Assembly (NCBI RefSeq): GCF_000373905.1
Contig: NZ_KB892705.1
Coordinates: 2,251,020-2,315,019, forward strand
Reading direction: 5' to 3'
Source of the DNA: Mycobacterium sp. 155
Lineage (GTDB): Bacteria > Actinomycetota > Actinomycetes > Mycobacteriales > Mycobacteriaceae
Length of the DNA stretch: 64,000 bases
The notes beneath the pieces were generated by a model that saw only the letters and a list, made by a program, of their open reading frames with translations, was not told the DNA's origin and made no database searches. A program made the position numbers and the translations under genes. Numbering within the stretch: the first letter of the stretch is position 1; every line of letters begins with the position of its first letter. Shown here one piece after another: positions 1-64,000 of this stretch.

Positions 1-466
1 GCGGCAGGACACCTCGACCGTGACGGGCGCCCGGTACGCGGCCCGCCACGACGGCTACTGCCCGGCGAACGCGAAACCGGCGCCGGTCGAGGGCGGCTTC
101 ACCGCGCAGTGGACCGCCGCCAGCGTCGGCACCAAGATCGAACCCAACACCGTACACAAGGGCTGGGATCCGCACCCGTGGGTGCGCGAGCTCACCAAAG
201 GCGTGCACGGCGAGCAGCGGTACCGGTGGATCCGCGGCCGGCGCGACTACTCCGGCGTGTCGCCGGACGGCAGCGCGGGCATCACCACCAGCTTCACCCT
301 GCGCCACGGCCACATCTATGAGGCTGAGTGTGTGGTGCGGACCCCCGGGCGCGGGCAGATCCACAACGCCCGCCGCCGCATGTTCTTGCAGGTGACGGCC
401 GACGGTGACGTGAAGATGCTGGCCGAGGGCTCCGAGGAGGTGCAGACGTGGCTGGCCGCGGGCTGA
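1..466 (+). CDS. Hypothetical protein, 5' end cut by the window
   Basis: The reading frame is open from the window edge, so the true start is probably upstream; a GTG at 20 would give 148 residues. The product is Arg/Gly/Trp-rich with no motif, signal peptide or membrane segment that I recognise. Its last codons overlap the start of the PAPS-reductase-like gene at 448, which suggests one transcription unit with the IbrA/IbrB-type cassette downstream. No function is proposed. Confidence 0.6.
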   Translation, partial: RQDTSTVTGARYAARHDGYCPANAKPAPVEGGFTAQWTAASVGTKIEPNTVHKGWDPHPWVRELTKGVHGEQRYRWIRGRRDYSGVSPDGSAGITTSFTLRHGHIYEAECVVRTPGRGQIHNARRRMFLQVTADGDVKMLAEGSEEVQTWLAAG

Positions 467-1716
467 GCGCGAACAAGCGCGGTCTCGGGATCGACGTCCT
501 CACCGCCGCGCAGCAGCGCCTGGCCCGCACCTTCGACGACTTCCCGGTGGTCTACTGCTCGTTTTCGGGCGGCAAGGACTCGGGTGTGATGCTCGAACTC
601 GCCGCCCGGGAGGCCCGGTCCCGGGGCCGCAAGCTCGGGGTGCTGATCGTCGATCTCGAGGGCCAGTACCAGCACACCATCGACTTCATCTCTGCCATGT
701 TGACCCGCCACGCCGACGTCGTCGAGCCGTTCTGGGTGGCGCTGCCGCTGAACCTGCGCAACGCCGTGAGCCAGTTCCAGCCGCACTGGCAGTGCTGGGA
801 CCCGACCAAGAAGGCGCAGTGGATCCGGCCGCTCCCGCCCGGTCCCGGCCTGGTGTCCGATCCGAAGTTCTTCCCGTTCTTCACCCGCGGCATGGAGTTC
901 GAGGAGTTCGTGCCGCGCTTCGGCGAGTGGTACTCGCAGCGGCATGGCGGCAAGCTCACCGCGTGCCTGGTCGGCATCCGCGCCGACGAGTCCCTCAACC
1001 GGTACCGCACCGTCGCGAGCTGGCGCAAACGCACCCACGAGGGCCTGCAGTGGACCACCTGGATCGGCGACGGCCTGGTGAACGTGTACCCGATCTACGA
1101 CTGGCGCACCGAGGACATCTGGCGCTTCAACGGCCGCGAGAAGGTTCCGTACAACCGCGTGTACGACCTCATGCACCAGGCCGGAGTCAGCATCCACCAG
1201 GCGCGCCTGTGCCAGCCGTACGGTGACGATCAACGAAAGGGCCTGTGGCTCTTCCACATCATCGAACCGGACACCTGGTCGCGGGTCGTGTCGCGGGTCC
1301 AGGGCGCAAACTTCGGCGCGATCTACGCCACTCACACCGGCAACATCCTGGGGCGCGTGAAGATCGAGAAGCCGCCCAGCTGCGACACCTGGCAGCAGTA
1401 CGCCACCGCGCTGCTCGCCTCGATGCCGCCACCGACAGCGGACCACTTCCGGGACAAGATCGCGAAGTTCCTGCACTGGTACGAGACCCGTGGGTACCCG
1501 GGCGGGATCATCCCGGACGACGGCCCGTTGACGAAGGACTCGCCCAGCTGGAAACGCATCTGCAAGTCGCTGCTGTCCTACGACTACTGGTGCAAGGGCC
1601 TGTCGTTCAGCGTCCCGGTGAACACCCGCAGCTACACCAGCTACAAGAACTACATGCAGCTCAAGCGAAGGGAGTGGGGCTATGACGACCTCACCAGAAC
1701 TGCTCACCTTGACTAA
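448..1716 (+). CDS. PAPS reductase-like PP-loop protein, IbrA type (DUF3440-like)
   Basis: The 422-residue product carries a clear PP-loop nucleotide-binding motif (SFSGGKDS, residues 38-45) after a short N-terminal helix, the hallmark of the PAPS reductase / ATP pyrophosphatase fold. The length and the aromatic-rich C-terminal half (residues about 280-415) fit IbrA-type proteins with a DUF3440-like tail rather than assimilatory CysH, and no CysH-type C-terminal Cys pair is seen. IbrA is known in E. coli as a co-activator, with IbrB, of eib genes; related pairs occur in phages and islands. The GTG start at 448 overlaps the preceding gene. It forms an overlapping trio with the genes at 1682 and 2101, so a shared role is inferred. 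The reaction is unknown; ATP-dependent chemistry on a nucleic acid is possible but unproven. Confidence 0.8.
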   Translation: MAGRGLSANKRGLGIDVLTAAQQRLARTFDDFPVVYCSFSGGKDSGVMLELAAREARSRGRKLGVLIVDLEGQYQHTIDFISAMLTRHADVVEPFWVALPLNLRNAVSQFQPHWQCWDPTKKAQWIRPLPPGPGLVSDPKFFPFFTRGMEFEEFVPRFGEWYSQRHGGKLTACLVGIRADESLNRYRTVASWRKRTHEGLQWTTWIGDGLVNVYPIYDWRTEDIWRFNGREKVPYNRVYDLMHQAGVSIHQARLCQPYGDDQRKGLWLFHIIEPDTWSRVVSRVQGANFGAIYATHTGNILGRVKIEKPPSCDTWQQYATALLASMPPPTADHFRDKIAKFLHWYETRGYPGGIIPDDGPLTKDSPSWKRICKSLLSYDYWCKGLSFSVPVNTRSYTSYKNYMQLKRREWGYDDLTRTAHLD

Positions 1717-2104
1717 CGTCGACCGGCGGTTCTACCCGCTCATCGGCCCGTTCCTGGGCCGACGCGAGGTGCACCGCGCCATCGGCAGCGCGGTGTACGA
1801 CGACGACGACAAGACCTGGATCATCGCCCGCAAGGGCCGGAGGGTCACCGGATTCATCGCCTACCGCGCCCAGCGCGGCGTGATCGCAGCGGAGAGCTGC
1901 TACATCGCCCGCCGCAACGGTGACCACGAGGACCCCGCGGTGCGGGAGACCCTGCTGCAGAAGCTGATCGAGGTCAGCCACCCGTCGCCGCTGACCGCAA
2001 TGGTGCCCAACGAGGTGACCGACGTCTACACCGAACTCGGGTTCACCGAACTGCCGCCGAAGTCCACAAAGAACTTCACCTACCTGATCAGGAACGCCGC
2101 ATGA
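1682..2104 (+). CDS. GNAT-like acetyltransferase of the IbrA/IbrB-type cassette
   Basis: The 140-residue protein has the size and strand-helix pattern of a small GNAT N-acetyltransferase: a TWIIARKGRRVTGFIAY central strand region and a C-terminal YTELGFTEL segment, which resembles the typical GNAT ending. The acetyl-CoA loop is not canonical, so the assignment rests on overall pattern. It overlaps the 3' end of the PP-loop gene by 35 nt and the next gene by 4 nt, which implies translational coupling. The substrate is unknown. An alternative is a catalytically dead GNAT-fold adaptor. Confidence 0.55.
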   Translation: MTTSPELLTLTNVDRRFYPLIGPFLGRREVHRAIGSAVYDDDDKTWIIARKGRRVTGFIAYRAQRGVIAAESCYIARRNGDHEDPAVRETLLQKLIEVSHPSPLTAMVPNEVTDVYTELGFTELPPKSTKNFTYLIRNAA

Positions 2105-2742
2105 CCATCCTCGACGACGCCGAGAAGCTGTTCGCGCAGCTCGCGGCTCTGCCCGTGCAGGAACGCATCGACACGATCAACGCGCTTCGGCAGGCCCTGC
2201 ACCAGCACTCACCGCTGCGGGATCAGCCCATCGACTGCGTGCTGTGGGTCGACGCCGAGACCGTGCACGGCAACGCCTACAACCCGAATTCCGTTGCGCC
2301 ACCGGAGATGCGGCTGCTGGAACGCAGCATCGAGGCCGACGGATTCACGCAGCCCATCGTGACCTGGCGCGCCGCCGCCGCCGAGGGTCTGGAGGTGGTG
2401 GACGGCTTCCATCGGCACCTCGTCGGCAAGGGCAAGGCGGTGGCCAGGCGGCTGCACGGGCGGCTTCCGGTCACCGTCGCGAACGCGGACCGCACCGACC
2501 TGCCCGACCGAATGGCGAGCACGATCCGCCACAACCGCGCCCGCGGTGAACACCGCGTCGAAGGCATGAGCGAGATCGTCGTCGAACTCGCCCGCCGAGG
2601 GAAGACAGACGAGTGGATCGGCACCGAACTCGGCATGGACGCCGACGAGGTACGTCGGCTGCGGCAGGTCGGCGGCATCGCCGAGATGTTCGCCGACGAC
2701 GAGTTCAGCGAGGCCTGGGAAGCCGACACCTGGAAGCAGTGA
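2101..2742 (+). CDS. ParB/sulfiredoxin-fold protein, IbrB type
   Basis: The 213-residue protein has a ParB-like N-terminal domain (residues about 45-150). An LLERSIEADGFTQPIV segment is followed by VVDGFHRHLV (99-108), which corresponds to the ParB box that binds nucleotide, and then by IRHNRARGEHR (about 143-153). The C-terminal part (about 155-195) reads as a helix-turn-helix. IbrB-type proteins are the usual partners of IbrA-type PP-loop proteins, and the two genes here are separated only by the GNAT-like gene, with a 4-nt overlap. Plasmid-partition ParB is the alternative, but there is no ParA neighbour and the length is short. A DNA-binding or DNA-modifying role alongside the PP-loop protein is inferred. 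Confidence 0.72.
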   Translation: MTILDDAEKLFAQLAALPVQERIDTINALRQALHQHSPLRDQPIDCVLWVDAETVHGNAYNPNSVAPPEMRLLERSIEADGFTQPIVTWRAAAAEGLEVVDGFHRHLVGKGKAVARRLHGRLPVTVANADRTDLPDRMASTIRHNRARGEHRVEGMSEIVVELARRGKTDEWIGTELGMDADEVRRLRQVGGIAEMFADDEFSEAWEADTWKQ

Positions 2743-2777
2743 CCACCCCGACCACCAGAGACCACAAGGAGAACCCC

Positions 2778-2999
2778 ATGCCCGCCCCCGCCCCGCCGCC
2801 CGGATACGTCACACGCCACGGAGCAGCGAAAATCTTGGGCTGCTTCATGCAGAAGGTCACCGCGATGATCAAGCGTGGCGAGCTGACCGCCTACGAGCTC
2901 GACGGCGTGGTGCTCGTGAAAGAGACGGACGTGGCCGCGATCGCCGCCCGCACGCCCCGGCCGCTCACCCCCGACGAGGTGCAGTCGCTCAACGACTGA
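2778..2999 (+). CDS. Small helix-turn-helix (excisionase/MerR-like) protein
   Basis: The start at 2778 is chosen because it has a good ribosome binding site (AAGGAG about 7 nt upstream) and begins a compact 73-residue HTH domain; a longer frame upstream is a shadow of the ParB-like gene. The sequence GAAKILGCFMQKVTAMIKRG followed by VVLVKETDVAAIAAR is the excisionase/AlpA-type winged HTH pattern. It closes the IbrA/IbrB-type unit and is followed at once by a strong hairpin. It may regulate that unit. Confidence 0.7.
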   Translation: MPAPAPPPGYVTRHGAAKILGCFMQKVTAMIKRGELTAYELDGVVLVKETDVAAIAARTPRPLTPDEVQSLND

Positions 3000-3017
3000 G
3001 AGAGGTGCCTCGACCGC

Positions 3018-3064
3018 GCAACATCAAGCAGCCCCCGCCAATGGCCGGGGCTGCTTGATGTTGC
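3018..3064. terminator. Bidirectional hairpin terminator
   Basis: Perfect 18-bp inverted repeat (GCAACATCAAGCAGCCCC and its complement) with an 11-nt loop, 19 nt after the HTH stop codon. There is no U-tract, which is common for mycobacterial terminators. On the minus strand it lies just after the stop of a small remnant frame. Confidence 0.85.
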
Positions 3065-3071
3065 GGATCCG

Positions 3072-3200
3072 CTACTTCACCGCCGCCGGGTCCTCGGATG
3101 CCTCCATGGTGACAGGTCCGATCTCGATGGGACCGGCGGCCGGCGCGTGGGTGAAATGTCCCGGTATGTCCCCGCGCGGCAAGAAGTTTTCTGAATCCAG
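3072..3200 (-). pseudogene. Possible 3' remnant of a leftward gene
   Basis: On the minus strand there is a frame of about 40 codons, with protein-like composition, that ends in TAG at 3074-3072 directly before the shared terminator. It has no ATG or GTG near its 5' end (only CTG or TTG) and begins right after an in-frame stop. Its residues include RGDIPGHFTHAPAAG and VTMEASEDPAAVK. The position suggests a truncated gene whose 3' end survived. A very small functional gene with a TTG start at 3182 cannot be excluded. Confidence 0.3.
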
Positions 3201-3247
3201 CTAACTCGATATTTCCGCTGGTGGCACCCGGTAGGCGCCTGCATCCC

Positions 3248-3264
3248 CTCTCTAAAACAGAGAA
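3248..3264 (+). promoter_or_regulatory. Candidate operator, copy 1 of the element-wide palindrome
   Basis: CTCTCTAAAACAGAGAA, a 16/17 match to the consensus TTCTCTAAAACAGAGAA, about 105 bp before the start codon at 3370. It is followed by an A/T-rich stretch (AATAATAG) and by GCAGGTCA, which is also found after the copy at 31953. See the finding on the repeated operator. Confidence 0.65.
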
Positions 3265-3369
3265 ATAATAGCAGGTCATAGCCACTTTCTCAATTGCGCG
3301 CCCGTCAAGGATTCTGTACCATCGATTGTAGCAAGATCCAGAACACAGCAAACACAAGGAGCACCCCCA

Positions 3370-3675
3370 ATGAGCATCACCGCATACGGCACCTGGACCA
3401 CCATCATCGACAGCTCCTCGGCTGGCTTCGCGCACTCGGTGGCCACCTCCCTGGGCAGCTTCGTCGATGACTTCGATGTCGACGCCATCATCAGCGACTA
3501 CCACGACGCCGTGGCCGCGGCGGTGCGCGCCGAGTGCGACGTGGACCTGTCCGGCAGCGAGTTCCTCGGCGAGTACCCGAAGCCCGAGGGCATCAACGAG
3601 CAGATCGCCGCCGCCGTCGAGGGCGTCGACTTCTGGGCCATCGTCCAGCGCCACGACATCAGCGGCGCCGCCTGA
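3370..3675 (+). CDS. Hypothetical acidic protein under the candidate operator
   Basis: The product has 101 residues, is acidic, and is rich in Asp, Ala and Val, with no motif I recognise. The start is supported by AAGGAG 9 nt upstream. The preceding intergenic region of about 370 bp is markedly richer in A+T and carries the repeated 17-bp palindrome, so this looks like a separately regulated gene. Its codon usage resembles that of the other element genes. Function is unknown; a small acidic anti-restriction or DNA-mimic type protein is conceivable but unsupported. Confidence 0.6.
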   Translation: MSITAYGTWTTIIDSSSAGFAHSVATSLGSFVDDFDVDAIISDYHDAVAAAVRAECDVDLSGSEFLGEYPKPEGINEQIAAAVEGVDFWAIVQRHDISGAA

Positions 3676-3789
3676 CCCACCAGCTAGGTAGCCCCGAACG
3701 GTTCCACCGCCGAGAGGCGACGGCCACGGTTCGAACCCGCGGCGGGGCACGCAAGACCACATCACCTGCACGAAACGGAGAACACCGCC

Positions 3790-4191
3790 ATGTCCGAGAC
3801 CAAGACCCGCACCGAGGCGAACCGCGCCAAGCGGCACCGCCAGAAGACCAACCGCGCCGAGCGTGATCGCATCGAGCGCGCCAAGCCGCTGGGCCTGACC
3901 CTCGACGCCCACATCACCAGCCCGCGCCTGATCGCGAACGGCAACGGCGCTTGGGAGGGCACACTGCGCGAGCTGCTCGAGCTGGACTGGGTCATCGGTG
4001 GAGTCGACCGCGCCGGCGAGGTGGTCGGCCGCATGATCGCCGACGGTCGCATCGTGGACGTACCGCGCGACGAGGACGGATTCGTGGCGGAGGAGTACGA
4101 GTACCCGATGCTCGAGCAGGTCGTGCACCTGCTCGGCTACGGCGACATCGAGGACCTGCTGGACGACCCGAACGTCGCCATCGCCGCCTGA
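3790..4191 (+). CDS. Hypothetical protein with basic N-terminus
   Basis: The 133-residue product has a strongly basic, Arg/Lys-rich N-terminus (residues 1-35) and an acidic C-terminal two-thirds containing LLELDWVIGG and a YEYPMLEQVVHLLGY segment. An AACGGAGAAC stretch lies about 10 nt before the ATG. It is the second gene of a rightward group after the operator at 3248. The basic tail suggests nucleic-acid contact, which is inference only. No family was recognised. Confidence 0.6.
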   Translation: MSETKTRTEANRAKRHRQKTNRAERDRIERAKPLGLTLDAHITSPRLIANGNGAWEGTLRELLELDWVIGGVDRAGEVVGRMIADGRIVDVPRDEDGFVAEEYEYPMLEQVVHLLGYGDIEDLLDDPNVAIAA

Positions 4192-4231
4192 CCCATCGCT
4201 CACGCGTCTCGCCCGACCCCGGAGGTTCCCC

Positions 4232-4870
4232 ATGCGCCACGGAGAGCGCACCCCCACCACCGCGTGCACCGCCATCCCGCCGGCCTATCGGATCGCCGCC
4301 GACGACGACTGGCTCACCACCGCCGAGGTCTGCGCCGAACTGGAGTGCACCCGCGCCAACGTCTCCCTGCTCGTCAAGGCCGGAAAGCTTCGGGCCGAGC
4401 GACACGGATCGTCGCCCACCTCGCCCTACCGCTTCCGCCGCAGCTGGATCGAGGCGTACAGCTCCCGTAGGACGCCGGACATGCTCACGGTGCCCGAGGC
4501 GGCCGCCGAGATCGGAGCCTGCGTGGACACTCTCTGGCGAGCCCTCAAAGAGGACCGTCTGGAGGGTGTGCGGGTCGGCTCGCGGCGGTACATCCGCCGG
4601 GACGATCTGGAGGAGTACCGGAAGTTCCGCGATACGCGCTGGGAGCGCCGCGTCGTCACCTTGCGAGAACAGCGTCGGCGAGAGGTGGATGAGCTGCATG
4701 CGGCCGGTTTCCTCGGCGTTCAGGAAGCGGCCGAGGAACTCGGTGTGCACCGCGTGACGGTGCAGAGGTGGATCACCGCGGGGATGCTGGGCAGCGAGCG
4801 GCTCGGGTGGCGGTACGGCATCCGCCCCAGGTGGATCGAAAAGTTCCGCGCCGAGCACCCGTCTCACTGA
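4232..4870 (+). CDS. Triple helix-turn-helix DNA-binding protein
   Basis: The 212-residue protein is built from three excisionase-type HTH modules in tandem: residues about 28-78 (TTAEVCAELECTRANVSLLV), 83-134 (TVPEAAAEIGACVDTLWRAL, then SRRYIRRDDLEEY) and 159-211 (GVQEAAEELGVHRVTVQRWI). The linker RRREVDELHAAGFL closely resembles RRGQEVEHLHSQGYL in the four-HTH protein at 14037, so the two are paralogues. Several DNA-reading heads in one chain suggest binding to repeated half-sites. It is followed by a convergent terminator. Its regulatory target is not known. Confidence 0.75.
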   Translation: MRHGERTPTTACTAIPPAYRIAADDDWLTTAEVCAELECTRANVSLLVKAGKLRAERHGSSPTSPYRFRRSWIEAYSSRRTPDMLTVPEAAAEIGACVDTLWRALKEDRLEGVRVGSRRYIRRDDLEEYRKFRDTRWERRVVTLREQRRREVDELHAAGFLGVQEAAEELGVHRVTVQRWITAGMLGSERLGWRYGIRPRWIEKFRAEHPSH

Positions 4871-4882
4871 CTCCGAACACGA

Positions 4883-4915
4883 AGCACCCCGCCACCGAGA
4901 AGGTGACGGGGTGCT
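4883..4915. terminator. Hairpin terminator between convergent genes
   Basis: Inverted repeat AGCACCCCGCCACC with 13 of 14 bp paired across a GAGAA loop, lying between the stop at 4870 (+) and the stop at 4934 (-). Confidence 0.8.
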
Positions 4916-4933
4916 CTGCCGTTCAGCCCCGGC

Positions 4934-7630
4934 TCATCGGACGGCGGACGGATCCAGCGCCTGCCCGCCGGTGCTCACCCCGCCCACGCCGGTCCCGGTG
5001 TTCGTGCTCGCGGCGTTGGTCGGACCCGCACCCGGAGCCGCAGGCTTCGGCGCACCCGGCGTACCGACACTGGGCACCCCGGCCGGGGCCGCGGGAGCCG
5101 CCGGACCCGCCGCGTGCGGATCGATCGGCCCCTGCGGTGCACCAGTCGCGTTGGGCACCGGGAACTGCGGGCCGGTGGTGCTCTGCGGCGACACCGGTCC
5201 CTGAGGCCCGGGAACTCCACCGAGGCTGGGCTGCCCCGGCGCGGCGGCGGGGTTCGGATCAGTCAGGTGGAAGTATCCCGCCCGGTCGCCCATGTTCTGC
5301 GGGATCTCGCCGGCCCCGACGACCTTGTAGTCGGTCAGGTCGTAGAACTTGCCATCGCCCAACAGCATGTAGTTCTTGTTGCCCGCCACCATCACGTCGC
5401 CCGGCTTGGCATCAGCGGGGCTGACCTGCTTGCCGGGATCCTGACCGGGCACCGGGGGCGTGAGACCCGCGGCCTTGGCCGCGTCGGCCAGGGACACCGG
5501 GTGCGTGGGATCGGCCTTGCTGAGGATGTCCGCGAGCTTGGCCGTCTTGGCATCCGGGAACGTGGTCTTCTGGCCCTTCACGTCGACCTCCTTCGACGGT
5601 TCCTGCACCGCCGGGGCGGGAGCCTGCTTGCCCTGTGGCACAGGCGGAGTCGCCGCGGGTGCTTGAGCAGCGACAGGGGCGGGTGCGGCGGCCGCAGCGG
5701 GCTTGGCCTCGGGTGTCGGGACCGCTGCCTTCGCCTGCTCCGGCTTGGGAGCCGCCAGCGACTTGTCGTCGAGCTTGCGCGGCTCGGTCTTGCGCTCCGG
5801 CGTGGTGTCGACCAGCTTCTTCGGCTTCGACTGCGACGACGTGTCCGGCTTCGACTGCGAAAGCGGCGTTCCGCCACCGGTTCCAGAACCGAGACCCGAG
5901 CTGCCCAGCGGGGAACCGCCACCGAGACCGGAGCCAAGGCCCGACATCGGATTCGAGACCGGAGTCGTGTTCTGCTTCCCGAGCTGGGACAGCAGCTTCG
6001 ACAAGTCATCGTTCGTCCTGGTCGGTGTATCCGTCTTCGCCGGGGTGACCGGTGTCGCCGGGGTGGTCGGCGTAACCGCGGCCGGAGTCACCGGCCGCAC
6101 CGCAGCGGGGGTGGCCGGAGTTGGGGTCGGAGTTGGCTTCGCGGTGCCGGTCGGCGTGCCGGTACGCGCGGCCACCACGGCCGGCGGGGTCCCGGCGAAG
6201 AGCTTGGCCAGCTTGTCGTTGGCCGTGGCGATCGTGGACTTTCCCTGCTGGAGCTGCGTGACCATTGCCGTCGCTGGCCCCTGATCGGTGAGCGATCCGC
6301 TGTCCGACAGCTGTTGCCGTGCAGCCGCATTCGTGTCGATGATCGACTTGTACATGACCCCAGCACCATCACTCGCGGCGCCCAGCTGCGCCATCAGGGC
6401 CGGGATCTGAGTCTTGAGCGCTGCCATGGCTGTCAGGTGTGGTGTCAGCGCCGAACGCTGTTCGGTGAAGTACTGCTCGTTCGCGTCGGTCAGCGCCTTG
6501 TCAATCTGCTGGAACAGATCGCTGATCCCGCCGAGATAGCTGCTCACAAGCTGCTGGATACTGCCGTCAGCGTCGCTCTTACTGGTGCCCGTCACCTTGC
6601 TGAACGCGGCGGTGAGGTACTCGGAGCCGGTGGTGGCCACGCCGATTCGGCTCTTAACCGGCTCAACCTTGTCATCAAGCCGAATCGCGGCGGGCGGACT
6701 GCTGCTCCATACCGTGCCGGTGGGGCCGTCCTGGTAGCTGAACACGTTGCTCTGCGCATCTCGCAGTCCCGCATCCAAGTCCTTGACGTTGGCCACATCC
6801 TTCGCCGCGGCCGGCAGGATGTAGGTATTGGTGCCATCGGGCTGCGCCCACTCGTCGATCCGGTGGTGGCCCCACCCGGTGAGGTCCCAAATCGTCCCCG
6901 CTCCGAGCGCGATCCAGCCGACAGGTCCGGGGATCACGCCGAGGCCGTTCAGTACAGCGCCGACGTAGTCACCTTGCTTGGCATCTTGGTAGGCCGCGTA
7001 GCCGGCCACCAACGCGCCAACGCCGGGTAGCAGCCGAGCAGCTCCCTTGATCCCCGCCTTACCCAGACCGGCCAGTCCGCTGTCGGCGAGCTTCGCGGAG
7101 AGTTTCTCGCCGGCCTTACCGGACCAGTGCTGGCCGGCGTTCCACTGCGCGCGGGCAAGGCCCTTGATTCCCGCCACTGGCTCACCGGCTCGCAGCTTCC
7201 GCACCGCGCTGGGTGGGACGCCGAGCTGGGTGCCGATGCGGCCGGCGGACCACGCCCTCTTGCCGTCACCGGCGGCCGCGGCGGCGTCGGGTGCGGCCTT
7301 CGGAGATGACTTGGGAGTGTCGGGAGCGGGCTTCGGCTCCGTCTTGGGCTCGGGCTTCGGCTCGGAGGGCGACTGGTGCTTGGCGTTGCGGAAGTCCTCC
7401 CGCGCCTGGGCCCGGCGGTCATCCTCAGCGTCCTCCGCTGCGATTCGACGGTTGACCTCCTCGTGGTCCGCGCGGATCCGGCGCCAGCTCTCGTTGTGTA
7501 GCTCGTCGGCCCGACGCTGCGCCTCAGCGAGGGCGGAATCGGCCCGGCGCTGGGTCTCGTCTCGGATGAACTTCTCCTGCTCCGCGGCGCTGCGGCCACC
7601 GGCCCACCGCGAATCGATCGTGTCAGTCAT
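4934..7630 (-). CDS. Large Pro/Ala-rich protein with N-terminal coiled coil and central hydrophobic region
   Basis: The 898-residue protein has a charged, coiled-coil-like N-terminus (about 1-80, rich in Arg, Glu and Ala), a Lys/Pro segment, a central hydrophobic stretch (about 200-255, with VGAVLNGLGVIPGPVGW), a helical region (about 330-460), then a long low-complexity Pro/Thr/Ala/Gly section (about 480-720) and a structured patch near residues 740-810. There is no cleavable signal peptide or enzymatic motif. Its overall look recalls large mycobacterial ESX-associated or surface proteins, but no WxG motif is clear. It overlaps the upstream HTH gene by 4 nt. A role at the cell surface or in conjugative contact is inferred. 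The protein at 15674 has a similar character. Confidence 0.7.
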   Translation of the reverse strand: MTDTIDSRWAGGRSAAEQEKFIRDETQRRADSALAEAQRRADELHNESWRRIRADHEEVNRRIAAEDAEDDRRAQAREDFRNAKHQSPSEPKPEPKTEPKPAPDTPKSSPKAAPDAAAAAGDGKRAWSAGRIGTQLGVPPSAVRKLRAGEPVAGIKGLARAQWNAGQHWSGKAGEKLSAKLADSGLAGLGKAGIKGAARLLPGVGALVAGYAAYQDAKQGDYVGAVLNGLGVIPGPVGWIALGAGTIWDLTGWGHHRIDEWAQPDGTNTYILPAAAKDVANVKDLDAGLRDAQSNVFSYQDGPTGTVWSSSPPAAIRLDDKVEPVKSRIGVATTGSEYLTAAFSKVTGTSKSDADGSIQQLVSSYLGGISDLFQQIDKALTDANEQYFTEQRSALTPHLTAMAALKTQIPALMAQLGAASDGAGVMYKSIIDTNAAARQQLSDSGSLTDQGPATAMVTQLQQGKSTIATANDKLAKLFAGTPPAVVAARTGTPTGTAKPTPTPTPATPAAVRPVTPAAVTPTTPATPVTPAKTDTPTRTNDDLSKLLSQLGKQNTTPVSNPMSGLGSGLGGGSPLGSSGLGSGTGGGTPLSQSKPDTSSQSKPKKLVDTTPERKTEPRKLDDKSLAAPKPEQAKAAVPTPEAKPAAAAAPAPVAAQAPAATPPVPQGKQAPAPAVQEPSKEVDVKGQKTTFPDAKTAKLADILSKADPTHPVSLADAAKAAGLTPPVPGQDPGKQVSPADAKPGDVMVAGNKNYMLLGDGKFYDLTDYKVVGAGEIPQNMGDRAGYFHLTDPNPAAAPGQPSLGGVPGPQGPVSPQSTTGPQFPVPNATGAPQGPIDPHAAGPAAPAAPAGVPSVGTPGAPKPAAPGAGPTNAASTNTGTGVGGVSTGGQALDPSAVR

Positions 7631-7854
7631 CGGAGATCACCCCCGAGAGACGCCTTGTAGGCGTCCAGGTGTGGGCGACTGATCAAGATCGCGCGGCCGT
7701 CAGTCTTGGCCGCGAGGACACCGCGGCGGGCCAGGTTCCGGACATGCTGCTGGGTGCAATCAAGCTCCACGGAGGCCACGCGCGTCCCGATCCAGATTTT
7801 GCTCGATGTCACGTCCCCGCTGGTAGGAGGTGATGATTTCATTTGCTCACTCAT
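7627..7854 (-). CDS. Small helix-turn-helix regulator heading the 898-residue protein gene
   Basis: The 75-residue product contains an excisionase-type HTH: ASVELDCTQQHVRNLARRG, then an ILISRPHLDAYK wing. It overlaps the next gene by 4 nt (ATGA), so both are probably translated together, and it may autoregulate the pair from a promoter in 7855-7933. It belongs to the same small-HTH family as the genes at 2778, 31557 and 34422. Confidence 0.65.
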   Translation of the reverse strand: MSEQMKSSPPTSGDVTSSKIWIGTRVASVELDCTQQHVRNLARRGVLAAKTDGRAILISRPHLDAYKASLGGDLR

Positions 7855-7933
7855 GCCTCCAGATGTACCTGGACATGACCGGATGCGCTACCAATTCTGT
7901 TGTGCGACTGGAGGTATAGGCGGATACAGACGT

Positions 7934-7958
7934 GCCCCTGACTAATCCAGTCAGGGGC
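7934..7958. terminator. Hairpin terminator
   Basis: Perfect 10-bp inverted repeat GCCCCTGACT with an AATCC loop, 20 bp after the stop of the leftward gene ending at 7979. It separates the two leftward groups. Confidence 0.8.
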
Positions 7959-7978
7959 AGGTTGGTTTGCCGGGGCGG

Positions 7979-8236
7979 CTACCCGCGGCGCTGCCGGCGC
8001 CGCATCCGCTCCACGTTCTTCGCGGCGCGGCGTTGCTGCCTGGGTGATGAGCTGCCGTAGTACGACCCGTCGTACCCGGAGGCCGCCACCGCCCACAGGA
8101 CCGACAACCGGATGATCCCGAGTCCGACCACCGCGGCGAGTGCGATCCACGCCCACCGTTCCACCGGCGGCCAGACGAGGTGCATGAGCACGGCGGCGGC
8201 CAGCAGCGCGGCGATCAGCTTGAGCCAGCGCATCAT
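7979..8236 (-). CDS. Small two-helix membrane protein
   Basis: The start at 8236 is chosen because it overlaps the upstream stop by 4 nt (ATGA); a longer frame to 8374 lies over the previous gene. The 85-residue protein has two hydrophobic segments (LKLIAALLAAAVLMHLVW and WAWIALAAVVGLGIIRLSVL) and a short, highly basic tail (RRAAKNVERMRRRQRRG). The topology is probably N-in/C-in with the basic tail in the cytoplasm. Function is unknown. Confidence 0.6.
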   Translation of the reverse strand: MMRWLKLIAALLAAAVLMHLVWPPVERWAWIALAAVVGLGIIRLSVLWAVAASGYDGSYYGSSSPRQQRRAAKNVERMRRRQRRG

Positions 8237-8523
8237 TCGCCCATCACCTGCCGCACCACCTCCACGCCGTAGGTCCGCTCCCACCGCCGACGGGCACCGC
8301 GGCGGCACCCGTCGATGATCGCGGTCACCTCGTCGGGCTGGAGGGCGGCCACCCGCCGCTGCGCACCCTCCCACTCCCGGGAGTAAGCCCGGACGGTGCT
8401 CACCGAGATGTTGAACTCGGCGGCGAGCTGTTCGACGGGGATACCGCTGCGCACCGCGGCGGCGATGTCACGGCGAACGGCGGGGTTCGCGACGGCGTGA
8501 GTGAACGGCGGCGGGGTGGTCAT
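8233..8523 (-). CDS. HTH protein of transposase/sigma-like type
   Basis: The 96-residue protein contains EQLAAEFNISVSTVRAYSRE (about residues 31-50), a homeodomain-like HTH as in resolvase C-terminal domains or small terminase-type proteins. A second amphipathic half ends ERTYGVEVVRQVMGE. It is coupled to the membrane protein gene at 8236 by an ATGA overlap. No enzymatic domain is present. A DNA-binding role is inferred. Confidence 0.6.
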   Translation of the reverse strand: MTTPPPFTHAVANPAVRRDIAAAVRSGIPVEQLAAEFNISVSTVRAYSREWEGAQRRVAALQPDEVTAIIDGCRRGARRRWERTYGVEVVRQVMGE

Positions 8524-8592
8524 GCCGCGCCTTGTACACCCGCAGTGATCGGGGCCTGGTGCGCGACACGAGTTTCGGTGTCCGACGCCGCG

Positions 8593-8967
8593 CTAGTCGT
8601 CGTCCAGCTCGTCGAAGTGCTTCAGGGCACTCGGCAGGATCCGGACCCGGTCGGGCGGGATGACCATCTCGGCCCGCGGCGCGATCCGAAGCTCTCCCCG
8701 GGCTTCCTGCTCTCGCAGCTCCCGCTGCTTCTCCTCCGGCAACGTGGCGACATGCTCCGCGGCGATCTGCAGGCTGCCGGGTACCGGACCGAAGCCTGGA
8801 GTCGGCGTCGGGTGCACATCGGGGCAGTCAACCATGCAGCACCCGCACTGGCTGTACTTGGCGAGTGTCGGGTCGTCTGGATCCTCGCTGCGGATCGACG
8901 GTTCCGCGCATCCGCCGTCGGCGGAGTCGACGTGATCGCGGCGGGGACAATCGCACAGCTCGGACAT
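8593..8967 (-). CDS. Cysteine-rich hypothetical protein
   Basis: The longer frame to 9192 covers the rightward gene at 9043, so the ATG at 8967 is preferred (124 residues). The N-terminal half has a cluster of cysteines (CDCPR, CAEP, QCGCCMVDCPD) that could bind a metal ion; the C-terminal half is charged (EEKQRELREQEARGEL). No ribosome binding site is obvious. No family was recognised. A zinc-binding accessory protein is possible. Confidence 0.45.
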   Translation of the reverse strand: MSELCDCPRRDHVDSADGGCAEPSIRSEDPDDPTLAKYSQCGCCMVDCPDVHPTPTPGFGPVPGSLQIAAEHVATLPEEKQRELREQEARGELRIAPRAEMVIPPDRVRILPSALKHFDELDDD

Positions 8968-9042
8968 GTCCGCAGCATGGCACCCGGCACCGACATGACG
9001 CACCTGCATTTCTGTCGGCCCCGCCGCGTACCGTCCGCCGGC

Positions 9043-9288
9043 ATGGGCATCACGAGACACGCCATCCGCGTCCACCTCTCCACCCGGATCGCCACAGAGG
9101 ATGACCGGATCACTCTCCCGGGCATGACGCTGTGGGCGGTCTCCTACACCGTGACCGACCGCGGCAAGCAGTCGAGCTACGTGACCGGCCATGCCGCGGA
9201 GGCCTCGGCTCGGCGCATGGTGTCGAATCTGCTGGCGGATCGGGTGCCGGGGCTTAGCGTCGAGGACGTCTACACCGAGGCACGGTAG
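9043..9288 (+). CDS. Small hypothetical protein with a decayed copy nearby
   Basis: The 81-residue product (start chosen at the ATG at 9043; an in-frame ATG at 8995 is possible) ends in ARRMVSNLLADRVPG and VEDVYTE. A second, frame-broken copy of the last two-thirds lies at about 10180-10372, which argues that this is a real gene that was once duplicated. Function is unknown. Confidence 0.5.
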   Translation: MGITRHAIRVHLSTRIATEDDRITLPGMTLWAVSYTVTDRGKQSSYVTGHAAEASARRMVSNLLADRVPGLSVEDVYTEAR

Positions 9289-9311
9289 CTTGGGGTGTCA
9301 GAGGTACACGG

Positions 9312-10070
9312 TCAGACCAACGTCGTGGGTGAGCCACAGCATTCACACTGTGACGTGACCACGGTGGCATCGGTGGACCGAGGTTGAGGTTTCGGGTCGG
9401 GCTTGCCGGGAACTCTTTCGATCGCTTTGTCCGCCACCTTCTTCGCCGATTGCCCAAAGCCTTGTGCTGCGACCGAGATCGGTGTCTTGCTGATCTCCTC
9501 AGGCTTGATGTCCAGGAACGACGAGTCTCCACCGTGATTCCAATCGAACACCTGGACAAGTACTTCCGGATCGATCTCGCCATCGTTGAGATAGACGTAC
9601 ATGCGTCCGAAACGGAGGGCATGTCGTCGAGACAGCAATGTCACGCTCTCGTGGAAAAAGGATCGCGCGAGCGCAATCAGATACTTGACCGCTATCAGAA
9701 CGACCGCGGTGAGAGAGATCGCGGCGACGATGTGAATGGAGACGAAGCCGACGTCCAACGGCTTATCCTCGGGAGGCTTGACATCATTGCGCGTGACCAT
9801 AAGAAACCAGGTCAGGCCGGCGAGAACTGCAACTGCGGTCAGCGAGGTGGCGATCCCTGCCCAGGTCATCCACCGCGCGCGGCGGGAGAGGACCGCCTGA
9901 GCTTTCTCTACGAAGAGGTCGACTGCCGCGAGCCGAAAGAGCCTGCCGTCCGTCAACTTTGGCGGCTTCTCACCACCGAAGTTTTCGGTGAGCGCGACCA
10001 AGGATTTTTTGAGCGTTTCATTGCGGCGTTCCAGCGATCCCTTAATACTGTCGAAATCGTCGTTTGGCAA
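9312..10070 (-). CDS. Two-TM membrane protein, atypical composition
   Basis: The 252-residue protein has an N-terminal cytoplasmic helical region (1-65), two membrane helices (about 70-90, WAGIATSLTAVAVLAGLTWFL, and about 113-135, IVAAISLTAVVLIAVKYLIA) and a C-terminal soluble part ending in CECCGSPTTLV, a possible metal site. The stretch 9.4-10.1 kb is visibly less GC-rich than its surroundings, which suggests separate acquisition. No enzymatic motif is seen. Such stand-alone 2-TM proteins are common in accessory or defence regions, but a function cannot be assigned. Confidence 0.6.
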   Translation of the reverse strand: MPNDDFDSIKGSLERRNETLKKSLVALTENFGGEKPPKLTDGRLFRLAAVDLFVEKAQAVLSRRARWMTWAGIATSLTAVAVLAGLTWFLMVTRNDVKPPEDKPLDVGFVSIHIVAAISLTAVVLIAVKYLIALARSFFHESVTLLSRRHALRFGRMYVYLNDGEIDPEVLVQVFDWNHGGDSSFLDIKPEEISKTPISVAAQGFGQSAKKVADKAIERVPGKPDPKPQPRSTDATVVTSQCECCGSPTTLV

Positions 10071-10179
10071 ACTGCCACCCCCTCACTCCCAGCAAATATT
10101 CGCGGTCTGCTGACCGCTGGACCGGAATGCTAACGGGTACACAGCCCGACAGCAGCGGGTTTCGATTCTGTTCCCAGCA

Positions 10180-10372
10180 ATGGCGGTGAAACTACGCTGT
10201 ACTTGCCAGCCGTGGACCGTGGCCTCCACGGTCACCAGGGGCGGCGCCAGGCGAGTAGCTTCACCGCAACCGCGTGGCCGAACCCGTCGCGCGGCGCATG
10301 GTGGCGAACCTGCTGGCGGATCGGCTACCGGGCACCGAGGTGGAGGACGTCTACTCGGAGGAGATGGGCTGA
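10180..10372 (+). pseudogene. Frameshifted duplicate of the gene at 9043
   Basis: Similarity to the 81-residue product moves through three frames: PWTVASTVTRGGARR in the frame of 10180 (matching LWAVSYTVTDRG), QASSFTATA in the frame of 10203 (matching KQSSYVTGHA), then ARRMVANLLADRLPG and VEDVYSEEM in the frame ending TGA at 10372. At least two frameshifts break it, so it is a decaying paralogue. Confidence 0.6.
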
Positions 10373-10493
10373 GACCTGCTGGCGGGCAACGTTATCAGTC
10401 CCACCACCCGCCGCCGTACATCGCGCGGCGGGCCGGTGGGTGGGCGCGTCCGGGTGCCGACAGCGGTGTCGATCTGGGGTGTGATTCCGTTGG

Positions 10494-11516
10494 TCAGCCG
10501 GCCGGTGCGGATTCATCGACTGCCGCGGACAACGCCGCTGCGATGGAGTACAGGTCGCCGTTCGGTGCACGATCCAGGGGCTGGAGCTTTTCCGAGCCTG
10601 CGCGAACATAGTTGAAGTCCCACACGGTGTCGCCCGGCGCCGCTTCTTTCCAGTCGGGGCCCAGCACCGCGGGGCGGGTGAGAGTGGCGCTGTAGATCGG
10701 AGCGAGGCGTTGCGCCCACCGACGCACTTTCTCCTCCCGGAGCACGACGACGTACGCGACCTCTGCTGCGGGGGCGGTCGCGAAGGCCTCCGCGCAGGTG
10801 GCGATCACGGTGCTGGCGAGTGCCTCCCGGTACAGCTGCACTCGCTCTTGCTTGTTCCGCTGGCGCGCGACTTTGCCGTCGATCACGTAACCCTTCGTGA
10901 ACTCGGGACCGGGGTAGATCACCGACAGTGAGACGTACCGTTGCCCGTTGAACACGCCGGCGTCGATGCAGGTCGACAGCGAGACGTTGTCGGCGAAGGC
11001 GTCGTCCACTGCGGAGATGACCGCCGCCGGCTCGTGGCGCGAGACGGCCTCCCACGCCGCGTTCAGAACGTCCTGGTGAGCTGCCGCGATCGCACGGGCC
11101 TCGGGTGTGGCCTTGCGCCACCACTTCTCGCGCTCGGGCTTGGCGACCTGCCGTGAGGCGTTAGGGAAGCCGTCGCGGTGTAGGGATGTCAATGTGGAGA
11201 TGCGCTTCTCGTCTCTGTGCGCGAGCTTCAGCAGTTCGATCTGCTTATCCAGCGCACGTTCGAGTGGCCCGCTGAACAGATCGAAGACGGCGAACGCCCC
11301 GTTCATGACGCTCATCAGGTCGACCTGGGGTGCGGGGGCGGACCTTCCGCCGATCCCTTTCGACGCGGTGAACGGACCGAAACCCGAGGACACCGTCGTA
11401 CGCCCACCCCCGACATTGATCCGTGCCGCCCGCGGTCCGATGCTCGACCGAACTCCTCGGCCCGACGCTGAGAATGACAGGCCGGGAGCAACCCGAATCC
11501 TCGCACTGAATCCCAC
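10494..11516 (-). CDS. DUF4236-domain protein with long C-terminal extension
   Basis: The GTG at 11516 is preferred because the DUF4236-like domain starts there: VGFSARIRVAPGLSFSASG followed by a Gly/Ser-rich beta pattern to about residue 60, as in family members that begin with this motif. The remaining 280 residues are a helical then alpha/beta domain (YVSLSVIYPG, EVAYVVVLREEKVRRWAQRL) that I do not recognise. DUF4236 itself has no assigned function. The frame stays open to 11678, and a start at 11555 is the alternative. A HicB-like gene is divergent. Confidence 0.65.
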   Translation of the reverse strand: MGFSARIRVAPGLSFSASGRGVRSSIGPRAARINVGGGRTTVSSGFGPFTASKGIGGRSAPAPQVDLMSVMNGAFAVFDLFSGPLERALDKQIELLKLAHRDEKRISTLTSLHRDGFPNASRQVAKPEREKWWRKATPEARAIAAAHQDVLNAAWEAVSRHEPAAVISAVDDAFADNVSLSTCIDAGVFNGQRYVSLSVIYPGPEFTKGYVIDGKVARQRNKQERVQLYREALASTVIATCAEAFATAPAAEVAYVVVLREEKVRRWAQRLAPIYSATLTRPAVLGPDWKEAAPGDTVWDFNYVRAGSEKLQPLDRAPNGDLYSIAAALSAAVDESAPAG

Positions 11517-11539
11517 GGTGCCCCCACATCGTCTCGGAG

Positions 11540-11773
11540 ATGACGTCCTCACCATGCCAGACTCCGATCGGAATAAGCCGCCGGGACTCATCCGACCAGG
11601 CGGAGTGGTCAGACGAGGACGGTGAGTTCGTCGCCCTGGCGGCCGAGTTCCCGTCGCTGTCGTTCCTGGCGCCCACACCGTATGAGGCGCTGGCGGGGAT
11701 CAAAGCCCTTGTGGCCGAGGTGTTGCGCGAGATGGCGCAGACCAGGGAGACGCCGCCCGGGCCGTCGGAGTGA
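11540..11773 (+). CDS. HicB-like antitoxin remnant or orphan
   Basis: The segment WSDEDGEFVALAAEFPSLSF followed by APTPYEALAGI and an amphipathic helix is the core of the HicB-type partial RNase H fold. The usual N-terminal strand is replaced by an unrelated stretch rich in Ser and Arg. No HicA toxin and no C-terminal HTH are present, so this is an orphan or degraded antitoxin. The start is uncertain (ATG at 11540). A perfect terminator hairpin overlaps the stop codon. Confidence 0.55.
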   Translation: MTSSPCQTPIGISRRDSSDQAEWSDEDGEFVALAAEFPSLSFLAPTPYEALAGIKALVAEVLREMAQTRETPPGPSE

Positions 11774-11814
11774 ACGACACAGCCCCGGCCAATGCGACCG
11801 GGGCTGTGTCGTTC
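11772..11814. terminator. Strong bidirectional terminator hairpin
   Basis: Perfect 17-bp inverted repeat (GAACGACACAGCCCCGG) with a 9-nt loop, between the convergent stops at 11773 (+) and 11823 (-). Confidence 0.88.
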
Positions 11815-11822
11815 AGGCGGCG

Positions 11823-12251
11823 TTAAATGTTTGGATCCTCCGGCACCCAGCTGACCACTGCCCGCCCGTCGAGCTCCTCGACCAGTACGGCCAGCATCGC
11901 GTTGTGCAACCCGATCCCGCCGGGGAACCCGCGATGCACCCGGTCCAGCTGTTCCTGCGAGCGGTACCGCACCAGCGACACCACCGCGACCTCGCCGTCG
12001 CCCGCGTCGAACTCGGCGTCGAGTTCCTCCAGCTTGTCGAGGATGTCGGCGACGCGGGATGCCTTCTCTTGCAACAGGTGATCGAGCAGCGCGAACACGT
12101 CCTCCTTGATCTCCTGAGTCGAGTCGGGGGACTCCCAGTACTGCCAGGTGCGCAAGCTCACGCCGGCCAGGTCGGCGGCGGCCTGCAGGGTCAGCCCCGC
12201 GGCCTCGCGCATGGTGCGCAGGTGGGCGGAACCCAAGCTCGGGGGCGTCAT
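11823..12251 (-). CDS. XRE-family HTH regulator
   Basis: The 142-residue protein has an N-terminal Cro/CI-type HTH (LRTMREAAGLTLQAAADLAG, then SLRTWQYWE, about 11-40) and a C-terminal helical/strand domain of unknown function. The start overlaps the end of the upstream gene at 12248 by 4 nt (ATGA), so the two are cotranscribed. It is one candidate for the regulator of the element-wide palindrome or of the palindromes at 13175-13249, but nothing in the sequence proves either. Confidence 0.7.
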   Translation of the reverse strand: MTPPSLGSAHLRTMREAAGLTLQAAADLAGVSLRTWQYWESPDSTQEIKEDVFALLDHLLQEKASRVADILDKLEELDAEFDAGDGEVAVVSLVRYRSQEQLDRVHRGFPGGIGLHNAMLAVLVEELDGRAVVSWVPEDPNI

Positions 12252-13105
12252 GCTGCCACCGCCTGCGTCTTGGTGGTGGACACCAGGCGGATGCGCCGGT
12301 AGTTGAACAGGAACACCTCGGTGCGGCCGCTCTCCAGGTCGCTGACCGCGCGGGCCGCGATGTCGCCGTAGCCCTCACGCAGCCAGGCCGCGACCTGGCT
12401 GCGGTTGACGCGCTTCCACTCGCCCGTGTTGCTGTTGGCGAGGAATTCGATCCGCTTACCGGCAGCGACGGCGCGGAGTCGGCGATCGATATCGGCGTAG
12501 AACTCGCGGGCGGCACGGCGGGTGTCCCGCTCCTGCGCCTCGCGCCGACGACGTGCCTGCTTCTCCTGCATCTCGCGCTGACGGCGGTCCGTGGCCGACT
12601 CGAAGCGGAACCCATCGGTGGACACGCGCTTCGTGAACGTGGTGCCGTCGGTCAGGGTGATGGTCGCGGTCTCGCCACGCACAGTGACGGTCGCACCCTC
12701 GGCGCGGTGCTCATCAGGCGCGATCCTCTTGCCGAACCACTCCAGCCACTCGACGGTGCAGTTGCGGTGAACGGTGCCGGCCTTCTCCGACTCGCGACGA
12801 GCCTTCGCGGCCCGCCGCGCGGCGGCGATCTGTTCCGAGGTGAGTGCAGCGACCTGCTCCCGCAGCTGCTCCGGGCGGTAGAAGCCGGTCTCGGCGAAGA
12901 AGCCGCCGGTGTGGTGCCACTCGCCGGTCCCGACGACACCTTCGGTGACCAGGTCCAGCAGTGCGGCGCGGGTGCAGTCGATGCCGTGCTCCCGGACCCA
13001 GGCGGTGGTGATCTTCGACAGCGGCAGCGCCCCGTCATCGTAGGCGGCGGTGGCGCGGACCGACATACGGTTGCCGACGTAGCCAGAGTTCCGATTCCAG
13101 GTCAT
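12248..13105 (-). CDS. Hypothetical protein cotranscribed with the XRE regulator
   Basis: The product has 285 residues. The N-terminal third contains a WHHTGGFFAETGFYRPEQL segment; the middle is very charged and coiled-coil-like (about 165-215, EMQEKQARRRREAQE); the C-terminal part has alternating hydrophobic strands (VFLFNYRRIRLV). GAGGGGAA precedes the ATG. It is the first gene after the palindrome-rich promoter region at 13175-13249. No family was recognised; the C-terminus might be a DNA-contact or dimer domain. Confidence 0.6.
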   Translation of the reverse strand: MTWNRNSGYVGNRMSVRATAAYDDGALPLSKITTAWVREHGIDCTRAALLDLVTEGVVGTGEWHHTGGFFAETGFYRPEQLREQVAALTSEQIAAARRAAKARRESEKAGTVHRNCTVEWLEWFGKRIAPDEHRAEGATVTVRGETATITLTDGTTFTKRVSTDGFRFESATDRRQREMQEKQARRRREAQERDTRRAAREFYADIDRRLRAVAAGKRIEFLANSNTGEWKRVNRSQVAAWLREGYGDIAARAVSDLESGRTEVFLFNYRRIRLVSTTKTQAVAA

Positions 13106-13174
13106 GGTTCCGATTCCCCTCTTGGGTGTGGGGCCGAGCCGTCTCGATCCCCTTGGAACGTCAGCGTACCGTCG

Positions 13175-13191
13175 TTGCGTAAATTACGCAA
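13175..13191. promoter_or_regulatory. Perfect palindrome, candidate operator
   Basis: TTGCGTAAATTACGCAA is a 17-bp perfect palindrome with a single central base, 70 bp upstream of the leftward gene starting at 13105, in a locally A/T-rich region. It is probably a repressor site controlling the leftward hypothetical/XRE pair. Confidence 0.6.
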
Positions 13192-13211
13192 GATCTAATT
13201 CGCTTGCAGTA

Positions 13212-13249
13212 GCATATGTTTCGTTGCATATGCATCGGAACATGCATCG
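13212..13249. repeat. Second palindrome and direct repeat upstream of the serine recombinase
   Basis: GCATATG and CATATGC pair across 8 nt (13212-13233) and merge into two direct copies of ATGCATCG (13230-13237 and 13242-13249). Such dyads just upstream of a resolvase gene can be its res sites or an operator; which applies here is not visible. The rest of 13106-13431 shows no credible gene. Confidence 0.45.
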
Positions 13250-13431
13250 CCGCAGGAGTTTTCGATCTCATCCGCTCAGCGATGTCCGATTCTCGCAATC
13301 GCTTGGATCTGGGACCGGTCAGACGAAGGACCGCGACCCGCTGTTCGCCGTCGCAGAACCTATCTCAGAACTCCAGCTGCGCAACGTGTCTCGCAACCCG
13401 TCATGTCGGGGTGTGGTGATAAACCGGGTCC

Positions 13432-14040
13432 ATGAGCGACAGCAGCACTGGTTCCGAAGCCACCGGCCGCCGTCTCGGCTACGCCCGCGTCAGCACCGAC
13501 GAGCAGGATGAGGATCTCCAGGTGCGTGCACTCGAACGCGCCGGCATCGACGCGCTCTACATCGACCACGGCGTCAGCGGCGCGGCGATATCGCGGCCGC
13601 GATTCGACGCGATGTTGGCGGACCTCCGTGAGGGCGACACGGTGGTGGTCTACTCCCTTTCCCGGTTGAGTCGTGGCATGAAGCACCTTGTGGATCTCGG
13701 CGAGCAGTTCGAGCGCGACGGCATCGGCTTGGTCTCGCTCACCGAGCAGATCGACACCAGCACCGCAATGGGCCGGTTCGTGTACACGATGCTCGCCGCG
13801 TTGGCGGCTATGGAACGGGATCTGCTCATCGAGCGGACCCACGCCGGACTGGAAGCCGCGCGAGCGAAGGGACGTTTCGGTGGTCGGCCGGAAAAGCTGA
13901 CCGCCGATCAGAAGCGGCACGCGGTGCTGCTGCGGAACGGGGGCATCCGCGTCGATGAGATCGCAACGTCGCTCGGAGCGAGTCGCGCCACGGTGTACCG
14001 CGCGCTCGCAGAGGCGAAGAACAAGGAGAAGGCAGCGTGA
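13432..14040 (+). CDS. Serine recombinase (resolvase/invertase family)
   Basis: The 202-residue protein is a complete small serine recombinase. The catalytic Ser is in GYARVSTDEQ (Ser21), followed by YSLSRLSRGMKHLVDL, the conserved LTEQIDTSTAMGRF and AALAAMERDLLIERT of the E-helix, and a C-terminal HTH (VDEIATSLGASRATVYRAL, about 176-194). The length matches Tn3-type resolvases and DNA invertases. It overlaps the next gene by 4 nt (GTGA). It may resolve multimers or invert a segment of the element; possible sites lie upstream at 13212-13249. It is not the element's main integrase. Confidence 0.9.
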   Translation: MSDSSTGSEATGRRLGYARVSTDEQDEDLQVRALERAGIDALYIDHGVSGAAISRPRFDAMLADLREGDTVVVYSLSRLSRGMKHLVDLGEQFERDGIGLVSLTEQIDTSTAMGRFVYTMLAALAAMERDLLIERTHAGLEAARAKGRFGGRPEKLTADQKRHAVLLRNGGIRVDEIATSLGASRATVYRALAEAKNKEKAA

Positions 14041-14840
14041 CCACCCTGACCGTCGCCGAAGCCGCCGCCCAGCTGGGACGGAGCCGCCGACCGATCGAAC
14101 TGGCGATCCAGGAGGGCCGCCTGCCAGCCACCCGCGTCGAGAAGCGCCCCTACCTCCGCGTGACCCAGGAAGACCTCGATGCGTACGTGGCGGCGCAGCG
14201 GGGCGCGTACCTCGCCGCTGCGGTCGCCCGGCGTGGGCAGGAGGTCGAGCATTTGCACAGTCAGGGCTACCTGACGGTGGACGAGGCCGCCGAGCAGCTC
14301 GGACTCGCCCACGTCACCATCACTATCGCGATGGCGCAGGGACGACTGCGCAGTGAACGGATCGGCGGACGGCGCGTCACCCGACCGGAGTGGATCGCCA
14401 CCGCGCAGGTGGGACGACCGGCCCGCGTGGCACCCACCGTTCCCGACGTGGTGGCGCTGCCCGTCGCGGCCCAGCGGTCGGGACTGGGCAGGGGCACCCT
14501 GTTGAAGGCGATCCGCGACGGTCGCCTGCCCGCCGTCCCACCGTCGAAGACCGGGGAGAGTTTCGGGATCAAGCCCGCCGATCTGGAGGCGTTCGCCGCC
14601 GGGCAGAAGCCCCGGGCGCACGTCGGTGGTGCCGTCACGGCGGACAAGGCTGCGGAGTGGCGACGGGAGCAAGGGGTGCTGTCGGTGACGGAAACCGCTG
14701 CGGCTCTGGGAATCAGCGTCCAGGCGGTGCGGGCGCGTATCCACGCCGGAGCCCTGCCGGCGCATCGGTCACCGGCCGGGTCGCCGTCACCGCGGTCCTG
14801 GCTGATCCGGGAAGAGGAAGTGACGCGGCGGGTGGCGTGA
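14037..14840 (+). CDS. Tandem four-HTH DNA-binding protein
   Basis: The 267-residue protein contains four excisionase-like HTH modules: residues about 3-52 (TVAEAAAQLGRSRRPIELAI), 79-126 (TVDEAAEQLGLAHVTITIAM), 136-190 (PVAAQRSGLGRGTLLKAIRD) and 213-267 (SVTETAAALGISVQAVRARI). It is coupled to the serine recombinase by a GTGA overlap, so it may be an accessory or directionality factor that organises the recombination synapse. It is related to the triple-HTH protein at 4232, with the same linker. Four heads in one chain is unusual for recombination directionality factors, which normally carry one. Confidence 0.75.
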   Translation: MTTLTVAEAAAQLGRSRRPIELAIQEGRLPATRVEKRPYLRVTQEDLDAYVAAQRGAYLAAAVARRGQEVEHLHSQGYLTVDEAAEQLGLAHVTITIAMAQGRLRSERIGGRRVTRPEWIATAQVGRPARVAPTVPDVVALPVAAQRSGLGRGTLLKAIRDGRLPAVPPSKTGESFGIKPADLEAFAAGQKPRAHVGGAVTADKAAEWRREQGVLSVTETAAALGISVQAVRARIHAGALPAHRSPAGSPSPRSWLIREEEVTRRVA

Positions 14841-14855
14841 TCGGAATGTGCAACA

Positions 14856-14884
14856 GCCCCGGCTCTCGTGATGAGAGCCGGGGC
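14856..14884 (+). terminator. Hairpin terminator
   Basis: Perfect 12-bp inverted repeat GCCCCGGCTCTC with loop GTGAT, 16 bp after the stop of the four-HTH gene. Confidence 0.82.
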
Positions 14885-14893
14885 CGTCGGGTG

Positions 14894-15034
14894 GAGCAAC
14901 CCCCGCTACGCGGGGAACATGACGGGTCATCCCCGCTCGCGCGAGGAACCGGAGCACCCCCGCTACGCGGGGAACATGCGTCGATGGCGCTGAAGTCGGG
15001 GTCGGTGGGAACACCCCCGCTACGCGGAGAACAT
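14894..15034 (+). CRISPR. Short, degenerate CRISPR-like repeat cluster (type I-E-like repeat), no cas genes
   Basis: Three near-identical units with core ACCCCCGCTACGCGGGGAAC end at 14920, 14977 and 15034 (exact 57-bp period; the last has one change, CGGAGAAC). A fourth, diverged unit (CATCCCCGCTCGCGCGAGGA) ends near 14950, between the first two. The palindromic CCCCGC/GCGGGG repeat and its GGAGCA...ACAT flanks look like actinobacterial type I-E repeats, and the interval of about 29-30 nt between units 3 and 4 would be a spacer. The spacing is irregular and there is no cas gene or leader. It could equally be a cluster of mobile palindromes. Confidence 0.4.
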
Positions 15035-15140
15035 ACTTTCTGACCAGCGCCCCTTGGGTGATGCGCCGAACGTCAGTACCTCTCCACCCTACACGCACCG
15101 AGTGCCCGTCGGTGTGCGAGAACTACGGTCCTGCAACGGA

Positions 15141-15677
15141 TTACGCAGCGGCCGAAGCCCGTTCATCGATCCGCTCCCATGCGCGACCTACCTCCGTGGC
15201 GATCCTGAAGCATCCCTCCGGCCCGAGATCCCTCATCGCCGCGGCAGCGACCGGATCCACCAGCGCCTCCCCCAGATCCATGACCCGGCCGCCGTACAGC
15301 CGCACCCACTTCGCCTCCGCCGCCGCGCCGGCCCACGCGATCGCAGCGCAGCTCTCCCCGTCCGCAAGGGCCAGCTCCTCCGCGGCGCGCCGGTACACGG
15401 CAGCCTCGTCCGGCACCACCGGGAGCGGGTCGGAGGGAAGCGCATCGGACACCGCGTCGAGCACCGCGGCGTCCTCGGTGAGCCGCTCCCGGCAAGTGTC
15501 CAGCCACTCCTGCATCGCGGCCAACTGCTCCGTGGTGACATGCCGTCTGGCGGCGCGCACCACCGTGTCCGCGGGTGCTCCCGCCAGGTGCCCGTACACC
15601 GCGACGGTGGCTGCCGATCCGCCGGCCGCGGCGGCGTATCCCTGCACCGCGCGAATGAACGAGGTGGACATGCTCAC
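15141..15677 (-). CDS. Hypothetical Ala-rich helical protein
   Basis: The 178-residue protein is almost entirely helical and Ala-rich, with a hydrophobic N-terminal stretch (YAAAAGGSAATVAVYGHLAG) and no known motif. Its start overlaps the stop of the large upstream gene by 4 nt, so the two are translationally coupled and may act together. There is no signal peptide. Confidence 0.6.
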   Translation of the reverse strand: MSMSTSFIRAVQGYAAAAGGSAATVAVYGHLAGAPADTVVRAARRHVTTEQLAAMQEWLDTCRERLTEDAAVLDAVSDALPSDPLPVVPDEAAVYRRAAEELALADGESCAAIAWAGAAAEAKWVRLYGGRVMDLGEALVDPVAAAAMRDLGPEGCFRIATEVGRAWERIDERASAAA

Positions 15678-17281
15678 GCCGCGGTGGGTCGGTTCTGCGC
15701 GATGGTGCCACCCCGGACGGCCTCACGGACGGTGTCCTCACCGTGATAGCCCTCGCTCCGGTACGTCTCGATCTTCTTCCCGTCGCCGTCCTTGCCGTGA
15801 CCGCCACCAGCACCTCCACCGACGCCGCCCATGTGGGGAACCATCGGCATCTGCGGCATCGCCGGCTTGCCAGCGGCCTGCTGTGCCGCGGCGGACTGCC
15901 CGCCACCGGCACCACCGGCGCCCGCCGCGCTGGTCTTCGTTTCGGCTCCGGCTGGGGTGGGGCTGAACGCGGTGGCCGTCGGGGTGCTGCGGCCGGACAC
16001 GTCGGAGCTGGTGTGCAGTCCGGTCTGGCTGGTGCCGCTCGTCGGCGGCACCTGGGTGTTCACCGCGGGAGCACCGCCGATGCCGGTGCCGGTGATCGGG
16101 GTGCCGGCCGGTCGAAGCACAGTCGACGGACCGGCGGCGGGAGCGGCTGCGACCGGAGCATCGACCGAGGACGAGGAGCCCCCACCGCCGAGGCCGAGAA
16201 CGCTGGCTGTCGCCGTCGCGGGGAGAGCACCGCTGCGGATCAGATCGTCGACGTCGATCGCGCCGTCCTTCTTCTCGTTCTTCCCGTCACCCTTGCCCGG
16301 CTGGTTCTGCTGGGGTTGGGTCGCCTGCTGCGGCTGCTGCTGGGCGGCGGTCGGAGTGGCCGCCTGCTGCTGCTGGGGTTGTTGCTGCTGCCCCTGGCCT
16401 TGGGAGAGCAGAGATGCAAGCGCGAGAGTGGACGGGTCGATGCCACTGCCGCTGGTCTTGGTGTCCGGGGTGCCGGCGGACGGAGCCGCGGTCCCCGGGG
16501 TCTTGCCGGCCGGGGTGGGCGCCGCGGTGCCCGGTGCCTTCGCGGCGGGGGTGCCAGAGTGGGGGGCAGCGGGAGCGCCGGTGCCGGAACCTGACCCGTT
16601 GCCACTGCCGGTGGACTGCCCGGGGAGCGGTACACCGGTGGTGCCGTCGCCGCCAACATCCGCCGTCTTGGAGCCCTTGAGGTCCTTGATCTTCTCCGCG
16701 GCCAGCTTGCGCTGCGCCTCGTAGGCGTCGTCAGCATCCTTGCGCTTCTGTTTCAGGTCGAGGAACGCCTTCCACTTTGCGTCGAAGTCCTTCTTCTTGG
16801 CCTTCGTGTCCGCGACCGCATCGTTCAGCTTCTTCTTGGCGGCGATCCGCATGTTGTCGGTGACGTTCGATTCCTGCTGCAACGCGGCGTACGCCTCGCG
16901 GGCGTCATCCTCCGCCTTCTGCGCTGCGGCGAGGGCCTTGCAGGCGGTGTCCTGGGCGTCGTCCGCGGTCTGCAGATCCGTCGCCTTCGGGGCGTTCTTG
17001 TCCCACGTGGCCTTCGCGTCCTTGAGGATCTTGATCGCGGCCTCGGCCACCGCCGCGTTCGTCGCGGCGTCCCGAGTCGCCTGCTGCACCTCGGCGAGCG
17101 CTCCCTGCACTGCCTCGGGAGTGTTCCCGGCGGTGGTGGCGGCCACCCCGCCGGCGGTGTCCTTGATCGCCCCGGCGAGGCCTTCGAGTTCGGTGGACAG
17201 CTTGGGGCTCGTGGATGGGTCCGGAAGGGAGTCCACATCGGAGAAATCGGGATCGGTGTACTTCGCCATGTGATCCATCAT
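15674..17281 (-). CDS. Coiled-coil, Gln/Pro/Gly-rich large protein
   Basis: The 535-residue protein has a long Ala/Lys/Asp coiled-coil region (about 25-205), then a Gly/Pro/Thr-rich stretch, a Gln-rich tract (about 285-330, with QGQGQQQQPQQQQ), a short ordered patch (IDVDDLIRSGALP) and a Gly-rich C-terminus. The start may be 17281 or, more compactly, 17269 (MAKYTD). Helical-hairpin plus low-complexity architecture recalls secreted ESX-type proteins of mycobacteria, but no WxG or YxxxD/E export signal is certain. It is the counterpart in character of the 898-residue protein at 4934. It lies beside a secreted protease gene. A cell-surface or mating role is inferred. Confidence 0.65.
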   Translation of the reverse strand: MMDHMAKYTDPDFSDVDSLPDPSTSPKLSTELEGLAGAIKDTAGGVAATTAGNTPEAVQGALAEVQQATRDAATNAAVAEAAIKILKDAKATWDKNAPKATDLQTADDAQDTACKALAAAQKAEDDAREAYAALQQESNVTDNMRIAAKKKLNDAVADTKAKKKDFDAKWKAFLDLKQKRKDADDAYEAQRKLAAEKIKDLKGSKTADVGGDGTTGVPLPGQSTGSGNGSGSGTGAPAAPHSGTPAAKAPGTAAPTPAGKTPGTAAPSAGTPDTKTSGSGIDPSTLALASLLSQGQGQQQQPQQQQAATPTAAQQQPQQATQPQQNQPGKGDGKNEKKDGAIDVDDLIRSGALPATATASVLGLGGGGSSSSVDAPVAAAPAAGPSTVLRPAGTPITGTGIGGAPAVNTQVPPTSGTSQTGLHTSSDVSGRSTPTATAFSPTPAGAETKTSAAGAGGAGGGQSAAAQQAAGKPAMPQMPMVPHMGGVGGGAGGGHGKDGDGKKIETYRSEGYHGEDTVREAVRGGTIAQNRPTAA

Positions 17282-17411
17282 TGCAGGTCATCAACGGAGT
17301 TGGCACGCGAAACATGTTGCTGTGGCTTGAGTTCCGACTATCTGATCACTGAATACGCTTGTGCACAGCATGATTCGGTTCACATCGCTGCGAATCCGTT
17401 GCAGCGACGGA

Positions 17412-18302
17412 CTACTGGGAGGTGATCCGCTGCGAGAACTGCCCGGAGACAGGCGAGCCGAACGCTGTCACGCCCGGGTCGAGCCTCGCCAGGGTGCCGG
17501 TAGCCAGAAGTGCCGCTTCGATATACGTGGCATGAGCGGACGTCGTGTCCGTGGACTTGACGATGCCGATCAGCGCCGCGTTGTGCGTGACGGAGTCCAC
17601 CAGGAACAGCGGAGCTCCGGAGTCACCATGCTGCGCCGCATGGGAGAACACCAGCAGCCCATCCGCGTCGTCGGACAGCCGCTCGCCGCATACGACACCG
17701 GACACCGCCCCGTCGAAGCACACCGGATCGCCGAGCCTCACCAGGTCACGTACACCCTTCGGGGTGAGTACACCGGCGACGGGCCACGTGCCAGCGATCT
17801 TCGTCACCGTGGCACCAGAGGTTCGGACCACCGCGGCGTCAACAGGTCCGGCCGGGGCGGAGGCGGTGCCCAGCAGTTGCGGGTCGCCGGTCGCGCTGCC
17901 CATCAGGTACTGGTCCGCGCTGAAGTCCCGCGCACAGTGACCTGCCGTGAGCCAGCCCTTGTCCACGGCGGGGCCGAGCGTGCACGGCACCGTGTCACCC
18001 GGCTGGCTGCCGGTGGCGTGCACGATCTCGATGCCCGGAGCGGGGTCGGCGCCGAACTGGGCACGGTACCGGGTGGCGTCACGGTCGGCCTCGTGTCCCT
18101 GCCCAGTGACGTCCTGCCACACGAACCGCGGAGCAGCCGGAGCAGGTGCGGCCGTATCCGTCACCGGCACATCAGCCGCCACCGGGCTCGGCGTGGGCCA
18201 TGCACGAGTCTCCGAGGGCGCGTGAGTCGAACACGCCGACAGCGCCATGGCACCCGCCACAGCGGAGATGAGTACAGCGTGTCGTCTCTTCACGATCCCC
18301 AT
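17412..18302 (-). CDS. Secreted chymotrypsin-like serine protease, lipoprotein
   Basis: The 296-residue protein has a lipoprotein signal (basic start, hydrophobic core, lipobox LSAC with Cys24) and an S1-type catalytic triad: His122 in WLTAGHCARD, Asp155 in VDAAVVR and Ser228 in HGDSGAPLF. Disulphide-capable cysteines occur at VPCTLG and VCFDG/VVCGE. It would sit on the outer face of the membrane. The substrate is unknown; the neighbouring large low-complexity protein at 15674, transcribed in the same direction with a gap of 130 bp, is a plausible target or partner. Confidence 0.85.
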   Translation of the reverse strand: MGIVKRRHAVLISAVAGAMALSACSTHAPSETRAWPTPSPVAADVPVTDTAAPAPAAPRFVWQDVTGQGHEADRDATRYRAQFGADPAPGIEIVHATGSQPGDTVPCTLGPAVDKGWLTAGHCARDFSADQYLMGSATGDPQLLGTASAPAGPVDAAVVRTSGATVTKIAGTWPVAGVLTPKGVRDLVRLGDPVCFDGAVSGVVCGERLSDDADGLLVFSHAAQHGDSGAPLFLVDSVTHNAALIGIVKSTDTTSAHATYIEAALLATGTLARLDPGVTAFGSPVSGQFSQRITSQ

Positions 18303-18478
18303 TATCCCACGTCACGCCGAGGAAACTCCAGGTCAGTTCCACGAGACCCCTTGAGGGCCTGAAGGATTCGGCTACGCACCCCTTCGGCGCGCCGTTCGAT
18401 GTGCCCCTGCGGCCGTCGCACAGCCACCAGCTTGTCGGCGCCGACAACCCCACCGACCAGCCCCAATACCGATGTCGA

Positions 18479-18495
18479 TTCTCCAAAATAGAGAA
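18479..18495 (+). promoter_or_regulatory. Candidate operator, copy 2 (variant)
   Basis: TTCTCCAAAATAGAGAA, two changes from the consensus with both arms intact (extended to GATTCTC/GAGAATC). It ends 7 bp before the ATG at 18503, close enough to block initiation directly. Confidence 0.6.
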
Positions 18496-18502
18496 TCAGC
18501 AG

Positions 18503-18847
18503 ATGATGCCGATGCTCCACGACGAAGTCTGGATCCCGTTCAGTTTGGCGGAACTCGCCGCCGACGAATCCCTCCCGTTCGATGACCCGGACGCGTACAT
18601 TCCGTACCTGATCGAGAAGTGGCCACCAGGCGGGAAGCCACACCGCGTGGAGCACTACCTGCCCGAGTTGGCCCCGCCACCTGGGCGGCGCAGGCCACCG
18701 CCCGGTGTCCACGGCTGGCTGGTGTTCCGGATGCCGCCGACGGAGCCGGAACCCGATCCGGAGGCGCCGACCATCGACTGGGACGCGATCCGAGACGCGA
18801 GGGTGGTGGACCGGCGTCGGTCGCGGAAGCGGCCGGGGACCGACTGA
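18503..18847 (+). CDS. Hypothetical acidic/proline-rich protein
   Basis: The start at 18503 (MMPMLHDEVW) is preferred over the first ATG of the frame (18401) because the operator-like palindrome lies just upstream and the extra N-terminus looks non-coding. The 114-residue product has an acidic N-terminal half (IPFSLAELAADESLPFDDPD), a Pro-rich middle and a basic C-terminus (DRRRSRKRPG). No family was recognised. With so little room between operator and ATG, the mRNA may be leaderless, which is common in mycobacteria. Confidence 0.5.
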   Translation: MMPMLHDEVWIPFSLAELAADESLPFDDPDAYIPYLIEKWPPGGKPHRVEHYLPELAPPPGRRRPPPGVHGWLVFRMPPTEPEPDPEAPTIDWDAIRDARVVDRRRSRKRPGTD

Positions 18848-18874
18848 CCCCGCACGACGCCACCTGGGAGAGCG

Positions 18875-19537
18875 TCAGCCATCGCCCCCTGCAAGGCTGC
18901 TCCGCCTGACTGCCCGAAGCAGGCGCGCGATCGCAGCGTCCATGCCCGCACGGCCGGCCCACCCGGCCGTGGCCGCGGCCTCGTTCCAGGTGCTGCCCGA
19001 GAGAACCCGTTCCGCGGCGTGGGCGAGTCGGTCGCCACTGGGACGCTCGGGCGTGGCTGCGAGGGCGACGAGAACCCGGTGAGCACGTACGCGGCGCGCG
19101 TACGCGTCCGCCCACTCGGCCATGGCACCGGTGATCGCGGGCTCTCGCCCCTCGGCGGCGGCGTCCCACGCCGGTCCGTCCTTGACGATCAGCGGATGCG
19201 CCGCGCGCGTGCTGGGGCGTTCCCTGACCCATGCGGTGATCACGTGCTCGGAGGCGAGCACGATCCAGAGGTACTTCTCGGGGTCGAGCTTGCGCCGCAG
19301 CGACATGTAGACGATGCGGCCGGTGCGAACCGCGGTCTCCACGGTGACCACCTCCCAGAGTTCCGGCTGGAAGTCGGTCAGGTACTGCCGTGGAATCTCG
19401 CGCTCGTCGAAGCGGGACTGCGCGTGCGGTATCTCCAGGTTGAGGCCGGCGAGGCCTTTCAGCTGTTCGCGCGCCTTGTCGAACAGCGGCGCGGGGCCGT
19501 GCTCGGTGTGGAAGCGGAGGGTGCGCACCTGGGTCAT
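18875..19537 (-). CDS. Hypothetical protein at the edge of the restriction gene
   Basis: The huge minus-strand frame to 20929 is an antisense shadow of the methyltransferase gene; the true start is the ATG at 19537 (220 residues). The N-terminal part has alternating strands with conserved-looking aromatic residues (WEVVTVETAVRTGRIVYMSL, KYLWIVLASEHVITAWV); the C-terminal 80 residues are helical. It is divergent from the type IIG-like gene with a 90-bp gap. Function is unknown. Confidence 0.55.
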   Translation of the reverse strand: MTQVRTLRFHTEHGPAPLFDKAREQLKGLAGLNLEIPHAQSRFDEREIPRQYLTDFQPELWEVVTVETAVRTGRIVYMSLRRKLDPEKYLWIVLASEHVITAWVRERPSTRAAHPLIVKDGPAWDAAAEGREPAITGAMAEWADAYARRVRAHRVLVALAATPERPSGDRLAHAAERVLSGSTWNEAAATAGWAGRAGMDAAIARLLRAVRRSSLAGGDG

Positions 19538-19627
19538 CGCTGGACCAGACTGCCAGGCCCCACCGACACCGTCGGAGCGGCGTGAATTCGGTGGAACCGT
19601 TCGGCTCCGACGTGCGTCTAAACGGTC

Positions 19628-22600
19628 GTGGATGAATTCGCGGAGGACCTGGACCTGCCAGCGCTGTCCGGGTGGATGGAGGACACCCGACAGTTCACGG
19701 CGACGGCGGAGGCGGCGTGCCGTCCGGAGGCTGTCGAGGCCCGTGCCTACGCTGCCTGTGTGACCGCTCCACATCTGGAACAGATCGTCGCTCGCCTCGC
19801 CGCGCAGACCAACCGGCCCGAAGCAACCACTCAAGCTGACATCTACTCGCTGTTGACCCAGGCCGACATCGGGCTGGGAACAGACGAGGTCGCAACGATG
19901 GAAGCACAGGTGGGTGACGGGACCCGTCGCCGGATCGACGTCGAAATCGGCCAGTGTGTCATCGAGGTGAAGAAGAACCTGCACGCCGCTGACCTGGCTG
20001 CCGCCGAAGAACAACTCGGCGGATACGTTGCGCAGCGGACTCAGGCGCTCGGCCGGTACGTCGGAATTCTCACCGACGGCAGCGAGTGGCGCCTGTACCA
20101 CCTCAACGACGATGTGCTGGAGCTGATCTCGACCCACACTCTCAGTGCGACCAATCCGAACGCCGATGAGCTCCTGGTCTGGTTGGAGTCGGTGATGTCG
20201 ACACTGACCGCCATCAGTCCCATTCCAGAGGAGATCGAGAGCCGCCTCGGTGCCCAGTCCCCGGCGCACAAACTGGACGCGGCCGAGCTGCAAGGAATCT
20301 ACGAGGCCAACAAGGACAACAAGGAGGTTCAGCTCAAGCGCCAGCTGTGGGCGAAGCTGCTCCGCGCTGCGTTGGGCGAGGACTTCGTCGACAGCGAAGA
20401 GCTGTTCATCAACCACACCCTGCTGGTGACCACCGCTGAGCTGATCGCCCACGCGGTACTCGGCTTCGACGTTGGGCCGACCGGCACTCTGACTGCGCAG
20501 CAGATCACCAGCGGATCCGAGTTCTCCAACGCACGCATCCGTGGTGTAGTGGAGGCCGACTTCTTCGACTGGGTTACCGACACCGAGGCCGGTGAATCGT
20601 TCGTCCGCAACCTCGGCCGACGGGTGTCCCGCTTCGACTGGAACGCCGTCGAGCACGACGTACTCAAGATCCTCTATCAGTCTGTCATCACCAAGGAGAC
20701 GCGCGAAAGCCTCGGCGAGTACTACACGCCGGACTGGCTGGCCGATCGCATGGTAGAAGCGTTCGTCTCCGACTCCTTGAACTCGGTGGTGGCCGACCCC
20801 AGTTGCGGCAGCGGCACATTCCTGTTCCACGCGGTACGGGGCTACTTGGCTGCGGCCGTCGCCGCTGGAACCGACATCGACGAGGCGGTGCAGCAGGCAA
20901 CCCACCATGTGGTCGGCATCGACGTGCACCCCGTGGCCGTCACTCTGGCCCGCGTCACCTATCTGCTGGCGCTGGGGCGGGAGAACATCACCTCAGCCGG
21001 CCGAAAGGACCTGACGGTCCCGGTCTACCTCGGTGACTCGATTCAGTGGCGGCAAGAAGACGACATCTTCAGCAGCGAGGCCGTTCGCGTACGGACCGAC
21101 GAGGCCGACCTCGCCGGCGGAGGCGGGCTGTTCACGCTCGACTTGCTGTTTCCCCGCTCGGTGCTCAAGAACGCCACCGAGTTCGACTACCTGGTCTCCG
21201 AGATGGCCGATCGGGCGCTCGTTACCGAACCTGCGAACGCGGGCAAGGCGATCTTGCCTGTCCTCAAACGCCGCGGGATCGCCGCGGATAGCAAGGACGG
21301 GAAGATGCTCGCCGAGACCTTCTCGAACCTGTGCACGCTGAGAGCACAAGGACGCAACCACATCTGGGGCTACTACGTCCGGAATCTTATCCGCCCACTG
21401 TGGCTGGCCGAACCAGAGAACCGAGTCGACGTGCTCATCGGGAATCCGCCGTGGCTCCGCTACAACAAGATGACCGGACCGATGCAGGTGCAGTACCGCG
21501 CTCTCTCCCGGGACCGGAACCTGCTCACCGGTGCACTCGGGGCCTCAGGGCGTGACCTCGCCACACTGTTCGTCGTTCGTGCCATCGAGCTATACCTCCG
21601 CCGGGGTGGTGAATTCGCGTTCGTCATGCCACATGGGGTGATGACTCGGAGCCCCCACACAGGCTTCCGCAGCGGTGACTGGCGCGGCGACACCGGCAAC
21701 CACCTCACCGTGAAGTTTGAAGAGAGCTGGGATATGAAGGGAGCCGACGCAGCAATCGGATTCCCGATCCCGTGCTGCGTGGTGCACGGAAAACTGTCCG
21801 AGTCACCCGGAAAGATGCCCGTCACTACACGCGCGTGGGCGGGGAGACTGACGCACCCCGACGTGCCGTGGTCAATCGCAGCGGAGAAGATCACAACAGG
21901 ACCCTCCACGGTGCGCGCGCTCGACCATGGTGCGGTTGTTGTCGAGAGTCCGTACAAAGAGCGCTTCCGAAACGGGGCGATCCTCTACCCTCGCTCGCTC
22001 ATGTTCGTCGTCGACGCACCGGCAGGCCCCCTCGGAGCCGGTGCCGGCCGCCGGGCGGTCACCTCCTTCCGGAACAACTTGGAGAAGGAGCCGTGGAAGT
22101 CGTGCGACTCGCTGAAGGCGAACGTCGAGAACCGCTTCATTCGGCCGGTATATCTCGGCGAGCAGGTGCTCCCGTTCCGCACGACAGCGCCCCGTGAAGC
22201 CGTACTCCCGATCACCGACACCGCGATCCTGTCCGCCGACGAACTGGAACTCCACCAGGGCCTCAACAGCTGGTGGTCGGAGGCGGAGGAGGTGTGGGAG
22301 GAGCACCGTCCCGCGCGCGAAACACTGCCGCTACGGGACCGGATGAACTTCCACAATCAGCTCTCGTCGCAGTTGCCGGTCACTGCAACCCGGGTCGTGT
22401 ACACGGCGTCGGGCAACGCAATCGCCGCGGCGATCGTCCGCGACTCAAGGGCACTGATCGAGCACAAGCTGTACTGGGCGCCGACGATGATCGAAGCCGA
22501 GGCTCACTACCTGGCGGCGATCCTCAACTCCGCACCCGTACTGGCGAATGTGCAGCCGCTCCAAGCGGTGGGACTGTTCGGGCCGCGCGACTTTGACAAG

Positions 22601-22837
22601 CACCTGTTCACCGCGCCGTTCCCCACTTACGACAACGAGGTGAGCCTGCACGTCCAACTGGCGGAGCTCGGCAAACGAGCGGAGACCGAAGCCGCGAAGG
22701 TCGACATCAGCAGCGCCAACACGTTCCAGCAGGCGCGCACCCTCGTACGCGCGCATCTGGACAGCGAAAACATCCTGCACGACATCGTCGAGGCCGTGAC
22801 CCAGCTGCTACTCACCGTGGGCGACGCGGCGTCCTGA
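19628..22837 (+). CDS. Type IIG-like restriction-modification enzyme (N6-adenine methyltransferase)
   Basis: The protein has 1069 residues from the GTG at 19628; a start at GTG 19760 (VTAPHL, 1025 residues) is equally plausible. It has an N-terminal nuclease-like patch with D-x9-ExK spacing (DVEIGQCVIEVKKN, about 103-116), methyltransferase motif I DPSCGSGTFL (about 390-400), motif IV GNPPWL (about 605) and a C-terminal region that would be the target-recognition domain. A single chain with nuclease, N6-adenine methylase and specificity parts is the type IIG/IIL plan. BREX PglX-like and DISARM-like methylases share these motifs, but the other genes of those systems are missing. It would cut unmodified invading DNA in the cytoplasm. 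It heads a rightward group with the genes at 22890 and 23318. Confidence 0.82.
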   Translation: MDEFAEDLDLPALSGWMEDTRQFTATAEAACRPEAVEARAYAACVTAPHLEQIVARLAAQTNRPEATTQADIYSLLTQADIGLGTDEVATMEAQVGDGTRRRIDVEIGQCVIEVKKNLHAADLAAAEEQLGGYVAQRTQALGRYVGILTDGSEWRLYHLNDDVLELISTHTLSATNPNADELLVWLESVMSTLTAISPIPEEIESRLGAQSPAHKLDAAELQGIYEANKDNKEVQLKRQLWAKLLRAALGEDFVDSEELFINHTLLVTTAELIAHAVLGFDVGPTGTLTAQQITSGSEFSNARIRGVVEADFFDWVTDTEAGESFVRNLGRRVSRFDWNAVEHDVLKILYQSVITKETRESLGEYYTPDWLADRMVEAFVSDSLNSVVADPSCGSGTFLFHAVRGYLAAAVAAGTDIDEAVQQATHHVVGIDVHPVAVTLARVTYLLALGRENITSAGRKDLTVPVYLGDSIQWRQEDDIFSSEAVRVRTDEADLAGGGGLFTLDLLFPRSVLKNATEFDYLVSEMADRALVTEPANAGKAILPVLKRRGIAADSKDGKMLAETFSNLCTLRAQGRNHIWGYYVRNLIRPLWLAEPENRVDVLIGNPPWLRYNKMTGPMQVQYRALSRDRNLLTGALGASGRDLATLFVVRAIELYLRRGGEFAFVMPHGVMTRSPHTGFRSGDWRGDTGNHLTVKFEESWDMKGADAAIGFPIPCCVVHGKLSESPGKMPVTTRAWAGRLTHPDVPWSIAAEKITTGPSTVRALDHGAVVVESPYKERFRNGAILYPRSLMFVVDAPAGPLGAGAGRRAVTSFRNNLEKEPWKSCDSLKANVENRFIRPVYLGEQVLPFRTTAPREAVLPITDTAILSADELELHQGLNSWWSEAEEVWEEHRPARETLPLRDRMNFHNQLSSQLPVTATRVVYTASGNAIAAAIVRDSRALIEHKLYWAPTMIEAEAHYLAAILNSAPVLANVQPLQAVGLFGPRDFDKHLFTAPFPTYDNEVSLHVQLAELGKRAETEAAKVDISSANTFQQARTLVRAHLDSENILHDIVEAVTQLLLTVGDAAS

Positions 22838-22889
22838 CCCGCCCCCAGGCATGCCCAACTGTCACCGCTGTCCACCAGAAGGAGACCCG

Positions 22890-23183
22890 ATGTCTGGAGA
22901 CGATCTCGTCGAAGACGAAGCAACCGATGACTACATCGAGACGCTGAAAGGCCACATCAGCGGCCTCAACATGTTGATCGACACCCTGATGGGCAACACG
23001 GCTGACGGAATCGAGACCACGCCCGAGGAACAGCGCCAGGCGTGGGAGGACGGAAAGGAAGCCGCCCGGCAGAGGGTCTCGCCGCTCGACAACCCCTACC
23101 GAACCACCGACGAGGGTCGGCACCTCCTGCCGCAGCTGTGGCGAAGCGGGTGGTGGAGCGTCCGGGAAGGCGACTTGACCTGA
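22890..23183 (+). CDS. Small acidic protein downstream of the restriction gene
   Basis: The 97-residue product starts at 22890, after a strong GAAGGAGA ribosome binding site, 52 bp beyond the type IIG-like gene. The N-terminal half is helical and acidic (DDLVEDEATDDYIETLKGHI); the C-terminal half has LWRSGWWSVREGD. No motif was recognised. It may be an accessory of the restriction enzyme or of the TcmP pair. Confidence 0.55.
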   Translation: MSGDDLVEDEATDDYIETLKGHISGLNMLIDTLMGNTADGIETTPEEQRQAWEDGKEAARQRVSPLDNPYRTTDEGRHLLPQLWRSGWWSVREGDLT

Positions 23184-23317
23184 CCCTTAGCGTCGAGTCC
23201 CTGGAGCCCACGGATCGTGTTCCGCTGAGGGCGAATCGACGGCGAGGCTGACCGGTCGTGTCCGTTCCTGTGGATACGCTGCTCCCGGGGCAATATCTGA
23301 ACGGGAGGGGCACGTAC

Positions 23318-24298
23318 ATGGCGCGGGAATGGTCGTACTGGACGCGCAACAAGCTGCAGATCCTCGCCGACTACCTACCCCGCTTCAATTCCGCGAGCCA
23401 GCGGTCCGAGCAGCGTATATACCTCGACCTCATGGCCGGTGAACCCGACAACGTCGAGAAGCACACCGGGGAGCAGTTCGACGGGTCACCGACCATCGCC
23501 CTGAAAGCCGACCCCGGGTTCACCGTGCTCAGGTTCGGAGAGCTGGGCTCCAAGGCCGACAAGCTATCTGCCGCACTGGCGCAACGGTTCCCCGGAGACA
23601 ACCGGTACCGGGTCGTGAAGGGCAACTGCAACGAGACGATCGACGGCGTCCTGCAAGAGTTGCAGCCGGTCAACTGGGCGCCGACGTTCGCTTTCCTCGA
23701 CCAGCAAGGCGCGGAGATCCACTGGAGCACCATCGAGAAGGTGGCGCGGTTCCGACAGAACAAGAACGGCTGGAAGACCGAGCTGTGGATGCTGATGTCG
23801 CCGGCGATGATCGCCCGCGGTGTCCGCGGAACCAACGCCGAGGAGTTCGCGCAGCAGGTATCGCTGTTGTACGGCGGGGATGACTGGCGTCGGATCCTGC
23901 GGGCGTTGCGCTACCGCACGATCACCGCGCCGCAGTACCGGCAGGAGATGGTCAACCTCATGCGGTACCGGTTGGAGACCGACCTCGGTTACCAGTTCAC
24001 CCATCGGATCCCGATGACGATGTCCACCAACAAGATGACGATCTTCGACATGGTGTTCGCGACCGACCACGACGCCGGCGACCGGATCATGCGGCACCTA
24101 TACAACCAGGCCGCGCAGCGTGAGCCCGAGATGATGCGTCAGGCTCAGGCGGCGAAGGCTGAGAAGGAAGCGGAAGAAGCCGGGCTGATGGCGCTCTTCG
24201 GTCCCGACGAGATCACGGTGAAGCCCAGCGACACCCTCGGCCAAGTGCTGTGGACACCGGAGCCGACCTGGAACCCAGCCTCACGCGACTGGTGGTAG
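23318..24298 (+). CDS. tcmP: Three-Cys-motif partner protein TcmP
   Basis: The ATG at 23318 is chosen for its GGGAGGGG site and because the conserved family start (WSYWTRNKLQILADYLPRF) follows. The 326-residue product shows the TcmP pattern: YLDLMAGEP near residue 45, a TFAFLDQQGAEI segment where the family has F-D-P/Q, and a long alpha/beta core. TcmP proteins are known to co-occur with three-Cys-motif (DUF5131, phage Gp37/Gp68-like) proteins, and exactly such a gene lies next door in convergent orientation. The biochemical role is unresolved in the family. The TcmP/DUF5131 pair occurs in phages and islands. Confidence 0.78.
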   Translation: MAREWSYWTRNKLQILADYLPRFNSASQRSEQRIYLDLMAGEPDNVEKHTGEQFDGSPTIALKADPGFTVLRFGELGSKADKLSAALAQRFPGDNRYRVVKGNCNETIDGVLQELQPVNWAPTFAFLDQQGAEIHWSTIEKVARFRQNKNGWKTELWMLMSPAMIARGVRGTNAEEFAQQVSLLYGGDDWRRILRALRYRTITAPQYRQEMVNLMRYRLETDLGYQFTHRIPMTMSTNKMTIFDMVFATDHDAGDRIMRHLYNQAAQREPEMMRQAQAAKAEKEAEEAGLMALFGPDEITVKPSDTLGQVLWTPEPTWNPASRDWW

Positions 24299-24316
24299 GC
24301 CGGCAGGAGACGACTC

Positions 24317-25063
24317 CTAACCGGTTGCGGCCCCGGGCATCTCGTCCCACAGCTGCCCGTCGAGTTCGCGGCCGAGCGCCTTTGGGGTACGGCCACCCCA
24401 CTGCTTGAAGAAGAACGGCACCTCGGCTTCGGTGCAGGCGTCGCGGATGCCACGGACCCAGTTAACGTCGACGGGCCGGTAGCGGGGGCCGGACTCACCG
24501 CCCGCGATGACCCAGCCGATGCCGGCGAGGTCAATGCCGTCCAGCGGTCCGATCAGCGGCTCGCAGGACAGGAACCGCACCGCGGCCGGTACTTCGCGGA
24601 GGTGGTCGACCCGGCTGAGCACGTCCGCGTTCTCCACCGACACACCCATCCAGAGGTTGTCGGGCCAGTCCAGCTTGTCGGCGACGCGGCGAAGGCGCAG
24701 GCTGCGCTTGGTCAGCACCTGGTAGGTGTGCTGCGGGGTGTCACGGCAGACGTCGAACACGTCGCGGATGAAGTCGATCGGCACCTTGGCGTGGAAGAGG
24801 TCCGACATCGAGTTGACGAACACCACCCGGGAATTGCGCCAGCGGCGCGGTTCGTCGAGGGCTTGCGGATGCACGGTGACGCCGAAGCCGGGACCGGAGG
24901 TACGGGGGTCGCCGTCGACCTGGTACTTCGCCGAACCCATCGCCTTGAGTCGCTTGGCCAGGGTCATCGCGTAGCAGTGGTCGCACCCGGCGGAGATGCG
25001 ATCGCACCCGGTGACGGGGTTCCAGGTGGCCTCTGTCCACTCGATCGCCGAACGATCCGCCAT
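24317..25063 (-). CDS. Three-Cys-motif protein, DUF5131 (phage Gp37/Gp68-like)
   Basis: The 248-residue protein begins with the family signature: IEWTEATWNPVTGC, then Cys20, Cys27 and Cys30 in GCDRISAGCDHCYA. Further family features are NSMSDLFH, WMGVSVEN and the C-terminal FFFKQWGG. The three cysteines could hold a metal or Fe-S centre, as suggested by similarity to radical-SAM-like and photolyase-like folds; this is inference. It has a good ribosome binding site and lies tail-to-tail with its presumed partner tcmP, 18 bp apart. The opposite strands mean the pair is not one operon here. Confidence 0.85.
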   Translation of the reverse strand: MADRSAIEWTEATWNPVTGCDRISAGCDHCYAMTLAKRLKAMGSAKYQVDGDPRTSGPGFGVTVHPQALDEPRRWRNSRVVFVNSMSDLFHAKVPIDFIRDVFDVCRDTPQHTYQVLTKRSLRLRRVADKLDWPDNLWMGVSVENADVLSRVDHLREVPAAVRFLSCEPLIGPLDGIDLAGIGWVIAGGESGPRYRPVDVNWVRGIRDACTEAEVPFFFKQWGGRTPKALGRELDGQLWDEMPGAATG

Positions 25064-25181
25064 CGACTTCTCCTCGCCCTGCGGTTCCTTGCTGTCGCGG
25101 TCACTCTATGGTGAGCCACCGACGCCCCCGCGGTGTTGCAACTGTGACCGGTGTGTCGTATGTGACTATGGGCAATGGCCG

Positions 25182-25898
25182 TCAGCGGCGGAGGGCCTTC
25201 TCGACATCCGTCAACGCCAGGCTGAAGTGTTCGCGCGCCAGGTCGAGATGCGATTGCCGGCGCAGCGCCAGCGTCGTCCACGCCGTCTTCAGCAACTCCT
25301 GGTCCGGCCGGCGTCCCAGAGAGAACACACGGTTGATCTCCGGCAGTACCTCGTTGTTGATCGCGCTCAGGTCCCGCATGACGGCACCGACACCAGACTT
25401 CAGCGGGCTGTCGTCCAGCAACGCCAAGGCCACGAAGATGTGCGGCTCGACCGCCGTCACCCATCTGTCCAGGAAGCGCGCGATCCGGTTGCCGAACTCG
25501 TAGCAGAGGGGGTCGCTGGGGTGGTCCTGTGGGACGTTGTCGGCACGCGGGACGTTGGGGTCGAAGGTCGCTGGAAGATTCATGATGTAGTCGCACAGAC
25601 TGTGCGTTTCCAGGCCGACCTGCATGATCGCACCCCAAAGGTCGCCGAGGGCGTTGATGCGCTCCCGGCGGCGTTCGAGTTCGTAGTCGATCAGCCGATC
25701 ACGCCGGCCCCGGGTGGATTCCCGCAGCGCGACGATCACCGCTGCGAAGGTGGCGGCGCCGGCGATCCACTCCGCCAGCGGACCCCACTGTGGTGTGCCC
25801 CAATGGTGAACCAACCCGAACCCGACCAGGAAGACGAGGGCGATCGCGACTCCCAGGCCGGCGACCAGTTGCCCGCGGCGTCGCATGGGTGTCTTCAC
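25182..25898 (-). CDS. Two-TM membrane protein of a coupled pair
   Basis: The 238-residue protein has two N-terminal membrane helices (about 10-32, LVAGLGVAIALVFLVGFGLV, and 38-58, EWIAGAATFAAVIVAL) and a long helical cytoplasmic domain starting with the basic stretch RRDRLIDYELERRRERI. The start codon overlaps the stop of the upstream gene by 4 nt, so the two are translationally coupled. The pattern of a membrane-anchored sensor or effector paired with a soluble winged-helix protein is typical of abortive-infection-like pairs, but the family was not identified. Confidence 0.6.
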   Translation of the reverse strand: MKTPMRRRGQLVAGLGVAIALVFLVGFGLVHHWGTPQWGPLAEWIAGAATFAAVIVALRESTRGRRDRLIDYELERRRERINALGDLWGAIMQVGLETHSLCDYIMNLPATFDPNVPRADNVPQDHPSDPLCYEFGNRIARFLDRWVTAVEPHIFVALALLDDSPLKSGVGAVMRDLSAINNEVLPEINRVFSLGRRPDQELLKTAWTTLALRRQSHLDLAREHFSLALTDVEKALRR

Positions 25899-26539
25899 GA
25901 CAGCAGCGGGAGCGCCGTCTCGATGATCGCCTTCCCGAGATCCGTTCCCGCTGCGGTGGCGATCGACGTCATCGCGGTGGCGGCAAACGCCTTCAACCGG
26001 CCCGGCTTCGGCTCCTCCGACTTCGACTCGGCGCGGATCTCCAACGCCAACTGCTCCGCTTCCGCGCGCACAGTCGCGTCGGTGACGGCGGGCAGCGCCC
26101 GCTCGATCGCCTCCGCGAGCGCCTGGGCCTGTTCGACCCGCTGCTGGACGTTGACGGTCTGCGTGACGTTGTTGCCCCCGAACGCGACGGCGACACCGCT
26201 GCTTCCCTCGATGTGCAGGTAGGGACTGTTCACCTCAACTACTCCCGGGAGGTCTCGAACGGATCGGCCGGACGCGGCGTACTTCTCGCCGTAGGGGGTC
26301 AGGCTGGGTCGGACGACGATCCGCTGCATGGTGCCGGTGCCATTGACGTAGCCCTCCTCCATCAGCCACTCGAGCGCGGCGTTCAACTCCTCGCGGGTGA
26401 CGTCGGTGTCGGACCAGGACGTCGCCGCCATGAAGGGGTCGGGCAGCGCCTCGGCGATGGTGTGTCCCTCGATCCGCAGCTCGTACAGCCACGCGAGCAC
26501 ACCGTCGCGCAGACGCCACAAACGCTCGGCCTTGTTCAT
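25895..26539 (-). CDS. Winged-helix protein with AbiTii-like C-terminus
   Basis: The 214-residue protein has an N-terminal winged-helix-like region (about 1-90: RDGVLAWLYELRIEG, REELNAALEWLMEEGYVNG), a short Gly/Asn/Thr linker (FGGNNVTQTVNVQQ, about 140-154) and a helical C-terminus ending in an amphipathic helix (TDLGKAIIETALPLLS). The Asn-rich linker and terminal helix recall AbiTii-type and other small bacterial effector domains; this is pattern-based. It has a strong ribosome binding site (GGAGGA) and heads the pair with the 2-TM gene. Confidence 0.6.
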   Translation of the reverse strand: MNKAERLWRLRDGVLAWLYELRIEGHTIAEALPDPFMAATSWSDTDVTREELNAALEWLMEEGYVNGTGTMQRIVVRPSLTPYGEKYAASGRSVRDLPGVVEVNSPYLHIEGSSGVAVAFGGNNVTQTVNVQQRVEQAQALAEAIERALPAVTDATVRAEAEQLALEIRAESKSEEPKPGRLKAFAATAMTSIATAAGTDLGKAIIETALPLLS

Positions 26540-26620
26540 CCCCGGTTCCTCCTCCAGCTCGGTCGGATCAGCGTATGCGGAGGCACCGACACCTTCGGGA
26601 GCTGAACCGGTCGTCTACGG

Positions 26621-27082
26621 TCACCAGCACTCCCCCGCGTGCGCCGTGAAGCAGTCCGGGCACACCGCCGGTTCCGATCGCGCGCCCGCACCCGCCTTCG
26701 CCGGCACCCCGGAACCGTACGGGCACTGCAACGGCTCCACCTTCAAGTCCGGGAGGTACTCGGCCTTGAAGCGTGCCAGCTGTGTGTCGACGTGCTGGCG
26801 CAGCCCGTCGCTCATCTCACCGCGGAAGTGGAGCAGGGCGCGGTGCACCGCTTCGTCGTAGCCGGCCTGCGTCGCGTTGGCGGAGAACTCGCCGTCGAGC
26901 AGCCGCTGCACGGCGCGGCGGCAGGATGCCACCTGGTCGCGGCCGACGTCGCGGAGTTCGGACGCTTGGTCGACGGTGAGGCCGTCCTCCACCTCGCGCA
27001 GCGTGTGGCCGAAGTGGCAGTCGGCGCGGCGGAGCAGGTCGAGGATCTCGTCGCGGTAGGTGTCGGTCACGGCGGTGAGCAT
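26621..27082 (-). CDS. Hypothetical Cys-tailed protein next to the origin
   Basis: The frame is open to 27223, but that part runs through the GGGGAAC repeats, so the ATG at 27082 is preferred (153 residues); a GTG at 27124 is another option. The body is helical (REVEDGLTVDQASELRDVG, RAVQRLLDGEFSANATQAG), and a C-terminal Cys cluster (LQCPYG, CPDCFTAHAGEC) probably binds zinc. It is transcribed leftward, away from the inverted-repeat region, and may be driven from within it. A replication-linked role is possible from position only. Confidence 0.55.
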   Translation of the reverse strand: MLTAVTDTYRDEILDLLRRADCHFGHTLREVEDGLTVDQASELRDVGRDQVASCRRAVQRLLDGEFSANATQAGYDEAVHRALLHFRGEMSDGLRQHVDTQLARFKAEYLPDLKVEPLQCPYGSGVPAKAGAGARSEPAVCPDCFTAHAGECW

Positions 27083-27146
27083 CGCACGGACGGGTGACAC
27101 CCGCGGCTGGTTATCGGCGTGCACCACTCGTTGCCTCCCAGCAGAA

Positions 27147-27413
27147 GGGGGGAACGCGTGGTTCCCCGGGGGGAACAGAAAACCCCAGGTCAGCGGCAGG
27201 GGGGAACGGGGGAACCGTTCCACCCACCCTCTCCCGAACCGGACACAGATACTGTTAAATAACGTTCAGTAGTTAGTTAGTTTAAGTAGTAGTTTCTACC
27301 TAGTTACGTCCCTGTATGTCCGTTTGCCTGCGGGAGGGGGTGGAACGGTTCCCCCGTTCCCCCCCAGGGCTGACCTGCGGAAACGTGTTCCCCCCGGGGA
27401 ACGCGTGTTCCCC
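27147..27413. other. Candidate replication origin: long inverted repeat around an AT-rich core
   Basis: Arms of about 78 bp at 27147-27225 and 27337-27413 are near-perfect inverted copies; they share GGGGGAACGGGGGAACCGTT and the CAGGTCAGC block. Each arm contains several GGGGAAC/GTTCCCC heptamers, about ten in all, like iterons. Between them lies an A/T-rich core (27241-27330) with TAGTTAGTTAGT-type short repeats, very unusual in this GC-rich window. It lies directly downstream of the replication protein gene. Iterons plus an AT-rich unwinding element next to rep is the standard origin plan. A large regulatory cruciform is the alternative. Confidence 0.65.
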
Positions 27414-27480
27414 GCCGCGGCGCGGTCAACCGCAATCTGCGTGCACGTTGGTGAATCAGCCCACCCGCCGCGTACAACAA

Positions 27481-27511
27481 AGCAGCCCCGCCACCGAATG
27501 GCGGGGCTGCT
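27481..27511 (-). terminator. Terminator of the replication gene
   Basis: Perfect 13-bp inverted repeat AGCAGCCCCGCCA with loop CCGAA, 16 bp after the stop of the leftward replication protein gene. It insulates the candidate origin from rep transcription. Confidence 0.82.
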
Positions 27512-27526
27512 GAGAAAGTGGAGCTG

Positions 27527-30500
27527 CTAGGCGACGTTGACGTTGCCGATGTTCGGCACCGACTGCAGGATGCCGGCTGCGGGTGCCGGGTTCACGGCGA
27601 CCTTCGTCACCACACGGAACCGGGTGCCGTCGAAAGCGATGTCGTCCGAGGCCTTGACGACCTTGAGGGCGTCCTCCACGTAGAGATCGCGTTCGGATGG
27701 CTTGCCTCCGCGGCGGGTGGAACCGAGGACCTTCTTCGCCTCGCCCTGGGTGAGCCCAGCCGGGCCTTCCCCGACGATCTTCGCGATGATCCGCCGCGCG
27801 CAGGCCTCCACTCGCTCGCGATCCGCCGCGCTCGCTACACGGATGCCGTACTTCCGCAAAACCTCCGCGTCACCGGCCTCGTCCTGAGCCGCGTGATCCT
27901 TGGCGGCCTCGCAGTAGGCGCGGCTGCGGCGGGCGTGCTCCATGATCACGCCCGTGTGCTCCCAGCACTCCTCGGTCACCACCAAGCTGCCGTGGTAGGC
28001 CGCGACCAGGCAGGCGAGGCGCACCCGCACCATCAGCAGGTGCGAGTCCATGTCGCTGACGCCGACCAGCGTGTCGATCGAGCCGTCCTCCTCGTTGTCG
28101 TCCATCGCGAGCTGGATCGACTCGCAGAGAACGAAGACAGTCTCGTGTCCAAGGGCCAGCGACGGCGCCGGCTGCGGACCCGGGTTGGCGAGGACGGGCA
28201 GGCCCACCTTCCGGAACGGATCCGTCACCGCGGAGTGGATGTTGCGCTGCACGTAGCCGACGCCCTCCGACGCGAAGTACGGCCCAGACTTCTTGGGCTG
28301 CAGCCCCGAACTCATGAACAAGTTGTACGGGCTCACGGCCCCGCAGATGGCCAGCTTGGGGCCGGCGTTCCGCGACGAGTCACCGATGTCGGCCCGCGCC
28401 CACGCCGAGCAGACCGTCTGTAGGGATGTGTTCTGCGGACCGGTGGAACGTGCGATGAAGGCACTGAGCTCGTCCTCGTGGACGTGGATCGAGAGGTGAT
28501 CGTTGGGCTTGAACCGCTTCTGCCCCTTGATCTGGACGCCGGTCTCCTCGTTGAACACGGGCTCACTTCCGCCGTACAGGTCGACGATGACCTGGCCGGA
28601 ACCGAGCCGGTGGGTGAGGTTGACATCGGCTCCGGTCAACGGGTACTCCCACGTCCCCTCAGCGAAGTTGCGCCGGACCACGCCGAGGGTGGCCCAGTCG
28701 GTCGGCGACAGGTCCGCACGCCCGGTCTGCGTCTTGCCGGTGCCGGCGCGTCCGACCAGCACCACGAAGGTCGACAACGACACACCGGGATACGGGCCGA
28801 GGTCGGTGGGCAGCCTGTTCCCGAAGCGGATCAGGTCCATCAGGTAGAGCCCGATGGGGTGGACGTTGCGCTCGGACCGTGCTTTGTGGAACAGCGCCCG
28901 GGTGCGATCCGAATAATCCATCACGCCCGCGATGATCTCGGGTGTGCTGTGGAACCCGAGCGGGTACAGGGTTTTGCTCGTGGGATCGAAGCCCTTGGCC
29001 TTGACCCGCTCCCAGATCTCCTTCTTGCCGGCTGGGATGCTGGCGTCGATGGCGGCTTCCGGCGACTGGTCCACCTTGTTCTCCGACGGGGCACTCGTTC
29101 CGGCCGGAGTAGCCGTCTGCGTCGTGGTCTCCGTACCGGTAGCCGCCGCGGGCGCCGAAGCGGCCGGGACGCCCCGCATCATCGGTGGTGCCCCGCGCAC
29201 CTGCCCCTCCCCGGCGTCGAAGAAGATCTCGCCGTTTGCCTTGGCCTGCTCGCGGCGTTCAGCAGCCGCTTCCCGGAGCTTGGCCGCCACCGCGCGGAGT
29301 TCACCGGCGGTGCCGTGGTCGCCGCGCTCGTCGGCGCGTTCAGCGGCCTCGTCGAACGACTCCGCGTCGAGGCCGTGCAGCTCGGCGCGATCCTCGCCGA
29401 TGTTGATGTTGACTGCGGCGCAGGCCTCCTTGAACGTCTCACCCGCGAGCACCATCCGCAGCTGTGCGCGCGACAGGTGCTCCCCGTCGAGTGCCTCCTT
29501 GGCGATCATGGTGCCGGACCACACGTGGGCGCCGCAGCCGTACTCGGAGCAGCCTTCGTGCAACGTCAGCGACTTGTCGGTCGACGCGCCGAGGTAGTGG
29601 TACTCGGGGCAGCCGCACCCGCTGTACCGGCCGGTGAACACGATCTGGCCGAGGCCGTCGAGCCACTGCTCCCAGGGAACGTCGTCGATCAGCTGATCGA
29701 GCTCCGAGCTGCGGGCGTTGCGCTCCACCCGCTCCCGGGGCTGCACGGGCGTCAGGATGCCGTGCAGCGGAGCCAGCTCCGGCGGACAGGGCACGCTCCG
29801 ATCGAACAGCCACATCGGCGCGACCTGCAGCGCCGTGAGTTCGACGGACGGATCGAGGGCACGGTTGACGAGAACGGCGTACTGCACACCAGGTGCCACC
29901 GCCAGCTGCGATCCCGGTGCCATCGCGTACCGGCCCGCGGCCAGGACATCGATCACGCCGCCGTTCGGAAGGTCGATGCCGATGGTGCCGCTGTGCGGCA
30001 ACGTCGCCGGGTCGATTCCCTCGGGCAGCAGCAGCCAGGTGTGGGTGCCGCCCCGCTTGGTGTTGGGCTTGCCCGAGTCCTCGTCGCCCTCGACGGTCGC
30101 GAGGATGTCGGACGCGTACTGCGACTTCGCCGGAAGTACGAGCGGGACGATTCCGGCCGCTTCCACCGCTGCGGTGGCCGCGAAGTCCTCGGCGTCGAAC
30201 GCGATCATCCGACTGTTGACGCCCATGACCGCGGCGAGGTTCCCGCCGGCCACCCGATGCGCGTACGCGGCGTCCGCGGTGAGCCCCGGGTGCGACGGGA
30301 ACCCCGGAGGGGGTTGCCGCTTGCCGCCCCCACCCATCGGGATCAGGGTGGCGCCGACCGCGCACATCCGCACGATGGTGTCGTACATGGCCTGCTGCGG
30401 CGAGACGGTCTCCCCTGGTGCGACCGGCGGCGCGGTCGGCGCCGGACCAGCCGGGGGCACGACCCCGGTCAACGGCTTCGGCGTGAACTTGCGCTTGCGG

Positions 30501-30697
30501 GGCTTCATCCCCCAGCCGACGCTGCCGTCACCCTTCGGGCGCTCGAGACCACGACGCGCCATCTCGGCGACCACGTGGGCGTGGGCGACGCCGAGTTCAC
30601 CGTCGGGCAACGTGATGTCGTCGATGGCGAGTCCGACGTCGCTAGCCCAGCCGGCCGCCACCTCGTCGGTCCAGTGGCGCTCGGAGTTCGGGGTCAT
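27527..30697 (-). CDS. Replication protein: bifunctional primase-polymerase and helicase
   Basis: The 1056-residue protein has an N-terminal prim-pol region (about 100-290) with the acidic catalytic pattern IAFDAEDFAA (about 164) and GTHTWLLLPEG, a Cys-containing patch (about 360-395), and a C-terminal P-loop ATPase with Walker A GRAGTGKT (about 647) followed by VHEDELSAFIARSTG in the Walker B region. Prim-pol plus helicase in one chain is the replication initiator type of several AICEs and plasmids. It would prime and unwind the excised element at the inverted-repeat origin just downstream. It overlaps the small upstream gene by 4 nt. The low-complexity Ala/Thr stretch near 500-560 is probably a linker. 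Confidence 0.85.
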   Translation of the reverse strand: MTPNSERHWTDEVAAGWASDVGLAIDDITLPDGELGVAHAHVVAEMARRGLERPKGDGSVGWGMKPRKRKFTPKPLTGVVPPAGPAPTAPPVAPGETVSPQQAMYDTIVRMCAVGATLIPMGGGGKRQPPPGFPSHPGLTADAAYAHRVAGGNLAAVMGVNSRMIAFDAEDFAATAAVEAAGIVPLVLPAKSQYASDILATVEGDEDSGKPNTKRGGTHTWLLLPEGIDPATLPHSGTIGIDLPNGGVIDVLAAGRYAMAPGSQLAVAPGVQYAVLVNRALDPSVELTALQVAPMWLFDRSVPCPPELAPLHGILTPVQPRERVERNARSSELDQLIDDVPWEQWLDGLGQIVFTGRYSGCGCPEYHYLGASTDKSLTLHEGCSEYGCGAHVWSGTMIAKEALDGEHLSRAQLRMVLAGETFKEACAAVNINIGEDRAELHGLDAESFDEAAERADERGDHGTAGELRAVAAKLREAAAERREQAKANGEIFFDAGEGQVRGAPPMMRGVPAASAPAAATGTETTTQTATPAGTSAPSENKVDQSPEAAIDASIPAGKKEIWERVKAKGFDPTSKTLYPLGFHSTPEIIAGVMDYSDRTRALFHKARSERNVHPIGLYLMDLIRFGNRLPTDLGPYPGVSLSTFVVLVGRAGTGKTQTGRADLSPTDWATLGVVRRNFAEGTWEYPLTGADVNLTHRLGSGQVIVDLYGGSEPVFNEETGVQIKGQKRFKPNDHLSIHVHEDELSAFIARSTGPQNTSLQTVCSAWARADIGDSSRNAGPKLAICGAVSPYNLFMSSGLQPKKSGPYFASEGVGYVQRNIHSAVTDPFRKVGLPVLANPGPQPAPSLALGHETVFVLCESIQLAMDDNEEDGSIDTLVGVSDMDSHLLMVRVRLACLVAAYHGSLVVTEECWEHTGVIMEHARRSRAYCEAAKDHAAQDEAGDAEVLRKYGIRVASAADRERVEACARRIIAKIVGEGPAGLTQGEAKKVLGSTRRGGKPSERDLYVEDALKVVKASDDIAFDGTRFRVVTKVAVNPAPAAGILQSVPNIGNVNVA

Positions 30698-30882
30698 CGA
30701 CCCACCGCCTCAGCCACGAGGAAGCCGAAGTGCACCTGGGCGCCCTTGACGATCTTCAACGCCTCGCGATCGTCGCCGGATTCGACTGCAGCCGAGAGCA
30801 TCCGGACGAAGGCGCGGCTGATGCCGGCGGTGCTGATGGGCGTGGCGGAAGCGCGGGGTGCAGGAATCTGCTTGTGTGCCAT
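30694..30882 (-). CDS. Small protein translated with the replication protein
   Basis: The 62-residue product (HTH-like helices AGISRAFVRMLSAAVESG and EALKIVKGAQVHFGFLVAEA) overlaps the start of rep by 4 nt (ATGA). This tight coupling suggests a copy-control or loading partner of the replication protein. No family was recognised. Confidence 0.55.
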   Translation of the reverse strand: MAHKQIPAPRASATPISTAGISRAFVRMLSAAVESGDDREALKIVKGAQVHFGFLVAEAVGR

Positions 30883-30934
30883 ATACTGATCTCACTCACT
30901 TAGATAGTTCGGAACTTCGGTTCTGAGAGACAAG

Positions 30935-30959
30935 CCCCGGCCGCCCGCCGGGGTTTTTC
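30935..30959 (+). terminator. Intrinsic terminator with U-tract
   Basis: CCCCGGC/GCCGGGG stem (30935-30953) followed on the plus strand by TTTTTCT. It also lies downstream of the leftward gene ending at 30977, so it may act in both directions; only the plus direction has the T-run. Confidence 0.7.
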
Positions 30960-30976
30960 TTGTCTCCGGGGATGTT

Positions 30977-31522
30977 TCAGGCGCCGACGGACCGCAGCGC
31001 GGCGTCGAATCCGGTCCAGCAGTCCGGGCAGGCCCCGGCGCGGTACAGCAGCGACCCGTTGCCGACCGAAGCGACCCTGACCCCACCGTCCTCGGGCAGC
31101 GAGATCCGTCCGCAGCAGTCGCAGCGGTACTCCTCGATGCCGCCGGCCTCCAGCAGGTGCAGACACTGCGGGCATGCCACCAGGTCCGGCTTCCACGCCA
31201 CGGCCCACCCGGGCACCGAGCCGTCCGGACGCGGATCGTGCATGCAGGTACGGGCCTCACCGGCGACCCACGCCGTGGTCACCGACAGCATCCCCAGCCG
31301 GACCCACATCGGGACGTCGGTAGACGTCACAGCGCCGTTCGCGCCAGGTAGGGCCGCAGTCGTGGCCTCGATAGCCGCCACCCGCTGCCGGCGCTCGGGG
31401 GTGTCGTACAGCGCCTTCACCGCCGGGTGGTTCATGTAGCAGAAGATGGCGCGCAGGGACTCCGGGTCGGTCAGCGCGTCGTCAAGCGCGGCGGCCAGCT
31501 TCTCGGTTTCCGAGGTGCTCAT
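30977..31522 (-). CDS. Zinc-ribbon-like hypothetical protein
   Basis: The start at 31522 is chosen for its GAAGGAGCG ribosome binding site. The 181-residue protein has a helical N-terminus and three CxxC-type clusters in the last 70 residues (CPQC, CDCC, CPDC), which look like zinc ribbons and suggest nucleic-acid or protein binding. It lies between the replication unit and an excisionase-like HTH gene, all leftward. Function is unknown. Confidence 0.6.
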   Translation of the reverse strand: MSTSETEKLAAALDDALTDPESLRAIFCYMNHPAVKALYDTPERRQRVAAIEATTAALPGANGAVTSTDVPMWVRLGMLSVTTAWVAGEARTCMHDPRPDGSVPGWAVAWKPDLVACPQCLHLLEAGGIEEYRCDCCGRISLPEDGGVRVASVGNGSLLYRAGACPDCWTGFDAALRSVGA

Positions 31523-31556
31523 GTCGTTGCGCTCCTTCGCGTTTCGGTTTAGTAGG

Positions 31557-31880
31557 TCAGGCCGGTGTACCGGCCAGGGCACCGTGCAGCGGCTCCCAGC
31601 CCGCCGGGGCCGGCACGGCGCGGTCGAACAGCCACTTCGGACGAGCCATGATCACCTCGGCGAGCCGCTCGATGACAGTGGTGGAGTTCGCCGCGAGATC
31701 CGTCACCGGAGCGGAGGCGACCGGCGACTTAGCCTTGTAGGCGTCCACCGCTTCCTGGGTGGTGCGGTACTGCCGGGCCACCCGGAACCCCTTCAACTCC
31801 TCGCGCTGGATCATCCTGCGCACGGTGGTGGAGCACACGCCGAGCTGCTCGCCGGCCTCCGCGGTGTTCAGGTAGGTCAT
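31557..31880 (-). CDS. Excisionase-like HTH protein under two candidate operators
   Basis: The 107-residue protein has an N-terminal excisionase/AlpA-type HTH (NTAEAGEQLGVCSTTVRRMI, then YRTTQEAVDAYKAK). The C-terminal segment WLFDRAVPAPAGWEPLHGAL resembles the piece MWLFDRSVPCPPELAPLHGI in the replication protein, a hint that this gene holds a duplicated fragment of rep. Two copies of the 17-bp palindrome lie 73 and 191 bp upstream, with a possible extended -10 (TGCTACAAC on the minus strand) in between. It may be the recombination directionality factor or a regulator. Confidence 0.7.
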   Translation of the reverse strand: MTYLNTAEAGEQLGVCSTTVRRMIQREELKGFRVARQYRTTQEAVDAYKAKSPVASAPVTDLAANSTTVIERLAEVIMARPKWLFDRAVPAPAGWEPLHGALAGTPA

Positions 31881-31952
31881 ATCCGTTGTCTCCGTTCGTT
31901 GGAGTCGTTCTGTTCCTCAAAGCCGTTGTAGCACACTAAATCTCGGCGTAGA

Positions 31953-31969
31953 TTCTCTAAAACAGAGAC
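31953..31969 (+). promoter_or_regulatory. Candidate operator, copy 3
   Basis: TTCTCTAAAACAGAGAC, one mismatch at the end. It is followed within 10 nt by GCAGGTCA, the same downstream octamer as copy 1. It lies in the promoter region of the leftward HTH gene starting at 31880. Confidence 0.65.
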
Positions 31970-32070
31970 ATCGCAGGTCAGAGGCGGTTAGGACAGAATT
32001 ACGAGTTTTGTTCCAACTTTCGGCGTGTCGCGCACCCATCCAGAATCGGAATCCGCTGCACCCACTCTGA

Positions 32071-32087
32071 TTCTCTGCTTTAGAGAA
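32071..32087 (-). promoter_or_regulatory. Candidate operator, copy 4 (opposite orientation)
   Basis: On the minus strand this reads TTCTCTAAAGCAGAGAA, with full 6-bp arms and one change in the spacer. It faces copy 3 with starts 118 bp apart in the 278-bp gap between 31880 and 32159, an arrangement that would allow looping. No convincing gene is seen in this gap. Confidence 0.65.
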
Positions 32088-32158
32088 TGGATCACCCCAG
32101 ACAGCACTGCGCCCCCAGCCGAGATAGCCGGGGGCACAGTGCAATTCATCACGCGGGA

Positions 32159-32554
32159 TCAGTCAGCCGTCACCGCCGCCAGCAGCCGTTCCCGCACCCC
32201 GGGCGGCACCCCCAGCAGCGCGGCCGCCTGCTCCCGTACCTCCTCGAACAAGTTGCCGTCCCAGTGTCGGTTCGCCTCGGTGCGGCCCCGCACGCTGAGC
32301 AGCAGGAGCAGGTCCACGGGCTCCATGTCGAGGCCGTGATCCCTGGCGCGGACGAACTCCTCGAAGGTGTCGAACGGCGGCCAGCTCGCCCCGCGGAACG
32401 ACTTCCAGCGGTCGTCCTGGAGCAGCTTGGACAGCCAGAGAACGACGCCAGCCGGGTCTCCGCCATCGCTCTCGATCGCGGAGTGGAGACGGCGCCAGTC
32501 CAAGTACTCCGGACTGAATCCGATGCGGGTGACCCGCGTGCTCGGCGCGGTCAC
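32159..32554 (-). CDS. Hypothetical protein, last gene of the overlapping leftward group
   Basis: The 131-residue acidic helical protein contains SPEYLDWRRLHSAIESDGG and a DTFEEFVRARDHGLDMEPVD segment. It overlaps the gene upstream by 4 nt. No family was recognised. The stop at 32159 is followed by the region holding operator copies 3 and 4. Confidence 0.55.
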   Translation of the reverse strand: MTAPSTRVTRIGFSPEYLDWRRLHSAIESDGGDPAGVVLWLSKLLQDDRWKSFRGASWPPFDTFEEFVRARDHGLDMEPVDLLLLLSVRGRTEANRHWDGNLFEEVREQAAALLGVPPGVRERLLAAVTAD

Positions 32555-33045
32555 AGGTCCTCCACCGAGATGCCGGCCTTGATCTCATCGACCCGTACCC
32601 GGTACTCCGGGTCCTCGATGTGCGGTGCGCCGAATGCGGCGGTCGCGAACACGCGATCCCGCTCCCGCTCCTGCTCCCAGTCCGCACGCTCGGCGTCCCG
32701 CAGCATGTGCAACTCCTCGGCCAGCCCGAAGATGGGGCTGCCGTTGCCGGCTTCCGCCGCCGTCACGTAGGCGGCGATCTGCTCGTCGGTGGTGGCGTGG
32801 TCGACGAGCTCCGCCACACCGAGGTCCATCACGCTGCGAACCACCATCTCGGTGTCGGTCAGGGCCATGGTCAGCCTTGCGGACTCCGCGGCGATGGCGC
32901 GCAGCTCGTCGCGCAGGGTCGTGAGATCGGCCAACAGCTCCGCGCTCGCAGCAGCGGTGGCGGCCGCGACGATCAGCTCCAGCTCATGGTCGGTCGTGGT
33001 GGCGGTGACCAGATCGGTCAAGTTGTCGTAGATGTTGTCGTTCAT
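32551..33045 (-). CDS. Hypothetical helical protein
   Basis: The ATG at 33045 is chosen; the open frame above it is not protein-like. The 164-residue product is acidic and mostly helical (ELIVAAATAAASAELLADLT, AERADWEQERERDRV). It overlaps the next gene by 4 nt. It shares the LDxLLxAAEAGxxxxIPGLAE-like pattern (YVTAAEAGNGSPIFGLAEEL) with the protein at 41796 (LLNAAEAGAGGNIPGLAEAL), so these two element genes are distant paralogues. Confidence 0.6.
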   Translation of the reverse strand: MNDNIYDNLTDLVTATTTDHELELIVAAATAAASAELLADLTTLRDELRAIAAESARLTMALTDTEMVVRSVMDLGVAELVDHATTDEQIAAYVTAAEAGNGSPIFGLAEELHMLRDAERADWEQERERDRVFATAAFGAPHIEDPEYRVRVDEIKAGISVEDL

Positions 33046-33143
33046 GGTTGTTGTTCCCCTTTGGGGTAGTTCGGTTTCTATCGGTCCGGGCGGACCCGGC
33101 GACTGACAGCTCTGCGTCTGCCGGCCACCGCCGCTCGCCCGGC

Positions 33144-33374
33144 TCACGCCGTGGTGATCCACGCCCCGCAGCACAGCACCTGGGTGCGCGGGTCCGCCCG
33201 GATCGCCTGCCACCGCTCCCGCGCGACGGGATCGGTGGCCACCAGCGCGCAGAAGCTGCACCCGCACTCGGGCACCATCCGCGCCAGCAGTTCCCGGCAC
33301 GCCTGCGCTTCCGCCTCCGGGGTGGACGGGTGATCAGCCCGCGCCTTCAAGGCGGCCACACGGCGGACGTTCAC
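33144..33374 (-). CDS. Small Cys-containing protein
   Basis: A GTG start at 33374 overlaps the stop of the upstream gene (GTGA). The 76-residue product has ECGCSFC and VLCCGAW, four to five cysteines that could bind a metal. Function is unknown. Confidence 0.5.
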   Translation of the reverse strand: MNVRRVAALKARADHPSTPEAEAQACRELLARMVPECGCSFCALVATDPVARERWQAIRADPRTQVLCCGAWITTA

Positions 33375-33994
33375 GGGGCCACCAACCCCGACTCGGCGCC
33401 GATCCGTTCTACAGTCGCGATGGTCTGCGCCCGCTCGATCACCGCGCGCCATACAGGCGGGTGCATCAGCCAGTTCGCGAGGTCCCAGCACGTAGTCCCG
33501 GACTGTTCGGCTCCTGCGACGATCTCGCGTTGGGCGGTCACGAGGTCCGGTCGCCCGACGATGATCCCGTTGACGTTCACGCCGCGGTGTTCGGCTTCGG
33601 CAACAGCGCCGATGTACAGCACCGATGCCGACCACCCACCTCGTTCGGCTGCGAGTTCACGAGCCGCCTGACCGACGACCTCACCGCTGAGACCGGCCGG
33701 AATCAGCACGCGAATCGGCGGCGGTGGATCGATCGGAGTCCACCACGCATCGATCAGCTCGCGGATCCGTTCCTGTGCGGCGGCGGTGATCCGCTCGGCG
33801 GCGGCCTGCGCGTCGGGGTCGCGACGCAGCTCGGTGACGAGCGGATCATCCGTGGCACCGGGCAGGCCGCACTGGTCCGCGAATGCCTTCGCACTCGCGT
33901 ACACAACGCCATAGCGGATCGCGCAGCCCGGCAGACCGAGATCGATCAGGTACACCGCCGCAGCGCGGCGGCGGTCGAGGATGCCGGTGCTCAT
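33371..33994 (-). CDS. Hypothetical protein of the overlapping operon
   Basis: The ATG at 33994 overlaps the upstream stop by 4 nt. The 207-residue product mixes helices (DPDAQAAAERITAAAQERI) and a beta-like middle (IRVLIPAGLSGEVVG, SVLYIGAVAEAEHRG). No motif was recognised. The regular 4-nt overlaps through this operon indicate coupled translation at similar levels. Confidence 0.55.
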   Translation of the reverse strand: MSTGILDRRRAAAVYLIDLGLPGCAIRYGVVYASAKAFADQCGLPGATDDPLVTELRRDPDAQAAAERITAAAQERIRELIDAWWTPIDPPPPIRVLIPAGLSGEVVGQAARELAAERGGWSASVLYIGAVAEAEHRGVNVNGIIVGRPDLVTAQREIVAGAEQSGTTCWDLANWLMHPPVWRAVIERAQTIATVERIGAESGLVAP

Positions 33995-34422
33995 CGCCGT
34001 GCCTCCCGTCGAGCGCGCCACGCGTGCAGCAGCCGCTTCCACCACGGTGCGCGGGCCGTGTACTGCGCAGGTCCCTGGTATCCGTCGCGACTCATGCCCG
34101 CCACCTCACTCACGCCGCGCAGGTGCGCGAACTCCGACACGATCGCCCGCCAGCAGCGAGCCACCGTCATTTCGACGGACATCACCTCGACGCGGGACAA
34201 CTGGCCCCACGCCTCCATCGCGCCGCCGGTCAGCAGCTCGAACGCGAGGACTTCGTGCATCGCCTTCTCCTCCGCGTACGCGGCCGCCGTCGCCGCGGCG
34301 AACGCACCGGCCACCAGCACCATGGCGTCCCTGTTCGGCAGGTCCGGCGGCAGGCCGGCGGCGGCGATCCGGGTGCCGGCGGTGCGCCAGAGCGCCGTCA
34401 CGGCGGGGGTCAAGGCGGCCAT
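33991..34422 (-). CDS. Hypothetical protein of the overlapping operon
   Basis: The ATG at 34422 overlaps the stop of the HTH gene. The 143-residue product has an Ala-rich central helix (MVLVAGAFAAATAAAYAEEK), followed by a basic C-terminus (WWKRLLHAWRARREARR) that could contact membrane or nucleic acid. No family was recognised. Confidence 0.55.
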   Translation of the reverse strand: MAALTPAVTALWRTAGTRIAAAGLPPDLPNRDAMVLVAGAFAAATAAAYAEEKAMHEVLAFELLTGGAMEAWGQLSRVEVMSVEMTVARCWRAIVSEFAHLRGVSEVAGMSRDGYQGPAQYTARAPWWKRLLHAWRARREARR

Positions 34423-34601
34423 CACGCGTCCCCCTTCAGTGCGTCCTCGCGGCGGATGCGAAGCGTCTTGCCCGATCGCACCACGGGCACGGCGCCGGCC
34501 TTGATCCGGCGGCGCGCGGTCTCCGTCGAGATACGCCACAGCGCGGCGTACTCGGCGACGGTGAGCAGCTCCGGCGGCTCAATCTTCTCGGTCTCGTCCA
34601 C
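34422..34601 (-). CDS. Small HTH regulator heading the leftward operon
   Basis: The GTG at 34601 is preferred over the GTG at 34628 because GGAAGGGAAGAGG directly precedes it; the product is then 59 residues. The sequence LLTVAEYAALWRISTETARRR, followed by VVRSGKTLRIRREDAL, is a typical excisionase/AlpA HTH with wing. It heads five coupled genes down to 33144, and two further genes (33045-32159) follow. Operator copy 5 lies about 130 bp upstream in the divergent promoter region shared with the transfer operon. Confidence 0.68.
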   Translation of the reverse strand: MDETEKIEPPELLTVAEYAALWRISTETARRRIKAGAVPVVRSGKTLRIRREDALKGDA

Positions 34602-34728
34602 GTCCCTCTTCCCTTCCGAAAACTTCACTACACTTGTTGTAGCAAAGTTTTATTGGCATTCAATTGACTGCCACTGACCGTCACCGTAGACCGCTTCAGC
34701 GCCTCTGTCGAGCCATTCCTGAGAGCGG

Positions 34729-34745
34729 TTCTCTAAAACAGAGAA
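34729..34745 (+). promoter_or_regulatory. Candidate operator, copy 5 (exact consensus)
   Basis: TTCTCTAAAACAGAGAA, the exact consensus, in the divergent intergenic region between the leftward operon (start about 34601) and the rightward transfer operon (start 34876). One bound regulator here could control both directions. Confidence 0.7.
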
Positions 34746-34875
34746 TAGGGGCAAATATTCTCAGAAACGCTGGTACCAGCGGCTATACGGCAGGAGCCGG
34801 GCTCATGTGCAGGATCGTGCAGGCGACCCGGAAATCCATTCCGAGAATGTCTTGGAATTGCTGTACAACAGGTGC

Positions 34876-35742
34876 ATGAACCAAATTCGCTTCACAGCAG
34901 CAACGTTCCTTACCGCCACGATCGCGGCCTCCTGCGCGGCCGCTCCGGCCGCCGCCGACCCCACCGGCGCGTGCGCCACCCCGTCCCCCGAACTGACCCA
35001 CTTCTGCAGCCAGCTCGATCAGATGCAGCAGCTGCACAGCCCGCCGGTGCCGACCACCACTGCACCCGGCACCAGCGGTGGCGAGACTCTCTACGCCGGG
35101 CATCCGCTCTGGCACTACCTGGTGCTCGGAGCGGTGGTGGCCTTGGTGATCGCCGCGGTGGTCAAGCTGGCGGGCTCCGCTGTCGACGACGCGGAGAAGA
35201 CCGCAGCGGAGCAGGCCGCCGAGCTTGACCGCGGCCGACGCATCGCACAGGACGCCGGCACCGAGCACGCGGAGAGGTCCCCGGAGGACCTGCGGCGCTA
35301 CGCCGACTTCGGGTGGGCGGTGCCCTGGCAGCAGGGCACCGCGTTCGGCAACCTCGTCACCCGCGACGGCGACACTAGCCGCGTGTACGCCGCGTGGGCG
35401 GAGGCATGCCAGCTCGCACGCCTCGGTCACTGGGATGAGGCAGGGACGTTCACCCCCGCCGCGGCGGTGGTCAACGTCAACGGCTACAGCGACGACGACA
35501 CCGGGGACTTGGAGCTGGCGGTTAACACCGCCGACTACACCGTCGGCGCGCGGGAGTTGAACCGCGTGCTCGAGCACCTGGTGCGCACCGCGCGCGTCGA
35601 AACCGCGAGCGACTTCACCCGCGACGCCGTGCGGGACTGGCACGTAACCCGGCTCAGCATGATCCCGAAGCAGCAGCAGGCCGCACCCGCCCCGGAACCG
35701 GAAGCGTCCGTGCCCGATCCCGCCGCCGGCTGGGAGTGGTGA
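34876..35742 (+). CDS. Exported/membrane-anchored partner of the FtsK-like translocase
   Basis: The start at 34876 gives a clear signal sequence (QIRFTAATFLTATIAASCAA, with a possible cut after APAAA). After a short extracellular part with two cysteines comes one membrane helix (WHYLVLGAVVALVIAAVVKL, about 77-97), then a cytoplasmic alpha/beta domain of about 170 residues. It overlaps the translocase gene by 4 nt. Because that translocase has no obvious membrane helix of its own, this protein may be its membrane anchor. No family was recognised. Confidence 0.7.
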   Translation: MNQIRFTAATFLTATIAASCAAAPAAADPTGACATPSPELTHFCSQLDQMQQLHSPPVPTTTAPGTSGGETLYAGHPLWHYLVLGAVVALVIAAVVKLAGSAVDDAEKTAAEQAAELDRGRRIAQDAGTEHAERSPEDLRRYADFGWAVPWQQGTAFGNLVTRDGDTSRVYAAWAEACQLARLGHWDEAGTFTPAAAVVNVNGYSDDDTGDLELAVNTADYTVGARELNRVLEHLVRTARVETASDFTRDAVRDWHVTRLSMIPKQQQAAPAPEPEASVPDPAAGWEW

Positions 35743-37793
35743 CGGTGGCTGACATCGACGCGCTCCTCGGCCGCAGCGGTGCGGCTCGCGCCGCGCGCCC
35801 GGCTCCCGAGCCGGCGCAGAAGAAGGCAAAGGCGAAGGCCGGACCGCGTCTGCACGTGGCGGATGAGACCGAGACCGACGGGGAGACCGTTGCACCGACA
35901 GGTCCGTCCGCCGCCGCAGCGAAGGCCGCGCAGCAGGCCGCCATCACCAGTGCGGTCGATGAGCTGGCCGCGTTGTGGCGGCAGATCGAGGCCGGCGCAC
36001 AGTGCCCTGAACCGCAGCGGGTCGACGCGGACGCCACCGCCGAGGAGTCACCGGAGCGGGTGGCGCGACTGTGGACCGCTCGATTCGAGCGGGAGGATTG
36101 GAGGCGACATCTGTTCGGCTGCAACGCCCCCGCCCTCGCACGAGTGGACGGCCTCGGAGTAGCGATCAAGGCTGAGATCGGTCCCGACATGGACACGTAC
36201 GCGGCGATCGCCACGTTCCAGCAGGCGGCGCTGAACATGGGCGCCGGCCGATACGAGGGGAAGCCACTCCCCGGTGTTGGACCCCGCGGCGGGCAGCTGG
36301 TTTTGCTGTGGCGCAGCGTGGTCGGAGTCGATCCGGCGACCGCGTTCCGAGCGGTGAACCACAACGCCTACCTCATCTACGCGGACCTGAATCAGCGCCG
36401 CGAAGCACTGTGGTTCAACGCCGGACTCGCGGTCAAGAAGATCGACCGCCGCTACGCGCAGAAGCCGAAGCAGCCGACCGTCTACCGCTACGAGTTCCCG
36501 CAGATCATCGAGTGCCTCGCCGACACCGGCCGCGGCCCCGGCTTCGTCGTGGAGATGCACCGGGAGCAAGCCCGCGAAGACTTCGAAGCCGCGCTACCGA
36601 AACTACGGGGGCTGCTCCGTTGCGACCTGAAACTGATCGAGCGCAAGCCCGGCCTCGTCGAGATCCAACTGCTTCACCGCGCGAAGGCGAACTGGCCCGC
36701 ACAGACGCCGCTCTCCCCGTCGCAGCTGTGGCGTCCCCGCAGCAAGGCTGAGGCCCTCCTCGCCGCGCGCGACGGCATCCTCGTCCCTGTCGGCGTGACG
36801 CAGGAGGGACGCCCGCTGATGCTCGACCTCCGCCGTCGGCCGCATCTTCTGCTCACCGGAACCAGCGGCGCGGGCAAAAGCACCCTCTTCCGGCTGATGC
36901 TCCGCGCTCTGCAACTCCAGCTTGGTGTCGGAGGCACGCTGATCCTCGCCGACGGCAAGGGCGCCGACATGGTGGCCGTCTACGGCGAGGGCATCGGGCA
37001 GAACTTGAGCGTGGAGGACGCCTCGATTCACCGGGCGATCGCGTACCTGCACGACGAGTTGCTCCGCCGCAAGCGCATCTACAAGAAGCTCGTCGCGCGC
37101 CGGCTCCCGGACAAGTTCCCGTTGTTGGTGCTGTGTTTCGACGAGTTCGGGGCGTGGGCTGGCCGCGGCTTGGCGACGGGTTCGTCGAAGCGCCGCAAGG
37201 CCGGCGTCGAGGCCGCGATGGAAAAGCTGCGGTTCATCCTCCGGCAGGGCCGCTCGCTCGGAATCCATGTGCTGCTGAGCACCCAGGACGTCACGGTCGA
37301 GTCGGGCATCAACACCGCGCTGCTGAGCGTGGTGTCTAGCCGCATCGTCGTCGGGCAGGTCCAGGGAGGATCCGGTTCGGCGATGGACAAGCTGTTCTCT
37401 GCGTCGGAACGCCCACGCGTCGCGGAAGCCGGGGCGCACATCCGCCCCGGAGACATGGGCATGGGTGTGATGGTCGACGAAGACGGCGAGGTCGTCGCGT
37501 TCAAAGCGTTCTACAACGGCGGCCAGGCCGCGGAGATTCTCGACGCTGCGGTGGCCGCGGGCGGCCGGGCAAGCCGGTTCGCGTGGAAGTTCCCCGATGA
37601 CGGTGGCGAGTGGCTGCTCCGCACCTGCGCTGCGTTCGAGGACACCGATCCTGTCGACGACATCCCCACCATCGCTCTCGAAGACGAGCACGGCCGCTAC
37701 ATCGCTGAGCACGGCCGCTACGACGAGGGCAACGCCGAGGAGCACGACCCCGGCACGCCCGACGACAACGCCGCACACTCCGGCGCTTTCTGA
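35739..37793 (+). CDS. FtsK/SpoIIIE-type DNA translocase, TraB/TraSA-like
   Basis: The 684-residue protein (GTG at 35739 in a GTGA overlap; GTG at 35736 is also possible) has a charged N-terminal region, a middle domain and a C-terminal FtsK-type motor with Walker A GTSGAGKS (about 374-381), Walker B LLVLCFDEFG (about 460-469) and an LLSTQDVTVESGINTALLS sensor segment. In actinomycete plasmids and AICEs a single such ATPase moves double-stranded DNA between cells through a hexameric pore, recognising short clt repeats. The neighbouring membrane protein and the GTCCGGAC repeats at 40577-40626 fit that model. Chromosomal FtsK is excluded by its size and missing N-terminal membrane part. Confidence 0.88.
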   Translation: MTVADIDALLGRSGAARAARPAPEPAQKKAKAKAGPRLHVADETETDGETVAPTGPSAAAAKAAQQAAITSAVDELAALWRQIEAGAQCPEPQRVDADATAEESPERVARLWTARFEREDWRRHLFGCNAPALARVDGLGVAIKAEIGPDMDTYAAIATFQQAALNMGAGRYEGKPLPGVGPRGGQLVLLWRSVVGVDPATAFRAVNHNAYLIYADLNQRREALWFNAGLAVKKIDRRYAQKPKQPTVYRYEFPQIIECLADTGRGPGFVVEMHREQAREDFEAALPKLRGLLRCDLKLIERKPGLVEIQLLHRAKANWPAQTPLSPSQLWRPRSKAEALLAARDGILVPVGVTQEGRPLMLDLRRRPHLLLTGTSGAGKSTLFRLMLRALQLQLGVGGTLILADGKGADMVAVYGEGIGQNLSVEDASIHRAIAYLHDELLRRKRIYKKLVARRLPDKFPLLVLCFDEFGAWAGRGLATGSSKRRKAGVEAAMEKLRFILRQGRSLGIHVLLSTQDVTVESGINTALLSVVSSRIVVGQVQGGSGSAMDKLFSASERPRVAEAGAHIRPGDMGMGVMVDEDGEVVAFKAFYNGGQAAEILDAAVAAGGRASRFAWKFPDDGGEWLLRTCAAFEDTDPVDDIPTIALEDEHGRYIAEHGRYDEGNAEEHDPGTPDDNAAHSGAF

Positions 37794-37821
37794 CCTGAAC
37801 ACCTTCCCGAAGGGAGACCTC

Positions 37822-38640
37822 ATGACCCCGAACACCGCCCACGCCGCCATCGAGTCGGCAGCCGCCACGATCGTCACCGCGCACGTCACCGCGCTCGGTC
37901 CGCTGGTGCAGATCGCCGACCGTAGCGTCGCTCATCCACCGACCATCGACCGCGCTCTCACCGCGGTGTTGCATCTGAACTCCGCTGGCCCGCAGCTGGA
38001 CCACGCCGTGAACGGACTGCTCCGGGAGCTGGTCGCCGCCGGGGTGTCCAGGGCGAAGCTCTGCCGGCTGCTGGCTCTGCGCACCTCCGCGCTGACCGCC
38101 CGTCTGACTGCGACTGCACCCACCGCGGTGACCGTCCCCGATATCCAACCCGGCAGCTACGGGCTGCGGGACAAGGTGAGCCAGCGCGCCGCGCGGGAGT
38201 CTCTGATCACCACGGCCGATGCGGTGCGTGCGGCGTACCTGGATGCGCTGCGCCCCATGGCCACGGTGAGCCAGGGCACCGTGGTCGAGGCGGCCACCGT
38301 CGACGCTGCGGTGGAGGCCGTGGTCGGTCTCCGAGTCGCGCGGCGGTCGATGGAGACCGCGGTCGACCAGGTGCTCGCCGCTCTCGTGCTCGGCGGTGTG
38401 AAGCGCATGGCGCTGGCGGGGCTGCTCGGATGCAGCCCCGCGACCTTGCAGCGCCGGCTCACCCTGCAACCGCTGGCACACGCGAGGTGGGTGGACCTCG
38501 TAGACGACGGGGATGGCGTCTGGACCGTGCAGCGAGTCGATGTCGGTAAGTACTCGCCGGCGCCCGAGGCCGCCGACTTCGACGAGTCCCACTTCGACAT
38601 CGAAGCCGCGATGAACGCGGCCGCTGGATACGCCCGATGA
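37822..38640 (+). CDS. HTH protein with internal duplication
   Basis: The start at 37822 follows AAGGGAGA. The 272-residue protein has two related halves: LNSAGPQLDHAVNGLLREL with LVAAGVSRAKLCRLLALRT in the first, and LRVARRSMETAVDQVLAAL with LVLGGVKRMALAGLLGCSP in the second. Each half is a long helix followed by an HTH. The next gene resembles one half. It is downstream of the translocase and may bind element DNA during transfer. Confidence 0.6.
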   Translation: MTPNTAHAAIESAAATIVTAHVTALGPLVQIADRSVAHPPTIDRALTAVLHLNSAGPQLDHAVNGLLRELVAAGVSRAKLCRLLALRTSALTARLTATAPTAVTVPDIQPGSYGLRDKVSQRAARESLITTADAVRAAYLDALRPMATVSQGTVVEAATVDAAVEAVVGLRVARRSMETAVDQVLAALVLGGVKRMALAGLLGCSPATLQRRLTLQPLAHARWVDLVDDGDGVWTVQRVDVGKYSPAPEAADFDESHFDIEAAMNAAAGYAR

Positions 38641-38954
38641 GCACCGCCGTCCCACCGCTCCAGGTGGCGGCTCGCGATGTCGTGGTCGGGTACCGGCGCG
38701 CCCTGTTCCCACTCCGCGACCTCACCAGGTCGGAGTATCTGAACGGCGTCAAGGTCGCCGCGTCGGTCGGCGATGTCATGCACGAGCTGGGCACCGTGAC
38801 CGACCCGGAGCGGACCACGCCCACCGTCGACACCCTGGAGCGTGCACTGGTCCTGGAGATCATCGCGGCCGGGATCCCCGCATCCACTGTGGCCCGACGG
38901 TGCCGCATCGCCCCGGCGACGGTCGCGCGGTGGATCGCGGAGGACTTCGGATGA
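38637..38954 (+). CDS. Single-HTH protein of the transfer operon
   Basis: The 105-residue protein overlaps the previous gene by 4 nt (ATGA). Its C-terminal half (ALVLEIIAAGIPASTVARRC, then RIAPATVARWIAED) matches the half-unit of the duplicated protein before it. No enzymatic domain is present. A DNA-binding role is inferred. Confidence 0.58.
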   Translation: MSTAVPPLQVAARDVVVGYRRALFPLRDLTRSEYLNGVKVAASVGDVMHELGTVTDPERTTPTVDTLERALVLEIIAAGIPASTVARRCRIAPATVARWIAEDFG

Positions 38955-39337
38955 CTCGCCGTCGCGCCCCTACCGCGCAGAACCGGGTAATTGCCAAGGA
39001 GCTGATGCGAGAGATTCCGAGGCGGGAGTTGCAGGAGTTCACCGATGCGATCGCGGCGATGGAAGCCCTCGCCGACGCGGACCCCGAAGACGTCACCGCG
39101 GAGGCCGCCTTGGACGCTCTCGCCGCGCTTCGGTCACACAGGCCGCTGCTGGACGCTCGGCTCTGGCATCTGCTCGGGCTGGCGGTGCTCGAAGGCACCC
39201 GTCCGGCGTACGTGGCGTCGAACGCGAAGGTGCCGTCGCGCACCTTGACTCGGCACCTCGCGGAGAGCCCCGCGGCGTGGTGCGGACGGGTCCTGGTGGC
39301 CGATCCCCGGCGCGCGTACGGCTGGCGCACGGAATAG
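38951..39337 (+). CDS. HTH-like hypothetical protein
   Basis: The ATG at 38951 overlaps the previous stop by 4 nt (128 residues). The N-terminus is basic; the C-terminal LGLAVLEGTRPAYVASNAKV, followed by SRTLTRHLAESP, fits the same long-helix plus HTH plan as its neighbours, more diverged. It ends this operon segment before the terminator at 39442. Confidence 0.55.
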   Translation: MTRRRAPTAQNRVIAKELMREIPRRELQEFTDAIAAMEALADADPEDVTAEAALDALAALRSHRPLLDARLWHLLGLAVLEGTRPAYVASNAKVPSRTLTRHLAESPAAWCGRVLVADPRRAYGWRTE

Positions 39338-39441
39338 TGCCCCAACGCATGTGCGCGTGAAGATTCCACAACATCCTGCGAATCCTGATTCTCGTTCCGA
39401 GACTGTCGCACAACGCGATTCACAAACAATCCCAGAAAGCA

Positions 39442-39475
39442 AGGCCCCCGTTGTTGCACCAGGCAGCGGGGGCCT
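39442..39475 (+). terminator. Hairpin terminator
   Basis: 9-bp inverted repeat AGGCCCCCG/CGGGGGCCT with a 16-nt loop in the 375-bp gap after 39337. It separates the translocase operon from the next promoter. Confidence 0.6.
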
Positions 39476-39579
39476 ACTCATGCATCCCCGAACTCTGCTG
39501 TAGCGCAACGCGATAGACGCGGGCTCTTTGCCTATCAATTTTGAGCCGGATCTGTGCCCGCACCCACGTCTACCTGCGG

Positions 39580-39596
39580 TTCTCTAAAACAGAGAC
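39580..39596 (+). promoter_or_regulatory. Candidate operator, copy 6
   Basis: TTCTCTAAAACAGAGAC, about 117 bp before the ATG at 39713, in an A/T-richer promoter segment of the 39338-39712 gap. Nothing else gene-like is seen in that gap. Confidence 0.65.
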
Positions 39597-39712
39597 GAAA
39601 TATGTTGTGGCTCAAGACTTTTAACTCACGTACGGTGGCCTTAGGCGCTCAGGCAGTCCCACCAGAGTAGGACAGCCCCGCCTCCAACCGACCCGACCGA
39701 TAGGACCGCACC

Positions 39713-40042
39713 ATGACCCGCTTCACCACGAGCAACCCGGCCGCCGCCGCCGAGGCCGTCGGCGCTCTGCCCGCCGCCGTCACCGAACTCGTCGCCCGCG
39801 CCAACGCGGCCACCGCGGCGCTCGACCTGCCCGCCGCCGTCACCGACGCGGCCGTCGTCCTCGACGCCCTGGTGGCCTACCGCCGCGGTCAAGCCCCGGT
39901 GATCCGCGCCGAGAACGAGGTCATGCGGCTGCTGCGCGACGCCGGTGCCTCGCCCCGTGGCATCGGGAACGCGTTGAACATCAACCGCGAGACCGTCGCC
40001 AGGCGCATCGCCCTCGCCGAGGCCGAGCGGGAGGTCAGCTGA
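39713..40042 (+). CDS. Small HTH protein, first gene after operator copy 6
   Basis: The 109-residue Ala-rich protein has a C-terminal HTH (ENEVMRLLRDAGASPRGIGN, then NINRETVARRI). It shares this plan with the protein encoded just downstream (DALLLALHESGASDRGLAEL, GLNPGTVARRL), so the two are tandem paralogues; the stop and next start overlap (TGATG). A DNA-binding role is inferred. Confidence 0.6.
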   Translation: MTRFTTSNPAAAAEAVGALPAAVTELVARANAATAALDLPAAVTDAAVVLDALVAYRRGQAPVIRAENEVMRLLRDAGASPRGIGNALNINRETVARRIALAEAEREVS

Positions 40043-40371
40043 TGCCCCTCCGGTTCACGACCACCGATCCCGCTCCACCGGGACAGCAGGACCAGTTGCT
40101 GCGCGCCGCCAACATGCTCGCGAGTCAGATCCGCGTGTCCGCACAGGAACTCGAAGACCTCGAGTCTGGCGACCCACACCGGGTCGCTGCGGCGCTCGGC
40201 CGGTGGCGCCGCCGGCAGCCGCTGATTGCCCGTCGCGAAGACGCCCTGCTGCTGGCACTGCACGAGTCCGGCGCCTCCGACCGTGGTCTCGCCGAGCTGA
40301 TGGGCCTCAACCCCGGGACGGTCGCCCGCCGCCTCGATCGCGCCCGTGATGAACGGGAGGTCGTCGGATGA
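40042..40371 (+). CDS. Small HTH protein, paralogue of the preceding gene
   Basis: The 109-residue protein shows the same long-helix plus C-terminal HTH layout as the protein at 39713, with RREDALLLALHESGASDRGL and NPGTVARRLDRARDEREV. It starts within the stop codon of its neighbour and is followed by a possible ATGA-coupled frame at 40368. Confidence 0.6.
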   Translation: MPLRFTTTDPAPPGQQDQLLRAANMLASQIRVSAQELEDLESGDPHRVAAALGRWRRRQPLIARREDALLLALHESGASDRGLAELMGLNPGTVARRLDRARDEREVVG

Positions 40372-40655
40372 GGACTGCACCCGCATACGGACGCCCCTAC
40401 AGCGCCATCAACTCCGGTGGGCCGAACCGGGTCACCCCGACCACGCCAGGGGTGTCTCACGAAGCTGTTTCCGCAGGTCACGACTTCCACTTCACGGTAT
40501 CGGCCACTCGTGTACATGGCTCCCCGCGCTACAAGCGGAGCTACAGCGGGGTCTACATGGCCGGTACGGACACCGCGTCCGGACCGTCGCACAGTGGCCG
40601 ATCTAGTCCGGACACCCTGTCCGGACCGCACGTTTCCGCAGCTCACCGCACCTAA
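40368..40655 (+). CDS. Doubtful small coding frame over the GTCCGGAC repeats
   Basis: The ATG overlaps the preceding stop (ATGA), which favours a real coupled gene of 95 residues. However, the sequence (rich in Ser, Gly, Thr and Pro) is low in complexity and its 3' part runs over the repeats at 40577-40626, so it may be non-coding. No motif. Confidence 0.3.
   Translation: MRTAPAYGRPYSAINSGGPNRVTPTTPGVSHEAVSAGHDFHFTVSATRVHGSPRYKRSYSGVYMAGTDTASGPSHSGRSSPDTLSGPHVSAAHRT
40577..40626. repeat. Three GTCCGGAC palindromic octamers, candidate transfer (clt) locus
   Basis: Exact copies of the palindrome GTCCGGAC at 40577-40584, 40606-40613 and 40619-40626, with TACGGACACC just upstream as a partial copy. 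Clustered 8-bp repeats are what TraB/FtsK-type translocases read in Streptomyces clt loci. Position within the transfer region supports this, but three copies in GC-rich DNA could be coincidence. Confidence 0.4.
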
Positions 40656-40698
40656 ATCCCGATCCACCGCCACCACCAGTTCCAGGAGGAACCGCACC

Positions 40699-41766
40699 AT
40701 GAACGCCCCCGATCACCGCCGCGAGGTCCGCCGCATCATCTGGACCCTGCTGATCTTCGGCGCCGTGATGAGCCTGGCCGGCAACGTCGTGCACTCGATC
40801 TCGCTGCACGGCTGGAGCTGGAGGCTGATCGGCCCCGTGGTCGCAGCGGTGATCCCTCCGGTGGCGCTGCTGGGTCTCATGCACCTGATGGGCACCTGGT
40901 CTCGGTGGCAGGAGGGCGACGGCGTCAGCTACTGGGTGTTCCTCGTCGGAGTCGTGGCCCTCGGTGTGGCGGCGTTCCGGCTGTCGTTCGCCGCGCTGCG
41001 GGACCTCGCCGTGAGCTACGGCTACGGCCGATTCGACGCGGCGCTGTTCCCGCTGATCCTGGACGGCTTGATGACGCTGATGACGTGGGGGCTGGTCGCG
41101 GCCACCAGGCCCAAGGTGGTGAAGCAGATCGCCGCGGAGGCGTCCACCACCACCACGACCACCACCGCTCCGGCGGTGCACCACCGTGGCCCGTACGAGC
41201 TCCCGATCCAGGAGCCGCCGCGGTCAACCGCCACCGCGGTCGTACCTCCGGCTGCCCCGGTGGCTGTCGCGGACCCGGTGGACGCTCCGACAGCGTCTCC
41301 GGAACCGGTGGCGGACCCGGTGGTTGACGTTGAGGCCACCACTGTGGAACTGCCGGTGACCTGCGGTGACGAGGTGGTGGTTGTCGCCAACCACCAGGTT
41401 CCGGTCGCCCCAACCACCAGGGTCGAAGCCACGGTGGCGGGCTTGGTTGAGGATCCGACCACCACCGCTCCGGAGCCGGCAACCACCACTGTCGATGAGC
41501 CGGTGGTTGAAGCTCCGAGCCTTCGTCTGGTGGACGCCGCGGTGGTGGCGGTTGATCCGGTGGCGGTTGGCCCCGCCGAGCTGGTTGCGGGACTGGTGGC
41601 GTCCGGCCGGCTGCAGCCGGACAAGGAAGCCGGCGCCCTCGGCGCGATGGCGCTGGTGACCGCTGACCCCCGGCCGTCGCAGCGGCAGATCGCCGAAGCC
41701 GCCGGTATCGACCGCTCGATCGTCAAGAAGTTGATCGATGCCGCCGATGCGAACAAGACCGCCTGA
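40699..41766 (+). CDS. DUF2637 membrane protein with C-terminal HTH
   Basis: The start at 40699 follows CAGGAGGAA; the frame above it is not protein-like. The 355-residue protein has four membrane helices in residues about 10-120 (IIWTLLIFGAVMSLAGNVVH, LIGPVVAAVIPPVALLGLMH, YWVFLVGVVALGVAAFRLSF, FPLILDGLMTLMTWGLVAA), which is the DUF2637 pattern. A long Thr/Val/Pro linker follows and ends in an HTH-like tail (RQIAEAAGIDRSIVKKLI). DUF2637 (SpdB-like) proteins accompany FtsK-type transfer ATPases in actinobacterial elements and are linked to plasmid spread. The tail could tether element DNA to the membrane. Confidence 0.78.
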   Translation: MNAPDHRREVRRIIWTLLIFGAVMSLAGNVVHSISLHGWSWRLIGPVVAAVIPPVALLGLMHLMGTWSRWQEGDGVSYWVFLVGVVALGVAAFRLSFAALRDLAVSYGYGRFDAALFPLILDGLMTLMTWGLVAATRPKVVKQIAAEASTTTTTTTAPAVHHRGPYELPIQEPPRSTATAVVPPAAPVAVADPVDAPTASPEPVADPVVDVEATTVELPVTCGDEVVVVANHQVPVAPTTRVEATVAGLVEDPTTTAPEPATTTVDEPVVEAPSLRLVDAAVVAVDPVAVGPAELVAGLVASGRLQPDKEAGALGAMALVTADPRPSQRQIAEAAGIDRSIVKKLIDAADANKTA

Positions 41767-41795
41767 CGCCATCCCCAAGAGAAGAGGAACCCCGT

Positions 41796-42338
41796 ATGCC
41801 CAAGATCACCAACCTGACCGACACCCGATGGGACATGGGAGCCGCGCCGTCGACACCTGCGGGCGTGGTGAACATCAGCGCCTGGACCACGGACGAGGAG
41901 CTCTCCCGCCTGGCGGCGAACATGCACGACGTGTACGGGAGCCGTTCCTGCACCGCGGCGGACCGGCAGGACGTCCTCCGAACGTTCCGCACCTATCTCC
42001 GTGAAGCGGCGATGATCGCGGAGGGACCGGCGGCGGATGCGCTGCGCGTGCAGTTCGTGCTGGAGGACGGGGTCGCCGAGCGGATCACCGCGACTTCGAC
42101 CGACGAGCATCTCGACTTGCTGCTAAACGCCGCCGAGGCCGGCGCCGGTGGGAACATCCCCGGCCTGGCGGAGGCGCTGCTGGAGATCCGCGCCGCTGGC
42201 GGCTGGCGCGGCCGCGTCTCCGAGGTCCCCGGCGCGGGGCGGCGTGACGTCGCGGAGCGGGTCGGGATTACCACCGCCGCGGTGGATCTCATCCGCAAGG
42301 CCGCCCGCGACCTCCACGAGGAGCGCGCCATCACCTGA
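41796..42338 (+). CDS. Hypothetical protein with C-terminal HTH
   Basis: The 180-residue protein starts at 41796 after AGAGGAACC. It contains LLNAAEAGAGGNIPGLAEAL (shared in pattern with the gene at 32551) and a C-terminal HTH (GRRDVAERVGITTAAVDLIR). It follows the DUF2637 gene with a 29-bp gap. A regulatory or accessory DNA-binding role is inferred. Confidence 0.58.
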   Translation: MPKITNLTDTRWDMGAAPSTPAGVVNISAWTTDEELSRLAANMHDVYGSRSCTAADRQDVLRTFRTYLREAAMIAEGPAADALRVQFVLEDGVAERITATSTDEHLDLLLNAAEAGAGGNIPGLAEALLEIRAAGGWRGRVSEVPGAGRRDVAERVGITTAAVDLIRKAARDLHEERAIT

Positions 42339-42436
42339 CCCACCCCTGACCCGCATCCAACCGACACCGACGCGAGGCAGGGCACCAACGCACGGGGCCG
42401 CCCACCCCACACGAAGTTCCAGAGGAGGAACCGAAC

Positions 42437-43084
42437 ATGAAGTACACGATCACGACCGCCGCAACGGTGGCCGCCATCGCGGCCGTCACCCTGACCGCTG
42501 GTTGCTCGACCAGTCCCGCACCGTCGAACACCAGCACCGCGGCTGCGCCCAGCAGCAACTCGTCCGCGGAGTCGGAGCGGGCCATCCGCCACGAGATGGA
42601 CCTCAACGGATCCGTCGGCCTCCCCGCGCGAGTCGACCGTAACGCCGCCGAGACCGCCGCGAAGTCCGGCGTCCCGTACGCGTTCAGCTATGACTGGCGT
42701 CCCGGCGCCTGTTCCTGGATCCGGTTGCCGGACCAGAGCCTGTGGTCGCTGAACGCGGGCGGTGCGCTGACCCGGGACACCGTGAGCGAGCGGGCGTTCC
42801 GCCAGACCCCCGGAGCGGCGGACGCACTCAGCTGCGTCACCACGCCCGCACCCATCGGCTTCGACGCGGCGGCGGCCGAGGCCGCGAACCGGCACGGTGC
42901 GCCGTACCAGTGGCGCACCGTGGTGACGGCAACCGGCAACACCTGCAAGCAGCTCGTCCGCATCCCCGGGTCAGCGCGGATGTTCGAGCTGCCGGACGAG
43001 GTGCGGGTAGTCGGTGACGCCCTCGATGACGCCGCGCCGGTGCTCGGGTGCACCGCCGCCGATGCACCGCGGGGAGGGAACTGA
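42437..43084 (+). CDS. Lipoprotein with two Cys-paired repeats
   Basis: The 215-residue protein has a lipoprotein signal with lipobox LTAGC (Cys23) and a Ser/Ala-rich linker. Two units of about 70 residues follow: VDRNAAETAAKSGVPYAFSY ... C ... LWSLN ... C, and FDAAAAEAANRHGAPYQW ... C ... MFELP ... C. Each unit has two cysteines, probably a disulphide outside the cell. The adjacent lipoprotein has the same units. GAGGAGGAA precedes the ATG. It may be surface exclusion or mating-contact related; no known family was recognised. Confidence 0.72.
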   Translation: MKYTITTAATVAAIAAVTLTAGCSTSPAPSNTSTAAAPSSNSSAESERAIRHEMDLNGSVGLPARVDRNAAETAAKSGVPYAFSYDWRPGACSWIRLPDQSLWSLNAGGALTRDTVSERAFRQTPGAADALSCVTTPAPIGFDAAAAEAANRHGAPYQWRTVVTATGNTCKQLVRIPGSARMFELPDEVRVVGDALDDAAPVLGCTAADAPRGGN

Positions 43085-43085
43085 C

Positions 43086-43775
43086 ATGTCCATCACCAAA
43101 ATCGCCACCGCCGCCGCGCTACTCGCCGCGGCCGTCACGCTGACGGCTGGCTGCTCGACCGGTTCCGCACATGAGCACCACGCCGCCCCGGTCAGCTCTA
43201 CAGCGGCGGTCGCGCCCACGCTGCCGAACCTCCGCGAGCTGTCCCCCGAGGTCGACACGGTCGCGGCCCGCGGTGCGCTCGACCACGGCGCCCCGTTCAT
43301 CTTCGGGATCCCAGACGGGCCGGAGCCCGCCTGCCACTCGGCGGTGGTCGACCCGGCCGGCAGGGTGTGGATCCTCAACCGCGTCGGCGCCGCGCCGGCC
43401 ACCGGAGTCGCCCTCACCGACACGGTTGAGGAATACGGCTGCACGGGCGTCGCCATGCCGCCCGGTACCAGCATCCCGGCTCCCGCGCCGGCATCCGCGG
43501 CGGTCCACCCCGCGGGTGTGCCGGACCTGTCGCGGTGGAGCACGCAGGTGGATCTGACCGCTGCGGGTCGGGCCATGAAGGCGGGTCAGCCGTTCATGTT
43601 CGCCATGCCGGCCGGCGACACCGCGGCCTGCCACTCGGCGGCGCTCCTGCCGCCGGGTGCGGTCTGGGTGATGAACGTCAGCGGGCCGGCTCCGGTCGCG
43701 GGGGTCGCACTGTCCGACGTCACCGCGGCGTACGGCTGCCGCACCGGCATGCAGATCCCGGGCGGCACGCGATGA
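43086..43775 (+). CDS. Second lipoprotein with the same Cys-paired repeats
   Basis: The start at 43086 gives a 229-residue lipoprotein (lipobox LTAGC) one base after the previous stop. Two repeats are clear: VDTVAARGALDHGAPFIFGI ... ACHSAVV ... VWILN ... YGC, and VDLTAAGRAMKAGQPFMFAM ... ACHSAAL ... VWVMN ... YGC. The two internal repeats resemble each other more than those of the preceding protein, so the domain has spread by duplication. The location is the outer membrane-leaflet side, inferred from the lipobox. Confidence 0.72.
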   Translation: MSITKIATAAALLAAAVTLTAGCSTGSAHEHHAAPVSSTAAVAPTLPNLRELSPEVDTVAARGALDHGAPFIFGIPDGPEPACHSAVVDPAGRVWILNRVGAAPATGVALTDTVEEYGCTGVAMPPGTSIPAPAPASAAVHPAGVPDLSRWSTQVDLTAAGRAMKAGQPFMFAMPAGDTAACHSAALLPPGAVWVMNVSGPAPVAGVALSDVTAAYGCRTGMQIPGGTR

Positions 43776-44029
43776 CCGCCTCGCAGGAACTCCGCACCTG
43801 GCTCACGCAACCCGTCACGTGGGCCGCTGCCGTGACCATCACCGCGGTGATCGGCTGCTGGATCGCGTTCGGACCGGCACCCGATCCCACCTCGGTGACC
43901 ATGCTTCAGCACCCGTTCACCGTGGCGTCCTGCCGTGTCGAGGCGGTCGGCGCGGACGGAGCGGCCTGGGTCCGACCGGTCGGCGGGACCGGTGATCTGC
44001 ACCGGGTGATGGGAGCGGCGGACTGCTGA
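43772..44029 (+). CDS. Small membrane protein at the end of the transfer operon
   Basis: The ATG at 43772 overlaps the preceding stop by 4 nt (85 residues). There is one N-terminal membrane helix (WAAAVTITAVIGCWIAFG) and an external tail with two cysteines (VASCRV, AADC), echoing the Cys-paired units of the lipoproteins. Its function is unknown. Confidence 0.58.
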   Translation: MTASQELRTWLTQPVTWAAAVTITAVIGCWIAFGPAPDPTSVTMLQHPFTVASCRVEAVGADGAAWVRPVGGTGDLHRVMGAADC

Positions 44030-44053
44030 TCGACACCGACCCACACCGTCAAT

Positions 44054-44093
44054 GCCGCAGCCCCGCAACCGAATCAGGTTGTGAGGCTGTGGC
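44054..44093. terminator. Hairpin between convergent transfer operon and integrase
   Basis: Interrupted stem GCCGCAGCC..GCAACC with GGTTGT..GGCTGTGGC across a GAATCA loop, between the stops at 44029 (+) and 44124 (-). Confidence 0.65.
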
Positions 44094-44123
44094 GTGTCCG
44101 GGGGCAGCGGACGGAGCACATGG

Positions 44124-45494
44124 TCACTCCCCCGAAGCTACCGCGCGCACCTCGGCGAGCCGCTCCCCCAGGTACGCGATCATCTCCTCGTCGCCAGCCG
44201 TCTGCACCCTCTCGATCAGGTCGGCAACCGCGTCCATCACCGTGTCGATGTCCCCGGTCCCGAGACGTGTCACGTCCTCCGTCACCGTCTCCGTACGTGG
44301 CGCCACGCGGTGCGGGTTCGCGGCGTGCTGGCTCATGCGATGCGCTAGGTCAGCATCAGCGCCGCGAGCGGCGACGATGTATCGCTCGGCTGCCTCGCTG
44401 GTCCTGTGCCGCAGCCGCTCTTTCAACTCGCCGACAGTCGCGCCGGCCATCGCAGCGGTCGTCGACGACGTGCGGCGCAGGTCGTGGAAGACGAGATGCT
44501 CCAAGTCGCACGCCTCCCTCGCCAGTCGCCACCGCCGGTCCACGGTCGCAGGTCCGACGGGCATGTCCACGGTCCGCGTGCCGGGGAACAACCACTGTGG
44601 GTTGGTCTTTCGCGCGTACTTCTCCACGTGCAGCCACAGTGGTACGTGCAGGTGCGGCGGAACCACCACGGACTCCGTCCGACCGGTCGCCTTCGAGCCT
44701 GGCACGATCGTCATGGACCCGGTGCCGCGACCGGCGACGACATGCCGGCGGATCTGGATCCGGACCACCGGGAGGAGTGGGCACGGAGTGCTCCGATCCA
44801 CCGAGATGTCGCCGATCTGCAGCCCGTTCACTTCTCCGAGCCGGAGCCCCGTCCACGCTGAGATCTGCGGGAACATCGACAGCTCCGGTGGCATCGCAGC
44901 GGCAAGCTGGTCCACCTCGGCGGCGGAGGCCGTCTGCGGTTCACGGGTCGGTGTATCGATCAGCGCGCCCTTGATCCGCAGCGGCGAGCGTCCGATCCAG
45001 TCCTCGTTGACGGCGAGCTTGAGCATGGCGTGCAGCGCCGCGAACGTCCTGCGGACCTGTGTCGGGGCACCTGGGCAGAGAGTTGTCTGCATATCGCGGT
45101 ACCACTGATCGCATCTCTCTTTGGTCAGCTCGTCGAGCTTGATGTGCCCGAGCTCCGGGTTGATGAACCGGCGCACGCGGCTGATCGAGATGACGCGGTG
45201 GTTCTCACTCGGGATGGTTTCCAGCCAGATCTCCGCGAGCTGGCTCACTGTCATCACCTCGGCCCGCGCGGCGGTGGCTGCGGCTTCCTCGGAGGCGACC
45301 TGCTCCGGTGACTTCCACCTATCCCGCTCGATGTCTGACTGGATGTCCGCCAGCCAGGCGGAGGCGGCCTTCTTCGTGGTGAACGTCGTGGGTGCAGTAC
45401 GCCGCTCCCCGTCGGGCGCACGGTACCGAGCCTGGTACTTGCCCGAAGGCAGCCTCCGGATCGTGCCGAAGTCACGTGCCCCGGTACTCGCCAT
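44124..45494 (-). CDS. int: Tyrosine integrase of the element
   Basis: The start at 45494 (MASTGARDFGTIRRLPSGKY) is chosen over the open frame to 45623 because the N-terminal arm-binding fold begins there. The 456-residue protein has an N-terminal three-strand arm domain, a SAM-like core-binding domain, and the catalytic residues Arg in WTGLRLGEVNGL (about 218), HDLRR (about 336), and H-x18-Y in LRHRTSEAAERYI (about 357-370). It would integrate and excise the element by site-specific recombination. It is the last gene before nrdE; the strand and edge position are typical for an element border. A small HTH protein elsewhere (31557 or 34422) may be its excision factor. Confidence 0.92.
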   Translation of the reverse strand: MASTGARDFGTIRRLPSGKYQARYRAPDGERRTAPTTFTTKKAASAWLADIQSDIERDRWKSPEQVASEEAAATAARAEVMTVSQLAEIWLETIPSENHRVISISRVRRFINPELGHIKLDELTKERCDQWYRDMQTTLCPGAPTQVRRTFAALHAMLKLAVNEDWIGRSPLRIKGALIDTPTREPQTASAAEVDQLAAAMPPELSMFPQISAWTGLRLGEVNGLQIGDISVDRSTPCPLLPVVRIQIRRHVVAGRGTGSMTIVPGSKATGRTESVVVPPHLHVPLWLHVEKYARKTNPQWLFPGTRTVDMPVGPATVDRRWRLAREACDLEHLVFHDLRRTSSTTAAMAGATVGELKERLRHRTSEAAERYIVAARGADADLAHRMSQHAANPHRVAPRTETVTEDVTRLGTGDIDTVMDAVADLIERVQTAGDEEMIAYLGERLAEVRAVASGE

Positions 45495-45509
45495 GCTGTT
45501 CCTTCTGTC

Positions 45510-45558
45510 GTGCCCCGTGCCCCACGGCGTGCCCCATATGTGCCCCACGCTGTGCCCA
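45510..45558. repeat. Five GTGCCCC direct repeats, candidate integrase arm sites
   Basis: GTGCCCC at 45510, 45517, 45529 and 45540, with GTGCCCA at 45552. The last four are spaced 12, 11 and 12 bp, about one helical turn. They lie between the integrase start and the nrdE terminator, where attP arm sites are expected. The attachment core has to lie nearby, but cannot be defined because the left end of the element is outside the window. Confidence 0.5.
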
Positions 45559-45606
45559 TTCTTGCTCATCGGGCGCAAAAGCTGCTCGCCGGGTCTGGAT
45601 ACGAAA

Positions 45607-45639
45607 ACGCTGGCCAGGAGCAATTTCCCTGGCCAGCGT
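45607..45639 (-). terminator. Terminator of the nrdHIE operon
   Basis: Perfect 12-bp inverted repeat ACGCTGGCCAGG with a 9-nt loop, 16 bp after the nrdE stop; on the minus strand it is followed by TTTCG. It marks chromosome-side DNA, so the element junction lies at or left of it, or within the nrdE 3' end. Confidence 0.85.
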
Positions 45640-45655
45640 CTTAGCTAGAACACCC

Positions 45656-47824
45656 CTAGAGCATGCAGCTGACGCAACCCTCCACCTCGGTGCCTTCCAA
45701 AGCCATCTGACGCAGCCGGATGTAGTACAGCGTCTTGATGCCCTTGCGCCAGGCGTGGATCTGCGCCTTGTTGACGTCGCGCGTGGTGGCGGTGTCCTTG
45801 AAGAACAACGTCAGGCTCAACCCCTGGTCCACGTGTTGGGTGGCCGCGGCATAGGTGTCGATGATCTTCTCGTACCCAATCTCATACGCGTCCTGGTAGT
45901 ACTCCAGATTGTCGTTGGTCAGGTACGGCGCTGGGTAGTACACCCGGCCGATCTTGCCTTCCTTGCGGATCTCGATCTTGCTGGCCACCGGGTGAATCGA
46001 CGACGTCGAGTGGTTGATGTAGGAGATCGATCCGGTCGGCGGGACGGCCTGCAGGTTCTGGTTGTAGATGCCGTGAGCCTGCACCGACTCCTTCAGCGAG
46101 CGCCAATCATCCTGTGTCGGAACGTGAATCCCGGCGTCGGCGAAGATCTCCCGGACCTTGTCGGTTTTCGGTTCCCACACCTGCTCGGTGTACTTGTCGA
46201 AGAACTCCCCCGACGCGTATTTCGACTTCTCGAATCCACCGAAGCGTGTATTGCGTTCGATGGCAATGAGATTCGATGCACGCAGAGCGTGGAACAGCAC
46301 CGTGTAGAAGTAGATGTTGGTGAAGTCGATGCCTTCTTCGGACCCGTAGAAGATGCGCTCGCGGGCCAGGTACCCGTGCAGGTTCATCTGCCCCAAGCCG
46401 ATCGCGTGCGAGCTGTTGTTGCCCTGCTCGATCGACGGTACCGACCAGATGTGGGTCTGATCGCTCACCGCGGTCAGTGCCCGGATCGCGACCTCGATGC
46501 TCTGCGCGAAGTCCGGCGAGTCCATGGTCTTGGCGATGTTGAGCGAACCGAGGTTGCACGAAATGTCCTTGCCCACCTGGGCGTAGGACAGATCGTCGTT
46601 GAACACCGACGGCGTCGACACCTGCAGGATCTCCGAGCACAGGTTGCTGTGGGTGATCTTGCCGTCGATGGGGTTGGCCCGGTTCACCGTGTCCTCGAAC
46701 ATGATGTACGGGTAACCCGATTCGAACTGCAGCTCGGCCAGCGTCTGGAAGAACTCGCGCGCCTTGATCTTGGTCTTGCGGATCTGCGCGTTGTCGACCA
46801 TCTCGTAGTACTTTTCGGTCACCGAGATGTCGGCGAACGGCAGGCCGTACACGCGCTCGACGTCGTACGGCGAGAACAGGTACATGTCCTCGTTCTTCTT
46901 CGCCAACTCGAACGTGATGTCCGGGATCACCACGCCCAACGACAGCGTTTTGATCCGGATCTTCTCGTCGGCGTTCTCGCGCTTGGTGTCGAGGAACCGG
47001 TAGATGTCGGGGTGGTGTGCATGCAGGTACACCGCTCCGGCGCCCTGGCGGGCCCCGAGCTGGTTGGCGTAGGAGAAGGAATCCTCCAGCAGCTTCATGA
47101 TCGGGATGACGCCCGAGGACTGGTTCTCGATGTTCTTGATCGGCGCGCCGTGCTCACGAATATTGGAGAGCAGCAACGCAACTCCGCCACCACGCTTGGA
47201 CAGCTGCAACGCCGAATTGATGGAGCGCCCGATGGACTCCATGTTGTCCTCGATGCGAAGCAGGAAACATGAGACCGGCTCACCGCGCTGCTTCTTGCCC
47301 GAGTTGAGGAATGTCGGGGTGGCCGGCTGGAAGCGGCCGTCGATGATCTCGTCGACCAGTTTCTCGGCCAGCTCGGTGTCACCGGCCGCCAGCGTCAGCG
47401 CGACCATGACGACGCGGTCCTCGAACCGTTCCAGGTAGCGCTTGCCGTCGAAGGTCTTCAGCGTATAGCTCGTGTAGTACTTGAATGCGCCCAGGAAGGT
47501 CGGGAACCGGAACTTCTTGGCGTAGGCCCGATCCAGCAGCTCTTTGACGAAGTTGCGGCTGTACTGGTCGAGCACATCGCGCTCGTAGTAGTTCTTCTGG
47601 ATCAGGTAGTCGAGCTTCTCGTCCTGGTTGTGGAAGAAGACCGTGTTCTGATTGACGTGCTGCAAGAAGTACTCGCGCGCCGCTTGCACATCCTTGTCGA
47701 ACTGAATCTTGCCGTCTTTGTCGTACAGATTCAGCATCGCGTTGAGGGCGTGGTAGTCCGTCTCCCCCGGAAGCGCGTGCGTGCTGTCGGTTACAGGCTC
47801 TGCAGCTGTGACGGTTGGTGGCAC
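45656..47824 (-). CDS. nrdE: Ribonucleoside-diphosphate reductase class Ib, alpha subunit
   Basis: The GTG at 47824 ([10 protein letters not shown]) is chosen by comparison with remembered mycobacterial NrdE; the frame above it lies within nrdI. The 722-residue protein reduces ribonucleotides to deoxyribonucleotides together with the NrdF small subunit. Conserved segments include [26 protein letters not shown] (active-site region), [21 protein letters not shown] and the redox-active C-terminal GCVSCML. It overlaps nrdI by 34 nt. nrdF is not in the window; in M. tuberculosis it lies a few genes beyond nrdE, the side on which the element has inserted. Confidence 0.97.
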
Positions 47825-48234
47825 GTCCGTTCCTTCCAGAAGTTTTCCAACCCCGCACGGACAGCTTCCACGTCGTCCGGGGTACCCATGAGTTCGAAGC
47901 GATACAGGTACGGCACACCACACTTGCGCGAGACCACGTTGCCCGCATAGGCGAACTCCGCGCCGAAGTTGTTGTTGCCCGCGGCGATGACGCCGCGGAT
48001 CAACGACCGATTGTGTTCATTGTTGAGGAACGCGATGACCTGCTTGGGTACGTAGCCACCGTTGTTGATGTCCGGGGTGGCACGGCCTCCGCCGTAGGTG
48101 GGCAGGATCAGGACGAACGGCTCGTCCACCTCAATGCGGCCGTGCAGTGGAATGCGGGTGGCGGGTATACCCAGCTTCTCGATGAAACGGTGAGTGTTTT
48201 CCGAGACGCTAGAGAAGTAGACGAGATTGGTCAT
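47791..48234 (-). CDS. nrdI: NrdI flavodoxin-like protein
   Basis: The 147-residue flavodoxin-fold protein supports assembly of the manganese-tyrosyl radical in NrdF. Typical features are [14 protein letters not shown] (FMN phosphate loop, residues 4-17), ILPTYGGG and [15 protein letters not shown]. It overlaps nrdE and is separated from nrdH by 35 nt, forming the nrdHIE operon. Confidence 0.96.
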
Positions 48235-48269
48235 TCTGGCCCCATCCTTCCCCGTGGTTACTGCCTTCG

Positions 48270-48509
48270 CTAGGCGCTGACCGCTGCGCTGCTGAGCGCC
48301 TTGATCCGGTCTGGACGGAAGCCCGACCAGTGCTCGTTGCCGGTCACGACGACGGGCGCCTGTAGGTAACCAAGAGCCATCACGTAATCGCGGGCTTCAC
48401 TGTCGAGCGTGATGTCGACCTTGTCGTAAGTGATACCCAGCTTGTCCAGCGCCTTGTAGGTGGCGTTGCACTGCACGCATGCGGGCTTGGTGTACACGGT
48501 GACGGTCAT
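48270..48509 (-). CDS. nrdH: NrdH glutaredoxin-like reductant
   Basis: The 79-residue protein carries the redox motif CVQC (Cys11, Cys14) and the family ending [11 protein letters not shown]. It delivers electrons from thioredoxin reductase to class Ib ribonucleotide reductase. It is the first gene of nrdHIE, and paired NrdR-like boxes lie about 210-260 bp upstream. Confidence 0.96.
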
Positions 48510-48720
48510 CTGCGGTACGGCTCCTCTTGCGGTAAGTGAGATATCTGAACCCGGACTGGCAACTTGGCCGGATCACGGTGCTCGCTAAACTTCAGCGACC
48601 TCCAGCCCCCCGTAATTCCTAGCCCGAGAGGCCGCCTTCCGGCCGGTTCTGAAACCGACTCCGCCGGATTCGCTGCGCTCCGGCGGACTCCCGAACTGTG
48701 GTGGCCTGTCGGTGTCAGAA

Positions 48721-48768
48721 ACACTACACCTAGTGGCCGAACATCCGAAGCCATACAACATGTTCTGA
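48721..48768. promoter_or_regulatory. Candidate NrdR box pair upstream of nrdHIE
   Basis: Box A ACACTACACCTAGTGG (48721-48736) and box B ATACAACATGTTCTGA (48753-48768) both resemble the NrdR box consensus. Their centres are 32 bp apart, about three helical turns, as is usual for paired NrdR sites. The leader between the boxes and nrdH also holds a GC-rich hairpin (TCCGCCGGA/TCCGGCGGA). Otherwise, 48510-49033 shows no gene. Confidence 0.55.
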
Positions 48769-49033
48769 ATAACATTTTTGAAATTCCCAGGTCGTAAGCT
48801 CACCGCGAGCCACGCATCCCGGCGTGTTGCAAGCAGTCGCAGGGTCCGTGTCGCACTATCTCTATTGGTGTATCACCACCCACCGACAAGTACGGCCGGC
48901 CTAGCACATCAAGATCATCGGCAGCAAACGCGCTGCATGCGATCTGCGGTCATATCGCGCCCGCGCCGACGAACCGATCACAAGCCGGGCCAGACCGCGA
49001 CACCACACGTCGACCTGACCAGCGCCGGACAAC

Positions 49034-49067
49034 AAAAAGGCTGGGGCCGACCCAGTCGACCCCAGCC
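49034..49067 (-). terminator. Intrinsic terminator of the FMN reductase gene
   Basis: On the minus strand a stem GGCTGGGG.CGAC with its complement (49039-49067) is followed by TTTTTGTTG. It is a classic U-tract terminator 21 bp after the stop at 49088. Confidence 0.85.
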
Positions 49068-49087
49068 CCGGTTGCCAATACCTCCGC

Positions 49088-49630
49088 TTAACTCACCTCG
49101 GCGGCGAGCTTGCCCACGATGTCGCGGACCGTCGCGGCGACCTCTTCGTTCTCCCGGGGATGCCGACCGTCCAGAGCCTTGGCGGGCAGTGACAGTTTGA
49201 GGTCCTCGACCACCCGGGGCCCGGCGATGCCGAATGACTTGCGGGTCTCGTCGTGCGCCCACACGCCGCCGTACTGACCCAGTGCCGTGCCGACCACAGC
49301 CAGCGGCTTGTCCTTGAGCGCACCGTTACCGTACGGCCGGGACAGCCAATCGATCGCGTTCTTCAGCACGCCCGGGATGCTGCCGTTGTACTCGGGCGTG
49401 ACGATCAGAGCGGCGTCAGCCCCCGCCGCCACATGGCGCAGCACCCGCACCGTCTCGTCCACATCGTCACCGTCGATATCCTCGTTGTAGAACGGCAGCT
49501 CCCCCAGCCGATCGAAGATCCGCAGGTCCACCCCATCAGGCGCCGTCTCGACGGCAAGCTCGGCGAGCTGCCGGTTGATCGACGCGGCCCGCAGGCTGCC
49601 CACCAGTACCAATACCTTCACATCGGCCAT
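49088..49630 (-). CDS. NADPH-dependent FMN reductase family protein
   Basis: The 180-residue flavodoxin-like protein has LVGSLRAASINRQLAELA (phosphate loop, residues about 7-24) and the family signature TPEYNGSIPGVLKNAIDWLS (about 98-117). It uses NAD(P)H to reduce flavin or quinone-type compounds. It matches the position of Rv3054c between nrdH and a divergent TetR gene in M. tuberculosis, so the TetR regulator at 49719 probably controls it. Confidence 0.9.
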   Translation of the reverse strand: MADVKVLVLVGSLRAASINRQLAELAVETAPDGVDLRIFDRLGELPFYNEDIDGDDVDETVRVLRHVAAGADAALIVTPEYNGSIPGVLKNAIDWLSRPYGNGALKDKPLAVVGTALGQYGGVWAHDETRKSFGIAGPRVVEDLKLSLPAKALDGRHPRENEEVAATVRDIVGKLAAEVS

Positions 49631-49718
49631 GTTCGTTCTCCCTTGTCGCCTGACCCGATCTTCGCCCAGGATAACCGGACTATGGTCCGATTAATTCCGG
49701 CTGAGTTAAAGTTCAAAG

Positions 49719-50327
49719 GTGACTGCTTCTGATCGCCGCACAAGGCTCGCGGTCACCGATTCCGCGCCACCCGAGCGTGGCGACGCCGCCCGCAACCGCG
49801 AACTCCTACTCGACGCCGCACGCCGGCTTATCGCAGAACGCGGACCCGACGCCGTCAGCACCGACGATATCGTGGCAGCCGCCGGCGTGGGCAAGGGAAC
49901 GTTGTTCCGGCGGTTCGGCAGTCGGTCCGGGCTGATGATGGTCCTGCTCGACGAGGACGAGAAGGGCGAACAGGAAGCGTTCATGTTCGGCCCACCGCCG
50001 CTGGGCCCCGGAGCACCGCCTCTGGAACGCCTGCTCGCCTACGGCCGCGACCGGTTGCGGTTCGTGCACTGTCACCATGCGCTGCTGTCCGACGCAGCGC
50101 GCGACCCGCAGACCCGCTTCGCCGGCCCGGCGATGCTGCACCGCGCACACGTTCGGATGTTGCTCGAAACCGCAGGCACCACAGGCGATCTCGAGGCTCA
50201 GGCGGATGCGCTGATCGCTCTGCTGGACGCCGACTATGTGGCATACCAGCTCAACGACCGCGGCCGCACTCTCGACGAACTCGACGCGGCATGGGAGGAG
50301 ACGGCCCGCAAACTGTGCGGTTGCTAA
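49719..50327 (+). CDS. TetR-family transcriptional regulator
   Basis: The 202-residue protein (GTG start) has an N-terminal TetR HTH: RELLLDAARRLIAERGPDAV, then TDDIVAAAGVGKGTLFRRFG (about 28-72). The ligand-binding domain is generic. It is divergent from the FMN reductase with an 88-bp shared promoter and corresponds in position to Rv3055. It is followed 4 bp later by the polymerase gene. Confidence 0.9.
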   Translation: MTASDRRTRLAVTDSAPPERGDAARNRELLLDAARRLIAERGPDAVSTDDIVAAAGVGKGTLFRRFGSRSGLMMVLLDEDEKGEQEAFMFGPPPLGPGAPPLERLLAYGRDRLRFVHCHHALLSDAARDPQTRFAGPAMLHRAHVRMLLETAGTTGDLEAQADALIALLDADYVAYQLNDRGRTLDELDAAWEETARKLCGC

Positions 50328-50331
50328 CGCC

Positions 50332-51432
50332 ATGAGCGGAGTGCTGCGCTGGATTCTTCATATCGACCTGGACCAGTTCCTGGCGTCGGTGGAGTTGCGG
50401 CGCCACCCCGAGCTGGTCGGTCAGCCCGTCATCGTCGGTGGCAACGGCGACCCGACCGAACCGCGCAAGGTCGTCACCTGCGCGTCGTATCCGGCCAGGG
50501 AGTTCGGCGTGCACGCCGGCATGCCGTTGCGGACCGCCGCCCGCAAATGCCCCGATGCGACGTTCCTGCCGTCGGACCCGGCTGCCTACGACGAGGCCTC
50601 CGAACAGGTGATGAGCCTGCTGCGCGATCTCGGACATCCCGTTGAGGTCTGGGGCTGGGACGAGGCCTACCTCGGCGCCGACGATACGGTCGACCCCGTC
50701 GAGCTGGCCGAACGCATCCGCACCGTGGTGGCCGCCGAGACCGGGCTGTCGTGTTCGGTAGGCATCAGCGACAACAAGCAGCGCGCCAAGGTGGCCACCG
50801 GGTTTGCCAAACCGACGCGCACGCGAGGAGCAGATCAGGCCCCGGGCGTGTACAAGCTCACCGCGGCCAACTGGATGGATGTGATGGCCGACCGCCCGCC
50901 GGACGCGCTGTGGGGCATCGGAAGCAAGACCACCAAAAAGCTTGCCACGCTTGGTATCACCACGGTCGCCCAGCTGGCCGCCACCGACCCAGAGGTGCTC
51001 ACGTCGACCTTCGGGCCGACGACCGGCCTATGGATCCTGTTGCTCGCCAAAGGCGGTGGCGATACCGATGTCAGCGCCGAACCATGGGTCCCGCGATCAC
51101 GCAGCCACGTCATCACTTTCGCCGAGGACCTCACCGACCGCACCGAGATCGACGCGGCGGTGCGGGATCTGACCGAGCGCACCCTGACCGAGGTGGTCGA
51201 GCAGGGCCGCATCGTCACCCGGGTGGCCGTGACGGTACGCACCAGCACCTTCTACACCCGCACCAAGATCCGCAAACTGCCCGAACCAGGCATCGACGCT
51301 GCCGTGATCGCCGATACCGCACTGGCGGTGCTGGATCTCTTCGAACTCGACCGGCCGATCCGGCTGCTCGGCGTGCGACTCGAACTGGCCATGCCGCCCA
51401 GCAGTGCCGCCGGTGTCGGACCCGATCAATAG
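50332..51432 (+). CDS. dinB2: Y-family DNA polymerase IV (DinB2 type)
   Basis: The ATG at 50332 begins the family core (ILHIDLDQFLASVELRRHPE). The 366-residue protein has the catalytic DEAYLGAD motif in the palm, CSVGISDNKQRAKVATGFAK, an LWGIGSKTTKKLATLGI HhH region and a little-finger domain (FAEDLTD...). It copies damaged DNA with low fidelity. The C-terminus ends soon after the little finger without a clear beta-clamp motif, as known for mycobacterial DinB2. It matches dinP/Rv3056 in location. Confidence 0.94.
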   Translation: MSGVLRWILHIDLDQFLASVELRRHPELVGQPVIVGGNGDPTEPRKVVTCASYPAREFGVHAGMPLRTAARKCPDATFLPSDPAAYDEASEQVMSLLRDLGHPVEVWGWDEAYLGADDTVDPVELAERIRTVVAAETGLSCSVGISDNKQRAKVATGFAKPTRTRGADQAPGVYKLTAANWMDVMADRPPDALWGIGSKTTKKLATLGITTVAQLAATDPEVLTSTFGPTTGLWILLLAKGGGDTDVSAEPWVPRSRSHVITFAEDLTDRTEIDAAVRDLTERTLTEVVEQGRIVTRVAVTVRTSTFYTRTKIRKLPEPGIDAAVIADTALAVLDLFELDRPIRLLGVRLELAMPPSSAAGVGPDQ

Positions 51433-51441
51433 CCTTGTCCC

Positions 51442-52614
51442 ATGCTGCAGACCATCGCGATCCGGGGTTACCGGTCACTGCGTGACGTGACACTGCCGCT
51501 GACCGATCTCACCGTCGTCACGGGCGCCAATGGCACCGGGAAGTCGTCGCTCTACCGCGCGTTGCGCCTGTTGGCCGATTGCGGACGCGGGCAGGTGATC
51601 GGATCACTGGCCCGCGAAGGCGGCTTGCAGTCGGTGCTGTGGGCCGGCCCGGAGCAGCCGGCCGAAAAAGCTCAGGGGACTACGCGGACCCGCCCGGTGT
51701 CACTCGAACTCGGGTTCGCCGCCGACGACTTCGGCTACCTGGTCGATCTCGGCCTGCCCCAGATGGCGGGCACCGGGCCGACGGCGTTCGCGCTGGATCC
51801 CGAGATCAAACGCGAGATGGTGTTCGCCGGGCCGGTATTGCGGCCCAGTTCGGCAGTGGTCCGCCGCACCCGCGAATACGCCGAGGTCGCAGCCGAATCC
51901 GGCCGAGGCTTCGAAGAGCTGAGCCGGTCGCTGCCGTCCTACCGCAGCGTGCTGGCCGAATACACCCACCCCCACGCCCTGCCAGAACTCTCCGCGGTCT
52001 CCGAGCGGTTGCGCGACTGGCGGTTCTACGACGGCTTCCGGGTCGACGCCGAAGCTCCGGCGCGCCGGCCGCAGGTGGGCACCCGCACCCCGGTGCTTTC
52101 CGACGACGGCGCCGACCTCGCCGCGGCGACCCAAACCATCATCGAGGCGGGGTTCGACGACCTGGCACGCGCCGTGGCCGATGCGTTCGACGGCGCTGCC
52201 GTGTCGGTCGCCGTCAATGACGGGGTGTTCGACCTGCAGTTGCACCAGCGCGGCATGCTACGGCCCCTGCGGGCCGCCGAATTATCCGACGGCACACTGC
52301 GTTTCCTGCTGTGGGCCGCAGCCTTGCTGAGCCCGCGACCCCCTTCTCTGATGGTGCTCAACGAGCCCGAGACATCGCTGCACCCCGACCTGGTGCGGCC
52401 TCTGGCGAGGCTGATCGCCACCGCCGCCACCCAGACGCAGGTAGTGGTGGTGACCCATTCGAGGGCCCTGCTGGAATTCCTCGACACCACGCCGGTCGCC
52501 GACGAGGACCGCGACCGCGCCATCGAGGTCGAGCTCTACAAACAGTGGGGCGAAACGAAAGTCGCTGGTCTGGGCCTGCTGACCACGCCCGCCTGGCATT
52601 GGGGAAACCGCTAA
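51442..52614 (+). CDS. RecF/SMC-like AAA ATPase
   Basis: The 390-residue protein has Walker A VTGANGTGKSS (about 30-40), a long central insert and Walker B LMVLNEPETSLHPDL followed by VVVVTHSRALLEF, the plan of predicted ABC/RecF-type ATPases (OLD-like core, without a TOPRIM domain). It begins 9 bp after dinB2 and may be cotranscribed. I do not recall it in the corresponding M. tuberculosis block, so it may be a later insertion or a gene lost there. Its role is unknown; a link to DNA repair or defence is inferred. Confidence 0.8.
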   Translation: MLQTIAIRGYRSLRDVTLPLTDLTVVTGANGTGKSSLYRALRLLADCGRGQVIGSLAREGGLQSVLWAGPEQPAEKAQGTTRTRPVSLELGFAADDFGYLVDLGLPQMAGTGPTAFALDPEIKREMVFAGPVLRPSSAVVRRTREYAEVAAESGRGFEELSRSLPSYRSVLAEYTHPHALPELSAVSERLRDWRFYDGFRVDAEAPARRPQVGTRTPVLSDDGADLAAATQTIIEAGFDDLARAVADAFDGAAVSVAVNDGVFDLQLHQRGMLRPLRAAELSDGTLRFLLWAAALLSPRPPSLMVLNEPETSLHPDLVRPLARLIATAATQTQVVVVTHSRALLEFLDTTPVADEDRDRAIEVELYKQWGETKVAGLGLLTTPAWHWGNR

Positions 52615-52624
52615 GGCGAAACGA

Positions 52625-53479
52625 TCAGCGGTGTGGCCGCAGCGCGCGGGTGAACAGCACGTTGACCTGGCGCATCGCCACGCTGTACGGCCACCAGGCG
52701 ATGCGTTTGAACGCGTACAGCGCACGGATGTCGGGCGAGGTGTAGATGAGGAACCGGTTGCGCCGGGCACCGGCCAGGATCTTGGCAGCGGCCTTCTCCG
52801 GCGAGACGGCGTGGGCGGCGAACCGATCCACCCACTTCTGCACGTCGGGGTCGTCGCGGTCGACGCCGGCGATCTGAACCGTCCGCACCAGACCGGTTTT
52901 CACCGCGCCGGGCACCACCACCGACACCCCGATGCGGTGCCTGGCCAGGTCGAACCGCAGTACCTCGCTGAGGCCGCGCAAACCGTACTTGCTGGCGCTG
53001 TAAGCAGCGTGCCAGGGCAGGGCCACGATGCCGGCGGCCGACGAGACGTTCACCAACTGACCACCCCGGCCGGCCTCGATCATCGGTGGGACAAAAGTCT
53101 CGATCACGTGGATCGGGCCCATGAGGTTGACGTCGATCATCGAACGCCAGTGCTGATGGGTGAGCTGATCGACCGTGCCCCACGCCGAGATACCGGCGAT
53201 GTTCATCACCACGTCCATCGCGGGATGCGCGGTATGGATGTCGGCTGCGAACGCGGCCACCTGGTCGTAGTTCGAGATGTCAAGTGTCCGGTGTGCGAGC
53301 ACCTGTGCGCCCAGCGCCTGCGCGTCGGCCACCGTCTGCGCCAGACCGTCGGCATCGCGGTCAGTCAGATACAGTTCGGCGCCCTGCGCCGCCAAGGCCA
53401 GCGCAGTGGCCCGCCCGATACCGCTCGCCACCCCCGTGATGAAGCAGCGTTTCCCGCGAAAATCGCTCGCCTGCGCCAT
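52625..53479 (-). CDS. Short-chain dehydrogenase/reductase
   Basis: The start at 53479 gives 284 residues with the Rossmann motif TGVASGIG (15-22), an NIAG element and the catalytic YSASK. The C-terminus has a basic, partly hydrophobic extension as in larger SDRs. It oxidises or reduces an alcohol/ketone with NAD(P). It corresponds to Rv3057c and sits beside a TetR gene and cyp136, which suggests lipid or sterol-like metabolism. Confidence 0.92.
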   Translation of the reverse strand: MAQASDFRGKRCFITGVASGIGRATALALAAQGAELYLTDRDADGLAQTVADAQALGAQVLAHRTLDISNYDQVAAFAADIHTAHPAMDVVMNIAGISAWGTVDQLTHQHWRSMIDVNLMGPIHVIETFVPPMIEAGRGGQLVNVSSAAGIVALPWHAAYSASKYGLRGLSEVLRFDLARHRIGVSVVVPGAVKTGLVRTVQIAGVDRDDPDVQKWVDRFAAHAVSPEKAAAKILAGARRNRFLIYTSPDIRALYAFKRIAWWPYSVAMRQVNVLFTRALRPHR

Positions 53480-53501
53480 AGCGGTGACCATACCGGGACG
53501 G

Positions 53502-54143
53502 CTAGTTGGGCTGGCCACCCCAGAGAGCATTGAGCCACAGCCGTTCCAACACGTCGATCGCGCGCTGCGGGTCCTCGCCGCGGCCGATGAACGCCGGATC
53601 ATGCGACAGCGTCATCGCGGTGGTCGCCACCAGCATGCGCACCAGCCCGGAGATGTCGTCGGAGATCGGCCGGGCCCCTCGGTCCTGTTCGATCAGACCG
53701 ACGATCTTGGCGATCACGCCGTCCTCGAAGTCGTTCATCAGCTCGCGGATCTGTGCATCGGTGTTCTGCGCGATGGTGCAGGCCGACATGATCGGGTCGT
53801 TGCGAGCGAATACCAGAGCAGCACTGCCGACCATCCGCTTGGCGAACGCGGCGGGCTCCTCGTCGGGCTCGCGGGGCGCATAGTTGTGTGTGAGCTGGTC
53901 GAGCTGTTCCATGGCCTCGGCCACGATCACCGCGAGAACCGCGTACTTGGTGTCGAAGTAGAAGTAGAAGCCCGAGCGGGCCAGCCCGGCGCGTTCGCTG
54001 ATCGCGCTGACGGACAGGTCGGCGAACGACTGTTCCTCGAGTAGCTCCCGAACGGCCTTGACGATGGCGTCGCGCTGCCGATCACCACGACTGCGCCGCA
54101 TCGGGCTGTCGTTGCTGCCCCCCGGGATCTGTTCGGCGGTCAT
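53502..54143 (-). CDS. TetR-family regulator next to cyp136
   Basis: The ATG at 54143 starts a 213-residue protein with a TetR HTH (AIVKAVRELLEEQSFADLSV, then SAISERAGLARSGFYFYFDT). It lies 22 bp upstream of the SDR gene, cotranscribed with it, and divergent from cyp136, so it likely controls both. It corresponds to Rv3058c. Confidence 0.9.
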   Translation of the reverse strand: MTAEQIPGGSNDSPMRRSRGDRQRDAIVKAVRELLEEQSFADLSVSAISERAGLARSGFYFYFDTKYAVLAVIVAEAMEQLDQLTHNYAPREPDEEPAAFAKRMVGSAALVFARNDPIMSACTIAQNTDAQIRELMNDFEDGVIAKIVGLIEQDRGARPISDDISGLVRMLVATTAMTLSHDPAFIGRGEDPQRAIDVLERLWLNALWGGQPN

Positions 54144-54271
54144 GGCACTAGACCTTTGCATTGCGACAGGCCAGAACAAAACTTGACCTGCGTCAAGTCT
54201 GGCGATCAGGATGGCTTCAGGCGGTGACATCCACCACGCATTGTCAGTTTGAGCAACCTCGGGAGTGGGAC

Positions 54272-55753
54272 ATGGCCACGATCAGCGCTCCGCACTATCT
54301 GCTTGATCAGGCGAAGCGACGATTCACCCCGACTCCGAACACGCTGCCCGGCATGGCCGCCGTCGAGAAGCGCCTGAACGAGACGCACTGGCATGAGTTC
54401 GTCTTCGCCGAGCCGCCCGCGGGCAGCGGCCTCAAACCGATCATGGGTGACACCGGGCTGCCGATCATCGGCCACATGATCGAGATCTTCCGCGCCGGCC
54501 CGGACTACATACTCGACCTCTACCGCAAGCACGGCCCGGTGTACTACGCGCAAACGCCGGCACTGTCGCAGGTCATGGCACTCGGGCCCGATGCCACTCA
54601 GGCGGTGTTCTCCAACCGCAACAAGGACTACTCGCAGCGCGCCTGGGATCCGGTGATCGGCCCGTTCTTCGAAAACGGTCTCATGCTCCTGGATTTTGAA
54701 GAGCACATGTTCCACCGCCGGATCATGCAGGAGGCGTTCACCCGTAGCCGGCTGGCCGGCTACGTGTCACACATCGATTCGGTGGCAACCAAGGTATTGG
54801 CCACCGACTGGGCAGCCAACGACCCACGCTTCCTGTTCCACCCGGCGGTTAAGAAGCTGACCCTCGACATCGCCTCCGAGGTGTTCATGGGCCATCCCGC
54901 GGGCACCGACCGCAAACTGGTCACCACCATCAACCATGCGTTCACCACCACCACGCGGGCCGGCAACGCCATCGTGCGCAAGCCGGTGCCGCCACTGACC
55001 TGGTGGCGTGGCATCAAGGCGCGCAAGACGTTGGAGGACTACTTCGCCAGCCGTGTCGCCGAGAAACGCCGGACTGAGAGCACCGACATGTTCAGCGTGC
55101 TGTGCCACGCTCGGGACGAGGACGGGCAGAGCTTCACCGACGACCAGATCGTCGCCCACATGATCTTCCTGATGATGGCCGCGCACGACACCACGACGTC
55201 GACGCTGACCACGATGGCCTATCACCTGGCGGCGAACCCACAGTGGCAGGAGCGGTGCCGCGACGAATCGGCACGCGTCGGCGACGGCCCGCTCGACATC
55301 GAGGCATTGGAGAAGCTGGAAACCTACGACCTCGTGATCAACGAGTCGCTGCGGATGCAGACGCCATTGCCGTTCAACTTCCGCCGAACCGTCCGGGACA
55401 CCGACCTGCTGGGCTACTACATCCCGGCCGGGACCGATGTGGTGACTTGGCCGGGAATCAACCATCGGCTGCCCGAATTATGGGCCGCCCCAGAGCGTTT
55501 CGACCCCGATCGGTTCGCCGAGCCGCGCAGCGAACACAAGAAACACCGCTACGCGTTCGCCCCGTTCGGCGGCGGGGCGCACAAGTGCATCGGCATGGTC
55601 TTCGGCCAACTCGAGATCAAGACCGTCATGCACCGACTGCTGCGCCGCTACCGGCTGGAGTTGCCGCACCCGAGTTACCAGCCGTGGTACGACTACGGCG
55701 GCATGGCGGTACCGATCGACGGCATGCCGATGGTGCTGCGGCCGCTGCACTGA
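54272..55753 (+). CDS. cyp136: Cytochrome P450 CYP136 family
   Basis: The start at 54272 yields 493 residues. Family features are the I-helix MMAAHDTTTS (about 303-312), the ExxR pair in ESLRMQTPLPF, and the heme-binding loop FGGGAHKCIG (Cys near 439). The size and the N-terminal segment (PIMGDTGLPIIGHMIEIF) fit the CYP136/CYP51-like group. It is a heme monooxygenase of unknown natural substrate. The TetR-SDR-CYP136 order matches M. tuberculosis. Confidence 0.93.
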   Translation: MATISAPHYLLDQAKRRFTPTPNTLPGMAAVEKRLNETHWHEFVFAEPPAGSGLKPIMGDTGLPIIGHMIEIFRAGPDYILDLYRKHGPVYYAQTPALSQVMALGPDATQAVFSNRNKDYSQRAWDPVIGPFFENGLMLLDFEEHMFHRRIMQEAFTRSRLAGYVSHIDSVATKVLATDWAANDPRFLFHPAVKKLTLDIASEVFMGHPAGTDRKLVTTINHAFTTTTRAGNAIVRKPVPPLTWWRGIKARKTLEDYFASRVAEKRRTESTDMFSVLCHARDEDGQSFTDDQIVAHMIFLMMAAHDTTTSTLTTMAYHLAANPQWQERCRDESARVGDGPLDIEALEKLETYDLVINESLRMQTPLPFNFRRTVRDTDLLGYYIPAGTDVVTWPGINHRLPELWAAPERFDPDRFAEPRSEHKKHRYAFAPFGGGAHKCIGMVFGQLEIKTVMHRLLRRYRLELPHPSYQPWYDYGGMAVPIDGMPMVLRPLH

Positions 55754-55765
55754 GGCTGCGGTCGT

Positions 55766-56257
55766 TCAGGCGCTCATCAACCGGTTCGCGCACGCGATGA
55801 CGGCACGCAGCGCCGACAGTTCCGGGTCGGCGTCGAGCCCCAGCGCCCACATGCTGTGGTTCCCGTCGCTGCCCTGTAGGAAGGTGGCGATGCATCCGTT
55901 GATCGGCAGCTGATGAAAGGACACGGTTTCCACGGCGATACCGCGGTCGTAGAGCATCGCCGTCAGGGCCGCCACCGGACCGCAGGCCACAGCGCGCGTT
56001 GTGCTGATCGTGTCGCCGATGCCAAGGGTGGCCTGGTAACAGCGGCTTTGCGGTCCGAGGCTGCAGGCCGGGCGCGCGGCGTCGGTGCAGATCCACTGTC
56101 TCATACGCAGCAGTCCCGCACTTGGGGCGTATTCGGCCAGAAAGTCGTCCCACGAAGCGGACTCCGCAGCTTCGCGCACACCACGGGGCAACGGCGCGCC
56201 GAAGCTGGCCGCGAAGGCAGGGCGCTGGGTGGTCGGTGTTGCCGATGAGGGATGCAT
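55766..56257 (-). CDS. Stand-alone 2-isopropylmalate-synthase regulatory-domain-like protein
   Basis: The 163-residue protein resembles the C-terminal allosteric domain of LeuA: YQATLGIGDTISTTRAVACG is followed by PVAALTAMLYDRGIAVETV, with a final ALRAVIACANRL. The catalytic TIM barrel is absent. It would bind a small ligand such as an amino acid, and perhaps modulate another enzyme. The assignment rests on pattern memory and is moderate. Confidence 0.6.
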   Translation of the reverse strand: MHPSSATPTTQRPAFAASFGAPLPRGVREAAESASWDDFLAEYAPSAGLLRMRQWICTDAARPACSLGPQSRCYQATLGIGDTISTTRAVACGPVAALTAMLYDRGIAVETVSFHQLPINGCIATFLQGSDGNHSMWALGLDADPELSALRAVIACANRLMSA

Positions 56258-56535
56258 GTGCCGGTCTTTTCTTGATCAGATGGATTGACCGACGAGGTGG
56301 CAATGACCCACAGCGGGGGGGTCGGTCCAGATCAGACCCCGCTGCGGGTTGCTACAACGAGTGGCCACGGCATGTTGGGATGTTAGACGCTCCCCAGCTG
56401 GTGACGCAATCATTTCTTCGGCGCGCGCCGGGTCGGCTGACCTCTGTCCATCGGTCACGCAGGATTGCTCCGTAGCCGTCCAAGTAGCGTGAGCCGGATG
56501 TGCACGTCCAGTCCGCGGCACCGTCGGCACACCGC

Positions 56536-57297
56536 ATGACCTGGTGGGATATTGCACTGCTCGTGGTAGCCGGAATCGCCGGCGGATTGTCCGGCAGCAT
56601 CGCCGGACTCGCTTCGGTCGCCACGTATCCCGCGTTGCTGATGGTCGGGCTGCCCCCGGTGACCGCCAACGTGACGAACACCGTGGCGCTGGTGTTCAAC
56701 GGCGTCGGGTCGGTGTGGGGTTCACGACCTGAGCTGGCCGGGCAAGGTGGATGGATCGGGCGGATCATCCCGCTGGCCGTGCTCGGCGGGGCGGTGGGCG
56801 CAGCTCTGCTGCTGTCGACCCCGGCCGAGGGTTTCGAAAAGGTCGTGCCCGTCCTGCTCGTGGTCGCTTCCGTCGCGATCCTGGCACCCCGCGGGGAACA
56901 TCGGGAAGCGCGCGCAACCAGCCACCGCGACCAAATCATGCGGGTCACCTTCGAAGCCATCGCGATATTCCTGATCACGATCTACGGCGGCTACTTCGGC
57001 GCTGCCGCGGGCGTGCTGTTGTTGGCTCTGCTGCTGCGTGCCGGCGGCGCCACGCTCGCCCATGCCAACGCGAGCAAGAACGTCGTCCTCGGTGTCGCCA
57101 ATTCCGTGGCCGCAGTGGCCTTCACGGTGTTCGCGCCGGTGTACTGGCCGGCTGTGGTGCCGCTCGGGTTGGGCTGCCTGATCGGCTCGCGGCTGGGTCC
57201 GATCGTCGTACGGCACGCGCCGGCAACACCCCTGCGCGTGCTGATCGGCGCGGCGGGTGTCGCGTTGGCGATCAAGTTAGCGCTCGACGCTTACTGA
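56536..57297 (+). CDS. TSUP-family membrane transporter (TauE/SafE type)
   Basis: The ATG at 56536 starts a 253-residue protein with about seven to eight hydrophobic helices. The first has the family-type glycine-rich start (VVAGIAGGLSGSIAGLASVA), and the repeat half contains YGGYFGAAAGVLLLALLLRA. TSUP proteins move sulfite, sulfonates or other organic anions across the membrane; the substrate here is unknown. Confidence 0.88.
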   Translation: MTWWDIALLVVAGIAGGLSGSIAGLASVATYPALLMVGLPPVTANVTNTVALVFNGVGSVWGSRPELAGQGGWIGRIIPLAVLGGAVGAALLLSTPAEGFEKVVPVLLVVASVAILAPRGEHREARATSHRDQIMRVTFEAIAIFLITIYGGYFGAAAGVLLLALLLRAGGATLAHANASKNVVLGVANSVAAVAFTVFAPVYWPAVVPLGLGCLIGSRLGPIVVRHAPATPLRVLIGAAGVALAIKLALDAY

Positions 57298-57376
57298 CAT
57301 ACGCGCGAGCAGTAGCTGCGGCGCCGGTGTCACTCGACGTCGGCATTTGCTCGGCAGGCATCGTGCCCGCCCCTGT

Positions 57377-58192
57377 TCAGCGCTTGCGCGCCGTCACTAG
57401 TAGATATCCCCAGTCCATCGACCCGCCGCGGATAATGCGGTCACCCAGCGCGGCGATATCCGCATCGAGGGCCGCCACCCGCTCGGCGTGAGCGGCGATC
57501 GCGCGGTAGGCCGCGATCGTCGGCCCGTAGTTGGCTTTGAAGTAGTCGCGGAACGCGGCACCGTCGCCGAACTTGTCGACGGTCAGCTCGCGCCGTTCGG
57601 TCACCAGGTCGGTCACCCGCTCGCCCAGCAGCGCAACCACGTATGCCTCGCCGCCCCACAGCGGTGGCGGCGACACCCCGGCCGGGGGCTCCGGCAGATA
57701 AGGCTTCATGGTGGCGAAGAGCTGCCCGACGAATCCTTCGGGCGTCCAGCTGATCAGTCCGATCCGCCCACCCGAACGAGCGACCCGCACCAGTTCGTCA
57801 GCAGCCTGCTGATGGTGCGGCGCGAACATCACCCCGATGCACGACATCACCACATCGAACTCATCGTCCCCGTACGGCAGCGCTTCGGCGTTGGCTTCGC
57901 GCCACTGCAGCGCGACACGGCGTTCGGTGGCCTGCTCTCGGCCCCGCGCCAGCAGGTCGGGACACAGATCGCAGGCGACGACATCTGCGCCGGTGGCCGC
58001 AGCAGGGATCGCGGCATTGCCGGTTCCCGCAGCGACATCGAGTACCCGGTCCTGCGCCCGGATGCCACAGGCGGCCACGAGTTCCGAACCCAGCGGCGCC
58101 ACCAGATCGACGGCGACGGCGGCGTAGTCGCCCAGCGCCCACAGCCCGCGGTGCTTGGCCTCCAGCTCACGGTCGGCAATCACGGCATTCAT
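57377..58192 (-). CDS. SAM-dependent class I methyltransferase
   Basis: The ATG at 58192 has AAAGGAG upstream. The 271-residue protein has motif I VLDVAAGTGNAAIPAA (about 50-65), VVACDLCPDLL, the post-motif VVMSCIGVMFAPHH and LVRVARSGGRIGLISW, the UbiE/COQ5-like pattern. The acceptor is unknown. It is divergent from the HxlR regulator at 58345, across paired AAATCTGTAC repeats. Confidence 0.9.
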   Translation of the reverse strand: MNAVIADRELEAKHRGLWALGDYAAVAVDLVAPLGSELVAACGIRAQDRVLDVAAGTGNAAIPAAATGADVVACDLCPDLLARGREQATERRVALQWREANAEALPYGDDEFDVVMSCIGVMFAPHHQQAADELVRVARSGGRIGLISWTPEGFVGQLFATMKPYLPEPPAGVSPPPLWGGEAYVVALLGERVTDLVTERRELTVDKFGDGAAFRDYFKANYGPTIAAYRAIAAHAERVAALDADIAALGDRIIRGGSMDWGYLLVTARKR

Positions 58193-58251
58193 CGACGGCT
58201 CCTTTCCCCAGACCAATGGTCGCGCCCGGACCCGGCGGCTATCCAGTACCA

Positions 58252-58284
58252 AATCTGTACCGGTGCGGGTTCAAAATCTGTACT
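58252..58284. promoter_or_regulatory. Direct repeat operator between methyltransferase and HxlR genes
   Basis: AAATCTGTAC occurs exactly at 58252-58261 and 58275-58284, a spacing of 23 bp (about two turns); the first copy lies in GTACCAAATCTGTAC. Repeated sites in a divergent promoter next to an HxlR gene are likely its binding sites. Confidence 0.6.
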
Positions 58285-58344
58285 GGCTTCCGGACGCTGC
58301 GGGCGGTGTACTTGTGCACAGCGCTTCTCGCGGGAGGTATCGCC

Positions 58345-59019
58345 ATGTCGACTTACGGCCAGTTCTGCCCCGTGGCCAAGGCCATGGAGGTACTCGACGA
58401 ACGCTGGACCATGTTGGTGATCCGCGAGCTGCTACTGGGCAGCACGCACTTCAACGACCTGCGCCGCGGCGTGCCGAAGATGTCGCCGGCGCTGTTGTCC
58501 AAACGGTTGAAGTCGCTGACGCGGGCCGGCGTGCTACAGCGGACCGAAAGCGATGGTCGCGCAACATATTCCCTGACCCCCTGTGGACAGGAGCTGGCGG
58601 GTGTGGTGACGGCGCTCGGCGCGTGGGGTGTGCGCTGGATCGGCGAACTGGGCGAGGAGGATCTGGACCCGCATCTGCTGATGTGGGACATGCGACGCAC
58701 CATCCCGATCGACGACTGGCCGCGCACGCGCACCACGATCGCCTTCGTCCTCGACGGAGTCCCCGCCAAGGCCGCCCGGTGGTGGCTGGTGGTTGCCGAC
58801 GGAAAGGCCGACGTGTGCGATATCGATCCGGGCTATGACGTGACGGGCACGGTGGAAACCAGTCTGCGCACGCTGACCCGGATCTGGCGGGGCGACGTCG
58901 GCTGGTCGCACGCGGTGTTCGACGGAAGTGTCGCGTTGTCCGGGCCTGCCGAGGTCCGCCGGGCCATCCCGAAGTGGCTGGGCCAGAGCACGGCCGCCGC
59001 CGTCCCCCGCCCCGCGTGA
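58345..59019 (+). CDS. HxlR-family regulator with C-terminal ligand-type domain
   Basis: The ATG at 58345 (after GGGAGG) gives 224 residues. The N-terminal winged helix has the HxlR signature CPVAKAMEVLDERWTMLVIR, RFNDL-type HFNDLRRGVPKMSP and LLSKRLKSLTRAGVLQR. The C-terminal 110 residues look like an SCP2/sterol-carrier-like fold (TTIAFVLDGVPAKAARWWLV). It probably senses a hydrophobic ligand and controls the divergent methyltransferase. Confidence 0.88.
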   Translation: MSTYGQFCPVAKAMEVLDERWTMLVIRELLLGSTHFNDLRRGVPKMSPALLSKRLKSLTRAGVLQRTESDGRATYSLTPCGQELAGVVTALGAWGVRWIGELGEEDLDPHLLMWDMRRTIPIDDWPRTRTTIAFVLDGVPAKAARWWLVVADGKADVCDIDPGYDVTGTVETSLRTLTRIWRGDVGWSHAVFDGSVALSGPAEVRRAIPKWLGQSTAAAVPRPA

Positions 59020-59042
59020 AAATCCGCCTCGGACTTCTGTTC

Positions 59043-60779
59043 TCAGTCCAGGATGCGCCGGGCGACGTTGGTGCTGACCAGGTCGAGCAGTTCGTCGGCG
59101 CGTCCGGCCAGGATGGTCCGGATGGCGTAGAGCGAGAAGCCCTTTGCCTGTTCCACGGTGATGGCCGGCGGTATCGACAGTTCCTGACGAGCGGTGACGA
59201 CGTCCACCACCGCGGGACCGTCGTAGGCGAACGCGTCGGTCAGTGCGAGTTCCAGTGCGGCGGGCTCGGTCACCCGTCTGCCGAAAACACCCATCGACTG
59301 GGCGACGGCGGCGAAGTCCGGATTGACCAGGTCGGTGCCGAAGGTGACGATGCCCGCGGCTTTCATCTCCAGCTCGACGAAGTTCAGCGACGAGTTGTTG
59401 AACACGATCAGCTTGACCGGCAACCGGTTCTGGATCAGTGTCACCAGTTCGCCGAACAGCATGGTCAGCCCGCCGTCACCGGCTAGCGCGACCACTTGCC
59501 TACCGGGATAGGCAGTCTGTGCGCCGATAGCGTGTGGCAGTGCGTTGGCCATGGTGCCGTGGTTGAACGACCCGATCAGCCTGCGCCGACCGTTCATGGT
59601 GAGATAGCGGGCCGCCCACACCACCGGCGACCCGACGTCGCACGTGAACACCGTGTCATCGCTGGCCAATCGGTTGGCAAGCGCGGCAACATATTCCGGG
59701 CGGATCGGAGTCTTGTCGCGGTCGTTGACGGCCAGCGCGTCCAGGGATGCACGGGTCTTGGCGTAGTGCCGTAGTGACCGGTCCAGGTGTTCATGGTCGG
59801 TCTTTGCGCGCAACAAAGGTTGCAGCGCGGTCAGGGTGTCCTTGACGGTGCCACGCAGGCCGAGGTCTATCGGTGTGCGCCGACCGAGATTCCGTCCGCG
59901 GATGTCGACCTGGATGACAGTGGCGCCCTCGGGATAGAACTGCTGATACGGGAAATCGGTGCCGAGCATCAGCAGGGTGTCGGCCTCTTTGATGGCCTTG
60001 TATCCCGACGCGAACCCGAGCAGACCGGTCATCCCGACGTCGAACGGGTTGTCGTATTCGATGAACTCCTTGCCGCGCAACGCGTGCACGATCGGCGCCT
60101 GCAGCGTCGCGGCCAGTTCGATCAGCTGGTCGTGCGCGCCGGCCACCCCTGCGCCACCGAGAATGGTGACTCGCTCGGCTGCGTTGAGCATGTCTGCCGC
60201 ACACCGCACCGACTCGTCGTCGGGGCGTACCACTGACCGCGTCGGCCGGACCGGACGCGACGTCCATTCCGATTCCCCGGCGCGCGCCAGGAAGATCTCG
60301 CCGGGCACGACGACGACAGCGACCCCGTTCTCCTCGACCGCAGCACGCATCGCCATCTCAAGGATCCGCGGCGCCATCTCCGGGGTGCTGACCAATTCGC
60401 AGTACACGCTGCACTCACCGAACAGCTGTTGCGGATGGGTTTCCTGGAAGTACTCCGAGCCGATCTCGGTGCGCGGGATATGCGCGGCGATCGCCAGGAC
60501 CGGCACCCTGCTGCGTTGCGCATCGAACAGGCCGTTGATCAAGTGCAAATTGCCCGGACCGCAGCTGCCCGCACAGACAGCCAGTTGACCGGTCAGGGCC
60601 GCGTCGGCCGCCGCCGCGAACCCTGCCGTCTCCTCATGCCGGACGTGTTGCCAGGTGATGGATCCGGATCGCCGGATGGCGTCGGTGAACCCGTTGAGGC
60701 TGTCGCCTGGCAGGCCATATACCCGTTGCACGCCACTGGCGCTCAGCGCGGAGATCACCTGGTCTGCAACGGTTGCCAT
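59043..60779 (-). CDS. Thiamine-pyrophosphate enzyme, pyruvate dehydrogenase (quinone)/PoxB-like
   Basis: The 578-residue protein (ATG at 60779) shows VYGLPGDSLNGFTDAI at the start, the catalytic Glu region VRHEETAGFAAAADAAL, the GDG...N TPP site (VALAGDGGLTMLFGEL, then FNNSSLNF) and an FAD/dimer middle domain (LLMLGTDFPYQQFYP). The pattern fits pyruvate:quinone oxidoreductase, producing acetate and CO2, more than acetolactate synthase. It would act at the membrane face with the quinone pool. Confidence 0.88.
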   Translation of the reverse strand: MATVADQVISALSASGVQRVYGLPGDSLNGFTDAIRRSGSITWQHVRHEETAGFAAAADAALTGQLAVCAGSCGPGNLHLINGLFDAQRSRVPVLAIAAHIPRTEIGSEYFQETHPQQLFGECSVYCELVSTPEMAPRILEMAMRAAVEENGVAVVVVPGEIFLARAGESEWTSRPVRPTRSVVRPDDESVRCAADMLNAAERVTILGGAGVAGAHDQLIELAATLQAPIVHALRGKEFIEYDNPFDVGMTGLLGFASGYKAIKEADTLLMLGTDFPYQQFYPEGATVIQVDIRGRNLGRRTPIDLGLRGTVKDTLTALQPLLRAKTDHEHLDRSLRHYAKTRASLDALAVNDRDKTPIRPEYVAALANRLASDDTVFTCDVGSPVVWAARYLTMNGRRRLIGSFNHGTMANALPHAIGAQTAYPGRQVVALAGDGGLTMLFGELVTLIQNRLPVKLIVFNNSSLNFVELEMKAAGIVTFGTDLVNPDFAAVAQSMGVFGRRVTEPAALELALTDAFAYDGPAVVDVVTARQELSIPPAITVEQAKGFSLYAIRTILAGRADELLDLVSTNVARRILD

Positions 60780-61006
60780 AGCGCCTCCCGGTGTGCGATG
60801 TCGGCATGACCGGTGTCGAAGCATGACCGGTCACGCCGTGGCCACTCTACTGGGAGACTTGCGCCATCCGTCCGGCCATCATGGTTGCGTCAGCACCGCG
60901 AACGTGCGCGTCTGCTGCCCGACACACCGTAAAACGTCGCCATTTCGCGCACGCTCACCACACCCACGCATGATCGCGCTGGCTTACCTCGTGGCACGCT
61001 GAACGC

Positions 61007-62530
61007 ATGCTGCTCGCCGAGGTCGTCGCCGCATCCGCTGACGTGGCGGCGAGTTCGGCGCGGCTCGCCAAGACCGAGCGCATCGCCACACTGCTGACCG
61101 CGGTCGCCGAGGATGGCGACCCAGTCGCGGTCGTGGTGGCCTGGCTCTCCGGCGAACTACCGCAACGCCAGATCGGCGTGGGCTGGGCGGGGTTACGCAC
61201 ACTGCCGCCGCCTGCGGCCACCCCGACGCTGACCGTCACCGACGTGAACAGCCGGCTCACCGCAATCGGCAGCGTCACAGGCAAAGGGTCGCAGGCGCGG
61301 CGGGCTCAGCTCGTCAGTGAGCTGTTCGGCGCCGCGACTGCCGGTGAACAGACCTTCCTGCGTCGGCTGCTGGGCGGTGAGTTGCGACAGGGGGCACTGG
61401 CCGGTGTGGTGGCCGACGCGATCGCGCGCTCGTCGGGAATCCCGGTGGCCGATGTGCGGCGTGCCGCCATGCTGGCCGGCGACCTGCCTGCTGTCGCGAC
61501 CGCGGCGCTCACCGGCGGTGCCGCGGCGGTGCAGGCCTTCCGGCTCCAAGTGGGCCGCCCGGTGGGGCCGATGCTGGCGCAGACCGCAAGCAGTATCGAC
61601 GATGCCCTCGAAAGGCTCGGTGGCACAGCGGTTCTGGAGACCAAACTGGACGGTGCGCGGGTGCAGATCCACCGCGTCGGGTCCGAGGTGTCGATCTATA
61701 CGCGCAGCCTCGACGACGTCACGTCACGCCTGCCGGAGGTGGTATCGGCCACCCTGGCGCTTCCGGTGACGGATCTGATCGCCGACGCAGAGGCCATCGC
61801 ACTACACCCCGACGGTCGGCCGCACCGGTTCCAGGTGACCGCAGCGCGCTTCGGGCGCCGGAATCCGACCGACGAGGTGCCGCTGTCGGTGTTCTTCTTC
61901 GATCTGCTGCATGTCGACGGCACGGATCTGCTCGACCTGCCTACCCTCGAACGCCGCGCCGCACTCGATGCGCTCGTCCCGGTCGATCGGCGGGTGGACC
62001 ACATCGTGACCGCCGATCCTGCGCAGGCCCGGTATTTCCTCGCCGCCACCCTGGCCGCCGGACATGAGGGGGTAATGGCGAAAGCACCGCACGCACCGTA
62101 CGAGGCGGGACGTCGCGGCGCGGGCTGGCTCAAGGTCAAGCCGGTGCACACCCTCGACCTCGTGGTGCTCGCCGTGGAATGGGGCTCGGGCCGGCGCTCC
62201 GGCAAGCTCTCCAACATCCATCTGGGTGCGCGCGATCCGGCCACGGGCGGTTTCGTGATGCTGGGCAAGACGTTTAAAGGCATGACGGACGAGATGCTTG
62301 CCTGGCAGACCGAACGCTTCACCGAACTCGCCGACGGCCCGACCGACGGGTATGTGGTGAAACTGCGGCCCGAGCAGGTGGTCGAGATCGCGTTCGACGG
62401 CGTGCAGGGCTCATCACGGTATCCCGGTGGAATGGCGCTGCGGTTTGCCCGCGTGCTGCGTTACCGCGACGACAAATCGCCGGAGGAGGCCGACACCGTG
62501 GCAACTGTACGGGCCCTGTACGAACGCTGA
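61007..62530 (+). CDS. ligB: ATP-dependent DNA ligase (LigB)
   Basis: The 507-residue protein has an N-terminal DNA-binding domain, the adenylation motif [12 protein letters not shown] (active Lys in motif I), EGVMAK (motif IV) and WLKVKP (motif V), then an OB-fold domain with FKGMTDEML. It seals nicks with ATP; essential replication uses NAD-dependent LigA, so LigB is accessory. The position next to cstA matches Rv3062. Confidence 0.95.
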
Positions 62531-62576
62531 GGAGGGTTCCGCCACGCGAGTGCGGCGGCGATGAAAAGATCGGCCC

Positions 62577-64000
62577 ATGTCCATACCCACCGCGTCCGAC
62601 CGGATCGAGGTGACCGACGGCGACGTCACCTACATCCGCACCGACAAGGATCTGCCGCCGGTGGCGATCATCGACCGCTCACCGATCACCACGCGGCACA
62701 AGATCGTCTTTGCGATCATCGCGCTCGTCGGCGCCATCGCCTGGGCGGTGATCGCGTTCTTCCGCGGCGAGACCGTCAACGCGGTCTGGTTCGTGATCGC
62801 CGCGATCTGCACCTACGTCATCGGCTTCCGCTTCTATGCTCGGTTGATCGAGATGAAGATCGTCAGACCGCGCGACGACAATGCCACTCCGGCAGAACTT
62901 TTCGAGAACGCCACCGACTACGTGCCCACCGATCGGCGGGTGCTGTTCGGGCATCACTTCGCCGCCATCGCCGGAGCCGGCCCGCTCGTCGGCCCGGTGC
63001 TGGCCATGCAGATGGGCTACTTGCCCGGCACCATCTGGATCATCGTGGGTGCTGTGGTGGCCGGCTGCGTCCAGGACTATCTCGTGCTGGCGATCTCGGT
63101 ACGCCGCCGCGGTCGGTCGCTGGGTCAGATGGCCCGCGACGAGCTCGGCGCGGTCGGCGGCGTCTCGGCCATCGTCGGGGTGCTGGTCATCATGGTGATC
63201 CTCTTGGCGGTGCTGGCGCTCGTGGTGGTCAATGCCCTGGCCGAAAGCCCGTGGGGCGTGTTTTCCATTGCGATGACCATTCCGATCGCCATCTTCATGG
63301 GCCTCTATCTGCGGTTCCTGCGGCCCGGCCGGGTGTCGGAAGTGTCTCTGATCGGTGTCGTGCTGTTGCTGTTCGCGGTGGTCTCCGGTGGTTGGGTCGC
63401 CGAAACCGATTGGGGTACCGACTGGTTCACGCTGTCGAAGGTGACGTTGTCGTGGTGCATCATCGTCTACGGCCTGGCCGCCTCGGTGCTTCCGGTGTGG
63501 CTGCTGCTGGCGCCCCGCGACTACCTGTCCACGTTCATGAAGGTCGGCACCATCGCGCTGCTGGCGATCGGCATCCTCATCGCCCGGCCCGTGATGGAGG
63601 CGCCTGCCATCTCGCAGTTCGCCGCCAGCGGCACCGGTCCGGTGTTCGCGGGCTCGCTGTTCCCATTCCTGTTCATCACCATCGCGTGCGGTGCGCTGTC
63701 GGGATTCCACTCCCTCATCTCGTCGGGCACCACGCCGAAGCTGCTGGAGAAGGAAGGCCAGATGCGGCTGATCGGGTACGGCGGCATGCTGACCGAGTCG
63801 TTCGTCGCGATCATGGCGCTGATCACCGCCGCAATCGTCAACCAGCACCTGTACTTCGTCATCAACGCCCCGTCCGCACAGACTGGCACCACCGCGCAGA
63901 CCGCGGCCACCTACGTCAACAGCCTGGGCCTGTCCGGGTCCCCGATCACCCCGGACGAAATCACCGCGGCCGCCGCCGGTGTCGGCGAGGAGACGATCGT
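62577..64000 (+). CDS. cstA: Carbon starvation protein CstA, 3' end beyond window
   Basis: The frame opens with ATG at 62577 and runs off the window (474 codons). It encodes many membrane helices with CstA features: VLFGHHFAAIAGAGPLVGPV, MGYLPGTIWIIVGAVVAGCV, QDYLVLAISVRRRGRSLGQM and FHSLISSGTTPKLL. CstA-type proteins take up pyruvate or peptides under carbon starvation. It follows ligB with a 46-bp gap, as in M. tuberculosis Rv3062-Rv3063. Confidence 0.95.
   Translation, partial: MSIPTASDRIEVTDGDVTYIRTDKDLPPVAIIDRSPITTRHKIVFAIIALVGAIAWAVIAFFRGETVNAVWFVIAAICTYVIGFRFYARLIEMKIVRPRDDNATPAELFENATDYVPTDRRVLFGHHFAAIAGAGPLVGPVLAMQMGYLPGTIWIIVGAVVAGCVQDYLVLAISVRRRGRSLGQMARDELGAVGGVSAIVGVLVIMVILLAVLALVVVNALAESPWGVFSIAMTIPIAIFMGLYLRFLRPGRVSEVSLIGVVLLLFAVVSGGWVAETDWGTDWFTLSKVTLSWCIIVYGLAASVLPVWLLLAPRDYLSTFMKVGTIALLAIGILIARPVMEAPAISQFAASGTGPVFAGSLFPFLFITIACGALSGFHSLISSGTTPKLLEKEGQMRLIGYGGMLTESFVAIMALITAAIVNQHLYFVINAPSAQTGTTAQTAATYVNSLGLSGSPITPDEITAAAAGVGEETI

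Follow-up and report, generated by a model that had tools for sequence, protein, structure and literature searches.

A 17-bp interrupted palindrome, TTCTCTAAAACAGAGAA, stands before the replication, transfer and small regulatory operons of an integrated mobile element in Mycobacterium sp. 155, and recurs in other elements of small and giant size, so that it looks like an operator shared by a family of mobile elements as a common on/off switch. On balance the site is probably a DNA operator for a symmetric (dimeric) repressor of the XRE type that governs the whole element, binding being predicted. Such a repressor would bind the palindromic site as a dimer, and the operator would govern the decision of the element between residence and transfer.

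The window (the whole 64,000-nucleotide stretch analysed) contains six copies, at 3248, 18479, 31953, 32071, 34729 and 39580, each with zero to two mismatches, and 100 dinucleotide shuffles of the window contain none. These are the six copies of the sequence-only reading, which described the 18479 copy as having intact arms; one of its arms is in fact altered (TTCTCC...AGAGAA). The half-site GTTCTCT is found in several copies. The chromosomal part of the window has no site, as that reading had claimed. Across the 4.61-Mb genome, allowing up to three mismatches, there are 11 matches, namely the six in the window and five others. Three of the latter lie within 11 kb of the window's left edge (C1:2240295-, C1:2246645- and C1:2249608+), indicating that the element continues past this edge; the remaining two, at 3.736 Mb and with one and three mismatches, fall within a coding sequence that, by eye, is cytosine-methyltransferase-like. 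A matrix scan of the 123 kb from C1:2192000 to 2315019 recovers nine sites with scores of 19.3-36.4, the next best match scoring 5.1. Because the 90 exact-arm training sites of the matrix came from several elements, the window element's own included, the scores are partly circular, though the gap to the remaining sequence is not. The window element carries a nine-site regulon, larger than the six sites first noted.

The element is about 64.5 kb long and adjoins an nrdE-like gene. At its right end lie a tyrosine integrase (PF00589; 44124..45494, minus strand) and a candidate attR (45662..45676), 15 bp that are repeated at the left end (C1:2232182), at the 3' terminus of the nrdE-like gene. The flanks of the element are adjacent in genome G634, and 0.14, 1 and 6.7 kb apart in G633, G538 and G637 respectively. 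Passages of two reports (PMC7478629, PMC8190616) characterise AICEs by an integrase, an FtsK-type translocase and replication genes, all of which the window element shares: besides the integrase it encodes an FtsK/SpoIIIE-like translocase (35745..37793, plus strand; FtsK_SpoIIIE match), an AAA_25 protein and a 1056-aa primase/polymerase-like protein (27527..30697, minus strand). The last is itself without a Pfam match, but has 46% identity over 404 aa with a Prim-Pol protein of G168, and its Tsukamurella relatives carry a primase/polymerase annotation. The element is thus AICE-like and putatively integrated between the 15-bp repeats at the nrdE-like 3' end. A gene at 2101 appears ParB-like by eye; a Pfam search gave it no match.

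The nine sites precede the replication operon (an HTH_17 and the AAA_25 protein), the FtsK transfer operon and its divergent HTH_17 operon, an HTH_17-primase operon, a DUF2637 operon and four small-gene operons. Within the window, the copy at 3248..3264 lies 106 bp upstream of a small protein gene (3370..3675, plus strand), and a TTG-N17-TACCAT promoter begins 45 nt past the first base of its 15-bp core. For the copy at 18479..18495, the core ends 8 bp upstream of the start of a gene for a conserved protein of about 100 aa (18503..18847, plus strand; no Pfam match), an arrangement also seen before relatives of this gene in G949, G899 and G754. Two copies, at 31953..31969 and 32071..32087, stand about 74 and 192 bp upstream of an excisionase-like HTH_17 gene (31557..31880, minus strand), with the primase/polymerase-like gene downstream. 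The copy at 34729..34745 separates the leftward HTH_17 operon (34422..34628, minus strand) from the rightward FtsK operon, whose first gene (34807..35742, plus strand) has no Pfam match above cut-off; in G949 two sites accompany the related FtsK operon. Finally, the copy at 39580..39596 is upstream of an HTH-HTH-DUF2637 operon, as it is before the G949 relative; this operon encodes two tandem proteins of about 109 aa (39713..40371, plus strand; weak HTH_23 matches below the curated cut-off) and a DUF2637 membrane protein (40699..41766, plus strand) with an HTH-like C-terminal segment by eye. The targets are conserved between the window and G949 elements. The proposal of an element-wide operator, that is, a predicted binding site before replication, transfer and small HTH genes, is therefore well supported: the motif is nowhere else in the genome as a promoter site, and it is kept at orthologous promoters of the related element.

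Nor does the motif occur at equal density outside elements. The exact 15-bp core is present in two of 397 genomes sampled across the order, the one among the 396 others being Tsukamurella spumae, and in two of 16 Tsukamurella genomes. Within the genus it is present in 12 of 396 genomes (own included), six of which have 7-19 copies. Carriers of the sites include small related elements as well as giants, one of which has 30 sites in 330 kb; 116 of 120 sites are intergenic, against 19% of the sequence.

In the giants the site overlaps the -10 hexamer of a TTG-N17-TANTCT promoter. Among 53 deduplicated one-directional giant promoters, TA falls at the upstream edge of the site in 40 and at the downstream edge in 11, and a TTG at 16-18 bp is found upstream in 19 and downstream in one. 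A repressor bound there would block RNA polymerase, given the overlap with the -10 hexamer. The centre of the site shows no preferred orientation in the giants (AAA:TTT relative to the gene 31:30, one undecided); in 12 small-element promoters the ratio is 4:8, and TA is at the upstream edge in none of the 12.

An XRE protein is the probable regulator, since the promoters of XRE genes in related elements themselves contain the site. In one XRE clade, a strong site lies within 150 bp upstream in 10 of 14 promoters, compared with 105 of 1823 genes; the other four have no strong site. The alignment defining this clade (A1) was seeded from XRE genes on site-bearing elements, and the counts include repeated orthologues. 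The clade is found in 10 of 396 genus genomes, seven of them site-positive, and the co-occurrence persists without the seed-supplying genomes and the sibling G663 (3/6, P 1e-4); the XRE-positive genomes G641, G784 and G787 have neither a site near the XRE gene nor an exact core. From these sequence associations, the clade is the likely repressor in the elements that carry it, and in the giants the repressor would be the autoregulated XRE protein. By sequence, the closest solved relatives of the clade are the restriction-modification controller proteins C.BclI (PDB 2b5a) and C.AhdI (PDB 1y7y). Such controllers are small, autoregulated XRE proteins, but their control is local, in one operon, whereas the regulon here is dispersed.

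A candidate element-coded HTH_3/HTH_31 regulator comes from the A1 clade in the giants and G899, and from another XRE subfamily in the window element. The window's genome has no A1 member at E 1e-17 (its best match, with an in-frame stop, scores 45.6 bits, compared with 74-140 bits for members), and the clade was likewise not found in G949, G754, G798, G881 and G070. The XRE protein at 11823..12251 (minus strand; HTH_31, Aca2/YdiL-like), already put forward from the sequence alone, is the best candidate reader in the window element. Its kind is supported by the XRE proteins of related elements, and of the 396 genus genomes the three with the gene (own included) all carry sites, but the matrix scan finds no site in its own promoter. 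No relatives of it were found in the phage collection or the viral contigs.

For the window-type elements, it is possible, if unlikely, that the site binds an activator instead. In two promoters of the window element and one of G899 the core begins 44-46 nt before a TTGNNN-N17-TANNNT promoter, and a block that appears similar by eye separates core from promoter in all three; this spacing before the -35 TTG is compatible with activation as well as repression. Against activation, the site covers the -10 in the giants, and the core ending 8 bp from the start codon of the gene for the 100-aa protein in four elements is compatible with repression.

Marginally less probable again is a reading in which another small HTH protein, itself autoregulated from the site, recognises it in these elements, whether one of the HTH_17 proteins (a 62-aa protein left of the window, 31557 and 34422) or the 109-aa proteins (39713 and 40042). 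HTH genes follow four of the target promoters, G949 shares the site of the 39713 promoter and G798 that of the HTH_17-replication promoter, and in small-element stretches 4 of 20 HTH_17-like genes have a site within 150 bp upstream. However, none of 12 HTH_17-like genes in giant stretches has one at this distance, despite the same operator, which led us to reject HTH_17 as the common reader. The sequence-only reading had named 31557 and 34422 as candidate regulators; they do have sites at their own promoters, but are unlikely to be the common reader. As for the 109-aa family, its one weak match in giant stretches, in G168, lies away from sites, and its G899 relatives have no upstream site. DUF2637 was also rejected as common reader, its C-terminal segment not being conserved.

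It is very improbable that the site acts post-transcriptionally, as an RNA hairpin in the transcript leader. In RNA the site would fold as a 6-bp stem closed by a 5-nt loop, and start codons are often near sites, but in the giants the -10 hexamer is the upstream edge of the site, so the whole hairpin would not be transcribed, and AAA and TTT loops are equally frequent there. Judged on these sequence features, the site looks like a symmetric DNA operator rather than an RNA hairpin or an L5-type stoperator. That the sites are a chance family of A/T-rich intergenic palindromes, as might be suggested by matches with up to two mismatches in 42 of 301 family genomes (mostly single; own, G168, G070 and G148 were examined further) and by the two matches inside a coding sequence of the window's genome, is already refuted by their absence from shuffles, a near-zero background of exact cores and element clusters of up to 30 copies.

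Comparable systems are known. Extracts of work on the IncP plasmid RK2 describe global regulation by the element-coded repressors KorA and KorB through dispersed operators (PMC11790492; PMC4889941), with 12 KorB sites according to a reference title in the former, where KorB is described as a ParB-type CTP clamp. Dispersed operators serve the core functions of a mobile element in RK2, as they would here; the likely reader in the present case is instead an XRE protein, and in Mycobacteriales the operator is common to elements of two size classes. The genome of mycobacteriophage L5, likewise mobile in mycobacteria, is dotted with repressor sites, both at promoters and between genes, but as described in part of PMC9283540 its stoperators span 13 bp, lack symmetry, follow the direction of transcription and bind the repressor as a monomer, whereas the present sites are palindromic and, in the giants, unoriented to the gene. 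SinR of Bacillus subtilis, which is among the PDB relatives of the XRE clade, is an XRE protein whose half-site GTTCTYT, best bound as an inverted repeat (PMC3163267, in part), resembles the GTTCTCT seen here; it is, in contrast, a chromosomal biofilm regulator of a different host, with several half-sites per promoter. Concerning the elements themselves, the passages of PMC7478629 and PMC8190616 describe ICEMyc226 as a giant mobile element with T7SS genes, and those of the latter note few reports of AICEs in Mycobacteriaceae; in these passages we found no operator or element-wide regulon.

Our literature search found no operator for giant ESX-bearing or AICE-like mycobacterial elements in the portions of the papers covered. 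The site offers a testable handle on the quiescence of such elements and the timing of their movement: with a single 17-bp site, one probable repressor family and the target promoters listed, binding and de-repression can be tested directly. An operator common to small and giant elements would, if true, be a simple sequence-level sign of cross-talk. A distinctly speculative extension, which we consider improbable, is a shared operator code: small AICE-like elements that lost or never had an XRE gene would keep the operators of giant ESX-bearing elements, so that a giant's repressor in the same cell would silence them and its removal wake them, a satellite-helper or cross-immunity system among conjugative elements of Mycobacteriales.

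The regulon is not general to ESX plasmids, as 50 kb each of the giant plasmids pS2b, pCBMA213_1 and that of M. chimaera AH16 contain no site (best score 1.0); the 100-aa protein was not found in plasmids either. In 40 kb of Gordonia phage Aleemily, a phage with an XRE relative, there is no site; in the M. abscessus prophage prophiGD51-2 a single weak site (13.9) lies in the first 12 kb, the rest being free of sites. A pattern scan of the genome collection returned at least 118 stretches, of which the useful ones are L098 (Mycolicibacterium canariasense), L122 (Tsukamurella spumae) and L154 (the G949 element by gene content), the others having been filtered by composition and site count alone. 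Two scans of viral contigs gave at least 120 stretches in one case and 15 in the other; the composition filter placed most of them in A/T-rich genomes. Among these, L454 was rejected as an XRE gene with a site, the supposed site being XRE coding sequence itself, and two stretches, L172 and L462, resemble the window-type elements.

Six copies of the 17-bp interrupted palindrome had been placed in the window by the sequence-only reading (3248, 18479, 31953, 32071, 34729 and 39580), and all six are borne out; none appears in 100 dinucleotide shuffles of the window. Allowing up to three mismatches, the genome (4.61 Mb, two contigs) holds 11 matches: six in the window, three to the left of it at a distance of no more than 11 kb, and a pair at 3.736 Mb. 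The pair lies inside the coding sequence of a gene named by eye as cytosine-methyltransferase-like and does not represent promoter sites. With a scoring matrix trained on 90 exact-arm sites from several elements, nine sites in 2192000-2315019 of NZ_KB892705.1 score at least 19.3 and the rest of that stretch at most 5.1, while elsewhere in the scanned parts of the chromosome a high score is reached only by the 3.736 Mb match (23.1). The cytosine-methyltransferase-like gene stands beside Vsr-like, HSP90-type ATPase-like and two further genes (stretch L011:9232-16418; names by eye), a group that is likely a defence island.

A tyrosine integrase (window 44124-45494) adjoining a gene named nrdE by eye marks the right end of the element. 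In G634, a collection genome, 25 bases separate the left and right flanks, at the 3' end of an nrdE-like gene; the nearest matching flanks are 0.14 kb (G633), 1 kb (G538) and 6.7 kb (G637) apart. A 15-bp repeat at 2232182 and 2296681 (window 45662) supplies candidate attL and attR, which would give an element of about 64.5 kb; the 7 kb at 2225118-2232181, outside the candidate attL, is likewise missing from G634. We called 87 genes in the element and scanned 36 against Pfam, recovering the integrase, an FtsK-type translocase, an AAA_25 protein, HTH_17 (excisionase-like) proteins, a small serine recombinase and an N6-methyltransferase, with no phage structural families among these 36. Together with a 1056-aa protein that is primase/polymerase-like by homology, the integrase, translocase, AAA_25 protein and absence of structural families among the scanned genes make the predicted gene content fit an AICE-like element. 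The cargo includes genes resembling, by eye, ArsR, ArsC and Acr3; a PAPS-reductase/DUF3440 protein (window 448-1716), an Eco57I/MmeI-like methyltransferase (19628-22837) and a DUF5131 protein (24317-25063) are possible defence or DNA-modification cargo. The left arm of the M. abscessus prophage prophiGD51-2 (MW584195.1; stretches L413 and L415), of cluster MabP (PMC8092301), resembles the element, with FtsK, an HTH-membrane protein, XRE and a primase/polymerase, and is fused to phage structural genes.

Left of the window, sites precede an HTH_17-AAA_25 operon, a 158-aa operon and a 191-aa operon. Within it, one site each precedes the gene at 3370, a gene of ~100 aa (18503-18847) and the HTH-HTH-DUF2637 operon at 39713, and two precede the HTH_17 operon at 31880; a further site, at 34.7 kb, separates an HTH_17 operon from the FtsK operon that diverges from it. 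The related element in G949 also has sites at its FtsK operon, HTH operon and ~100-aa gene, and that in G798 has one at an HTH_17 gene preceding a fragment of an AAA_25 protein. At the ~100-aa gene the core lies 8 bp from the start in four elements. Its family is without Pfam match and comprises nine database proteins, itself counted, some of them assigned to Mycolicibacterium, Mycobacteroides and Rhodococcus; in G899 the gene is divergent from an XRE gene.

The exact 15-bp core occurs in 2 of 397 genomes of the order (our genome and T. spumae), in 2 of 16 Tsukamurella genomes and, our genome included, in 12 of 396 genus genomes. Some carriers are much larger elements, here called giants: that in G168 bears 30 sites scoring at least 15 inside ~330 kb. 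Its proteins match T. tyrosinosolvens NCTC13231 (EccC-like protein, 100% over 98%), and public records of NCTC13231 assign parts of its DNA to sequences that bear a plasmid label (264 and 302 kb); in G168 the same DNA is part of a 4.95-Mb contig. This giant encodes the ESX proteins EccB, EccD, an EccC-like protein, a subtilase beside eccD and PPE, as well as DNA polymerase A, an RNA ligase and Prim-Pol, and relatives of this group are found in M. canariasense (G972). The operator strings had no match in the literature searched, where we found nothing relevant on a repressor or operator of type VII secretion conjugative plasmids and nothing on Tsukamurella ESX elements with XRE. The terms operator, repressor and palindrom* are all absent from the giant M. 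avium plasmid paper, and the passages seen of the papers on ICEMyc226 and on the Mycolicibacterium mobilome lack palindrom*.

Elements and their flanks, 1.40 Mb in all and 19% intergenic by a simple in-house gene caller, hold 120 sites scoring at least 15, of which 116 are intergenic, orthologous promoters of related giants each being counted. Among 53 giant promoters, read toward the nearest gene with near-identical ones removed, TA stands at the upstream edge of the site in 40 versus 11 at the downstream edge, and TTG precedes TA by 16-18 bp in 19 versus one in the mirror control; these counts indicate that the site covers the -10 hexamer and the expected start point. Relative to the gene, the AAA:TTT ratio of the centre is 31:30 in giants (62 promoters, one of them undecided) and 4:8 in small, window-type elements (12 promoters). 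An oriented stoperator does not account for the unoriented centre (31:30) in giants, and an RNA hairpin accounts for neither this nor the -10 coverage there. Both position and unoriented centre are explained if the site is, as predicted from sequence, the DNA operator of a symmetric dimer. In small elements the upstream-edge TA is found in 0 of 12 promoters, and TTGNNN-N17-TANNNT begins 44-46 nt after the core's first base at two promoters of the window's element and one in G899.

Several minor patterns accompany the sites. By eye, three promoters of the window's element (window 3248; L010 14646 and 17609) show a GCAGGTCAGACCCACTTTCT-like block after the operator, and G899 (3576504) shows a weaker version. 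Of the 62 giant promoters that are one-directional, 22 have TGTC ~12 nt before the site's TA (e.g. L288:4100-4165, L305:17445-17495). TTG at 16-18 bp is missing from 17 of these, and TGTC perhaps reflects a further class of promoter or a co-regulator. In G168 (C3:2522433-2852080) the centre is TTT on the plus strand in 23 of 30 sites regardless of gene direction (P = 0.005), as it is in 8 of 8 on M. canariasense C33.

The likely repressor in giants belongs to a clade of XRE genes, defined by a six-row alignment and present in G168, G972, G663, G768, G738, G706, G820 and G899. A site scoring at least 15 lies within 150 bp at 10 of 14 promoters of these genes (tandem pairs counted once, the start codon being in some cases an estimate based on the profile match), a weak one (8.2) at two more and none at two, against a background of 105 of 1823 genes. 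Orthologues recur in this count; even at about 7 of 10 independent promoters, P is ~2e-7. At E 1e-17 the clade occurs in 10 of 396 genus genomes, seven of them site-bearing (P = 3e-10), a co-occurrence that becomes 4 of 7 without the seed-sequence genomes (P = 4e-6) and 3 of 6 without these and the sibling G663 (P = 1e-4). Solved relatives include C.BclI, C.AhdI, P22 C2 and SinR, whose consensus GTTCTYT (PMC3163267) fits the half-site GTTCTCT in several copies here. G768, G738 and G706 each have two XRE genes at a spacing of 2.5-3.5 kb, with a strong site at both genes in G768 and one strong and one weak site in each of the others; such pairs would allow a mutual-repression switch.

A search at E 1e-17 found no member of this clade in our own genome. 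In the stretches analysed, a site lies within 150 bp at 4 of 20 HTH_17 genes of small elements and at none of 12 of giants; HTH_17 proteins were also proposed as regulators by the sequence-only reading. Its remaining candidate, the XRE gene at 11823, is of Aca2/YdiL type and occurs in 3 of 396 genus genomes, all site-bearing (P = 2e-5; without our own, 2 of 2, P = 7e-4), an association equally expected of any gene that these elements carry as cargo. Residues 28-42, over the predicted recognition helix, are invariant at 12 of 15 positions in nine sequences, itself included, and the matrix scan of 2192000-2315019 placed no site at its promoter. We regard it as a possible reader of the site in the window's element, at less than even odds. 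Its only relatives at E 1e-15 among the 395 other genus genomes are at G881 C1:3131477 and G706 C1:4348145, and a Mycobacteroides abscessus protein 79% identical to it is found on 339 contigs.
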